This document shows, one piece after another, positions 1-64,000 of a DNA stretch of 64,000 nt. Numbering within the stretch: position 1 is the first letter of the stretch; every line of letters begins with the position of its first letter. This DNA is from Gracilariopsis chorda (taxonomy: Eukaryota > Rhodophyta > Florideophyceae > Gracilariales > Gracilariaceae). The translations under genes and the position numbers were made by a program. The notes beneath the pieces were generated by a model. It made no database searches. It saw nothing but the letters and a program-made list of their open reading frames with translations, and had not been told where the DNA came from. Where the stretch lies: positions 62,001 to 126,000 of the forward strand of contig NBIV01000064.1 of the NCBI GenBank assembly GCA_003194525.1, written 5' to 3'.

Positions 1-1280
1 TATCGAGAAAGAATTTTGAACAAAATGACGCCCTTGGGCACCGGCTGGAAATGTCTTACTTTCTAGCCTTTCCTTGGTTCAGTTGCCCATGTTTGAGAAA
101 CAGTTTATGTCTATCTCTGCGAACTGTTTCTGGCTTGCAGAAGCTCGTCCGGCCCCAGCACGTGCTCTTTCTCACACAGAAGCTCATGTTACACTTTGTG
201 GAGTTCTTTCGGAGTAAAGGATTTTTTATTGCGACAGTTGCTGTCTGTTTACAGTGGTGTACATATATGAGAGCATCAGCATTATTGGCTCTACGTTGTA
301 AGTACATCGCATTTCCGGATGGGTTTAGAGTGGAACATGTTGAGAAGCCGATCGCCACAAACACCATCAAAAGTTCTAAGATAGGGCCGAAACAGTTTAC
401 TCCCATTCGTAACCGAGACGTGATATCGTTGCGTCGAACTTCTCTTGAGCGAAAAAGTCTCCAATCCTCTCAACGGGGTTTCGATTTATCCTACCAGAAA
501 GACATTGCTTTGGCCAATGTTGGTCAGGACAGGAAAGCTGGAGCGGGCAGTCGCACTACGGAGGCGTGCGAGTGAACGCGAGGCGAGGGAACAGGCACAA
601 GACCTCAGAAGTTCGTCTGGGGATGCATCCGGTTTCGGTTTCTTCATACCGAAACCGGGTATTTATTCTGCCTCCTTCGGGCAGATCTCAAACAGGAAAC
701 TACCTCGTTTGAATTGACGTCACCCACGGTCTACGGGTAACAGCTCTCAAACCCGTGGTGCAGGTCTAACTACGATAACCTGCTACCTACGCAACCTGCT
801 TACCTACAATTCAGCCGCATATGCGTCTCACGAATGATGCGCAATCAACAGCCAAAGATTCTGCATCCTTTCTATATCTCGATTAAACCCAATATGTGAC
901 TCACCGTGCACGAATCGAAGGAGTGCTCTCTGATTTTCTGAATGGAGGAACTGCGGAGACTATAGCATTGACGTGAAGATAGAACTCTTTCACTTTGATG
1001 ACAGCGTTACTTGACCAATGGAAGGATGAAGTTACTCCACATGAAAAAAAGCCGTATTCTTCATTCAGAGCCGATATTTATGCCACTATTGTCCCATCAC
1101 TCATGATCAGTTGTGATCTATGCGACAAAAGCCGTGATAGAAACTAGAACCGCCAGAATATTATGTAATGTTCTGTTCACGACACAGAACGTCGCACTTG
1201 GGCACGAGCAACCGCTGCCCATAAGCATCAGATCATACATCACGTACAGTAACAGTACTGAATGACTACTTGCTAGTTTT
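1..1280. other. no gene recognised
   Basis: Several short open frames overlap on both strands, but none shows a recognisable domain, a convincing start context or a conserved copy elsewhere in the window. I see nothing I can support here. Confidence 0.5.
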
Positions 1281-1615
1281 CTCTTTCGATTGGGAAAAAC
1301 ATTGTCGGCAAAGAGTCGCATTACCGAAACATTGGCTTGCATACCTTTCTGGATCAGTAAAATCCCTACACCTTCATTCGTCTCTGGCAGCGAGCGGCAG
1401 CGGAATAAAGATCTAAATCTTCTTTGTATGCTGAGGCCACATTCACGTGGGCGGGACTTTTTCATGTTTTGGAGAACCGTGGGGACAGGATGCCAAGTTG
1501 GGGCGTGGCCGGTAGTTAGTAGCGCCATGGAAGTATGCGCTCTTCTTATAGTCATCGTGTCTAGCAGTGTCTTCAAAACTTCGCTTATTAGCTCTGCGCT
1601 TGTGAGGTTGGTGTA
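1280..1615. repeat. diverged dispersed repeat D, copy 1
   Basis: This stretch aligns by eye with 34590-34890 in the same orientation. Shared landmarks include a block with TAGCGCCA...GTATGCGCTC near 1527-1553 (34796-34820) and a block ending TTGTGAGG near 1600 (34877). Identity looks about 65-75 percent with small gaps. Short reading frames on the minus strand of both copies resemble each other (RRAHTSMAL versus GGAHTSLAL), which could be coding relic or just shared DNA. Identity of the repeat is unknown. Confidence 0.4.
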
Positions 1616-2577
1616 CCTTTTTTGTTACAACTTGTCGTGTTAACTAACTGTAGATCAAAGACTACACAACTCTTGAAAGTCGATATCTTTTTGGGAAAGT
1701 GGCTGGGAGTACCTTTGCAAAGCCGTCTTTCTGCTTGGACATGAGGGTTTGTGCAGTCGCCTTCTTCCACCTCAGACATCTAGATCTGAAGAAAGAGGTG
1801 TAAAATCCATCAAGCCACGTCATGATACGAAGGCATGCATGCTAGTATTGGGGCGTGTCGCTTCCTACTCCATCCCACGGTGATATTAGCTCGTTCACGA
1901 CCACATGATTTGCCACGGACTACTCGACTTGCATGAGACCCACTTCCCGTTCAACAAAGCTCTCTTTACGCCTAGATGAGTACACAGGCACTCCAGCAGA
2001 TGATGGAGTGGGTTTCCCACCTGGACCAGCGCTCCAAAATAAACCATAAGGCCCTGATAAACATCTCAACAGGAGCGAATAAGCAATGAATTTCACTTAG
2101 AATTAAGGTTAATCAAAACCACAACCCGTTCTGATTTTATTTCTTCCAATCTGCTCCAAACTGAAAGCATGGCCCCATAATGAAAAGCCCAACGAAATGG
2201 GCGCTGTCTACCACATCATGCTCAACAGTGCCATCGCTCCCCTTGCATGAACCATGCTCTTCCCTACAACAACACACTACTGGTATACACCATTCGTCGA
2301 TTCATTCCGGTCCAAGCTGCACTCGTCTTCTCTCCGCATTGCTATCGCTTACATGGAGGCACACGACATTCTGTCTGCTGTTTCAAAATCTCGAAAAAGC
2401 AGTCCTTCGCTTTAGGACAGAAACAAGTGTCCAAATACTCTGCGTGTCCGGTTACGTACGTCCACGACCAATGCTACCAACGAGTCTTCGACCAGAATTG
2501 AGTGTGGAAGGCTGCCGGTCTGCAAAAGTTCTGAACAGAAAGCGCGTTATCATAAGCCTACAATCAATTACAACTGG

Positions 2578-2637
2578 CACACCAACACACCGACCCACCG
2601 ACACACCGACACACCGACACACCGACACACCGACACA
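2578..2637. repeat. 8-bp tandem repeat (ACACCGAC)
   Basis: About seven tandem copies of an octamer ACACCGAC, with small deviations at the left end. It lies inside repeat R1; the R2 and R3 copies have only one or two units at the matching place, so the expansion is specific to R1. Confidence 0.85.
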
Positions 2638-2963
2638 TGTGCATGTAGCATTTGCAGTTCGTTTGTATTCGCCTTGCAATCAGCATTTGGTTCGTTGTGC
2701 TGGTCTGCCCACAGTGAAAGAGAGAGATGGCTCAGTCATTGGACCAAGCGCACATTCCAGTGCAATGCCCTTCAACGCTCTGAATCTCCATCCACACTGC
2801 CACCAAACAAATCCCTGATGCCTCCATTTTCAGCAACCAGAACCATCCCAACTCGGGTGCACTGAATGTTATGCATCATACCTCGGGTGTTTACCGACAC
2901 TTTGCTGTACAGCTGCATTATGTAATTGCCCTCTCCTGCCACCCAATTCTGCCTCAGCACCAC

Positions 2964-2970
2964 TATAAAA
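2964..2970 (+). promoter_or_regulatory. TATA box in repeat R1
   Basis: TATAAAA followed by GCCGCC. R3 keeps the same motif on the minus strand (about 45139-45145), R2 has CAATAAAAG. A GTAAGT donor-like site lies about 105 bp downstream in all three copies, which suggests an RNA polymerase II transcription unit carried by the repeat. Confidence 0.5.
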
Positions 2971-3599
2971 GCCGCCGTTCGCAGCCCAAGATGTCCGCTC
3001 CCCCTCTTCCTCCCAGGGGAAAGCTGCATCCCTCTTCGGTGTATGTACGCAGGTTTGCTGTGCACCTAGTGGTAAGTTGCAATCGGTGTCCAGCTCCATC
3101 GCCAGCTGTGTTATCACTTTCTTATCCTTCGTTCACCATTCTAACTATTGTGATTTTCTGTGCTTTGCGACGGTTCCAATTGCGTTCTGGGCTTTTGTTT
3201 TGGGTTGCACGCGGTAGTGGAGATGTCGTATGTGTGTTTGAGGACTCCACGCGCAGCGCTTTTACACTGTCACTGGGGAGTAAGTGGCGATCGTCCATCT
3301 CCAGGTGGCAGGGCCGCCTCCGGCGCATAGGGACTGACGGGATTACTGACAGAATTCTGCAGAGGGTATTGATCAATACTGAAGGGATTTCACGTCAGTG
3401 CCCGGAGGCAGTTATGAGGTTGGTGTGAGCATCCCCGGAGAGGCGGACACACCTGGCCCTGCCACGGCAGTCTACGGGTTGCCGGACGGGATACAAATAA
3501 CTGCCATTGGGAGGGATATTAGTGTTTGCGATAGAGACGGATGTTTTTTGAGCGTCATTCCTCGCGCGCCCACCCATTCTATTCTGCATTTTTGTTAAA

Positions 3600-4489
3600 G
3601 AAAGTAAAGTAAGCCCAGACTTATTCGTGAAGTTGAAGCTCCAGAATTCTTAGACATAGAAATTAGATCGCTGAGAAGCGTTCAGGCCTAACTGAGCGTT
3701 TATTCTGAATTTCTATGCCAACAGAAGGTAGAACAGCAGTTTTGGCTTTCTTGTGCCTATTTCGTCGGAAACTCTAGAAGTAGGTTTCGAAGATTAGTTA
3801 TGAATAAGCCAAGACTCACTCAGATAGTCTGAAAGCCTTCGAAGAGTGAGAAAAAACGCTTACTTCTATCCTGTGACGAGGAACTGGTCTTCGAATTTAG
3901 TTGGACTCGCTCAGTCCTGTTTTCAACCGAAATGCTACACTACTCTCTTGCTCAGGCTTCGGAATATAAAAACCCATGTAAGACCCCCTGTTGTAGTGAA
4001 CCTATGGTTTACAACAAGAAACCATAGACATGGGATACGTCTCGTCCGAGACGTTTGCCTCCCGCATCCGCTGAGGAGGATAAAATGACCAGTTCAAAGC
4101 GAGTAGCGCGTGGCGGACACGCTATGGGCCGTATCCAAAACGTTGGTCACGCATGCCGTATCAATCACCACGAGACTTTGATTGGCTATGCAGTACAATC
4201 ATTTTGATCCAGGCACATTTGCTGAGTGCTTCATCCAGATCCTAGGAAGTCCAAAGCGACTTGCAATTATCATTAACTTCCCTGACTTCTTGATATTTTT
4301 CTCGATTATTATCGAGGTCTGTAGAACTCATCAGCCCTCCCCAACATGTGAATACACTCCAATTCGAGCATGCAGTGGCCTAATCTAGCAAAATGAAGTT
4401 CGATTCAGTTCACTTCCATAAAGTAAATTTGTCCTCTTGAAACTGGTTCGAAAGACAACTCAGAGAATCGTTGATCAACCACATTTTTG
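3600..4489. other. no gene recognised
   Basis: AT-richer spacer between repeat R1 and unit C1. I find no conserved frame, RNA gene or repeat copy here. Confidence 0.5.
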
Positions 4490-5310
4490 ATTATTATCAG
4501 CCGTCTTCAAAGTAAATCAAATCTTTGCTCAGTGGATGCTGACACAAATGCAATTTCTAATTCGAAGCATGTCTGGAAAGTACATTCACGCAAAGGCATC
4601 TGATTCCAATCCAATTCCGGCTGTGTCCCCAATTCAAAACTCATCGGTATAAATACCGGCCCGCTTTGAAAGCAACGTACCCATTCTTTTGCGCTCCTCA
4701 AAATGTACTCCACAAACCATGCTGAGAAACCGTCAACCTTCTACCTCCCTAGGAACTAAGAAGGGTTGTTCGAGGAACCAATCTCGGTACGTGATACTTG
4801 TTTCTTTGTTTATGTTTAAAAAGTTGCTGACATTTCTTTCTTCCGCTTCCAGCTCTTATTCCAGTGCTGTCGTTGGAGCTTGTGAGCTTCAGGCGACCCC
4901 CCTCTCTCCATAGATACAAAAGGGCTGTTGGAAAAGAAGGGAGTTCTATGGGTACCGACAGCAAGCCCATCGGCAGCAGGAGAGAGGGATCCCGCCAACT
5001 TGTGAATCGATTTTCGTGGTTTCGAGTTGATCAACGGGACGTTGCTGCCGATTGGGCTGGGAATCTTTCATCTTAGCGAGTCATCTTCGATTCAAGCGGA
5101 GTTGGTTCTCATTCTGCAATTATAGGCGCAGCTGTATATTGTGAATATGGGCTTCTTCTTGTACACTATTATATTGTTCTTAATGCACATACAATTATTC
5201 TACTCAAGCTCCGCGGACTGTTTTTCTTGCTTACTGGTCATGTAAATTTACAGCACCACTGAACTTTATCTCACTTGTTGGTTGCAGCGTTTGGAAACTG
5301 TCTCTATTCT
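4490..5310 (+). other. TATA-driven spliced unit, copy C1
   Basis: This unit is related to 10110-10900 (C2) and to the reverse complement of about 58680-59480 (C3). All three share a TATAAATACCGGCCCG promoter block, a short first exon, an intron of 66-67 bp beginning GTACGT and ending in a pyrimidine tract plus CAG, and a second exon with a block reading GTDSKPIG...EGSRQL. Here the TATA box is at 4648-4655 and the intron at 4787-4852. The second-exon frame has an in-frame 3-nt length difference from C2, hinting at coding use, but no start codon connects cleanly to that frame after splicing in C1. It may encode a short peptide, be a non-coding RNA, or be a decayed gene copy. Confidence 0.5.
4648..4655 (+). 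promoter_or_regulatory. TATA box of unit C1
   Basis: TATAAATA embedded in a CCGGCCCG context, conserved at the same position in copies C2 (10248-10255) and C3 (59333-59340, minus strand). Confidence 0.65.
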
Positions 5311-7540
5311 TACTAGTCGTAAATTTGTTTATTTATTTTATACAAAGCTATTTTGAAATATCTCGAGAACAGTTGCTGAGTATACTTTGTTCTTGGTCTT
5401 TGCTGTTCTTGTTTCTAAAAGAAGTGGTTTTTTTGCCTTATTATTGTGGCCAAAGACCGCCAGAACTTGTCGTAGATCATTTGTTGTTTTTCGAGTTACA
5501 AAGTTTTGCTTACCTGCGGGGGGTTGCTGAGAAATGTTGTTTGCTATCAACCACGTTCGGCAATATTCAGAGTACCAAAAGGTAATGTCGTACTCAAAAT
5601 TTATTACTTCTGGCTCATATCACTCAAGAAACAGTAAAGAAAGCACCCCTATAATTCTTTCAAGATTAAATGGTCCTTAGAAGAAACTTGTACTATTCTT
5701 GAATGCTTGTTTGAGCCCTGACAGTCCTCAGAGTCTTAAGATGCGTTTACTTGGTGTGCCACTGCTTAACGTCTATGTGCACTAGTCCCTGGCGGTAATC
5801 TAATTGTCTAACGCCCTCCGACGACCGACTGTGATATAAACATGTAGAGCAACGTCCTCGACAAAGATCTCTGGATACTTGCTTACTTTTACAAGTGATT
5901 GGTGGGGTACTGCAGTATTAGAGAAAACGCTACTATGGTAGGATGAACACGTAGAACGTTTTGCCCTGCGAGCTTGGCGACAGCATTGGACGCAGTCCAC
6001 CGAATGTGGAATACTTGAAACTATTTTCTTACTACTTTTGCACCCAGTTCTGGGATGGTTAATATTAGGTGCGCACGCGCATTTGCCGCCATACCAGTAA
6101 TCATCTCCAACCAGAGTTTAAGATTTACACTTAATCGCCTTCAAGAAACTTCAAAGCTTCCAAGAGGAACTACTTCATCGTACACGGTTATGTATCCATG
6201 TTCTGTCACAAAAAAGAGCGCTCAGCGGGAGTGGTTTGCCAAGTATTGTGATCCTGGCACTTTAAAAGGGTTTTCCTGAGTCTACCGCTCTTGGTACCCA
6301 CTTCTGTGGATTACCCTTTTGCTTTTGTCGTCTATTGTAGTATTCCTTTCTTAGAGTATTCACTAGACACCCGTCTCACGCCTTGCTTTATGTTCGACGC
6401 TTTTTATCCCATGGAATCGTATCATCATCAAAAACATGCTCATAATCCGCTAAAATGGGCTGCTGTTTCTTTGTCTCCCCTTCTTACGCAGGTAATGAAG
6501 GACCAGCCCCCCCTCAACAGCCGACGTAGTCTTGGCATCCCATAAAAGGGCTCTATCACTGGTTTCACCTCCATAGCACAAATACCAAACCTCTTGGTTG
6601 TGTTCTCTTTTCTCTGGGCAGTGAATTACAAAGTCCTACTTAGAATTGGTTCAACTATGTGTCTCTTGTTTTTTGTGGATTTTTGTCTACGTTTTTGGGG
6701 TCACTATTTGTTTCCCTCTCTCAGAAGCCTTCCATTGTGGAGCCTGACATTTCCTACAGCCACTTTTACATTTGGCGGGAATAGTTTCGATGATCCTTTT
6801 AGTTACAGTACTACGAATCATGCTGGTTTCTCCTTCACCGCGAAGGTTATCTCTCGTACTTCCAGCCAACCCCGAGACTCCCTGGCTTGTCCTGCACTTC
6901 CGATGTGTGCATTGGAAGGCCCCCGCCCTAGCCTGTGCTCTTACTATGCACTAACGGCCATGACGTCGGTTTCAGGTGCAAGAGCCACGATTGCAGCATT
7001 TGCGCGGTAATCACTGCTGCCAATGCCGTGCCGCATTAACTACGGTTCTAAACGCGCATGGCTTGTCCGCTAGATATTCTATTCATTTGGAGTTGGATTT
7101 AATATCAATATGCTCTCTCGCTCTAGTTAATGTATGCTCGACACTTAGCTAACCGTAGAGCCACTAATCGCGTAAGAACTTCATCCATCATACCAGCAGT
7201 CAACTAGTATGGTTTATGGCTCTCATAAAGGCCATTACTTCGAATGGCCACTCACCGCAGAATTACGCGAGCAGGTGAATGTGCCCCCTTGCTGCCTTCA
7301 CCTCATCCGCGCGTTCAGGAGCGAAAAAGACATCGACTCGACTTTCATCTGAGAAAACAAGCCCTAATCCCGCTCCTCTACAGTGTACCGTTGGTGAGCA
7401 TCCGAAAGCCAACAACAAAGCGCTTTGAATCTTAATTCAAAGAGTACTTGTTTTCGTTGTGTACAACTAAGGAACACTATGGCTACGTCAAACTACGGTG
7501 TCGTTGCTGCCATTCAGCCAGCTTCGCTGAAATAGGTTGA
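5311..7540. other. no gene recognised
   Basis: More than 2 kb without a domain-bearing frame. Open stretches such as 6594-7010 have no recognisable content and no conserved copy. I see nothing supportable. Confidence 0.5.
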
Positions 7541-8640
7541 TCAACCAGCTCTCATCAAGTTCGAAACTGCATTCGCCACATCTCGCACAAAGGTTGAAGA
7601 CGTGAACACAGACCGTGATGAACATTCTAAGCTGTCGCTCTCAACTGTCAAAGACTGCATCGAACCTGATGTACTACATGCTCTTTGCGAAATGGGGGAT
7701 ATTGAAGGCGCCTCAAACCTCGAAGAGGCCACCGCTGAGAAGGTCCACACTTGGTTCGACAAAGCGCCAAGCTCCTCACAAAAATGTCTCTCGGAACGGA
7801 TTGACGCCGCTCTTCGCGCGGTAACTTTTAAGCCAAAGGAACACCTGGCAGGTGGCGTTTAGAATTTCATTATTTCTGTGATCACCTCTCTTGAAGAGAA
7901 CAAGGCTTCCGAGATCTTAAAGGATGCGGTCATGGCCAAACCGTTTCTGGAAAGGCTCCTTAGCAAGTTTCAGCCCGACGTACTCCAAGAAAGAATCAAG
8001 ATGATGCGTCGTGGATGGAAGAAAGAGTAACTAGCGAGCATCAAACTCTTCAGGAACGAAGTCTCCAACGTTGCTCTGGAGCTTGCCGTAACGGAGACGG
8101 CAAAAGCCCGTGTACATCCACGTAAATCGAAGCACGCTCGTGACCGTACCGGGAAGAAGAATGAGCTTGCCCCTCTGGACAACTCGTCGCAGAGGAATAC
8201 TCGCGATGCAGCCAAGTCAGATCACCGTGGAGTTAAGCGCAAGGATTCGGAATGGACTCAGCCTTGTCTCAACGAAGACTGCGATGGATTCCATCGCCTT
8301 AAGGACTGGACTGCCCCATCACTCCTCTGGAGAAGAGGAAGGAACTTTTTCGAAAAGAATTATGTGAATAAAAAGTCGAAGAAAGTTAAGTCCTTGAAGA
8401 CTGAATTACAACAAAACATTGTAGCGCCAGACGGTGAGGAAAGTCATTCTAGGGTTCGCCTCGAGGACAACGTATTCGACACAGTCCTCGGTGACTCCTG
8501 CGCTGACTTTAGCGCAATCGACTCGAATACTTTCCACAAATCCTCGCGACAGTTCCCGATCTTTCCTTAACCGATTTTCCCAAACCGCTTTTTCTCGAAG
8601 GTGCTTCCAAACCGGATGCCGCGGGGAACGTGACTGCTTC
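7541..8640 (+). mobile_element. decayed retrotransposon gag and protease region
   Basis: Reading the frame that starts near 7602 through two in-frame stops (TAG at 7861, TAA near 8028) gives a continuous gag-like polyprotein. It has a helical acidic segment (about 7600-8090), a Lys/Arg-rich linker, and a zinc-knuckle-like motif at about 8266-8310 (CLNEDCDGFHRLKDW) in which the last Cys of a CX4CX4HX4C pattern has become Trp. After a short spacer comes DSCAD (about 8493-8507), matching an aspartic-protease active site (DSGAD-type) with Gly changed to Cys. Stops and lost key residues show the element is dead. A Ty1/copia or Ty3-like element is likely; the class cannot be settled without the polymerase. 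Confidence 0.6.
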
Positions 8641-10109
8641 CCGCTCCGTAATTTTGACCATCACAATGCGAGGTATTAACAAAACGGTGCCGTGCAGAGC
8701 GGATACGGCATCTGGTCTGGTCTCAAGCAGCCTGTTACGCGAAGCAAAGCTGTGTAGCTTCGTTAGTCCCAAAAGCCGCCAGGCTTTTACGAGCTGACAA
8801 TAATTCGAACGTAAGTCGAAGTGTCGGAAAGGTCGCGAAGGCGACCGACACAGACTATATGGTCGGCATCAGTAAAGGCAAGGCCTGCACTCGCAGAGAG
8901 GCAGAGCCTTAGTGCCCAGTGTCGTATTGCGTTGTTCCCCTCGTTAAGTGTAACTGCGCGTAAAGCTTAACAGGCCCGAAATATTACCAGGGGTTTTTTG
9001 GGGATGTTGCGCCGGGATCTGTGGAAAAGGTGTGATGCTAGCTGATTCTACGTTCTGAAATCGCCAAAAGCAAAGACGGCAGAGACAGTGGGATACTGCC
9101 AATGCTTCTGGGAGGGAAATATGCGGTACATGCAATCCGCCCTGTCGTGGTGGGCCCCTTATCTGGTTTTATATAGATTTCGAGAAGCTAGTAGCAAAGA
9201 AAAGCAGAAACAGGCGAAACGAGCCAAAAGGATACGCAATCGGGTACTCCCGCAGAAATTTACCGCTGATCTACTGTGTTATGGAATATTTGCCCGTGAT
9301 CGTAACATCGTTTCTGCAAGGCCATTGTAAGCAGTATTCATCGGCTATATTTAGGTTACAGAGAATTTGATCGATGTTCCGGGGCAGCGAGATTCTTTCT
9401 TGGTCAAGCACTGGCCACGGCCTTCGTTGCTTTCATGCGACATGGTAGCCCGTTCTTCTTCGAAGACTGTATTTAGGCCGCTTGACAAGATAAGACTTAC
9501 GAGGTGGGGTTAGAATCTATCACGCTTTTGGAAGTAAACTAATAAAATACTTAACGCCATCAAACTACCGTTGTACGTCTTCCGCAACAAACCCTACTCG
9601 CCGTGGTAGGAGTTAAAGCTTTACCCTCTGTCTTTCTCTGGGATCAAAGGTAACTCCAACCGTATCCAGACAAGAGCAAAATTTGATGAGCACATGGCGC
9701 GTTGTGAACACGCGACCGGGAGGCGAGTTATCAATCACGGGCAATGTCACACGGGGCGCTACGTCCAAAAATGCGAATCGTTGATTGGCTAAAAAGTCGA
9801 ATGTGCTCACGGCGCTTGAGTTCATTAAAAGAGCAACACATAATTTTGCTCTTGCTCGAAGTCACCCTCACTTGCATTTGGAATGGGTACGGTAATCTTG
9901 TCGTTCTCGACTCCAATAAAGCTAAAGCATCACCTCCCCTACCCAGCCAATTAAAAAATCTCTAACCCAAATTGCTCTAGCTGCTAACCAGCTGACATGG
10001 TTTCAATTATACTTGGAAGAAGCGAGCTTTTGTAATCCATTTCTTGTCCTTTGTAATTTGAAATGAGTTGAGTATACCGTTCCAAGAATAGCAGAACCGC
10101 TCCATTCTT

Positions 10110-10900
10110 GCTTATTGTCAGCTGCAAGTGGAGTGGGTCCAAAATTGCTCTATGAATGCTGACAGAAATGTAGTTTCTAATTGAAAGCAAAGCTGACAGG
10201 GACATTCGTATCTGATTCCAATCCAGTTCTTTTTGCGCACGCATCAGTATAAATACCGGCCCGTACTACAAGCTTCGCATTCTATTCATGTTGCTTCATC
10301 AAATGAACATCCTCATCCTTGTTTTAAAACCACCAAACTTCTTCGAAGTTCCTTTCAACGAATGAGAATTTTTCGATGAACCATTCCTGGTACGTAGGAT
10401 TTGTCCTTTGATGTATGTATTGACGTGTTTCTAACATTTCGCTCTTCCGATTCCAGCTTTTGTTGCGTTGTCTATGGAGTTTGTGGGCTCCGGAAGATTT
10501 CCCTCTCTCCATAGTTACAAAAGGGCTGTCGGAAAAATGGGACGTATGGGTACTGACAGCAAGCCCATCGGCAGCTGGAGAGAGGGATCCCGTCAGCTTT
10601 TGAATCGATTTCCGCGATTTCGAGCTGATCAGCGGGAAACTGCTGCCGATTGGGCTGGGAAATTTTCATCACACCACCTTCGGCTTAAGCTGGAGGTGTT
10701 TCTTTCTCTGTAACACGCAAGCACAACACCTCTATACAATATGTGCTCCTTGCTGTACACTACTTCATGCACATACAATCAAGCCCCGCGGATCTTTTTT
10801 CTGTTTATAACATGTACCATAACCGAAACTCGTACTAGCTTAATCTTACTTGCTTGTAGGTCATGTAGCTGTAACTTTTCAAAGCCCTTCCTCGTATTGT
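10110..10900 (+). other. TATA-driven spliced unit, copy C2
   Basis: Second copy of the unit at 4490-5310, inside arm A. The TATA box is at 10248-10255. The intron is 10390-10456 (67 bp), with donor GTACGT, branch-like CTAAC at 10431 and acceptor TTCCAG. The second exon holds an open frame from an ATG at about 10474 to a stop at 10711 (about 79 codons), basic and containing GTDSKPIGSW and REGSRQLLNRF. This copy is the most intact of the three. The opposite strand is also open over 10472-10672, so openness alone is weak evidence for translation. No homologue is recognised. Confidence 0.5.
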
Positions 10901-11525
10901 TCCTATTCGTTAGTCATACTTTCAACTATGCTTTTCATACCTGCATGTATCCTGATACTTGCTTGTTTGCTTGACATATATTCACTCAAAAGCGCCACCG
11001 ATGTTCTTCATGGCTATAAAATGAAACATGGCATTTGATTTCACGTTTTCTATCATAGTACATGCTTCAGCCTTGCTTTGTTGGTAGAATTTTTCACAAG
11101 ATCATGTCTTGGAACTCAATTGTTTTCTTTGGGGTTTGACTGAAGTTGAGCATTCACAACGCACATTGTCCGTGTCAATTGTTTATCGGAAACCATTCTT
11201 TGGGCCCAATCGCTAACAATTTGTGAAGTGATACAAAGACATGTGTAAGCTTCATTAAACTATTTCTTTCAGACTGTATTTAGAACATGATCTTTATATT
11301 GTTTGATTGGGTGCAGGACCTGGAGAGGCAATGAGCGTACTTCAGAGAGCCCGTTTAGTAGAACAAAAATACTCTGACAACATGTTCTAACAAGGCCGTT
11401 GCTTGCGGGGTGCGCAGAGGCAAGTTAACAAAGCTTGACTTGCAGAAAGTGGAAGCAGCTCTGGGCCAGTAGAGGTGAGAAAAAACTCGTTCTGGTGATT
11501 GAGAAACTGAGCAGAATGCTTCTGC

Positions 11526-11726
11526 TTAGCAAAATACGGTTGCATTTCCGTCGGTGTTGATATCGCCACCGCCGGCGATACGCAGGCTGGGTTTGAAGTG
11601 ATTCCGTTCATTCGCCAGAAAGAAATTGACTTTAACAAAACTACGCTTGCCTTCCTCTAGATCCAACGGATGGGTAATGCGTATAATCTTACTTTTTCGT
11701 TCCAAAACCAGCACACGTAGATACAT
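11526..11726 (-). CDS. small conserved open frame, 66 codons (arm A)
   Basis: A 66-codon frame from ATG (MYLRVLVLERKSKIIRI...) with a partner of identical length at 57862-58062 in arm A'. The two differ at about seven residues with no indels, which is a high rate of replacement for such a short frame and is compatible with drift. I recognise no family. It could be a small gene or a chance frame preserved by recent duplication. Confidence 0.25.
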   Translation of the reverse strand: MYLRVLVLERKSKIIRITHPLDLEEGKRSFVKVNFFLANERNHFKPSLRIAGGGDINTDGNATVFC

Positions 11727-11917
11727 TGTTTTTACGTCAAAACTCTTTGAAGGAATATTGCACGAGCTTTACATTACCTCAATTAAGAATAATTCCCTAG
11801 CTTGACTGGTAGAATCATCTTACAAGAACATAAGACGAGTAGAGCCGCGAGGGGAGCATAGGACATAAATGATACATATCAAGAATTTCACGGTCATATG
11901 CTTGTGCAGTTCCTCGA

Positions 11918-12256
11918 ATGAATGATTCACTTCGACCAACGGACAATAATCCGCAAAGATATGGTTACTTACGGTTCTTCCAGAACCTTCAAAAAGTTAT
12001 CAAGTGCTATACCGCCATAATACTACGAGTATCCAAAAGGCAATGGGCGGTGGTCTGTCAGTTTAGCAAAACATCACAGTTTGCGAGAGCAAATGCAGAC
12101 AAGCTATTACGCATATGTGCATGTGATTTCAAAGAACAAGAAACAGAGACGGTAGTATGGTTTACCCTTGGTACACCAGAACAGCGTTTTCTCTGCCGCA
12201 GTACGGACCAAAAAAGCACTAAAAACCATAGAGAGGGAGTATCGGATGGGACTTGA
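11918..12256 (+). CDS. conserved open frame, 112 codons (arm A)
   Basis: This frame starts at an ATG (MNDSLRPTDN...) and stays open for 112 codons. The mirror copy at 57332-57670 (minus) has exactly the same length, the same start and stop, and about 75 percent residue identity with no frameshift. The best-kept part is the C-terminal half (ICACDFKEQETETVVWFTLGTPE). Many of the nucleotide differences change residues, so purifying selection is not obvious. No family is recognised. It may be a small gene, or the remnant of a longer one carried by the duplication. Confidence 0.35.
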   Translation: MNDSLRPTDNNPQRYGYLRFFQNLQKVIKCYTAIILRVSKRQWAVVCQFSKTSQFARANADKLLRICACDFKEQETETVVWFTLGTPEQRFLCRSTDQKSTKNHREGVSDGT

Positions 12257-13513
12257 AGGGTTTGCTGACCGGGTGCACCGCTCTTGCGAAAAGGAAAGAT
12301 TGGTGAAAGAGTATCATTTCAAGAAGAAAATAGACCATGGATAACCTGGAAACGGAGGCGCTTATGCAATGCGCTGAAGTGCACAGATCGGTTTCATATG
12401 CGGTAAGGTCAGTGATGCACCTTTTCCTTCATTGAAGAAAGGAAAAGCTTGGTCCATACTGGGTTAAGGGATCATCATGTTCATGGGCCCAAGCGAGCTC
12501 TACAAGTTAGGGCACACGATTTCCGTCGTGGAGTGTCGACCTTACGTCAAAGGCAATCCAAATTGATCAGCGATTGAATATAGTTCGGGAAAGTTAACTT
12601 TCAGATCAGAGGCGCGCTTCGACCGAGACCAACATAACCGTTATGAGTCGGGAATAGATACATAGCGCTCGCAGAAGCGGAGGATATGTACAAAGGATCC
12701 CGCAGATGCTTCTGGGTACGAAGTTGCACCACAATGTAAGAGAAGCTCCTCTGCGTCACTTTCAGGAAACCAAACCGGCAAGCGCAAGTGATGGGAAAAG
12801 GATGCTTTATCTACTCTGGAAAGTCATCGCAATACAGAGACAGAAGCTTTTTGCTACAAGTACACAAATCACATGTTTCAAAGCTAAGATAGAAAGATGC
12901 GGGCCGTTCATTAAAACCAGTCTCTGATAGTACTTCTACCCAGTTTCAAGCTCGCCGTTCTCTCCTGCGCCAAGGTCCATCTGCATCAAACCTTCCCTGC
13001 TCTGCTTCCAAATGTGATCACGTACACACCGAACTCTCCATCACAAAACCACAGGCTTACTCTTCTTGATTTCGATAACGTCGCCGATCATCATTGGTGT
13101 GTACGGAAGCACGCACACGTGCTTCAACAATATTGAACTGTACAAGTGAGATAAAGTTATTTATCATTGCGGTAGACTATTTGAGTTGGAGTTTGGATTG
13201 GAAGCGGCCATGTCAAATTGGGTTTCAAATCGGGCGATTTCGGAGCGCGATTGTCCTGTGCTGGGTGCGTGAGCCTATCAAACACCCGCTGCGCAGGTGA
13301 GCTGTGTGACCCAAACGGTTTAACCGCGTTTCGATTCGACACTGCTAAGAGCGCCTTCCAGAACGCGTCTGCGCCGCACACGCTGTGGCGGACATGTCCG
13401 CCATGTCGCCCCCGTCGGCCACTGGCGTCTGAGACACCCGCCACCTCGTCGAAGCGCAACAGCGCCATCCGTGCTTCGTCGCATAGCATTCAAAGGATAC
13501 TCTCGAGCGCAAC

Positions 13514-13748
13514 ATGGCCTCGACAAGCAATACAACCACCACATCATCCTCCCAACAACAGCTTCTTCAAGCTATGCGCACCATTCCAAACTCAGGTCGA
13601 TGCATATTGTCACCATGCGCGCCATAGTTTGCAGCGCTGCGATCTTCTTCTGAATGTTATTGACGACGAAGCGACGCTTTGGCGTCAAGCCATTCAAATG
13701 GCTGGCTTGCAATCTCAGGCCATTGATTCTACGTTTACGGATGCTTAG
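13514..13748 (+). pseudogene. small frameshifted coding sequence, unknown
   Basis: From the ATG at 13514 a Ser/Thr/Gln-rich start (MASTSNTTTTSSSQQQLL) reads to about 13592. A different frame then gives a helix-like segment, QVDAYCHHARHSLQRCDLLL followed by NVIDDEATLWRQAIQMAGL, ending at TAG 13746. The two halves join only with a 1-nt frame change near 13590. A GC-rich upstream region (13200-13500) resembles a promoter or 5' UTR. Together they would make a protein of about 78 residues. I do not recognise it. It could be a decayed gene, an assembly error in a real small gene, or coincidence. Confidence 0.3.
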
Positions 13749-13749
13749 T

Positions 13750-15890
13750 GCTCTCATTGTGCATGATCTTGTGCGACAGCCTTCTGAAAAGACTCAGCTT
13801 GTTTCCCGGATCGATAGCTTGATTCACTAACTTGAACGCTACGCAGATGTTTGCTCGTGTCTATGCTTGTGACATGTTTCACGTTATGATTGAGCTGCAT
13901 GGAAACGACTCGCCGCACTACCTTCAATACCCGTCAGCATCTTCCCAAGTCCCTTTCGCGCACTTTGAAACATCTTCAGTTCGGCTCGTTCAACAATTCC
14001 ACCTTGTGACACTGCTGTATCTTCCAGCCATGTCGTGCTGCATCCTCCTTGCCAGTTAGCTGCTTGTGCAACGTCAGCTATTCTATCAACTCATATGCTT
14101 GCGGCCTGACATGCCCTTGCGCTTGCGCCACACTGGCGTGCAACTTCGTGGTAATCTGTTCCCACAACCTTGCTTTCCGCCCGTGACGAACTGTCACACT
14201 ACTCTTGCTTGTGCTCGGGAGAGCGGTTAAAGGGCTAATTGGTTACCTTTAGTAATAACGCAAACCTGGCGCAGCATCACTCATGATAGCTTACTTAATC
14301 ACTGGATCTATGTTTTGTGTTTCAATTATCCAACAAACAAGACACACCGAGGAAACGATTTGGCTCGGTCGACCATTCAGCTTTGCATTTGCACGCGTTT
14401 CAAAACTGTTTTCACTTCGTCTTACTACTTGCCTAGGTCGTTTCTTTCTATATGAGATCTGTTTGTCCGGGCTCATGCGAATCCTTGCGGTTTTGGTACG
14501 AACTTGCGCTCTCGATATCGTTCATACTGCTGCTCCCCGTAACCTTCCACCAAAGCGTGTACGTTTTGGCTTTCCTTTTCACGGTCAGTCCTTCAATAGA
14601 ATATGGTTTCTGTGGCTTGACGAAGAGTTTCAAGTTCGGTGAGCGCCTGTCATCACTGGTTTGGGTTCCATTCTTTCGTCTCTCAGAGTGAAGGGCGACC
14701 GTCTGCCTTTTCGATTACGTTCTTGCACTTGGCCCTTTGAAGTTTTGAGCGCCGGTGTATATACGTCCTTGTGGTTTTGGAGCAGTTCAGGCATCACAGC
14801 TTGAGGTATTCTGTCTCGTGCGCGCTAATACCCGATTCAGCGTTGGTGAATAGTTATTGGTGCTTAACTTTGCCATTCTCTCAGATTTTTTGTTATCAAG
14901 ATCCGGAATGTTGTTCAACTGGAGAATGCACCGACGAAATTGTTTAAGCGAAACCGTGCCACCTACTATCCGATGAGTGTATCAAGACTTTCCCCTCTGA
15001 GAAAGGATGGATGCAATGTTGATCAATTCCGGCCATTTCCTCTTGTCTTCAGAAGGTAAGCGTCGACCAAACAACATGGTTTTTATTTGTCATGGAGGAC
15101 GTTTTGGAGCCTTCGTCTGCCTATTGGCTCTTCCTCGTTGTGGTTGGGAGTTGAGGCCATGTGACATCGGGGTCTGAAAATGTCTTTTCATCTTGAGGCA
15201 ATGTGCTTGCTGTATGGAGTGAAATCGGGATTATCTACGAAGCAAACTTTCTCTCTAAAACCTTTCTTATTCATATACTTGAGAATGCGTTCCATGGTTT
15301 TGTGCAGTTAGTTCCTGACTAATTGCTTCATCTGTTCTTGAGGAGAGGGAGGAAAGCAAACTTCTGTTTGGCTGGAAGGAGAGAAGCGAACGTCACGTCG
15401 AAGATTGGGTAAAAAAAAACCAAGTTGCAGCCGACTACCACACGCGGAACGAATACAGTGAGATATATGACGCGCGCGAAGCTTTCTTCGATTCCCGACG
15501 TGTTCAACCCTCATCTCCCGATTGATGAGCTTACTTTTTGGGAACTATTTCACGGGGCATTAGTACTCTCAGAACTCTCCTCGGGAGTGTCGGAAAAAAA
15601 GAGAGCAATTAACGCACCGTTCTCGATTTATGACCAGCAATAACGTCCGGGATTCTCGTACGTTATCTCGCGCGGGTTATGATTACCGTTTGTTTTACTC
15701 GTTTCTGCCGTTTTTTTCTTCATATGTCATGCGTTTGCTATGCGGGGATTGACGTCGAGAGAGGAGATGAACTACCAATGGTGCCACTGACACATTCAGC
15801 ACGAGAGAATGCACTTTTGTCAATATGTGTTGCGCTGAATTGTGCTATGATTTATCCAAGGTGAGCACTAAACCCTCTCCATTCTGTCAG
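13750..15890. other. no gene recognised
   Basis: Spacer upstream of the CDCA7-type gene. Short frames such as 14283-14642 carry no recognisable domain. I see no repeat shared with the right-hand side of the window. Confidence 0.5.
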
Positions 15891-15897
15891 ATTTGTG

Positions 15898-15905
15898 TAT
15901 AAAAG
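15898..15905 (+). promoter_or_regulatory. TATA box upstream of the CDCA7-type gene
   Basis: TATAAAAG about 240 bp upstream of the ATG at 16147. The frame of the gene happens to be open across this motif, which makes the frame look longer than the gene. The ATG, not the upstream frame, is taken as the start. Confidence 0.55.
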
Positions 15906-16146
15906 CGGACTAGATACGACCCTTCCCCTTGAACTCAAAGGCAGTTCAGCAGTTGTGAAAGGGCAAGTGTTTTCCCCACGGAATCTCTCGAAACTAGTGA
16001 CTGCATCTTCTCGTCAAAGTTGCATTTGTGTTGTCCCTAACATATTGCCCTTTCGCACCTGTCAAACTCGAGGAGGACTTTGGAATCATCGCAAACAAGA
16101 ATCTTGCGTTCATTTTCTTTTTCATTTATACATTGGTTTACATATA

Positions 16147-18827
16147 ATGAGCGGAGATCAACCACTTCGTCAACCTGCATGGGCACCGGGATTTCCGAAC
16201 GTTATTCCCAGTGTTGGTACTCAAGGAAGACTACCCAGGCATGTTGGTAACCCGTTCTACACGCAGATCCCCCCCTCCGTTACCGCTGGCATTCTAAGCA
16301 CGCCGATGAATGCGGTTAATCCTGCGGATCGCGTTCACCTACCTTTTAACGAAAGTCAGAGCTACGAAACCAGGCCGGAGCTGTTCGGACTAGGATGGGC
16401 TTCTGCAGGGCCGAGTCCGACAAAGGAAGCCGTCGTATTACCCGGCACAAGCGGTGTTCTGGATGGAGCTCAATTTGTTAGGGATGAGTCTGGTGCACTT
16501 CGAAAGCCAACAGCAAATGGCTTGGTGCAAAGATTTGACCAGGCGCAACAGAAGAATCTGGGATCATCGGCCGTTGCGCCGCAACAGAATTGCCCACCGC
16601 ACATCTCCACCTCTGCGTTGAACGCGATGAGTGCTCTGGCACATGGAGCATTTTCAATTGGGCCTCAGGACATTGGCGGATTATTGGGGATCGCTCAAGC
16701 CGCTCAAGACAACACTGTATTTAATACAGGTCCTGGCGTCCAACGCTTGCCTGCCGTAGGCAATGTGAATGCCCCCGCCCTGGAATCTCTTGAAAACCCC
16801 GTTGGAAGCGCTGCCGGGAACATTAGGGCTGATCTGGTCGAAGGTGAGCCCATCGCTGCCGGAGGGATCGAGAGGGCTGCGACGCAAGGGGAAGATGTGC
16901 AACCCACTGCAGGTATTGGGTTTGAGGCGGCGCAAGCATGGGAACATTTGCTGGCTGTCAACGCTGATGAAGTCGCGTTACAGAACCCGGGTGGTGCCGC
17001 CGGGCAGTACGACGCACCTTTGCCATATCAAGGGTTTGTGAATGCGGGAGGAGCCAAGGCGACCGTGGTCAACACTAGCGCACGTGAGGCAGGCGGCGTT
17101 CACTATGCTCACCAAGACATGCTGCACGATAACTTGCGAGTGGCTTTGGCTGAAGCAAACGTGTCGCGGCCCATGGTCATTGATGCTGGCGGGAAGGCGA
17201 CCCCAGCCGAGGCCGGCGGGACGTGCCCCAGGCCACTAGGTATTGGAACATCACCTACAGATCCAAACTCATCGGCAGTTGGCGGCTCCTCTCTTGCCGG
17301 CACGCCGAGCTCACAGGTGGAAGAGGGGCATGGGACACCGTCGAAAGGGCAGGCCGGGCCAAGTTCGAGCGCGAGGAAGGCGCGCAGGGTGGACGGTGGA
17401 ATCTCGAAGGCCGGCGGGACTGGACGGCGCCAAGAAAAGCGGAAGCCAAGAACTTATTCGCAAGCCGTGCCAAGTCAGCACTGTCACATATGCTCCCGCC
17501 GGCCGACGACGAATGCTCCCCATATGGTGTGCGGCAATCTACTGCAAAGCCGGTGCCGGAAGACCATCTGCACAAAGTGCTTCGAGAGGTATAACTGGGA
17601 CCTCGAAGGAGCTAGGAACGCAGAAGCTGGGACGTGGGTTTGCACCCACTGTCGCGGAGAATGCCCAGCTCGAGCACAGTGCGTGATCTACAACAGGACG
17701 TCGGACCGGCGGCGCATGAAGCTGATCAACCATCGGAAGAAGAGGGGAGCTGGGAATGGTGGAGCAGAAGGTGGAAAGATGTTGCCGGTGGCGGGATCAG
17801 ACCAAGGCCCGGATAATGGAGTTGTTGTTGGCAGCGCAGGGCCCGCACGCTTGGCGAGCCCCACTCCCGCTTTGTCTGTCGGCTCGACAGCGGTTGAGGC
17901 CACGGGCAGCGGGCATGTCGTGGCGGGTGGCAGCAGGAAGGCGGGAAGCTCCAAAAAACGAATCGGTGTGGACGCTGGGGGTGGAACGGTAGTGTTGGGA
18001 AGAGCTTGGGGGCCGGGAAGAACGAAGGCAAGATACGCAAGGGCGGGCGGAAGGGCGGTAGCTCAAGCAAAGTGGTTCTGGCGCGAACCAGACAGGAATT
18101 CATTCGGCAGATGAAGATGCACAGTGGGGACCTGCAAGAAATGGTTCGACACGGTGGTGCGGTCCCCCAGCCATCTGACGAAGAAGGTGCAGCATTACCG
18201 CTTGGGGATAGTGGTGTTGATGGCGGCGCCGAGACAGAACGCGCAGAGAGGTCGCGGTTGGAAGAGCAGGTGCAGAATGGTGATGAAGCAGCGGAAGATG
18301 GGGTGGAAAGAAAGAGCCTAGGTGGTTTGGATGGCAGCGGCCTTGTGGCGGAAAAGTTTGATGGGGAAGCGGAAGCGGCCAAGGACGGAGTGCTGGAGGC
18401 TCTCGAGCGACTTGTTAGAGAGGCTGAAAGCGGTGAGGTTGGCCATGGCGGAGCTATAGGAGACTCGCTTGATATTTTGAGCGGGACCGGTGAGCCGGAC
18501 AAGGATCTGTCGGCAATGGTGAGAAGCCTAGCTGGGGAGGGGGGCGATGGAGCGGATGATGGGTGGAATCTTGACAGGTGGTTGATCAATACCGCGCTGG
18601 CAGGAGCAGATGGTAGCGGGGAGCGCGGCGGGGATGGGGGTTTGGCGGAGGAGCAGACGCGGGCAGCTGGCGTTGCGGAGCACTACAACGTCGTTGGCGG
18701 CGGGGTGGAGGAGTGGTTCGGTGTCGGTGACGGACGCGAAACGGGCAACTGGGACGGCGTCGACGCCGAGGGCGTTGACCCCAATGACGTGGCCGCGCTG
18801 CTGCACTCGACAGATCCTTTGGTTTGA
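16147..18827 (+). CDS. CDCA7-type zinc finger (zf-4CXXC_R1) protein, frame break near 18000
   Basis: The start is the ATG at 16147 (MSGDQPLRQPAWAP). Residues 1-440 are low-complexity, rich in Gly, Ala and Pro. A cysteine-rich domain follows at about 445-525: HCHIC, a CGNLLQSRC segment, CRKTICTKCF, WVCTHCRGEC and a final CVIYNRTSDRR. This spacing fits the zf-4CXXC_R1 domain of CDCA7-family proteins, which in animals and plants bind DNA/chromatin with the remodeler HELLS/LSH and support DNA methylation. The first frame stops at 18112. An acidic, Gly/Glu-rich frame overlaps it and runs to TGA at 18827, ending DPNDVAALLHSTDPLV, which looks like the true C-terminus. Joining them needs a -1 shift in a G-rich stretch near 17980-18010. 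No GT...AG intron with a CTAAC motif is evident, so a sequencing or assembly indel, a real mutation, or an undetected intron are all possible. The domain call is firm; the exact ends are less so. Confidence 0.75.
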
Positions 18828-18829
18828 TC

Positions 18830-19189
18830 GCTCGCGATGTGTCTTATCACATTTTCTTGTGAAGAATGTAAAGCTATTAGTTGTACCGCACGGTCACGTG
18901 GACAGCGTGATCAGCAGTTCGGACTGGCGGGGCGTGTTGCGACGCCACAAGTGTCCTGACGCTGGTGGACGCTTTTCGTGCGTCTGCGAGATGCGCCGTG
19001 TGACGACTGAGCTAAAGGAAGTGCCACAGCCAGGACATCGAAGGGGCGGATACGGCTGTACTTATAGCGAGTTCCCACACGCCGCGATGAGCTGCGGCGT
19101 ACCCTACGTTATACCCGGCTACAGCGGCGAGCACACCACAACCCGCGGCGCTGGCGTCTGAAATGCGAGCTGGTTCGCTGAAGAACAGA
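18830..19189. other. short spacer, nothing recognised
   Basis: GC-rich sequence 3' of the CDCA7-type gene, before the boundary of duplication segment B. I see no gene. Confidence 0.5.
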
Positions 19190-19566
19190 CTGCCCATTTG
19201 ACGATCTGTATAGATAGTGCACCGAACAAGTTGTCCTTTGACGATAAAATCGATCCATGGCCAAGGTTACAGATGCGGAGGGAGAATCATCAGATACCTC
19301 AAAGGAATTACTCAGCGAAGTGAGGGGATGGGACACTTTGAGAACTATTGAAGATACACCCAGTAGGTGTTGACCAAGTGGGTCGAACACAACACCTCAC
19401 TTGAAACTGTTATTTAACTTGCTTTACATTGTTCATCAATAAGAAACATCTATGGCACACACCTTAGGAGAAGTCGTCTCTAAGCGAAACTGTCACAGCT
19501 CATAACAGAATGCAGCTGAGTTCCACTCTACCGAAAATCTGGGATCTTCAAACAACGCCGCCACGC

Positions 19567-20244
19567 TCACTTGATTTTCTGGATCAAGAAGCGGCCCACA
19601 ATACGGCCCTGGAATCGATCAGTCTCGTCTTCCACCAATGGCGCAATGTTCTTCTGCGGCTCTGTCGGCATGTCAAGCGAAGCGTCCACAGGGCTTGTGA
19701 ACTCGCGTCCGTCGTCAGTGCCCGCGTCATACGCAATCATAGTTCCGGAGTCGCGAGTAATGAACTTTCCGTCGCGAACCATATTCCTGTTATTGATCTG
19801 CACAATCCAGTCAGGTGACGGGGCAATCATTCCTAACATCGTAATGAACGGGTGCGCACAGTCAACCGTGTAAAACAGTGTGGTGGACTTTCCGGGCATC
19901 GTCGGTCCCTTGGCAGACGCCACGCTCCGTACTCCGCGACGCTGTCTGCGCAGGTTCTTGGCCAGAGCCACGAATCGTCCGTTCTGACCTGTCTCGGCGA
20001 TCTGCTCCACTTGCGGAGAGGCGAAGCCGCGGATGGTCAAGAAGGAGATACGGTTGGAGTGAGAAGCACCAGCCAACGGGGAGAACACCAAGCCATTGTC
20101 CGGGATGAGCTTACCAAAGTTCGCCGGAGTCAACAAATTCCGAAACGTGACTTTGTAGATGGCTTTGCCTCTGCAACGTCTTTCAGCTGCAACCGCTTGG
20201 AACAGAGCGAGGGAGAGCAAGAAGGCGGTTACTTGATGAATCAT
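19567..20244 (-). CDS. secreted spondin-domain protein (copy in B)
   Basis: 225 residues from the ATG at 20244. Residues 1-20 form a signal peptide ending AVAA before ERRC. The rest is one spondin_N domain: CRGKAIYKVTF near the start, FSPLAGASHS at 54-63, MIAPSPDW at 139-146 and YDAGTDDGREF at 172-182, which are hallmark segments of the family. Cys24 and Cys129 could pair. In animals this domain occurs in F-spondin; it also occurs in small secreted proteins of microbes and algae, where its role is unknown. Presumably extracellular. The protein is identical to that at 48062-48739; I count about eight nucleotide differences over 678, all silent. A third, diverged paralogue lies at 42958-43635. 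A TACTTAAGCGC element lies about 111 bp upstream of the start. Confidence 0.88.
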   Translation of the reverse strand: MIHQVTAFLLSLALFQAVAAERRCRGKAIYKVTFRNLLTPANFGKLIPDNGLVFSPLAGASHSNRISFLTIRGFASPQVEQIAETGQNGRFVALAKNLRRQRRGVRSVASAKGPTMPGKSTTLFYTVDCAHPFITMLGMIAPSPDWIVQINNRNMVRDGKFITRDSGTMIAYDAGTDDGREFTSPVDASLDMPTEPQKNIAPLVEDETDRFQGRIVGRFLIQKIK

Positions 20245-20354
20245 GATGAGAGTTGAGGTTTGGGGCGGAGTGTGCGAAGTGAATAGAGATCGGTGAGGGT
20301 AAGTGTTTGAGTGGATGCCCGTATCATATCTCGCAAATGGGGGGAGGTCATCTT

Positions 20355-20365
20355 GCGCTTAAGTA
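20355..20365 (-). promoter_or_regulatory. TATA-like element TACTTAAGCGC of the spondin gene
   Basis: The 11-mer TACTTAAGCGC lies at almost the same distance (111-113 bp) upstream of all three spondin starts: here, at 47941-47951, and at 42835-42845 in front of the diverged paralogue. Conservation in the diverged copy supports a core-promoter role. Confidence 0.5.
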
Positions 20366-20842
20366 GCGTCGGCGGTGTTGGCGCCGAATGGGGAGAAGGA
20401 CGCCCCGAAGATTCAGAAAGGGTTGCCGTGCTGGCGTTCGTTGCTCGCACTGGATGTGCATTCCGACGATTTCCTTTCTATGAACTATGAGTGCTGACAT
20501 GCACAGCCACGCGACAACAGGGGACCACGGCGGGGTGAGGACCGCTTTGGCGATTTCTACCGAGAAATCCGGTGAGGCGATGATCCCGTTCGCTGTACAA
20601 CGGGTGCATGATGTCGCGCCTGTTAGCGCTCCACGTATCCAAAGTTCTCTGTAAATATTAAAGGAGCGACGAAATGGCAGGTTGGGAGACGTGACATGTC
20701 CTCTTGTCGTGAAGCCCACAGAAAGGTTGCCCACAGAAAAGTATTGAGGCAGGGGCCTGGCGCCCATGGGCTTTTGTGTACGTCGTAATGAAGTTGAGGC
20801 CCATGGAGATCTTTAGAACCCCTGAGAAGAGAAATAACTCAG

Positions 20843-21569
20843 CGATAGTGTAAAATCTAAGGAAGAACGTCACAGTTAAGCACCCATGTTGACAAATATC
20901 GGTCATAAACCTGGGCCCTGGCGAGGTGCAGACGAAACTCATGATATTGGGACACTGTATTAGGGATGTTAGCCAACCCTTGCCAACCCCTGCTGCCCTC
21001 GTGCTTACGAGTGTAAACATTTTTGAACTTGACCAGAAAAACGGACTCCTGGGTCTGATAGAGTGGAAGGGTTCTCTAGTGCTGCCGTGCTTGGGGCATG
21101 AAGTTAACTACTGCTAGCAGTGCTTGCAATCCTAGGACAGGGAAGCCTACCCACCAATCGGTGGCTGAATATGAGCGTATTGTATAGCCTATCTAACGTG
21201 CAAGGGTATCTGCGTGGAGTTAGCGGTAGACCGCTAACTCGTGTAGCCCTACTCCGCTTGGACAGTTTTCTTTGCGATCATCTGACTGATGTTTGCGAAT
21301 TGGTGTTTCTGCAATCGAAGAAAAACTGCGCTGTTCTTTCCGTGTAACCCGTTACACAGCCCTCTTTGTAGCACGACTTATTCGCTGCCTGATTATCAAG
21401 CCCCAGCTGGTGTTGAGGTTGTCGGCTATGGCGATGACCAGTTCCTGAATAATACTCACTGCATATCATCGCTGCAGCATGACGCGAAGAATTTGTGCTA
21501 TTCCCATCGCTTCAGTCCCCACATCTGAGCAACTCTTTGCACGTTTTTGGTGTCCACTGACAACCTGCC
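20843..21569. other. spacer between B and R2, nothing recognised
   Basis: Counterpart of the 46479-47452 gap on the right side, but without clear similarity to it. I see no gene. Confidence 0.45.
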
Positions 21570-23540
21570 TACGAAGTCATTCCGAGCCACTCATTGTTCT
21601 TTTTCAACGAGACACGCACACCGCACGATAGCAATGTTGCACGTGCTCGAACTACCCTTCTAGAGTACTGAGAGGCTGGACAGCGGCTGGCAGCGGCTTG
21701 GAGAACTCTTCTTTCTGCTTGAACATGAGAGGCTTTGCAATCACATTCTTCCACCATGATGATTTAGATTCGGCTGAAAAGACGTTGAGCAGCCATAAAA
21801 CCGCCGCGGCATGAGTGATTGACGCGCATTCTGTACTACGACGCATGTTGCGTCATATTGCATCGAGAGGGGTGGTTAACGGTTTCACGACCACATGCGT
21901 CACCGCGGAGTTGCAGACTTCTGTGCAACCCTATCGCCGCTCCGGGTCGCTTTCCTTACGCGTAGACGGGAAGAAAGGCAGACTCGCGGAAGTTGGACTG
22001 GATTCCTGCTTTGATCGGCACTCCCGAAAACACGGTACGATCTCGAACAGCAAGCCCACAGGAGCAAAGGATAGCTGGTACGCTAGTTACAACTCATCTG
22101 ACAGCTGGTCAGTGCGGCTTTTGCCCGGTTGAATCCCTTCCACTTTGCGCGAATGGTCTAATGGTGAAGTCGTCACCCTAATGGGCGCTGAGTACCACAT
22201 CATGCTACACAGTTCCATCGCTCCCCTTACATGAACCATGCTCTTCCCTACAACAACACACTACTGGTATACAGCACTCGTCGATTCATTCCGGTCCCAG
22301 CTGCACTCGTCTTCTCTCCGCATTGCTATCGCTTACATGGAGACACACGACATTCTGTCTGCTGTTTCAAAGTCTCGAAAAAGCAGTCCTTCGCTTTAGG
22401 ACAGAAACAGGTGTCCAAATACTCTGCGTGTCCGGTTACGTCCGTCGACAACAAATGCTACCACCGTTACTTCAACCAGAAACCAGTCTGGAAGGCTGCC
22501 GGTCTGCAATAGTTCTGGACGGAAAGCGCGTTAGCATACGCCTACAATCAATTACCACCGACACAACAACACACCAACACATGCACATGGAGCGTTTGCA
22601 GTTCGTTTGTATTCGCCTTGCAATCAGCATTGGTTTCGTTGTGCTGGTCCGCCGACGGTGAAAGAGAGAGATGGCTCAGTCATTGGACCAAGCGCACATT
22701 CCAGTGCAATGCCGTTCGACGCTATGAATCTCCATCCACTCTGCCACCAAACAAATCCCGGACGCCTCCATTTTCAGCAACCAGAACCATCCCAGCTCGG
22801 GTGCACTGAATGTTATGCATCATACCTCGAGTGTTTACCGACGCTTTGCTGTACAAATGCATTATATCACTGCCCTCTCCTGCCACACAATCCTGCCTTA
22901 GCACCACAATAAAAGCCGCTGTTCCCAGCCCAAGACGTCCGCTCCCCCTCTTCCTCCCAGGAGAAAGCTGCATCCCTCTTGGGTGTATGTACGCATATTT
23001 TCTGTGCACCTAGTGGTAAGTTGCAATCAGTATTCAGCTTCATCGCCAGCTGTGTTATAACGTTCTTATCCTTCGCTCATCATTCTAACTATTGTGCTTT
23101 TCGGTCCTTTGCCTTCTGGGCCGTTGTATTGGGTTGGACGCGGTAGTGGAGATGTCGTATGGGTGTTTGAGGACTCCAAGCGAGCGCTTTTACACAGTCA
23201 CTAGGGAGTAAGCGGCGATCGTCCATCTCCAGGTGGCAGGGCCACCTCGGGCGCATAGGGACTGACGGGATTACTGACAGAATTCTGCAGAGGGTATTAA
23301 TCAATACTGAAGGGATTTCACGTCAGTGCCCGGAGGCAGTTACGAGGTTGGTGTGAGCATCCCCGGAGAGGCGGACACACCTGACCCTGCCACGGCAGTC
23401 TACGGGTTGCCGGACGGGACAGAAATAAATGCCCCGGGATGGATAGCGGTGAGCGGGGGAGAGAAGTTTTCCGATATCGGTCCTTCGTCGCTGTTCCCTT
23501 TTTGTTTTCTTTTCATTAAAACGAAGTACTGTATTGTATT
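21570..23540 (+). repeat. 2 kb repeat family R, copy R2 (inner segment of the left arm)
   Basis: Aligned with R1 (1615-3600) in the same orientation and with R3 (44440-46480) in inverse orientation. Landmarks shared by all are TTCACGACCACATG (21887), the CTCTTCCCTACAACAACA block (about 22240), the GTAAG donor-like site (23016) and the invariant 3' block (23326-23420). Internal frames found in R1 and R3 are broken here, for example in the region matching SRWQG...GTDGITD. Its 5' part (21652-21846, minus strand) contains a frame with resemblance to one in R3 (HAA.VLWLL..VF), so the repeat may include an old coding end. Confidence 0.75.
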
Positions 23541-23993
23541 GAACGACCACGCTCTACGCTTGGAGAAATGCAAGGTGCTTCCCAGTAGTGCGATCTTTGG
23601 AACACTTTAAGCAGTGTTGATGTCGCAGTATTGCCAATAGGCCACCAATTTGGAGCCAAGTAGTACGGACATTACATCCAAAAGGTTATTGGCGTTTGGT
23701 AGTGCCCTCGTCAGTTTCATCACTTCATGATGAAGTCGTCATCTAAATGGTTTTTGAAGAACCACACCTGCTGATATGCTTCGATTGCGGAATCCATTTG
23801 TATTTGCAGGACTGAGCGCACCTTTTTGACGCGACCACCTGAGTGGTTGCTGGCCTACCAGGGGTACGAGAGAGACCCCATCGCCACTTCATTTCGCCTC
23901 TTCAAGGAGGGGAAGACAGGCATACTTGTACGCTGCCGGAAGGCGGACTGGTATGTACATAATCAGAACTACATATAGCGCTGCTTTAATACT
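23541..23993. other. no gene recognised
   Basis: 3' side of the unknown basic protein gene and end of repeat R2. Nothing further seen. Confidence 0.45.
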
Positions 23994-25619
23994 TCATCGC
24001 ATACTGCTAGTGGTTTGCTCTCTAGCATGCTGTATGGGATTTCGTTCTGTGGTGATGAGTTCAATTTCCACATCCTTAGCATCATATGACTCGCGTTCTG
24101 TGTCTTCCATATCAATGTCTGTGTTCTCTGTATCACACACATTTCTTCCGTCTGAACATTTCTCACCGCTCGCAACCCCAACCCCAAGTTCATAAACAGT
24201 TGGGTCGTCCTTGTTCAAAGACTTAGGCCCGAACTGGTTTCTTCCTCTTCCTTTTCGAATCCCATATTCTATTTCTCGTTCAGACCCCAAAACTCTCTTC
24301 GCCGTTCTTCGGTTGCGTACCCGAAACGTTCGAATGTCGTTGTCTGGTTCGCCCAGTATCTTCATCTCAATCTGCTGAACTTCTGCACTGAAGTCGTCAG
24401 GTTTTATCTCTTCGTCAGCTAGCAAAGAGCGAAACGTTTTGTGCTCTTGTTCAAATTGTCGACGTGAAAGCAAGGAAGAGCTATCTGACCCAGCCTCCAC
24501 TGCTGGAAAGCGTGTTCCCAGGCTCATTCCTAACATATGATCCAGTTGAGTCGAGAACTCCTCTCGATGTCGTGGAGTGTGTGATTGATGACTCTCGCGA
24601 ACAACAGTACCCGCGACGAACTCAGGAGTTTCCGGTATTCGCCGTTCCATGTAATGAAGTGGTATATCCGATGATCGGGCGTGAGGTCTCATTCTTCTGG
24701 GCGATGCTTGGACCAACGGTCTTCTGTTTTCTCCATCGGCGCGTCTATGAGCAAAGAAATCAATCGCATTTGAAGGCAGTGCCGATCCAGGATGGAGATC
24801 GGACATTTTCGGACTTGCTTTGCTCACCCCGAGAGAATCATGTCGGATATTCCTTTCGTGAAAGTTCGCTGGCAAGGATGGAACAAAATCCAAGTCATTC
24901 GCCTTTCGCTTTCGACTGGATGATGGCAAATTCTTCAACTGTCTGGGCCTAGGGCTGTTCCCTCTTGACCGGATAGGTGCGCTTTGTTTGTTCGTAACTT
25001 GGCTGTTCAAAAAGTTGTTCGGTAGAACTCGTCTTCTGAAATGCGGGGTCTTCTCCTCATCAGCGTCAAAGATTCTTATGGTATGGGACGGAAAACTGGG
25101 CTGTGATTGATCCGCCCGCACGAGATCGTCCTCTCGGCCTTCACGAGTGGTCGCCAAACGCTTTCTATGACGGTTCACGCGGTCTTCTATATCGCGGTTT
25201 CTTTTCCTTGCATTTCGGAACTCTGGCACCAGGGATTCCAAGTCGGAGGGGTCTGCAAGCATAAGAAAGTCTCTACTGATATCCTGTTGCCATTTACTTG
25301 CCTGCGACCTTTGCAGATTCCGCGGATTCTCCGGCGGTCTGCTCCGCTGAGCTGGGCGCAATGCCGGGCGATGACGAGGAGCATTCAGCATTGTCGCGTT
25401 CACATGGGCACTTCTTTCAGCGGGATGATGAGATTGTTGGGCGATTTCCCTCATTCGAGCAAAGTACTGTCTTTGACGGGCAACCGGGTCTCGGCGTTGA
25501 ACAACCACTCGACGTCTTCATGAGATACATTTCGGTAAAAGACGGTTAGTTTGTTTATGTGACATAAAGGCAGGAGAAAGGTGTTACCCTTACCGCTTCC
25601 CACCCATCCATCCTTTCAT
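23994..25619 (-). CDS. unknown basic, disordered protein, one 5' intron
   Basis: A long minus-strand frame (25515-23994) has an in-frame stop just upstream of its first GTG, so it needs either an internal ATG (25454, 486 residues) or splicing. A good intron exists: donor GTAAGG at 25593, CTAAC at 25548 and acceptor at 25516 (78 bp), and it joins the frame in phase to a short first exon starting MKGWMGGK at 25619. This gives about 515 residues. The protein is rich in Arg, Ser, Pro and Asp, with several basic clusters (RKRNRD, NRHRKRLATTR, SSRKRKAND), an acidic C-terminal part (TENTDIDMEDTERESYDAKD) and no membrane segment. A nuclear role is plausible from composition alone. I do not recognise a domain. 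The frame upstream of the first exon remains open to an ATG at 26024, so a longer N-terminus (about 650 residues) cannot be excluded. Confidence 0.6.
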
Positions 25620-26277
25620 AGTGTACAAGTTGAGTGCACAACAGGAAATGATGTTGCAAGAAACCGCAGACACACTCTTGTCAACTGATAGCAGCTCCCG
25701 CGCGTGGTAAGGGAGGCGGTACAGGCGGCCGGTCTCAATGCATGGAATGCATGCTCTACACAGGTATGTGATGACAGTTTTGAAAGTGATGCTCTTCGGT
25801 TCGGAAATTAAATCGCGCGCTGTGGAAAAACAGTTGATCATCACGAAACGAAAGCCACTCGGTAGCACTGGAACGATTCGTGGAATAAATACGAAAGGCT
25901 CATCGTAGATCAAGACAGCACCTTGATGCACCCCACGGGCATCCACGCTGTTGTCTGATAGAGAGAGACTGGGAGTGCTCATAAGTTCCCCCTGCTGTAC
26001 AGGGATGGAGGTGTTGTGTAGCATGCTGTATCGTTAGAAGCGTCATATTCGTCTTTCCAGTCTTTCACTCTTCCCGTTGATCCAAAAACTAACTGAGATC
26101 TGGGATACGCCCAGCAGAATGAGTGCTGTGATGTCCTTCACAGCACCAAACGGATAAGCATGTGTCGTCAAAACCCAATCCCGATCGACAACGCGCATGG
26201 TGTTGTTGTTTCAGGGTTGTACAAAAGCAAAAATTGGTTGTGTTCAACTGCTCCATCGTACTGCTCTATTCACTGCT
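25620..26277. other. spacer with open minus-strand frame
   Basis: Between the unknown basic protein gene and TIM22. The minus strand is open from an ATG at 26024 down to the small exon described above. Nothing in it resembles a known domain, so it may be 5' UTR or an alternative first exon. Confidence 0.4.
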
Positions 26278-26886
26278 TCAGTCCATATACTCCATGTAAT
26301 AGTCAATGGCAGCACTAAACGCAGCAACGCTAGCGCAACCAAAGGCCATCTGCGCCGCTCTAGCGCGATGCGGAATTCTCTCCGAAGGCGCGGAAGACAT
26401 AAAGGCACCAGCAGCACATCCGCCAATAACAGAGTTCCAAATATCATGTCGAGCACGAAGTTTCTCCACAGTGCACTCCGAGACCGAAAAGCTGGCGCCA
26501 AACATTGCGAAGTTCTTAGCATAAGAACGCATAGATCGAGCAGCTTCTTTAAAACCGACGCGCAATTTAAGCGAGGCAGGTCCTTCCGTCTCAACCGCTT
26601 TGTCCACCGCGTTGGAGTAGCCGCCGAAAAAGAGGCCGAACAAAACTCCCAGGCCGCCGCCTGCTACGGCTGACATGCTTGCTTTGAATATGCAGGTTTC
26701 TGTGGCGTTGTTGATGGTGCGGATCCATAGGGGCGGCTGATTTGGGTTTAAGGGCGGCCACACCATTGGTTGCTGCAAGGGATTTCGGTCGTTGAATATG
26801 GGGTTCTGTGATAGGGGGGGGGCTTCATCTGCGGAATTGGAAAAGTTGTCGAAGCGTTGAGCGGATGATGCGTCGTTATCTGACAT
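26278..26886 (-). CDS. TIM22: mitochondrial inner-membrane translocase subunit TIM22
   Basis: 202 residues from ATG at 26886. A Pro/Asn-rich N-terminus (about 1-58) precedes a Tim17/Tim22/Tim23-type domain: Cys-containing first segment with Gly-rich helix (MSAVAGGGLGVLFGLFFGGY, about 70-89), the loop SYAKNFAMFGASFSVSECTVEK with conserved Cys, then RARHDIWNSVIGGCAAGAFMS and a last helix FGCASVAAFSAAIDYYM. The spacing and the ECTVEK...HD..N motif match Tim22 rather than Tim17 or Tim23. TIM22 forms the carrier translocase that inserts metabolite carriers into the inner mitochondrial membrane. It is transcribed head-to-head with the mitochondrial acyl carrier protein gene, 491 bp between starts, so they may share a regulatory region. 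Length is typical. Confidence 0.88.
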   Translation of the reverse strand: MSDNDASSAQRFDNFSNSADEAPPLSQNPIFNDRNPLQQPMVWPPLNPNQPPLWIRTINNATETCIFKASMSAVAGGGLGVLFGLFFGGYSNAVDKAVETEGPASLKLRVGFKEAARSMRSYAKNFAMFGASFSVSECTVEKLRARHDIWNSVIGGCAAGAFMSSAPSERIPHRARAAQMAFGCASVAAFSAAIDYYMEYMD

Positions 26887-27377
26887 TTCAAAAGCGGAGC
26901 AGCTCCTACAAACAGAGAAGAGTAGCTTCGTGGGTGCGACCGACGTGGAGCGGGCTCCCTTTAGTACCTACAAGGATGGCAACCAGAAGACCAAGAAGGG
27001 CAATTGTGGAGAGCACAAACTCCAAATCAGCTTTGCGTATGTCGTCGTCGTGGTCCTGTATCATTGGTGTTCTTGTTCGCGGCGACGCCGCATGTGTGGT
27101 GCATGGGCCACGATGTGCGTCGACAGTCGACGCACAAGCACATGGCACGGCGCATCGACGAAGCGCCGCCCTCGTGTGCGTCGTGTCCACGCGGACACGA
27201 TGGGCGCTTCTCTGCATGAACTCGCTTGTAGAATAGCCGATCGTGCAAGACGCGCCGAGGAGCACGTTTCGATCATCCGTGATTCGGCATCCACCTGCCA
27301 AGCCTCGCATCCCCCCCCCCGGATCGCAATTTTGGTGGAGTTGACGTCAAAGCGGTGAAGAGATCTTGTATCGCAAA
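26887..27377. promoter_or_regulatory. divergent promoter region TIM22 / acyl carrier protein
   Basis: 491 bp between two start codons on opposite strands. It includes two perfect inverted repeats: GTGCGTCGAC-A-GTCGACGCAC at 27115-27135 and TCGTGTCC-ACGC-GGACACGA at 27181-27200. Both are candidate binding sites for dimeric regulators. No obvious TATA box is seen near either gene. Confidence 0.45.
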
Positions 27378-27897
27378 ATGCTCGCTCCTACTTTGCGGTC
27401 GGCTGTCAATGCTGCACGGTTTGCTTCGCAGCGAATGATGCGATCTACTGTGCATCCTTGTATCGCTGTTTCCATGTATTCCAAACACGCCTCTTCAATT
27501 CGCCCCATGTGGAGATCATTCGCCGCTGAAGCAGGCTATCTCGACAAGGATGAGGTTTCCACGCGTGTGCTTGAAGTGGTTCGAAAGTTTGAAAAGGTAC
27601 GCTCACTCAACTTGTAAACGCTGACCACGACCCGCGTTTGTTAAGCACCCGGTTTGCTAACCACTCGTGTAAATGTCTGTGTGCTCTACTGGAAAAATAA
27701 AACAGGTGCAACCTGAAAAGGTGACGGACGCCTCTCACTTTGTAAACGACCTCGGTCTGGACAGTTTGGATACAGTGGAGCTTGTGATGGCTCTCGAGGA
27801 CGAGTTTAGCATTGAAATCTCCGACGAACAAGCCGAAAAGATCATGACGTGCGGCGATGCAATAGCATATGTGGCCGACAACATCCACGCCAAGTAG
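27378..27897 (+). CDS. mitochondrial acyl carrier protein, one intron
   Basis: Two exons, 27378-27596 and 27706-27897, with a 109-bp intron (donor GTACGC, CTAAC at 27655, acceptor ACAG at 27705) joined in phase. The product has 136 residues. Residues 1-50 are basic and rich in Arg, Ser and Ala ([20 protein letters not shown]), as in a mitochondrial presequence. The carrier domain (about 58-136) has the [20 protein letters not shown] motif; Ser93 is the expected site of 4'-phosphopantetheine attachment. It would carry acyl chains in mitochondrial fatty-acid synthesis (lipoate precursor) and act as a structural subunit of complex I in many eukaryotes. Divergent neighbour is TIM22; convergent neighbour is V-ATPase subunit E, with only 257 bp between stops. 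A plastid isoform is less likely given the presequence and the ACPM-like core. Confidence 0.92.
27597..27705 (+). other. intron of the acyl carrier protein gene
   Basis: 109 bp, GT...AG, branch-like GCTAACC 46-51 bp before the 3' end. It separates codons exactly (phase 0) between FEK and VQPEK, and removes in-frame stops. Confidence 0.85.
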
Positions 27898-28154
27898 ATG
27901 AACGAACGCCTCGTAGCAGTAGCCACATCTGCGCACGCGCACACACACACGCACACACGCCCACACAAATAAAAAAAGAAAAATCGCTCAGCATGTGTTT
28001 GTACAAACAAGATTCATGTCGGTTTGCACTTGGTGGGGGAAGGGGCAATTAGTTGTTTACTAGAGTGACGAGTACAGATTCACGCTGATGAGAAAAAAAA
28101 AAGGAGAAAAGGTTGCAGGGGCAGCAGTTCCCACAACGGCCTCGAAAAGAAAAG

Positions 28155-28811
28155 TTACTGAGACGTGAACATCATTACACGAATTTGCGGCAGGTTCTGC
28201 TGATAAGCGATCTCTAGTCTACTCTCGAACGTGTTCTCAACGACAATAGTACCACCCTGGCTGAGCAACACAACACCTCCAGTGCAATTGTCAGACAGAT
28301 AGGTATCTGAGTCAAGCACAATAGTGGCAGCATCTTTAGTGCTGGCCACATATTCTTCCGTAAGCGAGGGCAAAGAACTCTTGACAATTTCAGCATCGAC
28401 GCGACGGCAACGAACGACAACGTCCTTATCATTGAGTACGTTGAGTCCCTGTTGAATAAGAGCCTTCAACAAGGCGTGATAAGCTTCCGGATCGGATTCT
28501 GGAAGCTGCGAAAGCTTCTTAGCAGCATCGTCATAAGTCTCTTGCAAGATAGCATCGCGAGCTTTGAGTTGTTGCAACCGGGCAGCGTTCTGATCGGTGG
28601 ACTTTGCAATCTTGCGATTGATGTCAATTTGCTTGACCTTCTTCTCATACTCTGCGCGGATCTTCTCGCGTGCGGCTTCGACGGTGGAGAGCTTGCGGAT
28701 ATTGAAGTCCTCCTCGGCCTTGACTCGAATTTCGTTGGACTTGTCCTTGGCCTCCTGACGGATGAAGGAGACCATTTGCTGGATCTGTTGCTTGACCTGT
28801 GCGTCGTTCAT
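28155..28811 (-). CDS. V-type ATPase subunit E (peripheral stalk)
   Basis: 218 residues from ATG at 28811, close to the usual 220-230 of the family. The N-terminal half (about 1-110) is a long charged helix, MNDAQVKQQIQQMVSFIRQEA followed by AEEDFNIRKLSTVEAAREKIRAEYEKK, the coiled coil that pairs with subunit G. The C-terminal half has the conserved globular part with VVVRCRRVDAEIVKS, the CTGGVVLLSQGGTIVVENTFESRLEIAYQQNLPQIR block and a short tail. Subunit E is part of the peripheral stalk of the proton pump of vacuoles and other endomembranes. The gene is head-to-head with the ATAD2-type gene (524 bp between starts) and has no visible intron. Confidence 0.95.
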   Translation of the reverse strand: MNDAQVKQQIQQMVSFIRQEAKDKSNEIRVKAEEDFNIRKLSTVEAAREKIRAEYEKKVKQIDINRKIAKSTDQNAARLQQLKARDAILQETYDDAAKKLSQLPESDPEAYHALLKALIQQGLNVLNDKDVVVRCRRVDAEIVKSSLPSLTEEYVASTKDAATIVLDSDTYLSDNCTGGVVLLSQGGTIVVENTFESRLEIAYQQNLPQIRVMMFTSQ

Positions 28812-29335
28812 GGCTGCTAAAGGGTGGAGGACGGCTGCAGTGGGAGGAGGCGGGGGCGATTAGACTGGAACGGATGTGGATGAAGAGGGAGGAGGAGGTG
28901 TCGAAAAAACGGAGGCTATCTATCGGTTACAAGGGCTGTCGGTTGAAGCTGCTCAAGCGCAGAACGACAGCACCGAGCGGGACACAGTCACGCGCTTTCT
29001 CCAGCCCTCCGCACAGCGCCCCACACCGCGCCACCACCAGCATCGCCATGTGGTCTGCCATTACAGGGCGCCGTACACAGTACCACGACTGCCACGTGGT
29101 CTGTAAGGCTCTGCTTACAGTGTGGAGGGCGGAGCGCGAAAAAATAAATAAGTGCTTGATCGACTCGACGCAGCTGGGTGCACGTCTTTGTGGCGCGCGC
29201 ATCTAAGGCTGTCTGCACGCGCGCTTGCTGCTACGCGCGCTCCGTTTTGCGCCGCTTGCCCCTCGCACCTTTCGCGTTCACCTCCCCCCCCGTCGCGCCC
29301 AACTCACATCTACCTCGCCCCCGATATATACAACT
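28812..29335. promoter_or_regulatory. divergent promoter region V-ATPase E / ATAD2-type gene
   Basis: 524 bp between opposite start codons, with alternating CGCGCG stretches at about 29193-29240 and a short GATATATAC sequence at about 29322 just before the + strand start. No clear paired TATA boxes. Confidence 0.4.
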
Positions 29336-32300
29336 ATGGGAGCTGATGCCAGGCCGCCGCGCACCTGCAAGGCGCGTACCATCGAACGTCTCTCCCTTCA
29401 GTGCGACGAAGACGCCCACGAACGCGACTCCGACAGCAACGATTTCATGCATCCCACCGCCCGCACGGCCGCCCGCCGTCGCTCAAAGCGCCTGGTAAGG
29501 GACGATGACGATGACGACGACAACGACAATCAACCGCTCGGAACCGGAACTTTTCAAATCTCCCATTCCCCAATATCCCATCTCGCTCCTAATGGAAACA
29601 CCGTCGTCCAAGACGACGCCACACTTCACTCCCACTCTTCCGATGAACACGACATTATAGTCGCAGAATCTGACAAGGAAGCTGAAACCGTCATACCTCC
29701 CGATACCAAAAGCGCCCTTCATCACTCCGCCTCCGAAGACGCTTACGAACTGGGCGCCGACGATGAAGAAGACGACGATCAAGCCGATGCAGACTTCCCT
29801 GGCACAACGCCCAAGAAATCCCTTCCGCTGCGCTTGCGCGTCTCCAGTCAGCCGACCACCTTCATCACCAAGTCCGGTCGTCTCAGCAAACCCCCTCAAT
29901 CCGTCACTCCCCAACTTGGAACTGTACCGCACAGAGTAAAGTCCGCCTCCGACCAACAATACGCCTCCGCCTACAGAGGTCGTCTGCGATCTCGAACGCG
30001 CCGTCTAGGTTCGTATGCCGCGGACCGAGATGACATTCACGACCCCTACTTGAAACAAGAGCCACATTTGCTTCCAGTGTCGTCCAAGCGAAAAGGAACC
30101 AGACTTGTTACCAATCAAGAGTTAGAAACAAGACGTCTCACGCGTTACAATTCTCGTCGCAACGCCCAACCGAATGATGCTCCCATAGCCACCAGTCCCT
30201 ACCGCACCCGAAATCGATTGCGTCGCGAGGCAAACGGGCGAACCAGATCGTCTCGACAAAGATCAAATCGTCATGATCTTGACAAGGATGATAGTGAGGA
30301 GGCTGACGCCGATGGTGACTTTCACACTCCCCCTGAGGAAGAATCCGATTCTTACGAAGAACATGAGCTTGATAGGGGAGCAATCGAAAACAGTGATACA
30401 GAACTTATTGGAACTTCTACCAGAAGTGGCATGCAACGAAGTCGAAAGCGACAGCCCCAGCGAAGTATCACACGAAGTCGAAAGCGAGCCAGAACCCGCG
30501 ATGAAAGGGAGCAGAACTCCATGGCGCGCGAAACCAGAAAGAGCTATCGTCCGAGAAGAGATTCTATGCGACCGATGGACTTCTATCTCGATAACGGCAT
30601 CAGCAGTGATGACAATGAAAGTAGCGACGATTCCGCCCCACTTCCGAGACGACCACGTTCCACACGAGCGGCCGCCAATCGCGCTGGAGATGCTATTGCG
30701 AACGATATTTCAAAACTCGACTTTCTCAACAACCCTATGGCGCTTATTGACCCCGGAAAACCTGCCCGCCCGAAGCGAATAGATCGATTCAACCACCGAC
30801 GCAATCGTCTCGCCCCTACCAGACCAGACCCCTTTGCTTCCGACGCAGACGATGCGCTTGGCGCTGTGCCACCGTCCATTGAACCTATTCAAGTTGATCT
30901 CGACCTTTCTTGGGACGATATTGGAGGGCTTGACCATCATGTTCGCGCTCTGAAGGAAATGGTGTTTCTGCCGCTTTTGTACCCGGAGGTGTTTGACAAG
31001 TTCCATATGGAACCACCAAAGGGAGTTCTTTTCTACGGGCCACCGGGCACTGGTAAGACGTTGTGCGCGCGCGCTCTTGCTGCTAGCTGCGGAGCGGACC
31101 CAGAGATATCACAGGAAACTGCTGCTAACACATCGTCACACCCTAACCCTCAACCGACAAAAGAAGACAAGATGAAGGCCAGTAACAGCCCTTCGCCCAC
31201 TCGTCAAAACGGGACAATTGTGGACGAAGTTATCGATGGATCCGGGTTTGACAAGATGGGCATGTCACAGCTCAATGACAAGCAGCTCACTTCTGGTACG
31301 CCGACTACCTCAGGCCAAAACGATCTTGGTGCCAAAATCGTCGCCCAGAAAAGTGGTGACTCGGATGTCGTCATGAAGGACCATGACAGCAGTCAAAAAG
31401 AACCGGCAACTCCATCACCACCGTCTGTCACCTCAAAGCCTGTCAAGAAGAAAAAGCCGAGAGTTGCATTTTTCATGCGAAATGGTGCGGACTGCCTCAG
31501 CAAGTGGGTCGGAGAAGCCGAACGACAGTTGCGTCTCACGTTTGAAGCAGCAAAGAAACACCAACCGTCAATCATATTTTTCGACGAGATAGATGGACTT
31601 GCCCCTGTTCGCTCCTCTCGTCAAGACCAGATACACTCTTCAATCGTTTCCACGCTGTTGAGCTTGATGGATGGCCTTGATGCCAGAGGAAAGATTGTTG
31701 TCATCGGTGCGACAAATCGTGTCGATGCGATCGATCCCGCGTTAAGACGCCCCGGTCGTTTCGACCGCGAGCTCATTTTTACGCTACCTAACATGGAAGC
31801 GCGGAGAAGAATTTTGGGCATTCACACGGCCAAATGGAAACCTCCACCAAATCGCAACATCTTGAATGCCGTCGCTAAGATTGCAGTCGGTTATTGCGGT
31901 GCAGATTTGAAAGCACTGTGCTCTGAAGCAGCTATTCGCGCGCTGAGGAGGAGATATCCGCAAATATATAATTCTCATGATAAGCTCCAAATCGACGTGA
32001 ATGAGGTCCGCGTCGCGACAAAGGACTTTGTTGCTGCCATGAAAGAGATCATCCCAGCCAGCCATCGAAGTGCTAGAACCTATGCACGACCCATCTCCGA
32101 GCGGCTTCGCGCCATATTAAGCCATCCGCTGCAGTCTTGCATTTATACCTTGCAGAGAATCTTCGCACCTGGACTTAGTTCTCAAGCAAACGGTACAAAA
32201 TCGAGTTTGCTGGCGGACGCAGACGGTGATGTATCGTCAAGCTCAGATGAGGAGGGGGACATTTTGAACATCGAAGCTTTGCAGGATAAGATTGCAATTG

Positions 32301-33807
32301 CTGGTAAGGAGAGGTCTTCTTCAGCCCGATCCACGCTGACCCGATATCATATTTTGCGACCTCGGTTGTTGATATGTGGTCAACAGGGTTTGGGCCAATC
32401 CGAACTGGGTCCGGCCTTGCTGCACCACTGTGAGGGCTGTCCAGTGCATGCCATAGACTATCCATCGCTTCAGTCAGATGGCGGAGCACGATCATGCGAA
32501 GAATCACTGATATCGGCATTCCGCGAGGCGGCCAGATCTGTTCCGTCTATCCTTTACCTGCCACACTTGCATATGTGGTGGGAAACCGCTTCTGAGTCAC
32601 TTCGGACGACGCTAGTGATTGCGCTGAAAGACATTCCGTCTGATCTGCCACTGCTTGTCTTGGCAACAGCAGAAAGGCGTCTCGAGAGTCTTCCGCAAGA
32701 GGTGACGGAGTTGTTTGGGGATGTGGTGGAACTGAGTGCTCCATCCGAACAGCATCGGACAGCGCTGTTTGAACCGATTATCAGAGAAGTGATGGCCAAA
32801 CCACGACGAACTGAAAGGGCTGCGAAGATCAGAAAACGGAGACGTGCGACGGAGGTGCTTGCAAAGGCACCGCCACCGCCGCCACGAGAGCTAAGTGGAG
32901 AAGAAAAACTGCAGAAGCTGCAGATGGAGGATCGGTATATTCGAGCGCTTCGGATGGAAATGCGAGGGTTCGTTGAACGGCTGTTGCGCGATCGTCGGTT
33001 TAAGGCGTTCTGGAATCCGGTGGACGTCAACTCGGCGCCGGACTATTATGAGATCATCAAGGAGCCCATGGACATTTCGAAGATTGCTGCATTTGTGGAT
33101 ATGGGCCGGTATCCAACAGTTTTGGCGATGGTGAGAGACTTCAACGTGATGGTACAGAATGCAATTCAGTACAATCCACCCAACACGGAATCGGGGGCTA
33201 TGATACTTCGTAGGGCGCACGGGCTGATTGACATCGTTCATGCGTGGACAGATAACTTGGACCCGACTTTGGTTGAGACGTGCAACAGAATCGTCGCTGA
33301 GCGCATTGAGCGCGCTGAACAGGAGAAACGTGCGGCTGAAGCGAAACTGAATTCGAATGCGAACGCTGGGGGTGGAGATGGCATAGAAGTTAAGACAGAC
33401 AATGCTCCGGTAGCCGGTGACAGGGTTGCTGGCCCGCAGGCCGTTGTGAACGGTGAGAAGGTTGGAGAAGAACCAATGGCAATCGGTAACAGTGTGGAAG
33501 GGCAGAGCTGGCGGTGGCGATGGCGAACGGGCCCGTACGGTCATTGTATCAAGATGAAGAAGGTAGTTGTGATAGTGATAAATATGTTGAGGCGGACAGG
33601 GGGAAAGTTGGGGCGTTGCAACAATTGCTTGTCGACGTGTCGACAGGGATGACTGTGGAGGGCTTGGAAGGGCTTTATGTGCGGTGCGAGAAAATTTTGT
33701 ATGAACGTCGACGAAGTATGGACCGCGATGGTGTGGTGGAGTGTGTGATCAACACTGTGCGACTTGCGAGAGATGACCCGGCACTAGTTGGCAAGCTTGT
33801 GGAGTGA
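29336..33807 (+). CDS. ATAD2/Yta7-type AAA ATPase with bromodomain, frame break near 33500
   Basis: The start is ATG at 29336 (MGADARPPRTCKAR). Residues 1-500 are disordered, with acidic runs and Arg/Ser-rich patches. AAA domain 1 begins DLSWDDIGGLDHHVRALKEM; Walker A GPPGTGKT is at 568-575, Walker B IIFFDEIDGL near 746, then SRQDQIHSSIVSTLL and DPALRRPGRFDRE. The segment KIVVIGATNR and the GADCLSKWVGEAERQLR pore region match ATAD2 closely. Between Walker A and that pore region is an insert of about 120 residues (586-708) where the family has about ten. A degenerate second AAA region follows (about 1000-1150), then a bromodomain at about 1199-1320 (WNPVDV, YYEIIKEPMD, NAIQYNPPN) that would bind acetyl-lysine in histones. 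The first frame ends at 33652. The expected C-terminal helical region (TVEGLEGLYVRCEKILYERR) is in the next frame to 33807, so a -1 break lies near 33490-33570. Role: nuclear chromatin factor acting on histones and replication-linked transcription. Confidence 0.9.
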
Positions 33808-34589
33808 TTGGGTGTTGTATCTACAAGGGTAGTCTAGGTAAATGTGTAGCGGAGTAATACTGTTCTACGTGGGGTGTTCAGCTTTGGTTTTGACAAGTGA
33901 CCGTCGGCGCTATCCGGTATGTATTTGAGTTTAGCTTATTTTAAACGGTTTCTGATGTGTATCTCTTTGAAGTGTCGATGGTGATGGTTGGAGGTTTTGG
34001 TTTTCTAGTCTGCTTTCATAGCTGGAGTCTGACTTTGTGTCCAGTTTCGAGGAGCTTTAGAGAGTTCACCTCAGGCATTGCGCTGCGCTGAAGGGCAAAG
34101 GTCATGAAGAGGTTGGAATGGGCTCTGTGTGGTGTGGAACGGGACAGACCAAGTCAAGACAGGTTCATCGCCTCCCTATGCAATGACGTGGATGTAGGTA
34201 GAGTCACGGTTCTATGAGCAACTGTGAATCCAGTTCTAGCACTCCAGTGGGTTCTGGTTCTGGTTCTGGTTCCGTACTTCTATTGGGAGCAAACCGGCGT
34301 TCGGTGAAGGGCATTTAGTTCGCTTTTATCATACAGGGTTGTCCCATGTGGACGTCATCAGCACTACTGCCAGGGTATGGAGCTCTGGTGTTCAGCGCTA
34401 TGTCATACCATGGCCATGCGAGTCCGACGTTTGCATCGCGCTTATAAAAGCAGGAACGTACATAGTGTGTATGTGTGAGTTTCTATGGCCTCGTGCTCGT
34501 GTCCTTAATTCCAAGACTGTGGTAGAGGCTATTCTAATTAGAACCCCTCTCTCTCTCCAGATAAACCAGCAACTTTTGTGACCATGTTC
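33808..34589. other. spacer with a GGTTCT simple repeat
   Basis: Downstream of the ATAD2-type gene. The only structure I see is a short run of GGTTCT units at about 34252-34272. The axis of the inverted duplication falls near here or just to the right. Confidence 0.55.
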
Positions 34590-34890
34590 TTACTATTTAT
34601 TCGACATCGAGGCCTTGCCTTTCTCGAAGAGGTGGAAGCTCTCTTCGTAGGGATGTCGCTCTTCGGTGACTTCCGAGAACGAAATGATCCACGCTATTTT
34701 CTGTACTGATTCCGCATCCAAGCAGACAGAAACCTTTCCTGTGGTGAATAAACGTAAAGACCGGATGTAGAGTCGGGACGTGGTGGTTAAGTATTAGCGC
34801 CAAAGAGGTATGCGCTCCTCCCAGATTCACCTTGGTCGACAGCGGCTCTGAGCTTTATTAGTCGGCTGTGCGGTTGTGAGGCGGACTCAG
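34590..34890. repeat. diverged dispersed repeat D, copy 2
   Basis: Partner of 1280-1615 in the same orientation (see that entry). It lies in the centre of the gene core. Nothing recognisable is encoded with confidence. Confidence 0.4.
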
Positions 34891-35350
34891 AGCCTTCGTT
34901 TAAAGTTCAGCAACTCGGTTTCTCTTTCCAATTGCTGCTCTACGGGTATCCTTGTGTGTTCCTGCTGGATCCGAGAGCTGTGTGTACTGTGAGACGGTAT
35001 ACAACGGACCAGCAAGGGCGGAAAAGCTCGGCCTGTCTCAAGATTCATGTGCAGAACACGAAGTGCCAAGAGCAGCAAGCCCTTCAAGAGGGTCCTTTAC
35101 GAGACGCATATCAGTGGTCGAAGCATGCTGTAGCTGTACAAATGCACAGCGCGCGCTCTCCTCAGAATCTGCGAGGGCTCAGTTTAAAGCGAGGAACATG
35201 CGTATGCGATGACCCAATTGTTCGTACAGCAAGAAACCTGAAGCCCTATCCGAGTCGGGCTGACGGACCTAGCGTGTTGAGACTCTGAACTTCAGAGTAA
35301 CCACCTCTGCGACAATGTCAAATTGCGTTCCCTTCCTTTTGCAATGGGGA

Positions 35351-35417
35351 TTCGTTTCATAACATTATCTTCACCTCACTACAATGTAGTAAGGTGAAGA
35401 TAATGTTATGATAACGA
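35351..35417. repeat. near-perfect hairpin / palindrome
   Basis: A 19-bp perfect inverted repeat, CATAACATTATCTTCACCT at 35358-35376 and its complement at 35392-35410. Inside it another 5-bp stem (ACTAC/GTAGT) follows one mismatch, leaving a 3-base loop. Outside, the arms pair for about six more bases (TTCGTT with AACGAA) with a one-base bulge. Total arm length is about 31 bp. It could fold as an RNA precursor hairpin or be the tip of a miniature foldback element. No gene overlaps it. Confidence 0.85.
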
Positions 35418-36012
35418 AGCCGTACAGACCGCCAGCAGTGCATTATCATATATAAGAAAACGTGCTTCCTCTTTACCTACAACCGCCAAGCGCGACGCCG
35501 TACACCCCCTTCCCTCGCCCGGGACGCTTTCCCAGTAGCTCAGTGGTCTCGCTGTAAACGAAGACAGATGCCGCCGGCTCCCCGCTCACCCGTGCAGCGC
35601 GGGGTTGCGGCCGCGGTGAAACGGCATCACACGATTGCTGAGCTGACTAATTTCCCCTACGGTTTTCGCACCCCTGGTACCGTTGGCATTACGGTTAGTA
35701 ACTCCGAAGCAAAGCAAAGGAAGCGCGCTGTGACATCTCACCTTGGGAACGAAGGTGATGTCAGTACGTTGATACCGTAAACTATCTCGGTGCCTTTGGG
35801 ATCCAAAGGCACGGACGGCGGATGACAACCTGGAATTTCGTTTTCGTTACACGTGGCCAAAAAGACCGCAGCTTTGATCTCCCCGTATGACTGTGCACGG
35901 ACGAATGATGAAGAGCACAACTTGTGCTGCACAAGTTCTATGAGGATGGCGCTTCCAACAAGGGATGCCTTATGATACTGGGAAGAAGATCGTAGAGTGA
36001 CCCGTCTACGCC
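35418..36012. other. upstream region of the methionine aminopeptidase gene
   Basis: Contains a TATATAAG at about 35449 and a GC-rich stretch 35500-35620. The distance from that TATA-like motif to the start at 36013 is large, so it may serve an unidentified transcript. No tRNA fold could be completed although TAGCTCAGTGG occurs at 35527. Confidence 0.4.
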
Positions 36013-37128
36013 ATGAATTCTGCCCACAGGTCCCCGTCATTCGTACCCGCTGTGCCACTGAAACGCGCTTCTCTCTTTCTAGCTTCATCGCCATGCCTGC
36101 CGCGGCGCACACAACCGCCAGCTCAACACGCGCAGCCATGTCCGATTACCACTATGAAGAAACAGAAAAGCGGAACTCGTGATGCAGCACCTCGTGGTTT
36201 CGGGCTTCATCAAATCCCGCGTTTCAAGTTCACGGGAAAGCTGCGACCCGGAAGATTATCGCCACGGCGAACCGTTCCAGAAACTGTACCGCGTCCGGAC
36301 TACTGGAAGGACGGCCGTCCTAAAGCCAAATTACCGCGTTATCCTTGGGAAATTGACAGCTTGAATGAAGAACAGATTGAACGTATGCGAGAATCTGGGC
36401 GGATGGCTAGGGAGATTCTTGACATTGCTGGTAGAATGGTCAAACCTGGTGTGCTTACGGATGAAATTGATGCTGTTGTACATGAAGAAATTGTCAAACG
36501 AGGAGCCTATCCTTCGCCGCTTAATTATAATAACTTTCCAAAGTCTTGTTGTACTTCGATTAATGAGGTGGTGTGTCACGGCATTCCGGATAATACTGCC
36601 TTGGTTGATGGCGACATCATTAACATTGATATCACCGTGTTTCATAACGGATTTCACGGCGACTGTTCTGAAACATTTCTCGTAGGGGATGTTGATGAAA
36701 AGGGTCGAAAATTGGCTCGCGTCACGCACGAGTGTCTTGAAAAGGCCATTGAGATATGCAAACCTGGATTGGCAGTTAAGAAGATTGGCGGCGTCATTGA
36801 GGACCATGCTAGACGACATGGCTTTTCGGTTGTGCGAAATTTTTGTGGACACGGTGTTAATTCCGTGTTTCATACCACTCCGAATGTGATGCACTTTAAG
36901 AACAATGAACCGGCGGGCATTCTTAAACCGGGTGTTACCTTTACGATCGAACCTATGATTAATGAAGGAACTCATCGGAATGTTGTTTGGCCTGATGATT
37001 GGACCGCTACTACTCTGGATGGACGGCGGAGTGCGCAATTCGAACACACTTTGTTGATCACTGAAACTGGCGTCGAACGACTTACTCAGAAGATTGAATC
37101 GAGCCCCAAGTTCTTCTGGGAGGAGTGA
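36013..37128 (+). CDS. type I methionine aminopeptidase
   Basis: 371 residues from ATG at 36013. Residues 1-60 are rich in Ser, Pro and Arg with few acidic residues and may be an organellar targeting sequence. The segment FKFTGKLRPGRLSPRRTVP followed by RPDYW (71-97) is the linker that precedes the catalytic domain in MetAP1 proteins. The pita-bread domain has all expected active-site residues: His189 (EVVCHGIPD), metal ligands Asp206, Asp217, His280, Glu313 and Glu344, with motifs GDIINIDITVF, GDCSETF, GHGVNSVFHT and FTIEPM. There is no N-terminal zinc-finger pair as in cytosolic MetAP1, which favours a plastid or mitochondrial form; alternatively translation from Met48 would give a cytosolic enzyme. 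It removes initiator methionine from nascent proteins. No intron is seen. Neighbours are unrelated. Confidence 0.95.
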   Translation: MNSAHRSPSFVPAVPLKRASLFLASSPCLPRRTQPPAQHAQPCPITTMKKQKSGTRDAAPRGFGLHQIPRFKFTGKLRPGRLSPRRTVPETVPRPDYWKDGRPKAKLPRYPWEIDSLNEEQIERMRESGRMAREILDIAGRMVKPGVLTDEIDAVVHEEIVKRGAYPSPLNYNNFPKSCCTSINEVVCHGIPDNTALVDGDIINIDITVFHNGFHGDCSETFLVGDVDEKGRKLARVTHECLEKAIEICKPGLAVKKIGGVIEDHARRHGFSVVRNFCGHGVNSVFHTTPNVMHFKNNEPAGILKPGVTFTIEPMINEGTHRNVVWPDDWTATTLDGRRSAQFEHTLLITETGVERLTQKIESSPKFFWEE

Positions 37129-38456
37129 ATGTAGAGATTTGGTGGTTCGTGTGTTGGCTGAGGCTCTTGTAACATGCCTGGGGAATGAGGGCGGCGGATG
37201 ACTGGTGTGTTTGGAAAGTCATACCTCTCATGCCGTTTGGGAGTAAATGTTGGTCTTGGCTTTTTTGTCGCTTGCGTTGAGGAATGTGTTGGTGTTTGTC
37301 AACAAGAATCAATTGCAGCTAAAGGGTTACTGCACCCTTCTGTAACAAACATCCCAAGAACAGCATATCCATCATGGATGTTTCGCACAGAACGGTAAAC
37401 CCAATATGATATTGGGTTCTTCCCGGGACAATTGTTAAATATATCGCGACAAGACTCTTGGACTTCCTTCCGTCTCAAAGTTAGACACTATCCAAACCCT
37501 CACGAGGTCTTGGTTGCTATCTTACTTTTTTTTGGTGCCTATTGTGGACCGGCGAACCCCGCCTTCGCACCGCTCAAGTGGTGCTGTGAGTTAATCTGTG
37601 CCTCGCACGCCAAGTTCCCAAGACAGAGGTCATTGATGAGGGCTATCCTCTGATTACCTTCACCAATAAGAAAGAAGGGGTGGCACACCACGACGAACGG
37701 AGTACTCCGTAACGCATTATGCCCTTGGTGAGACCTTTCATCTACAAGGAACAGAGAGCAAAATCAACCACTCGCTGGGGTAAACCAGTTAGCTCGGATG
37801 TGCACCAGAGTTGGTGGGTGTCTAAATCAGGTCAGAATTGAAAACAGTATATCACTTCGGACAACGACATCGGACAATGATATCGGACACACCTGTACAC
37901 AGGGGTCTGCCTACGACGACATCAATATTCAGAGTTCAAATATCGCCTGGATTCTCACACTCCGGCGATGGAGAAAGCAGCGAAGCGCTCGATGCCAAAA
38001 TCACAGCATCGTTATGAATGAACGGTAACAACCTTCGTCCTTGGAGTTCATACTGTTCTGCACTTTGGAGCATCTGTGTATAGGAAATGATAAATACACA
38101 ATCGTCGCTGCTCGTCTTATTGGCACTTTGCTAGAAACCACAACGGGTCACGGCAAACAAGTTTTCATTTACGCACCCTTCGTATCTAGATAGCTCCCAG
38201 AAGTACACACTATTATTGTGAACACCCGTGATAGTCGTGCCCATCTCCTCATACCTTGCGGCTGGTACCCGGTCCTAGTCCAGGGTGTGGAGTACAAGTG
38301 AAATTGGCACTGCCGCAACTCATCGAGAAGTTGCGTCACATCAGGAGTCTATTCACAAACACAGGGTCTTCAATCGTCATCATCATGACGTTCAACGTTG
38401 CTCTGATACACATACGCGACGAACCTCTGTGTCAAGGCCAGATTAGACAATCGGAT
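37129..38456. other. no gene recognised
   Basis: Spacer after the methionine aminopeptidase gene. A TAAAGGGTTA motif at 37319 matches one recurring elsewhere (see the 46803-47372 entry). Nothing else stands out. Confidence 0.45.
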
Positions 38457-38531
38457 ATATATATAATGCAAGGAGCCATTCCGTTTAACCGGGATATTCA
38501 AAGACATTAAGCAAAGGACACAAACATCACC

Positions 38532-38717
38532 ATGCCATTACAAGAAACCCACACCACGAGTACCGCCATCGAAGCCAGCCCTACGCCCCTTGGCCTGCGG
38601 TACGGCGGCGATAAGCGTAAGAATCAACGCTCTTCGGATGCATGTGCCATTTCGCCGGATTCTTCCACAGGCACTTTCTCTCCCCGCATACAGCGCACCG
38701 TTCTGCGACAGTACTAG
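38532..38717 (+). CDS. possible small protein, 61 codons
   Basis: ATG in a good context (CACCATGCC) about 75 bp downstream of an ATATATATATAA run (about 38456-38467). The frame is hydrophilic, rich in Thr and Ser, ends after 61 codons, and has no recognised homologue. The opposite strand is also open over 38581-38847, so the coding call rests only on the promoter-like motif and start context. Confidence 0.25.
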   Translation: MPLQETHTTSTAIEASPTPLGLRYGGDKRKNQRSSDACAISPDSSTGTFSPRIQRTVLRQY

Positions 38718-38719
38718 CC

Positions 38720-40283
38720 ACGAAGACCGTGACTACAGCCGCAATAGCTTGACCAAACACTTTTTTGGCTTTGAGAGAATCAATCGGAGGAGAAAGATGA
38801 GTGAACATGATTGCGTTAACGTGAACGCAATCTTGCCGCCTTTGCAATTTCCCGTCGTCCTTATATACGATCGCTATCCGTTACATGACGGGACCCAGTG
38901 TGAAACCTCTATCCCAACCTCTATCCCCCTGCGATTTTCTTACCTTATCGCGTTGCTGCATTTCGGTTCGCTGGTCTACTCTCACGGACACCACCACTGC
39001 CTCTCGACTCATGGCGTGCGCGAATCATGTAAAGATTGCACAAGCTGCACTGTTGACTGGCAGAGCAGAGCTGCTTGCTTCGACCATTAAACGAGGTGCT
39101 CACCACGTTGTAAGGCGGTCATCTCCCCCCAAGCGTTTCCTTTCTGTTTGTAAGGATTTATGCATCTCGTGTACAACAAAAAAGAACAAGCAAACGGCGT
39201 AAGGCAATCACAGAACAAAGCACGGACTACAGCTGCAATTGGATTCGCAGAGCGTTTGTTTTCTTTCCGAGGTAGCAATCCTAGCCCTTTTCTACACAAT
39301 GCGCGTTTGAAGTTTGTGGAACATACTGTCGATTCTTCTTGTGGTAACTCTTTAGCCTTGCTGCTTGGGCACAGTTGGTACCAACGATACAAGGTTGGCC
39401 TTGTACCCCCGCGCAGTCACATTTTCAGGCCCGCATGATGGCAGCTACAGTTGGTTCTGTTCGGTCGCGAGACCGTGATAGGGCTAGCATCTGTCATCGA
39501 CATTGTCACGGATATATCCCATCCCCGCCTGTGAGGTCTTGCATGTACGGTTTCTGGTACAAGCACTTCTGATGTAAGGATGAGAAGAGTAGAATACACG
39601 AATAGCGCAGGTATCGATTCCGGCTGCAAGGGAAAGGAAAGCGTTCCTTGGTGACCGTTACCAGTGGAATTCAGGCAAAAGCTTAAGGGTTAGGAAGCCT
39701 TGTATCTCAATGATCTGCTTGCATTTTGAAATCCCAGGACAAGATCTTCAGCTTCTGGTGCAACATTTGGTTTTGAAGCTCTTACGGTCAGGATGAATTC
39801 AACTTAGCGCATCCACTTCTCATGTGGGCACAAGCTTGACGATATGTTCTGAATGCTGTCAACGGTTGCACGCCCCAGTAACTGTTGAGGGACTTTAATT
39901 TCTGCTTCAACCCTTCCTTATAGTGCCTCAAGGATTCGGCTCCAGTTTCAAGAGCATGGTCATTGAAATGTAAGGAGCGTGGAGAGCGATTGCAATGGAT
40001 AGACTCTGTATCGCAGCACGATGCCTACAACTCAAAACCAGTGCTGCAGGTGAAAATGACACGAATCCATCTTGATATGCTCAAGCTTGCCTTGTACCTA
40101 CCCGCCGTCTGGTACTCGTGTACGCTGATCACGCCCCTATGGTTCCTATACCCCTGTACGAGAAGGCAGGCAAGGGATTATAGCGTGCGCAGCAGCCGTT
40201 GCAAAAGTAGCACGTGGAGTAGGTTTTCGTTTATTTGCTGTACAAGATGATACATGCCCGATCGGAGTTAGTAAGTACCAGTG
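38720..40283. other. no gene recognised
   Basis: Spacer between the small frame and the 3' end of the GCN5 gene. Short frames only, none with a domain. Confidence 0.5.
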
Positions 40284-41801
40284 CTAAACTATATTCATGA
40301 ACAGCCGTCTCAGTTTCAAAGCCAATGCCGTGATGTAATGGTCTTTGCCGTTGTACTCGATACAGTTTGCAACAAGTTGGTTGAAGTCCGCGATAAAGAT
40401 TTCCTTGGTCACGTAGAACCAACCGTCGTCAAGTCGCTCTTGCATCGTGGAGAAGTCCATAGGGTTCTTAATAACGTCATAATAGTCGTCCGCACCGGTT
40501 TCCTCCGTATCGACGGGGCGCAAGAACGGCCACGCGCACTCGTGCTTCTTTAGTTCTTCCAGGACCGTTTGCAAATGCGCATGAAGAACATGTTTTTCAG
40601 CCCGGTCTTGCTCGGAGTTGCGTCTCTGTTGTTGCTCAAAACCCGCTTGGTGTCTTAGACCGGGGATATCGCGCACGCATAATCCCTTCTTTGAGCGCGC
40701 GTCAAGCCCAGGATGCACTATGTGAGACGCGGATACTTGTTTCAAATTCTCGACGACAGCCATCTTCTGAGCCTTGAGCAGCATCGGGACGTTGAGGTAG
40801 TTAAGTTGGGAAAGAAGCACACATTCCATGAGCGTGACACCGTCGTATGCCTTGACATAAGAGCGCCATCGGTGCTGCGGCAGGGTAATCTCAGTGCTGA
40901 AGCCCTGCTTTGCGAAATACGGAACGGCGTTGTTGTCAGCACAGGTCAAAAGATGCGTAAGCCCCAGTTGCTTGGCACGCTCCTTGGTATAGTCCATCAA
41001 GCGAGCGCCGTAGCCGCGAACCTGCTGAGTACCCCAAACGGCCAAGAACGCAATCTCCGCAAAGCGCTGCTCCAAAAAAGGGCGATAACAACACCCACCA
41101 ACAACTTCGTACTCTCCGAGTGTCGTCTTCAGAACTATGAACGACTCATGGTTCGGGTCAAACAACAATCGGGTGACATAGGCCGATGTCATGTTGGGCA
41201 GGTGTTTGATGAAGAGCTTCTGAAGACAAAGCAGCAGGAAGAGGTTTTGTGGGCTGGAATCATTCCGTAAGCAATGGAACACAACACTATGACGGTGCTC
41301 TTGCTGCAGAATGCGCGCCCAGCGTAGAATGTACGGATGCTGTGAATCCCAGCCGAGAATATCCTCCGTAGGAAGGACGTGGGTTCCCTTCGGGGGGCGC
41401 ATTGGGTTCTTGCAATGCGGAACCGGCGTTATTGGTAACACGTTAAACGGGGTTTCATCGTCAAGAACGGCTTCTGAGATTGGTACGACTCGAGTGGCGG
41501 TGTGACTCGGCGCGGCAAACGGCGGTTCAGACAATGAAACAGGCACTTCAATGACAGGTTGGCGAGCGGCTGGCTCCGTGACCTTAAATAGCGACTCAGG
41601 TAGAGGCTGCGCAGCCCCGTGACCAGCTTCAGACGCGGTACGATTAACAGCTGAACGTTTTCGCCCAGATGGTGAACCCGGTGTGAAGTTATCAGCGTCG
41701 AAATGACCTTCCTCTAATACCTCCTCCTCAAACAGCTGGCCATCCTCAAACCACTCTTTCCGCGACGAATCAGCGGCTGCATGGTGCTCTGCGTGCTCCA
41801 T
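40284..41801 (-). CDS. GCN5: GCN5-type histone acetyltransferase
   Basis: The ATG at 41801 gives 505 residues; the frame stays open upstream to another ATG at 42041, which would add 80 residues that look unlike the family. Residues 1-130 are disordered and acidic. A conserved pre-catalytic block precedes the GNAT domain at about 170-330 (VVFHCLRND, MTSAYVTRLLFDPNHESFIVL, VVGGCCYRPF). Glu249 (FAEIAFLAV) is the expected catalytic base, and QQVRGYGARLM (259-269) is the acetyl-CoA-binding motif A. CADNNAVPYFAKQGFS follows. The C-terminal bromodomain (about 405-503) has WPFLRPVD, YYDVIKNPMDF and Asn484 (IEYNGKD) for acetyl-lysine. This HAT plus bromodomain order is that of Gcn5/KAT2, the catalytic subunit of SAGA-type coactivators, acetylating histone H3 in the nucleus. 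No intron visible. Confidence 0.95.
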   Translation of the reverse strand: MEHAEHHAAADSSRKEWFEDGQLFEEEVLEEGHFDADNFTPGSPSGRKRSAVNRTASEAGHGAAQPLPESLFKVTEPAARQPVIEVPVSLSEPPFAAPSHTATRVVPISEAVLDDETPFNVLPITPVPHCKNPMRPPKGTHVLPTEDILGWDSQHPYILRWARILQQEHRHSVVFHCLRNDSSPQNLFLLLCLQKLFIKHLPNMTSAYVTRLLFDPNHESFIVLKTTLGEYEVVGGCCYRPFLEQRFAEIAFLAVWGTQQVRGYGARLMDYTKERAKQLGLTHLLTCADNNAVPYFAKQGFSTEITLPQHRWRSYVKAYDGVTLMECVLLSQLNYLNVPMLLKAQKMAVVENLKQVSASHIVHPGLDARSKKGLCVRDIPGLRHQAGFEQQQRRNSEQDRAEKHVLHAHLQTVLEELKKHECAWPFLRPVDTEETGADDYYDVIKNPMDFSTMQERLDDGWFYVTKEIFIADFNQLVANCIEYNGKDHYITALALKLRRLFMNIV

Positions 41802-42834
41802 CGCGAAGAGCGACGGTCGTTGGTGGAGACCAGGTGCCCACGCTGTGGGCAGAATGCTTAGCAGTTTGTTACCCAGCGCTATCCGTGGACAGAAAAGGCG
41901 GCTGCGTGAGGCCGCGCCGGGAAGCTGCTGAGCTGTTCCTGAGACGGCACATCCGTGACTTTGGCGCGTAAATGGGCAGACGTGAGAAACGTGAAGAGGT
42001 TCAAATTCGTTGAGCAAGTTGTCAGATCTTATATCTAACATTCCGAAGAATTGCTGTGATTCCGTGATTGGGCCAGATTCTGAGCAGAGCGTGCGCAGTT
42101 TGATCTGCGAAACGGTTGGCACTGTGTCACCCGTTTTGCTCCAAAAAGCATGAGATTCGCGGTGGCTGTTCCAAATTGGAACTTCCAATGCCCCATTGTG
42201 TTACGAATTTCGCCTCTCGCACCGCGTTCTTCTATCGATGAAGAAGGCAACACGTAAAATTCACTTAGGGAGATCGCTAAAGGGTTACCTTTTGAGGTTG
42301 ATACGGGTTACGTCCCCTTCGCCGTTCTTCTCCAAGCGTTTGCGCGACTACTACGCAGCCGTTAAAGCCTTCTTCCACAGTCATACCCCCTTTATCGACT
42401 TCTTTCTTTATCAACAGTCCAAAGTTCGATCATGGGTGTCCGCCACTTCTTCACTCAGAAAGGATACACCACACACATTCAACACTACTCGTGCTCAAGT
42501 GTGTAAGCATGAACGTCATGCACTATCAGCGCCCTGTAACCACAGGATGTTTCAGATTTCCGTGCGTTTCCCAGATGTCCGCATGAATATTAACCGATCT
42601 GAGATGATCCACCTTCTACAAGCCCCAAGGATACGAGTAGGGCCTGAACGGTTCTGGCTTAGCTAGAAATACGAAACGGTCCTCGCTCCTCCACAGCCAC
42701 ATGTTGTGCGGTGCACTTTCTTACCACTGCAACTGTTCCAACGAAGAAGGACGCATTGTATTGGACGCTAGTCTATGAACGTTTACACTTTAACGCCTGC
42801 CTCGTCTCTGCGATGGGCTTGGGCATCCCCAGGG
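41802..42834. other. spacer between GCN5 and the spondin paralogue
   Basis: A divergent intergenic region with no recognised gene. A TAAAGGGTTA motif occurs at 42283. A frame at 42196-42666 has no recognisable content. Confidence 0.5.
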
Positions 42835-42845
42835 TACTTAAGCGC
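42835..42845 (+). promoter_or_regulatory. TATA-like element TACTTAAGCGC of the spondin paralogue
   Basis: Identical 11-mer to that upstream of the two recent spondin copies, 113 bp before the start codon, despite strong divergence of the surrounding promoter. Confidence 0.5.
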
Positions 42846-42957
42846 TCCATGAAGGCTCTGCTCCCTCCATGACGAACCATCAGCGTCATTCCACGCACTA
42901 ACCTTTACTGAGCTTCACTGACTTTAAACACTCCATACCAAACTCTCAACTCTCACC

Positions 42958-43635
42958 ATGATGCGTCAAGTAACTGCCTTTTTTCTCGTCCTCACTTTGG
43001 TCCATGTTGTGCCTGTAGAAGGGCGTTGCAGTGGCAGAGCTGTCTACAGAGTCAGCTTCCACAACTTGCTGACTCCGGAGAACTTTGGCAAACTTATCCC
43101 GCAACGTGGGCTGGTGTTTTCTCCGTTGGTTGGTGCTTCGCACTCCCACCGCATTTCCTTCCTTACAGTTCGCGGATTCGCGTCCCGACAAGTGGAGCAG
43201 ATCGCAGAGACTGGTGACAATAGCCGATTTGTGACGATGGCGAGGAACCTGCGCAGTCAGCGCCATGGAGTGCTGCATGTGGCCGCGGCCAACGGACCCA
43301 CGCTACCTGGAAAGTACACCACCCTGTTCTATCCCGTTGACTGCGCGCACCCGTTCATCACGATGCTGGGCATGATTGCCCCGTCACCCGACTGGATTGT
43401 TCAGATCAACAACCGGAACATGCTGCGCGACGGAAAATTCGTTGCTCGTGATTTTGGCACTCTGATTGCTTATGATGCGGGCACTGACGATGGTCGGGAG
43501 TTCACGATCCCTGCGGACGCGTCAGTTGATAAGCCTTCTGAACCACAAAAGAACATTGCGCCTTTGGTTGAGGACGAAACTGACCGATTTCAAGGACGAA
43601 TAGTGGGCAGGTTCCTTATTCAGAGGATCAGATGA
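42958..43635 (+). CDS. secreted spondin-domain protein, diverged paralogue
   Basis: 225 residues from ATG at 42958, the same length as the copies at 19567 and 48062 and about 75 percent identical. A signal peptide (about 1-20, ending HVVPVEG before RCSG) is followed by one spondin_N domain with the MLGMIAPSPDW and YDAGTDDGREF landmarks unchanged. Differences are concentrated in the signal peptide, residues 45-60 and 95-125. Equal length, conserved motifs and a conserved promoter element indicate a functional gene rather than a relic. It lies inside the single-copy core, so it was not part of the inverted duplication. An extracellular or cell-wall role is likely but not shown. Confidence 0.88.
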   Translation: MMRQVTAFFLVLTLVHVVPVEGRCSGRAVYRVSFHNLLTPENFGKLIPQRGLVFSPLVGASHSHRISFLTVRGFASRQVEQIAETGDNSRFVTMARNLRSQRHGVLHVAAANGPTLPGKYTTLFYPVDCAHPFITMLGMIAPSPDWIVQINNRNMLRDGKFVARDFGTLIAYDAGTDDGREFTIPADASVDKPSEPQKNIAPLVEDETDRFQGRIVGRFLIQRIR

Positions 43636-44439
43636 GCGTGGTACAGTACCATTTCACAAAGATTCTATAGCTCTAATGCATGAGCCATAGCATTTGCTTT
43701 AAGTCCGACGATCTCCGTCACTCAAACTCCTTCGTCATGCGTGAACCCATGCACTCCTTTGTTTCGTTCTTGTGCTTTACCCTCTGTATTACGCTTTATA
43801 AACCAACTTCAGATATACAAAAGGTTCGCATTGTTATCCGTGAGCCTAAATCTTTGTTCGGCATTGCCGTTTTTCTTGACTCTATCCATGAAGCAGCGAC
43901 CCATCCTTTCCCGTGTGTATGCGGCTTTCATAATATGAAATTCATATATGTTCAGAACTGGACCGCCCCGTTTTCCCCGTCTTGATCTCCCTCCATTCCG
44001 CAGCTACCAGAATCTCATGTGGCGAGGGAGAATTCCGTAGTGCTAGACAATTTCGTGCATGGCGATCCACGTAACCGGTTACAAAAACACCAGGTCTCGC
44101 TTGTTTGGCTCATCAGCGCAGTGAACTCTGCTGCTTCATAGTTAGTTATCCCTTTTCCACGTTCCGAAAGAGCTCTACCAAAATTTGGGGCAGTGATATG
44201 TTGCAAGTTGTGCGTACAGACGAGCGTCGAGCCGACATTACGTAACCGTACGCCGTTTGCAACGTCTGCTACCCATGTTTACATGACCACAATATGAGCA
44301 CTCTAAACCATATAGAAAGATCTTACTTGTTTCTTACTCCGCCGTACACCAGGTCAGCAAGTCAACCTTATAGTGCAAGTCCTAGTCCTGCTTCATTACA
44401 AAGCGACCCAGATCTTCCTCGACAATGATTTACCAATTC
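43636..44439. other. no gene recognised
   Basis: Spacer between the spondin paralogue and repeat R3. Short frames only. Confidence 0.5.
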
Positions 44440-46480
44440 ATAGCGCGCACAAAAGCAGGACTAAGAAAACTATGAGAGAAAAACACATTCTGCACCGTAT
44501 CGCTTCATTCACTAAACAAGTTATAAAAGAAAACCAGGAGAGAGCGAGGTTAGATAACCGGCAAACCTCCATTTCTCCCCTACTCACTAAGATCCCTCCC
44601 GATGGCAGTTATTTGTATCCCGTCCGGCAACCCGTAGACTGCCGTGGCAGGGCCAGGTGTGTCCGCCTCTCCGGGGATGCTCACACCAACCTCGTAACTG
44701 CCTCCGGGCACTGACGTGAAATCCCTTCAGTATTGATCAATACCCTCTGCAGAATTCTGTCAGTAATCCCGTCAGTCCCTATGCGCCCGAGGTGGCCCTG
44801 CCACCTGGAGATGGACGATCGCCGCTTACTCCCCAGTGACAGTGTAAAAGCGCTGCGCGTGGAGTCCTCAAACACACGTACGACATCTCCACTACCGCGT
44901 GCAACCCAATACAACGGCCCAGAACGCAATTGGAACCGTCGCAAAGCACAGAAAATCACAATAGTTAGAATGATGAACGAATGATAAGAACGTTATAACA
45001 CAGCTGGCTATGAAGCTGAATACTGATTGCAACTTACCACTAGGTGCACAGCAAATATGCGTACATACACCGAAGAGGGATGCAGCTTTCCCCTGGGAGG
45101 AAAAGGGGGAGGGGACGTCTTGGGCTGCGAACAGCGGCTTTTATAGTGGAGCTGAGGCAGGCTTGTGTCGCAGGAGAGGGCAGTGATATAATGCAGTTGT
45201 ACAGCAAAGCGTCGGTAAACACTCGAGGTATGATGCATAACATTCAGTGCACCCGAGTTGGGATGGTTCTGGTTGCTGAAAATGGAGGCGTCCGGGATTT
45301 GTTTGGTGGCAGTGTGGATGGAGATTCATAGCGTCGAACGGCATTGCACTGGAATGTGCGCCTGGTCCAATGACTGAGCCATCTCTCTCTTTCACTGTTG
45401 TCGGACCAGCACAACGAAACAAATGCTGATTGCAAGGCGAATACAAACGAACTGCAAACGCTCCATGTGCATGTGTTGGTGTGTTGTTGTGTCGGTGGTA
45501 ATTGATTGTAGGCGTATGCTAACGCGCTTTCTGTCCAGAACTATTGCAGACCGGCAGCCTTCCAAACTTGTTTCTGGTTGAAGAACGTTGGTAGCATTTG
45601 TTGTCGACGTACGTAACCGGACACGCAGAGTATTTGGACGCCTGTTTCTGTCCTAAAGCGAAGGACTGCTTTTTCGAGACTTTGAAACAGCAGGCAGAAT
45701 GTCATGTGTCGCCATGTAAGCGATAGCAATATAGAGAGAAGATGACTACAGCTCGGACCGAAGCGAATGAACGAATGCTGTATACCAGTAGTTTGTTGTT
45801 CTAGGGAAGATCATGGTTCATGTAGGGAAAGCGATGGCACTGTTGAGCATGATGTGTTACTCAGCTTGCATTAAGGAGACCACTTCATGATTGGGTGATT
45901 CTTGCAATCGGAAACAGATTTAAATAGACAAAAGCTGCACAGAAGAGCTATCAGATCAACTGTAACTGGGGTAGAGCACCACTACCTGTTTGCTCCGGTT
46001 GAGTTGGTGTTTCAGATCGCACTTTGTATTCTGGAGTGCTGATGTAAGCAGGAAACCCAATTCACTGTCCACGAATGTGCCTGTCTTCTTGTCTAAGCAT
46101 GGAGAGAAGCAAAGTGGAACGACTATTGGGTCTCATGGAAGTCGACAACTCGGCGATGATGCATGTGGTCGTGAAAATGGTAAGCACATCTTTCCCTGCA
46201 ATATAATGTGACGTTTGTCGTCCTAGAATTCGTATCTGTCTCTCATGCCGCGGTTCTATGGCTTCTCCTCGTCTTTCTCGAAATCCAGATGGGCGAGGTG
46301 GAAGAAGGCGACTGCAAATGCCCTCATGTTCAACCAGAAATGAAATTTTCCAAGGTAGTCCCAGCCACTTTCCGGCCTCTCACACCTCCGAAAGGCTAAT
46401 TCCGGTACATGCAAACCGCTTTCATGAATGCATGTGTCCTTGAAAAGGAATTCTGAGTGGCGTGGAATGGATTCTGGTCA
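44440..46480 (-). repeat. 2 kb repeat family R, copy R3 (inner segment of the right arm)
   Basis: Reverse-complement partner of R2 (21570-23540) and also of R1. On the minus strand it keeps the TATAAAA (45139-45145), the GTAAGT donor-like site (about 45034-45039) and the invariant block near 44600-44710. The minus-strand frame 44681-44959 (ending GTDGITDRILQRVLINTEGI... ) is intact and matches R1. The 5' part of the repeat (46208-46399, plus strand) has a frame of 63 codons starting at ATG, resembling minus-strand frames at 1588-1779 and 21652-21846. Opposing frames at the two ends suggest that either a captured gene fragment or a non-autonomous mobile unit is present. Confidence 0.75.
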
Positions 46481-46802
46481 AGCTTGCGATGGAAACCAAA
46501 TACGTTCAAAACGCAGCTCAGATGCTTTGAATGAGGCAATGGATACTGCTTCTTTGCGTCAGACCTGCGCTGCAGCGATAATATTCAAGACTTGGTCATC
46601 CCTATCCCTTACAAACTCAAACCCAGGTGAGGCTTGAGAAGCAGGCAGCGAGTAAGACAAAGAGGACTGTGTGTCGGGTTATACAACCCGAACAAAGATA
46701 TGTTCTTCGAAGCTAGAAACATCACTTCGCGAACATAAACAAGTCAGATGATCGCAAAGAAAACTACCAACGGTACCCAAGGGTAGGAAGGCTATACGAG
46801 CA

Positions 46803-47372
46803 GAACCGATAAAGGGTTAGATGGTTACACCCTTGCAGGTTGGACCACGCTGCACGCCCTTGTTCAGCTACAGTACCTTTTATTGGGGGCAATGCGCCAT
46901 TCAAGAGCTGGAAAGGTTTCTTAATTTTTCTTTTTAAATTCAAAAACATGGTTCGCACTCATCACAAGGGTACAAGTGTAAGCTTGACTTTCTTCTCCGC
47001 CTCGCCAGAGTCCAGATTTAACCCTTTTGCACCATAAAGCTTATCTCGATTATAATCAAGATGAGCTAACGGTTTGATTGGGTGACAACAAAAGACAATT
47101 GGGTCTAAGGCTGGCAAGTGTTTGTTTATCTTAAGCTGATTATAATCATAGAACGTACTCTTTTGATTGGCTTCTTTCAGAATTTGCGCTGACTCTAAGC
47201 CAATCGATGACGGTGCTAGGTGAAAATTTTTAATAAGCAGCTGCACATCAGCTGCACACAGTGCACTGTGTCAAACGAAGATGTACAAGCGTTTTCGTTT
47301 GATTGGCTCTACGCTTATCTCGATTATATTAGAGATAAGAAGTTTCATGGTCAGAAGTGTTAACCCTTTACC
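46803..47372. mobile_element. candidate miniature inverted-repeat element
   Basis: Bounded by TAAAGGGTTA at 46807-46816 and its complement TAACCCTTTA at about 47361-47370. The interior holds two copies of the palindrome GATTATAATC (about 47050 and 47138), a related CTTATCTC...GAGATAAG stem near 47312-47337, and repeated TTGATTGG/GATTGGCT words. The composition is AT-rich and non-coding. The terminal 9-mer AACCCTTTA or its complement recurs at about 37318, 42283, 49797 and 49857, more often than expected by chance. I did not find a clear target-site duplication, so the call is tentative. Confidence 0.35.
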
Positions 47373-47940
47373 CTTGGTAACTTCGATCGAATATATGTCG
47401 ACGTGGTATCGCAACGGTCATTCGCTTCTCTCGATTTCGGACGATCGCAAACTTATTTCTCTTCTCAGGGGGGTTCTAAAGATCTCCATGGGCCTCAACT
47501 TCATTACGGCGTACAAGTAAGCTCATGGGCGCCAGGCCCCTGCCTCACACTTGTCTGTGGATAACCTTTCTGTGGGCAAGCTTTCTGTGGGCTTCACGAC
47601 AAGAGGACATGTCACGTCTCCCAACCTGGCATTTCCTCTCTCCTTTAATGTTTACAGAGAACTTTGGATACGTGGAGCGCTAACAGGCGCGACATCATGC
47701 ACCCGTTGTACAGCGAACGGGATCATCGCCTCACCGGATTTCTCGGTAGAAATCGCCAAAGCGGTCCTCACCCCGCCGTGGTCCCCTGTTGTCGCGTGGC
47801 TGTGCATGTCAGCACTCATAGTTCATAGAAAGGAAATCGTCGGAATGCACATCCAGTGCGAGCAACGAACGCCAGCACGGCAACCCTTTCTGAATCTTCG
47901 GGCCGTCCTTCTCCCCATTCGGCGCCAACACCGCCGACGC

Positions 47941-47951
47941 TACTTAAGCGC
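47941..47951 (+). promoter_or_regulatory. TATA-like element TACTTAAGCGC of the spondin gene in B'
   Basis: Same element, 111 bp upstream of the start at 48062. Confidence 0.5.
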
Positions 47952-48061
47952 AAGATGACCTCCCCCCACTTGCGAGATATGATACGGGCATCCACTCAAA
48001 CACTTACCCTCACCGATCTCTATTCACTTCGCACACTCCGCCCCAAACCTCAACTCTCATC

Positions 48062-48739
48062 ATGATTCATCAAGTAACCGCCTTCTTGCTCTCCCTCGCT
48101 CTGTTCCAAGCTGTTGCAGCCGAAAGACGTTGTAGAGGCAAAGCCATCTACAAAGTCACGTTTCGGAATTTGTTGACTCCCGCGAACTTTGGTAAGCTCA
48201 TCCCGGACAATGGCTTGGTGTTCTCCCCGTTGGCTGGTGCTTCTCACTCCAACCGTATCTCCTTCTTGACCATCCGCGGCTTCGCCTCTCCGCAAGTGGA
48301 GCAGATCGCCGAGACAGGTCAGAACGGACGATTCGTGGCTCTGGCCAAGAACCTGCGCAGACAGCGTCGCGGAGTACGGAGCGTGGCGTCTGCCAAGGGA
48401 CCGACGATGCCTGGAAAGTCCACCACACTGTTTTACACGGTTGACTGTGCGCACCCGTTCATTACGATGTTGGGAATGATTGCCCCGTCACCTGACTGGA
48501 TTGTGCAGATCAACAACAGGAATATGGTTCGCGACGGAAAGTTCATTACTCGTGACTCCGGAACTATGATTGCGTATGACGCGGGCACTGACGACGGACG
48601 CGAGTTCACAAGCCCTGTGGACGCTTCGCTTGACATGCCGACAGAGCCGCAGAAGAACATTGCGCCATTGGTGGAAGACGAGACTGATCGATTCCAGGGC
48701 CGTATTGTGGGCCGCTTCTTGATCCAGAAAATCAAGTGA
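48062..48739 (+). CDS. secreted spondin-domain protein (copy in B')
   Basis: 225 residues, identical to the protein of 19567-20244. Signal peptide 1-20, single spondin_N domain with MIAPSPDW (139-146) and YDAGTDDG (172-179). The two genes differ at about eight positions, all silent by my count, whereas the flank 3' of the gene differs at roughly one base in six. Either the pair has been homogenised by gene conversion or both copies are under strong selection with a recent exchange. The product is presumably secreted; the ligand is unknown. Confidence 0.88.
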   Translation: MIHQVTAFLLSLALFQAVAAERRCRGKAIYKVTFRNLLTPANFGKLIPDNGLVFSPLAGASHSNRISFLTIRGFASPQVEQIAETGQNGRFVALAKNLRRQRRGVRSVASAKGPTMPGKSTTLFYTVDCAHPFITMLGMIAPSPDWIVQINNRNMVRDGKFITRDSGTMIAYDAGTDDGREFTSPVDASLDMPTEPQKNIAPLVEDETDRFQGRIVGRFLIQKIK

Positions 48740-49112
48740 GCGTGACGGCGTTGTTTGAAGATCCCAGATGCATGGTATCGTGGAACTCAGCTCCATTCTG
48801 TTATGATCTGTGACAGTTTTGCTTAGAGACGACTTCTTCTAAGGTGTGTGCCATAGAAGCTTCTTATTGATGAACAATGTAAAGCAAGTTAAATAACAGT
48901 TTCAAGTGAGATGTTGTGTTCGACCCACTTTATCAACATCTACTGGGTCTACCCTCAATAGTTCTCGAAGTGCCCCATCCTCTAACTTCGTTGAGTGACT
49001 CCTTTGAGCTATTTGATGATTCTCCCTCCGTACCTGTACCCCTGCCCGCGGATCGATTCCATTGTCAAAGGGCAACTTGTTCGGTGCACTATCTATACAG
49101 GTCACCAAATGG

Positions 49113-50330
49113 GCAGTCTGTTCTTTGTCCTCAGAGTGACTTGACCACGCGCAATGGAAGCACGTATGAGATGCAGTCGCAGAGCCATTAAGGATACATT
49201 GTCATAAAAAGAGCACCACTGGTATGGGTACAAATCACGCCAAACCGAAAGAGAAAGCCATTCCAATGTATGGCGATGGGTTCTCTCGTTTGCGACTTCA
49301 CCGTATACGAGCCTCTCAAGCGATCCAGCATTATCTGGAACAGGGAGAATCTGCATAGAAGCCACGTCGCAAGTCGAACTGGGGAATGCTGGTTAATAAT
49401 CTTCTGGACTCAGCAGATGGAGGAGAAAGAGCCCTTTAGAAACGCAATTGGTATTGGCCACACTTGAAAGACGACGAGCACCTTGAAAACACTGAACTGC
49501 TTTCAAGCATGCTGAAGATTAGGACTGACGCATGCAAACTGCGTGCTCAACACGAGGACTTCGACATTCGGCAGTAGAGAACATGTGAAAATATTATGGA
49601 AGTTAGTCGCGACATGTTCGATGATCTTGTGCTCTTGTATGAGTAGTAGAGAATACCCTTAAACTATCCCCGAGAGGGTATTATCAACTGAAAGGGAGGG
49701 TTGATGGCAGGCCCTTTACACTACCTTTTTGACGCCAGGCTTTGTTCATGGGGACATCGTCTGCTGGGCATTCGGCGAATATCTGTTGATCATTGTAACC
49801 CTTTAACCATGCTCTCAGCACAAATATCGCCCACAATCAAGTCATCGTAACATGGTAACCCTTTAGCCTGCCACGGTAGAAGTTCAAAGGCGGCTGGACT
49901 GCCGGGTGGTGTTCGTCGCACCTCCCATGGGCCCTTTGCGGACAAGGTCCGCCAAGTTCATGCGGTATCCAGCAATACCAAACAAGAACAAAAAAGTAGG
50001 AACGTCCGTCATCAAAGGCCTTCGACAAGCCAGTGTTAGCGGTCTGCTAGCCGTTTTGCAATCTACCTATGGTATCCACGAAGGTCAGGCACAGGACTCG
50101 TGTGACCTGCCGCAACACGCCGCCTGTGACAGGAGCGGTGTTGCCATTGGGTGAACCAAATCCTGCGCAATAGAGCGATGAAAAGGGTCACGCCTCCAGA
50201 ACGTTCAAAGAACTGAGGTCCTGCGTGCCTCCAAATTCATGCACTTTGCGCGATAGCTCCAGCCAATCAGCGAACCAGCTGGCATTTCAGCCGCCAGCGC
50301 CGCCGGTTGTGGCGTGATCGCGGCCGCCGC
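49113..50330. other. no gene recognised
   Basis: Spacer between B' and the WD40 pseudogene. Two direct copies of GTAACCCTTTA lie 60 bp apart (49796 and 49856). Nothing coding is recognised. Confidence 0.5.
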
Positions 50331-50334
50331 GGGG

Positions 50335-53060
50335 TATTATAAATTATAACACACCGTCGTCTAGCGGGGAGGAGATTAGCTCCATCGAGGAGGTGGGAGG
50401 CACAGTCTCTCACCTCCCGCCTCCTCGGACGCGATGTCAAGTCAGCCTTAGAGTCCGAAAGGCTCTGGGGCGGTATTGGAGTGGGGAAGAGTAACGGCTT
50501 TTCGTCTTGGCGGCGTTGGGAAAGACGCTGATGTCCGTTTCGCTATCGTTGTGAACGATCTCCCGGATGCAGTGGCAAAGACTTTGTGGAAACAAGTAGC
50601 GTCATCAACAGGGACACTCCAGCGGTTCTTGAGGCGTCAAGTGAAGATATCTCGCTATTACCGGGAGCTGAACAATCAAAATGCGCTGAGCGACTACGTC
50701 TGCAACTTACGGTCAGAAGAAGAGAACACCCTGCACGCAAGTGCAGGTCGGAATGGTTCTTACCGCACACTGCAAGTGGTGGCTGACAGCTCTGTCGAAG
50801 TGTTGAAGACGAGCGAAGAATTCAATAAGATGTTTGAAGAGATGTTTCGCACCGAATGTCTTCCCGTAGCAGTACAAGGTTAGCGGTCTAGTGCTGCAGA
50901 AGTGGGGACCTGGTCGAGTGGCGAGGAGCTACGGAAGTTGTTGAGACTGTAGACGAAGTGTCAATTGTGCAGATGACAGGGGTATGGAATTTGTTTCCTG
51001 TCCAGTCTTGCGGTATGGCGTTAGATATTGCATCACGGACGCCTCCGAGAGGAGCGAAGGATGAAAGCTGGTTTACAAGTATGGTTAACCGAGAAGCAGT
51101 ATGGGAAAGGCCCTTTGGTCACAAACAACCTTGGCGACGAAATACATTTGCGTCGACGAGATTGAAACAGAAGGAGGAACGGGTTAAGAGAAAAGAGGTA
51201 TTCTTGTTCACATCGTGCTGGGAATTCGAAGATGAGGGGCTTAACGTATGTCAATCTGTCCCGAGATCTGCGAGGAACCAGAAATGCTAATGATTCTCGT
51301 CGCTTTTTAGAAAGAGCACAGTGGATTGTGATGTGTCTTCAGAGCAGCGGAATTCATGGCGCAGAAAATGATGTAGGATAGGGATGCGAATGGCAAGGAA
51401 GAACAGAAACCAGCACACACTGATAGGATACGTGGTTTTTGCAGATAGTGCAGCTGGTGGGATTAGCAGGTTATATTGCAGAGAATATGCGCAAAGCCTG
51501 TTATCAAATATGAGGGCGAATGGTATAGTATTCACAACTCTTGAAGGAACTCAGAATGTTCGCTTCAAGGATTGATGAACAAGCGCCTGTACCAGGTGTA
51601 AGACTTTGATTCATTTCTTTCACGAAGCAGAAGGCGCAGTGTTGGGAATTGTTGGAATTGATCGTCGTAATGATTGCCAATCGGTGAAGATGTGATGAGG
51701 ATACTTTGTGATGGTTGGGATGTGTGGGTTATTTTCTTGGGTGGGGCGTTCGGAGCGCGGAAGATGCAGAAGGTAGTTTCATGCCGGCATGTTGGGGATG
51801 CATCTAGGGGACGTTTTACACATGCCGCTGAGAAATTATTGAACTGCCAGATTTGTTGAAGGGAGTCGTGATGAAGGAACGGCGTTGTATGGCAAAGATC
51901 ACGGACAAGCGCATGTTATGGATACGCGCGCTCTAAAGGTCGCCGGAAATCCGTTCGACGCTCTTCAGGCAGCTGGAGACGTGCGAGATTTTGCTGTGAG
52001 TTCTGATGGAACAGAGATTGTTGGTCACAGTGAGGAATCAGAAGAAAGTTTCATTTAGGTTTGGGACAAGGTGACGTCGTCGCAGCGCCACCTGGAAGGC
52101 AGCATTACCATTTGTAACCTGTTTGGCTATCAACAGTAACGTAGACCCAGTCTTGAAATGATATACTGCTGAGTTGGAACGTGGACATTGCTGAATAGTA
52201 CCTGTGGACATTGGAGGGCAGCAGGAAGTTGCCACCGCGTGTTGCCATGAGTGGGGACGGGGAAAGAATTGTCTTTGTATCGAACGACGATGTCGTTCGT
52301 GTATGTGACGCAGAAACGGTCAAGTGATCTGAGAACCTAGGAGAGGGAGCATGAGCTTTCAGACAGTGTTCTTGTGAGTCAAGATGGAAAGGAGGTTGTG
52401 AACACTGTTTTAAGATATGATTCGAGTGTAGATGGTTGAGACCATAACCGCTGCGCAATTTGTCCTGACGGTGTTATTCGTGTGTGGGACGCGAACTGCC
52501 GTGCGCCTGTTGGTCATCCTCTTTCACGTGTCGTTGGAGAAGTAACTCTTTTCCTTTAGTTCCGAGTCACAAAACGTAACGTATCCAAACCCACTCTTGT
52601 TGCAAGTAACGGTGATAGATCGCGAATCATATTCTGTCTATCGGGAAATCGACGACTGTGAGATGTGGACAGGGGAGGCTGTGGGACCGCCTCCCAATCG
52701 ACACATACGTCGGATACGGAGTAAAGCATTCAGCCATGTTTGGAAGAGACTGGTCTCTGGATCACAGGGCCATATGGCCCGCAATTGGCACGTCAAGACC
52801 GGAGAAGCTACCGGTCACCATTTTCAGTTGCCAAACGGAAGTGGTGGTATGGAATTGACCACGAGATGTGGCGGGTTGTTTCGCACTACGGCGAGGGTTT
52901 TGGACAGCAACGGGACGTGACGCGCGGGCAGTGTGTGAAGACGAGTTTAATTCTTCACTACCATTGCTTCGTGAGGTACTGGCTCTAGGGGAGATGTTTG
53001 CCTTTCGCCCGTATCTACATTGTTCGATGTTCTCACCCTTTGATAGGGTAGTAAGATAAA
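50335..53060 (+). pseudogene. WD40-repeat protein pseudogene (NACHT/NB-ARC-WD40 type suspected)
   Basis: A TATAAATTATAA stretch at 50343-50354 precedes a series of plus-strand coding fragments broken by many stops and frame changes. 50476-50883 gives about 135 residues of charged sequence with a GGVGK segment that may be a lost P-loop. From about 51960 onward several WD40-like units are readable: AVSSDGTEIVGHSEES near 51990, AMSGDGERIVFVSNDDVVRVCDAETVK near 52242 (read in two pieces), CPDGVIRVWDANCRAPVGHPL near 52457, and KRLVSGSQ...WHVKTGEATGH near 52745. The D-G-x-x-I/V and V-W-D/V-C-D patterns are those of WD40 blades. Tandem WD40 blades after a nucleotide-binding domain are typical of STAND-class proteins; here the N-terminal class is inference. 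At least five breaks make it non-functional. Confidence 0.6.
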
Positions 53061-53489
53061 CTGCGGCCTGTTCTTTTCAAATAGCGTATTACTCACGCAA
53101 TTCCGTTACCTACCAGCTGTGCTTTAATGACCGCATGTGCAGCTCGTGGACTCCTCGGAATCACAGCTGAGGAGGCCTGCTTTGTTTAAGTGGTCGTACA
53201 TGGTCGACACGGTCGCAGCTACAGATTTAGTGACTTGGGACAACTCTTTTGAGTTCCATACATAGCGCTTTTGGATCCACCACTTTGGTTCTGACGCTGT
53301 AACGCGTTGGCGGGATTCCCTGAGAAGAAGAAGACACCGTATTCCATGTGGCCGGATGCTCGACCATAAGGCCTTGACGCATTCAATAATAGTACGACGC
53401 AACTGCTGTCGAGGGAACTGTTATCCAGCCTTTAGAACAACAACAACCAGCCTATAACCCTTGTTGTCCACCCAAGATGTCGTTAGACT
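53061..53489. other. no gene recognised
   Basis: Spacer between the WD40 pseudogene and a retroelement fragment. A minus-strand frame at 53124-53402 has no recognised content. Confidence 0.45.
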
Positions 53490-53740
53490 CGTCCAGGCGA
53501 AGTGGGACATTACGGAATTGATCGAAACGAGACCGCAGACAAGCAGGCCAAAGAAGGTCTTTCTTTACCTCTGGCAGACCAAGAAAAGGTCCCCTTCGAC
53601 TTCTTGGAAGTTCGGCAGAGGCTGAAACTCGATCTTGTTACTCAGCTGCCAGTGGGAAACGTATCGAAATCACCGGAAGAAGAGGTTACCCTTCGGGCGC
53701 AAACGGTTCTTTCACAGATTTACGTGGGACATGCGTCCCG
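53490..53740 (+). mobile_element. fragment of a LINE-like RNase H region
   Basis: The frame 53502-53740 contains GHYGIDRNETADKQAKEG, close to the GH.GI.GNE.AD..AKEG signature at the end of an RNase H domain, followed about 55 residues later by AQTVLSQIYVGHASRL, resembling the QLRTGHSPL segment that follows RNase H in many non-LTR retrotransposons. The start and upstream domains are missing, and the fragment ends where the terminal-inverted-repeat element begins, suggesting interruption by that insertion. Confidence 0.55.
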
Positions 53741-54606
53741 TCTCTGTGTCTGTGTGTATGTTTACGGGCACGTTCCTTTAATTACGAGGCACCGGTATCA
53801 ACTTTCTAGAAACAGAAGGCTAATCATCTGGTGGACAGCTAAATCCCCCTAATAGACACAATCGCATCTCCATTTGGGTTCCTCGTCCGACGTAACTTCT
53901 GATATAGTTTTGTAGCCTTTTCGGAAGGTCAGCACACCTTGACGGGCGGGACTGCATGCGCCCTAGGGAAAAGATACCAGGGCCTGTGAGAAGGCTTGTG
54001 CTGTTTGCTTTTTGTTTCGCACAGCTTAGTGGGACGAGTTCAACGACATCCCTTGCCAAAACGATAAATTGTAAACCATCTTCCAAGAAAACACTGTCAT
54101 TTTGCAGGACAGTCATGAACACCGTGGCTACCGCTTGACCAAGAAGGACTCCCTCTGCCCCGTAACAATGATCATTGAGTACTCGTGCTTGGATTTTATA
54201 CTTGTGCCTGACCAGCTGTTTCTGCTTGGAGATGTTCTCATTAGGTAGTGCTTGTAAATAACGCAAGCTTCAGCGTGGCTCGTAGCGAATTAACCCTTAA
54301 CGGCCGGTCCAGAAAGAGTTGGTTTACACATAGTTTAAGCTCTTCGTCAGTCAGAACCAATTCGCATCTCATACAGAGTCCTTGACTCTGAAGCGTATCA
54401 ACTCACACTTCAAATTGAATTTGTGACGGGTCTCCATAAGCTGGGAAAGTCGCAGGTGGTTGTCAAATGTAATACTAGAATCCAAATGGAGATGCGATTG
54501 GGTCTATTAGGGGAATTTAGCCGTCGAATAGATAATTAGCCTTCTACTTGTAGAGAGTACCGTTGCCTTGGAATTAGAGGCACGTGCCCGTAAACACACA
54601 CACACA
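53741..54606. mobile_element. element with about 130-bp terminal inverted repeats
   Basis: 53741-53878 aligns with the reverse complement of 54474-54606 at roughly 85 percent. Matching landmarks are GTGTATGTTTACGGGCACG versus GTGTTTACGGGCACG at the outer ends, and CTAATAGAC(A/C)CAATCGCATC plus TCCATTTGG at the inner ends. The interior (about 600 bp) holds no intact transposase. A short stretch (about 53995-54065) resembles 60635-60690 near the right arm. The TG microsatellite at both outer ends hides any target-site duplication. A non-autonomous DNA transposon or foldback element is likely. Confidence 0.65.
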
Positions 54607-54898
54607 CATTACTAGAATACTCAGTATACTAGTCAACAGAGCGAACGGCTGGCAATGCTATTTTAGAGATAAGATGGTCTGGCTTTTAATGTATGTTCTA
54701 TTACCCTCCCATCCGAAGAGCGACTCAAAGTATGCTTCATGCAACGTCTCTACGCTAGTAATTGTACCAAACATTTCTGGACTTCTAACTGGAGGAGAAG
54801 TGTAAAGGAATTGAAAGTCCACTCTTTCGTAGAGTAGTGGTGGCTACTGATTTGTGTAGACTTTGAATAAATGGATCTGACCTCCCAATTGCAACTGT

Positions 54899-55768
54899 TT
54901 AGGCGACACAGAGAACTTCGTACGTAGTGGCACCAATTTCCTTGCCTCCGTATGGGAAAAGCACTCCACCATGAGACTTGATCATCTTACCGGGCACCTT
55001 AATACCCTCATGATCAGCTCTGCCGACAAACTCAGGCTCGCCGCTACTGGTCTTGCCACCAACAACAGCATTTGGAGGAATTTCGCCCATGCTGGCCTGC
55101 ACCCAGGTCACTTCAATGCCGGTAGGATTGGTGAGCACCTCGTAGGTGAAGAAGCTGTTCTCCTCTCCTCCCCACGGAATAAAAGCACCTCCAGCTTCCT
55201 TGACCATTTTGCCGGGCGTCAGTTCACCTCCGATCTCAGCTCGTGCCACATACACCTTGTTTCCATTCTTCTCCTCTCCACCTTGAATGGCACCTTCCGG
55301 CACGTCGCCCCTGCTGGCCTCTTTCCATGCAAACGGGTATACCAGGACTTCATATGTAGTGGCGCCAACTTCCTTTCCTCCGTACGGGAACAACACTCCC
55401 CCATGAGACTTGATCATCTTTCCCGGTACCATAATGCCCTCATGTTCAGCTCTACCGACGAATTCCGGTTCACCGCTCTTCGTTTTTCCTCCAATAACAG
55501 AGGAATCAGGAACGCTGCCCATTTGACCAGGCTCCCATCTGAGTTCAATGTTCTTGGGGTTGGTTAGCAGCTCATATGTGAAGAAACTGTTTTCCTTTCC
55601 ACCCCAGGGGATGAAAGCGCCACCAGCCTCCCTGACCATCTTACCAGGAGTGAGTTCTCCGCCAATCTCTGCGCGAGCGACGAAGACCTTGTTTCCGTTT
55701 TTCTCCGTTCCGCCCTGCACAGCGTCATCGGGGGCGGCGCCATTGGTAAAGGTTTTCCACAGAGACAT
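54899..55768 (-). CDS. DM9-repeat (DUF3421) protein with four repeats
   Basis: 289 residues from ATG at 55768 (MSLWKTFTNGAAP). Four DM9 units of about 70 residues alternate in two types: one with NGNKVFVARAEIGGELTPGKM and FIPWGG.ENSFFTYE (units 1 and 3) and one with SGEPEFVGRAEHEGIMVPGKM and FPYGGKE.GATTYEVL (units 2 and 4). Units 1-2 and 3-4 are about 75-80 percent alike, indicating an internal tandem duplication. There is no signal peptide or membrane segment. DM9 proteins of insects, molluscs and other eukaryotes are cytosolic or secreted and some bind mannose, acting in recognition of microbes; a lectin role here is inference. A TATTTAAG TATA-like motif lies at 55861-55868, about 93 bp upstream. 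No intron visible. The frame is clean, so the gene is likely active. Confidence 0.9.
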   Translation of the reverse strand: MSLWKTFTNGAAPDDAVQGGTEKNGNKVFVARAEIGGELTPGKMVREAGGAFIPWGGKENSFFTYELLTNPKNIELRWEPGQMGSVPDSSVIGGKTKSGEPEFVGRAEHEGIMVPGKMIKSHGGVLFPYGGKEVGATTYEVLVYPFAWKEASRGDVPEGAIQGGEEKNGNKVYVARAEIGGELTPGKMVKEAGGAFIPWGGEENSFFTYEVLTNPTGIEVTWVQASMGEIPPNAVVGGKTSSGEPEFVGRADHEGIKVPGKMIKSHGGVLFPYGGKEIGATTYEVLCVA

Positions 55769-55860
55769 TTTAGGTAGGTTGACTGAAGATGAAAGTATGA
55801 AAGGCAGATGGATGCTGAAGAATGAGGGGGAGTAGCAAAGCGTGGGATGATGTTTGTGTG

Positions 55861-55868
55861 CTTAAATA
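55861..55868 (-). promoter_or_regulatory. TATA-like element of the DM9 gene
   Basis: TATTTAAG on the minus strand, 93 bp upstream of the start, similar in placement and sequence to the CTTAAG elements of the spondin genes. Confidence 0.45.
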
Positions 55869-56459
55869 CTGGGGTGAGGAAGGGTGAAGCCCATTTGTTC
55901 ATGTGTACAACAGGCGAAGGTTGGTGGTAGCCTTCCCTCAGCGAGGGTGCGAAGGCTGAGCAATCTTACACTTGCAATAAGAATGCTCTCAGCCATTGCA
56001 CTGAATAACTGTACTCATGCTTCCAAAGTAAGAGCAGAACATTAGACTCGGTAGTAGAAAGCAGAAGTGGACTGATAGCTACAAGATGAATAAGAATAAA
56101 GAAGAGCGAAGTCAGCAAAGCCTTGTGTCACACACGGAGGGAGATAAAGGGCTGTTACATGACGCAATTCCTCCGTAATTTAGGTACAGTTGGTGGTATG
56201 AAAGAAGGGCAACCAAGAGTTCAACAGGATGGTGGCCCGTGATGCTGAAGATTTCTCTGCTATTTCACTGTGGCTAAACGTCGTTCGAGCATGACCAAGT
56301 TATCCAGCACGGGCACTGCGTCAAGCTTCTTGGAGCGTTTCACTCGAGCCAGGCACCACAGCACCTTCAGCACACGAAATCAAATCAGTCGTACGGTACG
56401 GCTGTGCGGCTCCGAGTGTCAGCGCCAACGAAAGCACATGATGTTTGCTTCCACCCCAA
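55869..56459. other. no complete gene recognised
   Basis: Spacer between the DM9 gene and arm A'. A plus-strand frame (56270-56542) runs into the arm and ends KHVCVLPYTPMMIGDV...KPVVL. The arm A copy has the same C-terminal 28 residues with few changes on its minus strand (about 13040-13126), but everything upstream of it differs. It may be the tail of an old gene split at the duplication breakpoint. Confidence 0.4.
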
Positions 56460-57331
56460 AGCACGTGTGCGTGCTTCCGTACACACCAATGATGATTGGC
56501 GATGTTTTCGAAATCAAGAAGCGTAAGCCTGTGGTTTTGTGATGGAGAGTTCGGTGTGTACGTGATCACATTTGGAAGCAGATCAGGGCAGGTTTTGATG
56601 CAGATGGTGCTTGGAGCGAGAGAGAACGTCGAGCTTGAAACTGGATAGAAATACTATCAGAGACTGGTTTTAGTGAACGGACTGCGTCTTTCTATCTTAG
56701 CTTTGAAATCCCTGATTTTTGTACGTGTAGCAAAGAGCCTCTGTCTCTGTATTGCGATGAATTCCAGAACAGATAAAGCATCCTTTTCCCATCACTTGCG
56801 CTTGCCGGTTTGGTTTCCTGGAAGTGACGCTGAAGAGTTTCTCTTACATTGTGGTGCAACTTCGTACCCAGAAGCATCTGCGGGATCCTTCGTACCTATT
56901 CTCCGCTTCTTTTATGTGAGCGCTAGGTACATACTCACGACTCATAACAGTTATGTTGGTCTCCGTCGGAGCGCGCCTCTGATCTGAAAGTTAACTTTCC
57001 CGAACTATATTCAATCGCTGATCAATTTGGATTGCCTTTGACGTAAGGTCGACACTCCACGACGAAAATCATGTGCCCTAAAGTGTAGAGCTTGCTTGGA
57101 CCCATGAACATGATGATCCCTTACCCCAGTATAGACCAAGCTTTTCCTCTCTTCAATGAAGTAAAAGGGGCATCACTGACCTTACCGCTTATGAAGCCGA
57201 TCCGCGCACTTCAGCGCATTGCATAAACGCCTTCGTTGCCAGATTATCCGTCGTCTATTTTCTTCTTGAAATGATGCTCTTTCACCAAGCTTTCCTTTTT
57301 GCAAGAGCGGTGCACCCCGTCGGCAAACCCT

Positions 57332-57670
57332 TCAAGTCCCATCCGATCCTCTCTCTCTATGGTTTTTAGTGCTTTGTTGGTCCGTACTGCAGCAAAGAAA
57401 ACGCTTTTCTGGTGTACCAAGGGTAAACCATACTACCGTTTCTGTTTCTTGTTCTTTGAAATCACATGCACATATTTGGAACAGCCCGTCTTCATTTGCT
57501 CCCGCCAACGGTGATGTTTTGCCAAACTGACAGACCACCGCCCCTTTCGTTTTGAAGACTTGTGATATCATGACGGTATAGCACCTGATAACTTTTTGAA
57601 GGTTCCGGAAGAACCGTAAGTAACCATATCTTTGCAGACCATTGACCATTGGTCGAAATGAAACATTCAT
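57332..57670 (-). CDS. conserved open frame, 112 codons (arm A')
   Basis: Mirror copy of 11918-12256 with identical length, start and stop and about 75 percent residue identity. The C-terminal part ICACDFKEQETETVVWFTLG is unchanged. No family recognised; see the arm A entry for alternatives. Confidence 0.35.
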   Translation of the reverse strand: MNVSFRPMVNGLQRYGYLRFFRNLQKVIRCYTVMISQVFKTKGAVVCQFGKTSPLAGANEDGLFQICACDFKEQETETVVWFTLGTPEKRFLCCSTDQQSTKNHRERGSDGT

Positions 57671-57861
57671 TAGAGGAACTGCACAAGCGTATGACCGTGA
57701 AATTCTTGATGTGTATCATTTATGTCCTATGCTCCCCTCGCGGCTCTACTCGGCTTATGTTCTTGTAAGATGATTCTACCATTCAAGCTAGGGAATTATT
57801 CTTAATTGAGGTAATGTAAAGCTCGTGCAATATTCCTTCAAAGAATTTTGACGTAAAAACA

Positions 57862-58062
57862 ATGTATCTACGTGTGCTGGTTTTGGAACGAAAAAGCAAG
57901 ATTATACGCATTACCCATCCGTTGGATCTAGAGGAAAGCAAGCTTAGTTTTTTTAAAGTCGATGTCTTTCTGGCGAATGAACGGAATCACTTCAAACCCA
58001 GCCCGCGTATCGCCGGTGGTGGCGATATCAACACCGACGGAAATGCAACCGTATTTTGCTAA
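57862..58062 (+). CDS. small conserved open frame, 66 codons (arm A')
   Basis: Mirror copy of 11526-11726, same length, beginning MYLRVLVLERKSKIIRI and ending GGGDINTDGNATVFC, with about seven replacements between. Unknown; may be a chance frame. Confidence 0.25.
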   Translation: MYLRVLVLERKSKIIRITHPLDLEESKLSFFKVDVFLANERNHFKPSPRIAGGGDINTDGNATVFC

Positions 58063-58679
58063 GCAGAAGCATTCTGCTCAGTTTCTCAATCACCAGAACG
58101 AGTTTTTTTCTCACCTCTACTGGCCCAGAGCTGCTTCCACTTTCTGCAAGTCAAGCTTTGTTAACTTGCCTCTGCGCACCCCGCAAGCAACGGCCTTGTT
58201 AGAACATGTTGTCAGAGTATTTTTGTTCTACTAAACGAGCTCTCTGAAGTACGCTCGTTGCCTCTCTAGGTCCTGCACCCAATCAAACAATATAAAGATC
58301 ATGTTCTAAATCCAGCCTGAAAGAAATAGTTTAATGAAGCTTACACATGTCTTTGTATCACTTCACAAATTGTTAGCGATTGGGCCCAAAGAATGGTTTC
58401 CGATAAACAATTGACACGGACAATGTGCGTTGTGAATTCTCAATTCAGTCAAACCCCAAAGAAAACAATTGAGATCCAAGACATGATCTTGTGAAAAATT
58501 CTACCAACAAAGCAAGGCTGAAGCATGTAATATGATAGAAAACGTGAAATCAAATGCCATGTTTCATTTTATAGCCATGAAGAACATCGGTGGCGCTTTT
58601 GAGTGAATATATGTCAAGCAAACAAGAAAGTATCAGGATACATGCAGGTATGAAAAGCATAGTTGAAAGTATGACTAAC

Positions 58680-59480
58680 GAATAAGAATAATACGAGGAA
58701 GGGCTTTGAAAAGTTACAGCTACATGACCTACAAGCAAGTAAGATTAAGCTAGTACGAGTTTCGGTTATGATACATGTTATAAACAGAAAAAAGATCCGC
58801 GGGGCTTGATTGTATGTGCATGAAGTAGTGTACAGCAAGGAGCACATATTGTATAGAGGTGTTGTGCTTGCGTGTTACAGAGAAAGAAACACCTCCAGCT
58901 TAAGCCGAAGGTGGTGCGATGAAAATTTCCCAGCCCAATCGGCAGCAGTTTCCCGCTGATCAGCTCGAAATCGCGGAAATCGATTCAAAAGCTGACGGGA
59001 TCCCTCTCTCCAGCTGCCGACGGGCTTGCTGTCAGTACCCATACGTCCCATTTTTCCGACAGCCCTTTTTTAACTATGGAGAGAGGGAAATCTTCCGGAG
59101 CCCACAAGCTCCATAGACAACGGAACAAAAGCTGGAATCGGAAGAGCGAAATGTTAGAAACACGTCAATACATACATCAAAGGACAAATCCTACGTACCA
59201 GGAATGGTTCATCGAAAAATTCTCATTCGTTGAAAGGAAGTTCGAAGAAGTTTGGTGGTTTTAAAACAAGGATGGGGTAGGTCGTTTGATGAAGCAACAT
59301 GAAGAGGATGCGAAGCTTGTAGTACGGGCCGGTATTTATACTGATGCGTGCGCAAACAGAACTGGATTGGAATCAGATACGAATGTCCCTGTCAGTTTTG
59401 CTTTGAATTAGAAACTACATTTCTGTCAGCATTCATAGAGCAATTTTGGACCCACTCCGATTACAGCTGATAATAAGCAA
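58680..59480 (-). pseudogene. TATA-driven spliced unit, copy C3, nonsense in the exon-2 frame
   Basis: Mirror copy of C2. The TATA box is at 59333-59340 and the intron at 59132-59198 (67 bp), both intact. In the second-exon frame the Tyr codon that follows PSLHS in C2 is TAA here (59070-59072), from a single base change. If that frame is translated, C3 is a null allele; if the unit is non-coding, the change is neutral. Confidence 0.5.
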
Positions 59481-60520
59481 GAATGTAGCGGTTCTGCGAT
59501 TCTTGGAACGGCATACTAAACTCGTTTCAAATTCGGGTTAAAGGTTTTTCAAGTGGTTGGGGAGGAGAGGTGATGCTTCACAGGACTCGAGAACGACAGG
59601 GAAGATAATCGTACCCATTCCAAATGCAAATGGGGGCGACTTCGATCAAGAGGAAACAAATGTGTTACTCATTTAATGAACTCAAGCGCCGTGAGCACAT
59701 TCGACATGTTTAGCCAATCAACGATTCGCATTTTTGGAGGTAGCGCCCCATGTCACATTTCCCGTGTTCACTACGCGTCATGTACTCATCAAATTTTGCT
59801 CTTGTCCGGGTACCGTTGGAGTTACCTTTCATCCCAGAGAAAGACGGAGGGTAAAGCTTTAACTCTTAGCACGGCGAATAGGGTTTGTTGTGGAAGGTGT
59901 ACAACGGTAGTCTGATGGCATTAAGTATTTTACTGGTTTACATCCCAAAGAGTGATAGATTCTAATCCTACCACGTAAGTCTTATCTTGTCAAGCGGCCT
60001 AAATACAGTCTTCGAAGAAGAACAGACTACCTTGTCGCACGAAAGCAAAGAAGACCATGGCCAGCGTTTGATCAGAAAAGACCCTTTCTGCCACGAGACA
60101 TCGATCACATTCACGGTAACCCAAAAATAGCCAATGAATACTGCTTACTCTCACGGATATATATTCACAGTAGAGGAGCGGTAAATGTCTGCGAGACTAT
60201 CCGATTGCGTATCCTATGGCTCGTCTCGCCCGTCTTTTGCTTTTCTTTGCTACTCGCTTCTCGAAATCTATACAAAGCCAGATAAGGGGCCCATCATGAC
60301 AGGGCAGATTGCATGTACCACATACTTACCTCCCAGAAGCATTGGCACTATCCCACCGTCTCTTCCGTCTTTGCTTTTGGCGATTTCAGACGGTAGAATC
60401 AGCTAGCAACACACACACAGAGATCCCCGCGAAACGTCCCCAAAAAATATCCTGGTAAGATTTTGGGCCTTATGAGATCAGACCAGATGCCGTGTCCGCA
60501 TTGCACGGCACCGCTCTATT

Positions 60521-61560
60521 AATGGCTTGCAAATGTTGCGGATCAATCCCCTTCTTAATTCCAAAGGAAGGATAAAATGTGCCTAGAAAGGACAGGAAAG
60601 GATAGTGGGACTCGTCAGGAAGTTTATGAAGTTCATCTACTTTTTCGCAAAACTTAGTGGGGCGACTCTAACGGCGTCCCGGGTCATCGCGCGTAATGTT
60701 TATATTACAGAGTGAAAACGTAGGTAATAGTATTTCTGAATGGAGTACCCGATGACGCTTTGACTACTGCCGACGTAAATCTGAGCCCCTACCTCCATGT
60801 TGGTGTCGGTGGGGCAGCGAAAGCTGTGCAAAGGGGCAAGTAGATAAGGCGTGCCTTCTCTAGTCGCAAGGCCAGGATAGGAATGCGTTCCGTGTATGGA
60901 TCCCGGCAACGGTGAACCTGCGGTGCACCCAGCCTAGGATAAGACAGTTGTTGGATGGGCTTTCTTTCTTTCGATTGGATTCTCGGCAATCACGGAAACC
61001 TTTAGCCATAGGTTCGACGAAATGTCTAAAGATATAAGCTTCATGGGTGGCGGTCCGCACTACTTGGAGAGGATCGCGCTATAAGGCTAGGCAGTAGACC
61101 TGGAAACAGCATATGGCAGTCCTTAATTGTGACGTTAGCGGATCTACCTGTGAACTGCCGCTCTCTAGCTTTGGCGCCATGCGTGCCTATGGGCCTTCAA
61201 ATCGCCGTATTGGCTTGGCCTAAGACTTCTCTTTAATCAGTTACTTCGGTTACCCTAGAACGACGAGCATACAAGAGAGAGGTAGAGAGAGGGTGAGCAG
61301 GCGTACGTGTAACGCTTGTGCCGGTTTCTTTAAGGGAGCTGGTGTTGGTAAAATGGCATTTGTGGTGCAAGGCCCATGAAATAGTAACTGGGGCGTGGTA
61401 GCGCGCGTCTCAGGGACCTTCCGGGTACCAGGCTTGGGAAGTGCTCCAAGAGAGCACCAGATGACGGCTGGCCTTATTTAACGCAGCGCACAGTCAGGAG
61501 CAGCCCTCGTAAAAAGTGCAAACCTGTGCCACGGATAAAGTGGCCCTCGGAGCGGTCTGG
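60521..61560. other. no gene recognised, one short repeat
   Basis: 60590-60700 has a short resemblance to the interior of the terminal-inverted-repeat element (53975-54065): both read FA(K/Q)LSG(A/T) in one frame. No other feature recognised. Confidence 0.4.
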
Positions 61561-61565
61561 GTTAG

Positions 61566-62632
61566 CCACTCGATGAGGTTAGGGACCTGCTACAACAACA
61601 ACAACACCAACCGTTTGTTCGCAACTGTATGCTCGACTCAAAGGCAGTCGCCGACAAGCCCTGGAACTATTCAGGGCAGAGTCTGGCCAGCGGGCAGTCA
61701 AATACCTTGGGAAGCACAAGCAAAGCAAAGTCGCGCTGCTTAATGCTTTGTGGAAGGAGGTTGATGGGATCCACGAAAGAGACGACTTTGACTTTATCCT
61801 GCTGCAATTAAAGGACGGGACTTATGCTCTAGTGTAAAAGGAGAAGAGCCCTGACAAAGGAAGAGCTGCAGACGAAACTGAAGAGTAATTCTTTTTCGAG
61901 AGCAGTACCGAAGCCAGGAGCGAGGGGGTAGCACCCGTTATGCCCCGTCATCGTGAAGACACTGAACTGGCGTCAGTAATGCAGGCAATAGCGAGGATGC
62001 AACGCGATCGTAAACAGGACCGCGATGAACTACGCAAAAAGCATGCTTCTCTTCGGAGAGAGCTTCAGAAGTTGAAATCCAAGAACGATAGCAGAGAGAA
62101 GGATGTTTTGGAACTTCTGAATCGAGCCAGGCGCGGAGAGGTTGAAGGGAACGACAATCACGAGGCAATTGGAACGTCGAACTCCGAAGACGAGTTTTCG
62201 AGCGCGAAACCTTCTGCTTCGACTTCCGAAAAGTCTAGTAAAGGATTCTTGAAGAAGTTGGCGCGCCGGCCTTTCCCGGATCAGGCAGTTCTTGTGGAAT
62301 CTCTGGGAGGAGATAACATGTTGGTAAAGGCTTAGAACAATTACCCGAGAGTCCCCGCTTGGACTGAAGCTCAGCATTTGAGTGGAAATCGAAATAAGTG
62401 CGAAGCGGCCACATTGGCAAAAATCATCTATTGCATCATTATTTCACTGTTTGTTATACCTGCGAAGGACGAACCTGCAGTTGAGCTTGCCATCCGCCGT
62501 GTGGCAGCTGTAGTAATGGCGGACAGAACCGGGACCTGGTCTGCAGCGCGTGAATTGGAGGAAGAGCAGGATGACTTGGTGAGCAAAACTCACCAACGAC
62601 GCTTGCTTAAGTCGGCAAAATTGAGAAAATAA
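61566..62632 (+). mobile_element. retroelement 5' region, gag-like fragments
   Basis: Three plus-strand coding fragments follow one another. 61631-61837 gives SRRQALELFRAESGQRAVKY and WKEVDGIHERDDFDFILLQL, a compact charged domain. 61940-62335 gives a coiled-coil-like stretch (MQRDRKQDRDELRKKHASLRR) with a Ser-rich linker, and the frame continues past a stop at 62333 to 62632. Polyprotein-like order upstream of a reverse transcriptase suggests the gag part of a retroelement. Frame changes near 61630 and the stop show decay. Confidence 0.5.
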
Positions 62633-62819
62633 CTCTCGAATTTGACGAAAAAGGAAAAATCTGCCCAGTCGGAAGACAGGGAGACGGCTTGGGGCGACTT
62701 TAGAAAAAAGACAGCAACATATAGTGCACTGAGGTACGATGAACGAGCAGGATATGCTTCCCCTACACTGGGTAGTTGGTGATGCAACGAGGCACCCAGA
62801 GTGTGCAAGTAAGCGACGG

Positions 62820-64000
62820 AATCAGAGTCTTAGGAAACCGAGACTGCTTGAGGACATCGTACAAAAGCTGTAAGGTGGGCTGAATGGCCTGAATGCCGTG
62901 CATATCTTCTCATATCATCCAAAATCAGGAGAGAGAAACGCTGTTCAATGGCTTGTGACCGACTTCTTGCAAGACATCGGAGCGGAATCCTTCCCCCGAA
63001 GCCGTTTCGATGCCGGGTTTTCTGTACAGGAAGAGGACGTTCGTTATGGATAGGACCCCCCATATAAATGGGTGTGATTGGTCCCGGAGCGAGTTTCCTT
63101 GCCAGTGGACGGTCTAGCAGCCTCGCCCGATAATCTTGCACTATTACCAGGACACCTCCAAAGAACGTATGCTGCAGAAGGTGGAATACTGAAGCCTGCG
63201 TGTGAGCGCGAGCCTCTGGAAATGCCTTTTTGCGGCATTGGCAATGAAGATTATGGAAAGTTGGTCTTAAAACTGCGAAAGACCGGGCTTGTCCGGCTGA
63301 CTAAGGAACAACCAAAGGTTATGAATGGATTTTTGTGGTACCGAAGAGTGATAAAGGAAGCCAGAGGCTGATTATAGACGTGCATAACGCGAATAAAGTC
63401 TTTATAGCACCTGGTGAGATTGATCTACCACTTCCAGGACAACTTGAAAGTTTGCGGATGCCCCTTGGGCAGAAGATATATGTCGGTAAATCAGATATTG
63501 ACAATCAGTTTTATCGGATGAAGATACCGGAATGGCTAAGCCCCTATTTCGCTTTACCTCCGATAGAAAAGCATGGCTCGCAGCTATACCCTATTATGCG
63601 TCCCATGGCCATGAGGTGGTCACACTCTGTGTTCGTAAGACAGGCCATTCATCGGGAGCTGCTTGAGTTTGCCTTCCTATCGTCGAGTGGCTGGATAACG
63701 GGTATTATCGACGTTTCGGAATAGCTATGGAGCCTTTGTTAATGATTACTTCTCCCTTGGTACTACTATGGAAAACGCGACTATGGCACTGAAAGCGGTT
63801 ATACGGGAATCCATGCGATGCGGGCTACCGTCCTGACCACGGAAAGTTTCGCGGCCAGGGACAGTATCCTGCACTGAAGTTCTGGGAATCGAAGTTCACG
63901 AAAATTGGTTGCTCTTGCTGAAAGCGATAAAGATGCGATGCCTTATATCTCGGACGGTACGCTTCGTGAAGCAAAGACGCTGGGAAGTGTGCAAGCTGCA
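62820..64000 (+). mobile_element. retroelement reverse transcriptase, broken, runs off the window
   Basis: Frames 63078-63371 and 63335-63724 join after a frame change near 63335 to form a reverse-transcriptase domain. Recognisable parts are VPKSDKGSQRLIIDVHNANKVF, then GQKIYVGKSDIDNQFYRMKIPEWLSPYFALPP, in which DID is the first catalytic Asp region, and RPMAMRWSHSVFVRQAIH, the P-x-G-W-S-type template-grip motif with Gly changed to Arg. The catalytic (Y/F)xDD position reads FVNDYF (about 63733-63750), with Asn for the first Asp, after one more frame change. The sequence type resembles DIRS-like or other algal retroelements; no tyrosine recombinase or integrase is visible before the window ends. 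The element is inactive. Confidence 0.65.

Follow-up and report, generated by a model that had tools for sequence, protein, structure and literature searches.

A 64,000-nucleotide stretch of Gracilariopsis chorda DNA (hereafter the window) carries about 8 kb of repeated blocks, lying in mirrored order and orientation on both sides of a stretch of housekeeping genes; the blocks have extra copies in the assembly, and their arm-to-arm identity is a mosaic. On sequence grounds we regard this arrangement, with a probability of about 0.62, as an old inverted segmental duplication of an A-spacer-B-R unit around the housekeeping genes, later patched by conversion, insertion and deletion.

Mirrored blocks around a housekeeping core

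Self-BLAST of the window recovered six anchors sharing one axis at about 34.0-34.8 kb. From the outside inwards, these are (i) the outer tips (8667-8725, +, and 60473-60531, -; 83% identity; midpoint 34.60 kb), (ii) the A-edge pair (8972-9973, +, and 59530-60470, -; 80.8% gapped, 87.3% ungapped; midpoint 34.74 kb), (iii) A and A' (10055-13124, +, and 56459-59533, -; 94.5%; midpoint 34.79 kb), (iv) the B tips (19111-19181, +, and 50267-50337, -; 86%; midpoint 34.72 kb), (v) the inverted pair B and B' (19181-20865, -, and 47425-49125, -; 94.7%; midpoint 34.15 kb), and (vi) R2 and R3 (21264-23462, +, and 44574-46765, -; 82.6%; midpoint 34.02 kb). When the left half of the window was compared with the right half, all 10 BLAST matches at E<=1e-5 were inverted, six being on the axis and four off it (formed by R1 with R3, by A' with an a-type copy at 4464-5072, by a Spondin_N paralog and by a short match of 99 bp), and a dinucleotide-shuffled right half gave no match to the left half in 20 of 20 trials. 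The sequence-only reading had proposed this mirrored order about one axis and had expected a reverse-complement self-comparison to return all three block pairs inverted; both statements stand. Its spacer sizes agree for A-B (6.06 kb) and B'-A' (7.33 kb), but B-R2 measures 0.40 rather than 0.73 kb and R3-B' 0.66 rather than 0.98 kb. A (3.07 kb) and B (1.7 kb) are low-copy, longer than 1 kb, at least 90% alike and oppositely oriented, as inverted segmental duplications are, with 10 and 15 own-genome matches, respectively, short ones counted.

The core between R2 and R3 (23463-44573) is predicted to encode a Tim17-family protein (26278-26967, -), V-ATPase subunit E (28155-28859, -), an AAA+bromodomain protein (29207-33652, +), methionine aminopeptidase (36001-37128, +), a GCN5-like protein (40284-42200, -) and a Spondin_N paralog (42928-43635, +). 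Searches of the one assembly listed no second full copy of the core, a count that may be low as queries longer than 10 kb also missed the window itself, and nothing in the sequence points to inversion of the core.

Spacers, inserted elements and extra copies

The arms are collinear in block order, and their spacers are unlike each other. The left spacer segment (13325-18998, +), with a 749-aa open frame at 15865-18114, has 99% copies at C64:5878-11937 and on contig C251, and a copy on C181 at 93% for the main piece and 88-89% for two short pieces; in the right arm, a search recovered no more than 70 bp of this segment. A dispersed element of about 241-246 bp, its junctions read in the sequence, occupies 8726-8971 in the left arm only, and opposite to it the right arm is uninterrupted at 60470/60473; of the 41 own-genome matches of 8670-9800, 36 fall on this element (40 of 73 candidates scored). 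On the right arm, 49126-50266 (about 1.14 kb) is absent from the left. Own-genome matches place a dispersed element at the border of B' and its spacer (48896-50067): C130 and C68 carry 99% copies of 49126-50067, and the 230 bp next to these copies match left B (19181-19410) at 87%; because both parts are adjacent on these two contigs we take 48896-50067 to be a single putative element.

Pfam was queried with single open frames, a subset of the 328 frames of at least 70 aa. It supported the earlier label of a DM9-repeat gene in the right spacer (54879-55827, -; 98% copy at C64:182475-183423), and gave no support, in the open frames tested, for the CDCA7-type and WD40 labels. None of 11 open frames tested from A and the A-edge reached the Pfam cut-off (best E 0.073), and Rfam at gathering scores returned no match in the window or in 11 other loci.

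The arms are not a private pair, as the left arm belongs to a cluster with further copies elsewhere. Near-identical copies of A-spacer-B occupy C64:1-14249 and the end of C251, and R has additional direct copies beyond R2 and R3. Self-BLAST and a self-comparison of C64 (covering C64:1-256000 of its 339,463 bases) located two further units outside the arms, R1 (1694-3524, +), a direct copy of R, and a1 (4464-5313, +), paralogous to the beginning of A and about 72% alike to it. On C251, A, spacer and B follow the left-arm order, with R before A and not after B, and an R0-type stretch is fused to an A-type stretch at a site where both are about 76% alike. Tandem gene-family clusters undergo unequal exchange; the several direct copies of R and A-B units and the join on C251 recall such a cluster, from which this locus differs in that one unit is inverted across unrelated housekeeping genes. 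We considered whether the C251 end is a simple allele of the C64 stretch or a paralog: it aligns collinearly to segments of C64:54.5-82.8 kb (88% to 99%) and lacks some 6 kb as well as the insertion at 518-851, whereas one 2-kb piece, C251:95-97 kb, matches C64:1-256000 at 73-74% at best.

Copy counts in such a cluster hinge on contig ends, and C64 and C251 both terminate within the A-B-R repeat. Moreover, C64:1-7600 matches the window without a single substitution over 7579 positions but with 32 gap events, 28 of them of one base, as in an unpolished contig end, so the copy there may be partly artefact. These features would fit a misassembly of the right arm, or of its join to the core, in a repeat-rich region, an explanation that we nevertheless hold improbable. 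The arms are about 5% apart in substitutions and differ by large insertions, which argues that neither was copied from the other's reads; C251 repeats the order A, spacer, B on a separate contig; and on C4, C258 and C156 a Spondin_N paralog of the core type adjoins the same R edge at 93%, the two being about 750 bp apart in the window. Such contig comparisons bear on joins and order, not on how A' and B' are oriented relative to the core. As three other contigs have this paralog beside the R edge, the right arm more probably holds the ancestral position.

R is not a homogeneous block. The outer half of R2 (21264-22250) is about 72% alike to R3 and is flanked by stretches at 95%, and the inner part, from 22.4 kb, is about 95% alike; inner R2 and R3 cluster against R0 and R1 at 43 two-against-two sites versus 1. 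The outer value is a misfit with a single event of one age: either outer R would be of another age, or neutral divergence would not be 12%. It would suit serial local duplication at different times, with no single inverted duplication and the mirroring arising in part as a side effect when a direct array was inverted once or twice, as would the additional direct units of R, A and B type that C64 and C251 carry and the Spondin_N-like sequence at nine places beyond the A-B-R units (among 15 matches). We consider this history rather unlikely, given that six anchors, short tips included, keep one mirrored order and that inner R, A and B are equally alike (94-95% ungapped). The history first suggested, in which one old inverted duplication later underwent insertions and losses, is partly supported: the anchors, the 246-bp element and the 1.14-kb gap agree with it, outer R does not fit a single age, and the extra copies had been missed.

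Mosaic identity and possible gene conversion

Arm-to-arm identity is 98-99% in the centres of A and B and 84-97% in the remainder, ranging from 70 to 99% by 250-bp step; within A, it is 98-99% at 10.5-11.5 kb and 88-96% elsewhere. Identity above 99% across the arms, as in palindromes maintained by arm-to-arm conversion, was not found in 250-bp steps. With hump borders fitted to the data, right-specific differences number 19/1560 inside the A hump (10315-11876) against 106/1508 outside, and 8/1090 inside the B hump (19563-20659) against 50/478 outside; in 200 shuffles, for which the search grid was coarser, neither hump was ever matched. The longest identical runs, 219 bp (A plus A-edge) and 252 bp (B), both beat 2000 of 2000 random placements.

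The left copies, partly from poor contig ends, served as yardstick. In B, they show the opposite trend among themselves (26/1090 differences in the hump, 6/478 outside; Fisher 2.5e-10 for the contrast, 4.6e-4 with clusters within 5 bp merged): they differ more from one another than from the right arm in the centre, and the order flips outside it, which supports gene conversion between the arms in B. For A, where A0 and A1 show no substitution and the yardstick is effectively one pair, the corresponding counts are 15/1560 and 35/1508 (Fisher 0.034; 0.26 after merging), and conversion is weakly supported.

Constraint could instead have kept the centres alike while the rest drifted. This alternative competes only with the conversion part of our preferred reading, so that their odds overlap, and we find it somewhat doubtful. 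The Spondin_N open frames in B (19567-20358, -) and B' (47948-48739, +) encode identical proteins from the presumed ATG, with 8 synonymous and no nonsynonymous differences (dN 0, dS 0.051; dN/dS about 0.12 in older paralogs), and, taken by itself, the B open frame could owe its part of the hump to purifying selection; in A, the left copies are likewise less different in the hump. Against constraint, the two window arms match as closely in the DNA upstream of B's presumed ATG (20245-20660; 3 substitutions) as they do in the open frame, and the left copies diverge there; in A, no tested frame reached the Pfam cut-off and the 17 arm differences at 10355-11554 fall on the three positions in the ratio 7:5:5. 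GC content is 42.3% in the A hump against 44.9% in its surroundings, and 54.8% against 45.8% for the B hump, which contains the gene.

Proposed history and related structures

Under the inverted-duplication reading, an A-spacer-B-R unit, which, whole or in part, also has direct copies to the left and on C251, would have been duplicated in inverted orientation across the housekeeping block. The arms would then have drifted apart by 12% or more, one of them gaining or losing the segment labelled CDCA7 in the sequence-only reading, elements would have inserted and a 1.1-kb piece been deleted; later ectopic gene conversion would have homogenised the middle of B, perhaps also of A, leaving the identical 252- and 219-bp stretches.

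As far as the description in PMC3961182 goes, the human polymorphic inversion HsInv0209, whose breakpoints probably lie within 782 bp of 99.9% identity, is mediated by a similar pair of multi-kb inverted copies, which average about 94% identity, contain duplicated genes and include a shorter stretch that is far more alike; here, however, the longest difference-free stretches are 219 and 252 bp, and one orientation is known from one assembly. Mammalian sex-chromosome palindromes, as outlined in PMC8981503, have arms more than 99% identical and GC-richer than their flanks; the present locus shares inverted arms and signs of arm-to-arm conversion, but only two block centres approach 99%, and the B hump is GC-richer and the A hump is not.

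It is very doubtful that the arms exchange often enough for the 21-kb core to flip in the population, with conversion keeping the Spondin_N pair protein-identical; if the core does invert, two orientations would exist of a block holding V-ATPase, Tim17-family, methionine aminopeptidase and GCN5-like genes. Mirrored duplications around genes are familiar from other genomes and ordinary as such; this locus offers a clear example of an inverted duplication decaying, and maybe being patched by conversion.

Mirrored blocks around the core

Self-BLAST of the window recovered the blocks of the left arm on the right in reversed order and opposite orientation: A (10055-13124) against A' (56459-59533; 94.5% identity), B (19181-20865) against B' (47425-49125; 94.7%), R2 (21264-23462) against R3 (44574-46765; 82.6%), the A-edge pair (8972-9973 against 59530-60470; 80.8%), and a 59-bp and a 71-bp tip, both short. 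The midpoints of the mirrored pairs fall between 34.02 and 34.79 kb, and shuffled right halves gave no match in 20 of 20 trials. The mirrored layout described in the sequence-only reading is thereby upheld, and the blocks are genuine in the assembly. The structure is messier than first described. Four inverted matches lie off the axis: R1 (1694-3524, a direct R copy outside the arms) with R3, the a-type copy at 4464-5313 (a paralog ~72% like the first part of A), the Spondin_N paralog, and a 99-bp match.

The proteins encoded in the core (23.5-44.5 kb) mark the source as a eukaryote; they include a GCN5-like acetyltransferase with bromodomain, a type 1 methionine aminopeptidase, V-ATPase subunit E, a Tim17-family protein and an AAA+bromodomain protein; nothing in this single assembly points to inversion of the core. 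About 160 bp past the right arm begins a dispersed element (60694-64000); of the 51 matches listed for it (with 40 of 54 candidates scored), 15 are near-full-length copies at 79-85%.

Over the ~1.2 kb common to R1, R2, R3 and a further copy, R0, R2 pairs with R3 at 43 two-against-two sites, and 1 favours another pairing; R2 and R3 therefore belong together, as had been proposed. The outer R segment does not fit, R2 and R3 being 72.6% alike there and R1 61-65% alike to either. In own-genome searches (91.3 Mb, 1081 contigs), contigs C4, C258 and C156 each carried 4.1 kb at 93% to window 39662-43801, containing the GCN5-like gene and the core's Spondin_N paralog (42928-43635), with ~245 bp of the R edge adjoining. 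Since in the window that edge lies beside this paralog only on the right, ~750 bp apart, we infer that the original place was more likely in the right arm. The intervening ~750 bp (43802-44550) are absent on C4 and C258.

Contents of the spacers

The DM9 gene reported in the right spacer was confirmed (54879-55827; E 6.6e-105). It is 98% alike to C64:182475-183423 (numbering of the whole contig, NBIV01000064.1, in which the window is 62001-126000), 65 kb away, yet the neighbouring Spondin_N genes are only 83% alike; dN approximates dS across the open frame, a comparison that takes in the upstream end where the two differ. The WD40 pseudogene placed beside it found no such backing: among ten open frames lying between 49.1 and 54.3 kb the one match was to a beta-propeller model, at E 0.073, far below cut-off. 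As for the CDCA7-type gene of the left spacer, the cysteine-rich stretch of its 749-aa frame is reminiscent of CDCA7, but Pfam lent the label no support, either with the whole frame (E up to 1) or with the stretch alone (E up to 10; nothing at cut-off).

The left spacer (13325-18998) has a copy on C181, 93% alike in its main piece. No C181 match was listed in the own-genome searches with A and B, and 2.4 kb of C181 flank showed no C64 match past the segment's own ends. It may be a gain of the left arm or a loss from the right one.

Relatives of the left arm

Window 7239-21488 is 98.8% identical to C64:1-14249; next on C64 come a copy of R and one of the a-type. On C251, too, R, A, the left spacer and B are present, reaching its very end (A, spacer and B at 98-99%). 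Window 1-3569 matches C251:111074-114312 at 96-97%, C251 being without the insertion at 518-851, and C64:54457-59995 matches C251:102780-108332 at 88%. The end of C251 is therefore collinear with the left side, but with ~6 kb less sequence from R to A. Its R-to-A join sits where a-type and A-type are ~76% alike and resembles the product of an exchange between these types; a misjoin could also have produced it. The insertion is solo-LTR-like, with TG...CA ends and 5-bp flanking repeats by eye, and has at least 12 further copies (93-96%) among the matches listed. A 241-bp element of the left arm (8733-8973) also recurs across the genome; at least 10 copies, among the matches listed (40 of 73 candidates scored), lie at ~5,040-5,080 bp spacing in C308:46885-92741, a pattern suggestive of a ~5-kb unit arrayed in tandem.

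C64:1-7600 showed 0 substitutions against the window in 7579 aligned bases and 32 gap events, 28 of them single-base and many within short one-letter runs, whereas another near-identical pair on the same contig (98.0%) aligned over 949 bp without a gap. Against C64:10436-13516, the final 3 kb of C251 show 19 single-base gaps and 7 substitutions. We take the C64 head and the C251 tail to be unpolished contig ends lying within a repeat. The copy at C64:1-7600 is doubtful: it may be a separate copy or a stretch of the window's own copy used twice.

Conversion or constraint between the arms

In 250-bp steps, arm-to-arm identity within A was 96-99% at 10.25-11.75 kb, 88-93% at 12.0-13.0 kb and 96% in the final 125 bp (A-edge, 84-89%); within B it was 96.8-99.2% at 19.5-20.75 kb, with 87-90% at either end; between R2 and R3 it rose from 70-77% in the outer to 91-97% in the inner half. 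The longest difference-free runs (A plus A-edge, 219 bp; B, 252 bp) exceeded 2000 of 2000 random placements. Differences specific to the right arm amounted to 1.2% inside the fitted hump of identity and 7.0% outside it in A, and to 0.7% and 10.5% in B.

Under constraint alone, the left copies should also differ less from one another inside the humps. In B they differed more (2.4% inside versus 1.3% outside; Fisher 2.5e-10, or 4.6e-4 with clustered sites merged), while in A they differed less (1.0% versus 2.3%), a drop smaller than that of the right arm (Fisher 0.034; merged 0.26). The B signal lies mainly in DNA upstream of the gene, at sites where both window arms have one state and the other left copies another; part of this signal may come from those copies entering a different R lineage there. 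Within the B gene the arms differ by 8 synonymous and 0 nonsynonymous changes, so selection is allowed for there. The gene conversion earlier suggested between the arms is thus likely in B, on moderate evidence, and only possible in A. The structure is of an already known kind; human inversion-mediating duplications (PMC3961182) and sex-chromosome palindromes (PMC8981503) are among its nearest documented cases.
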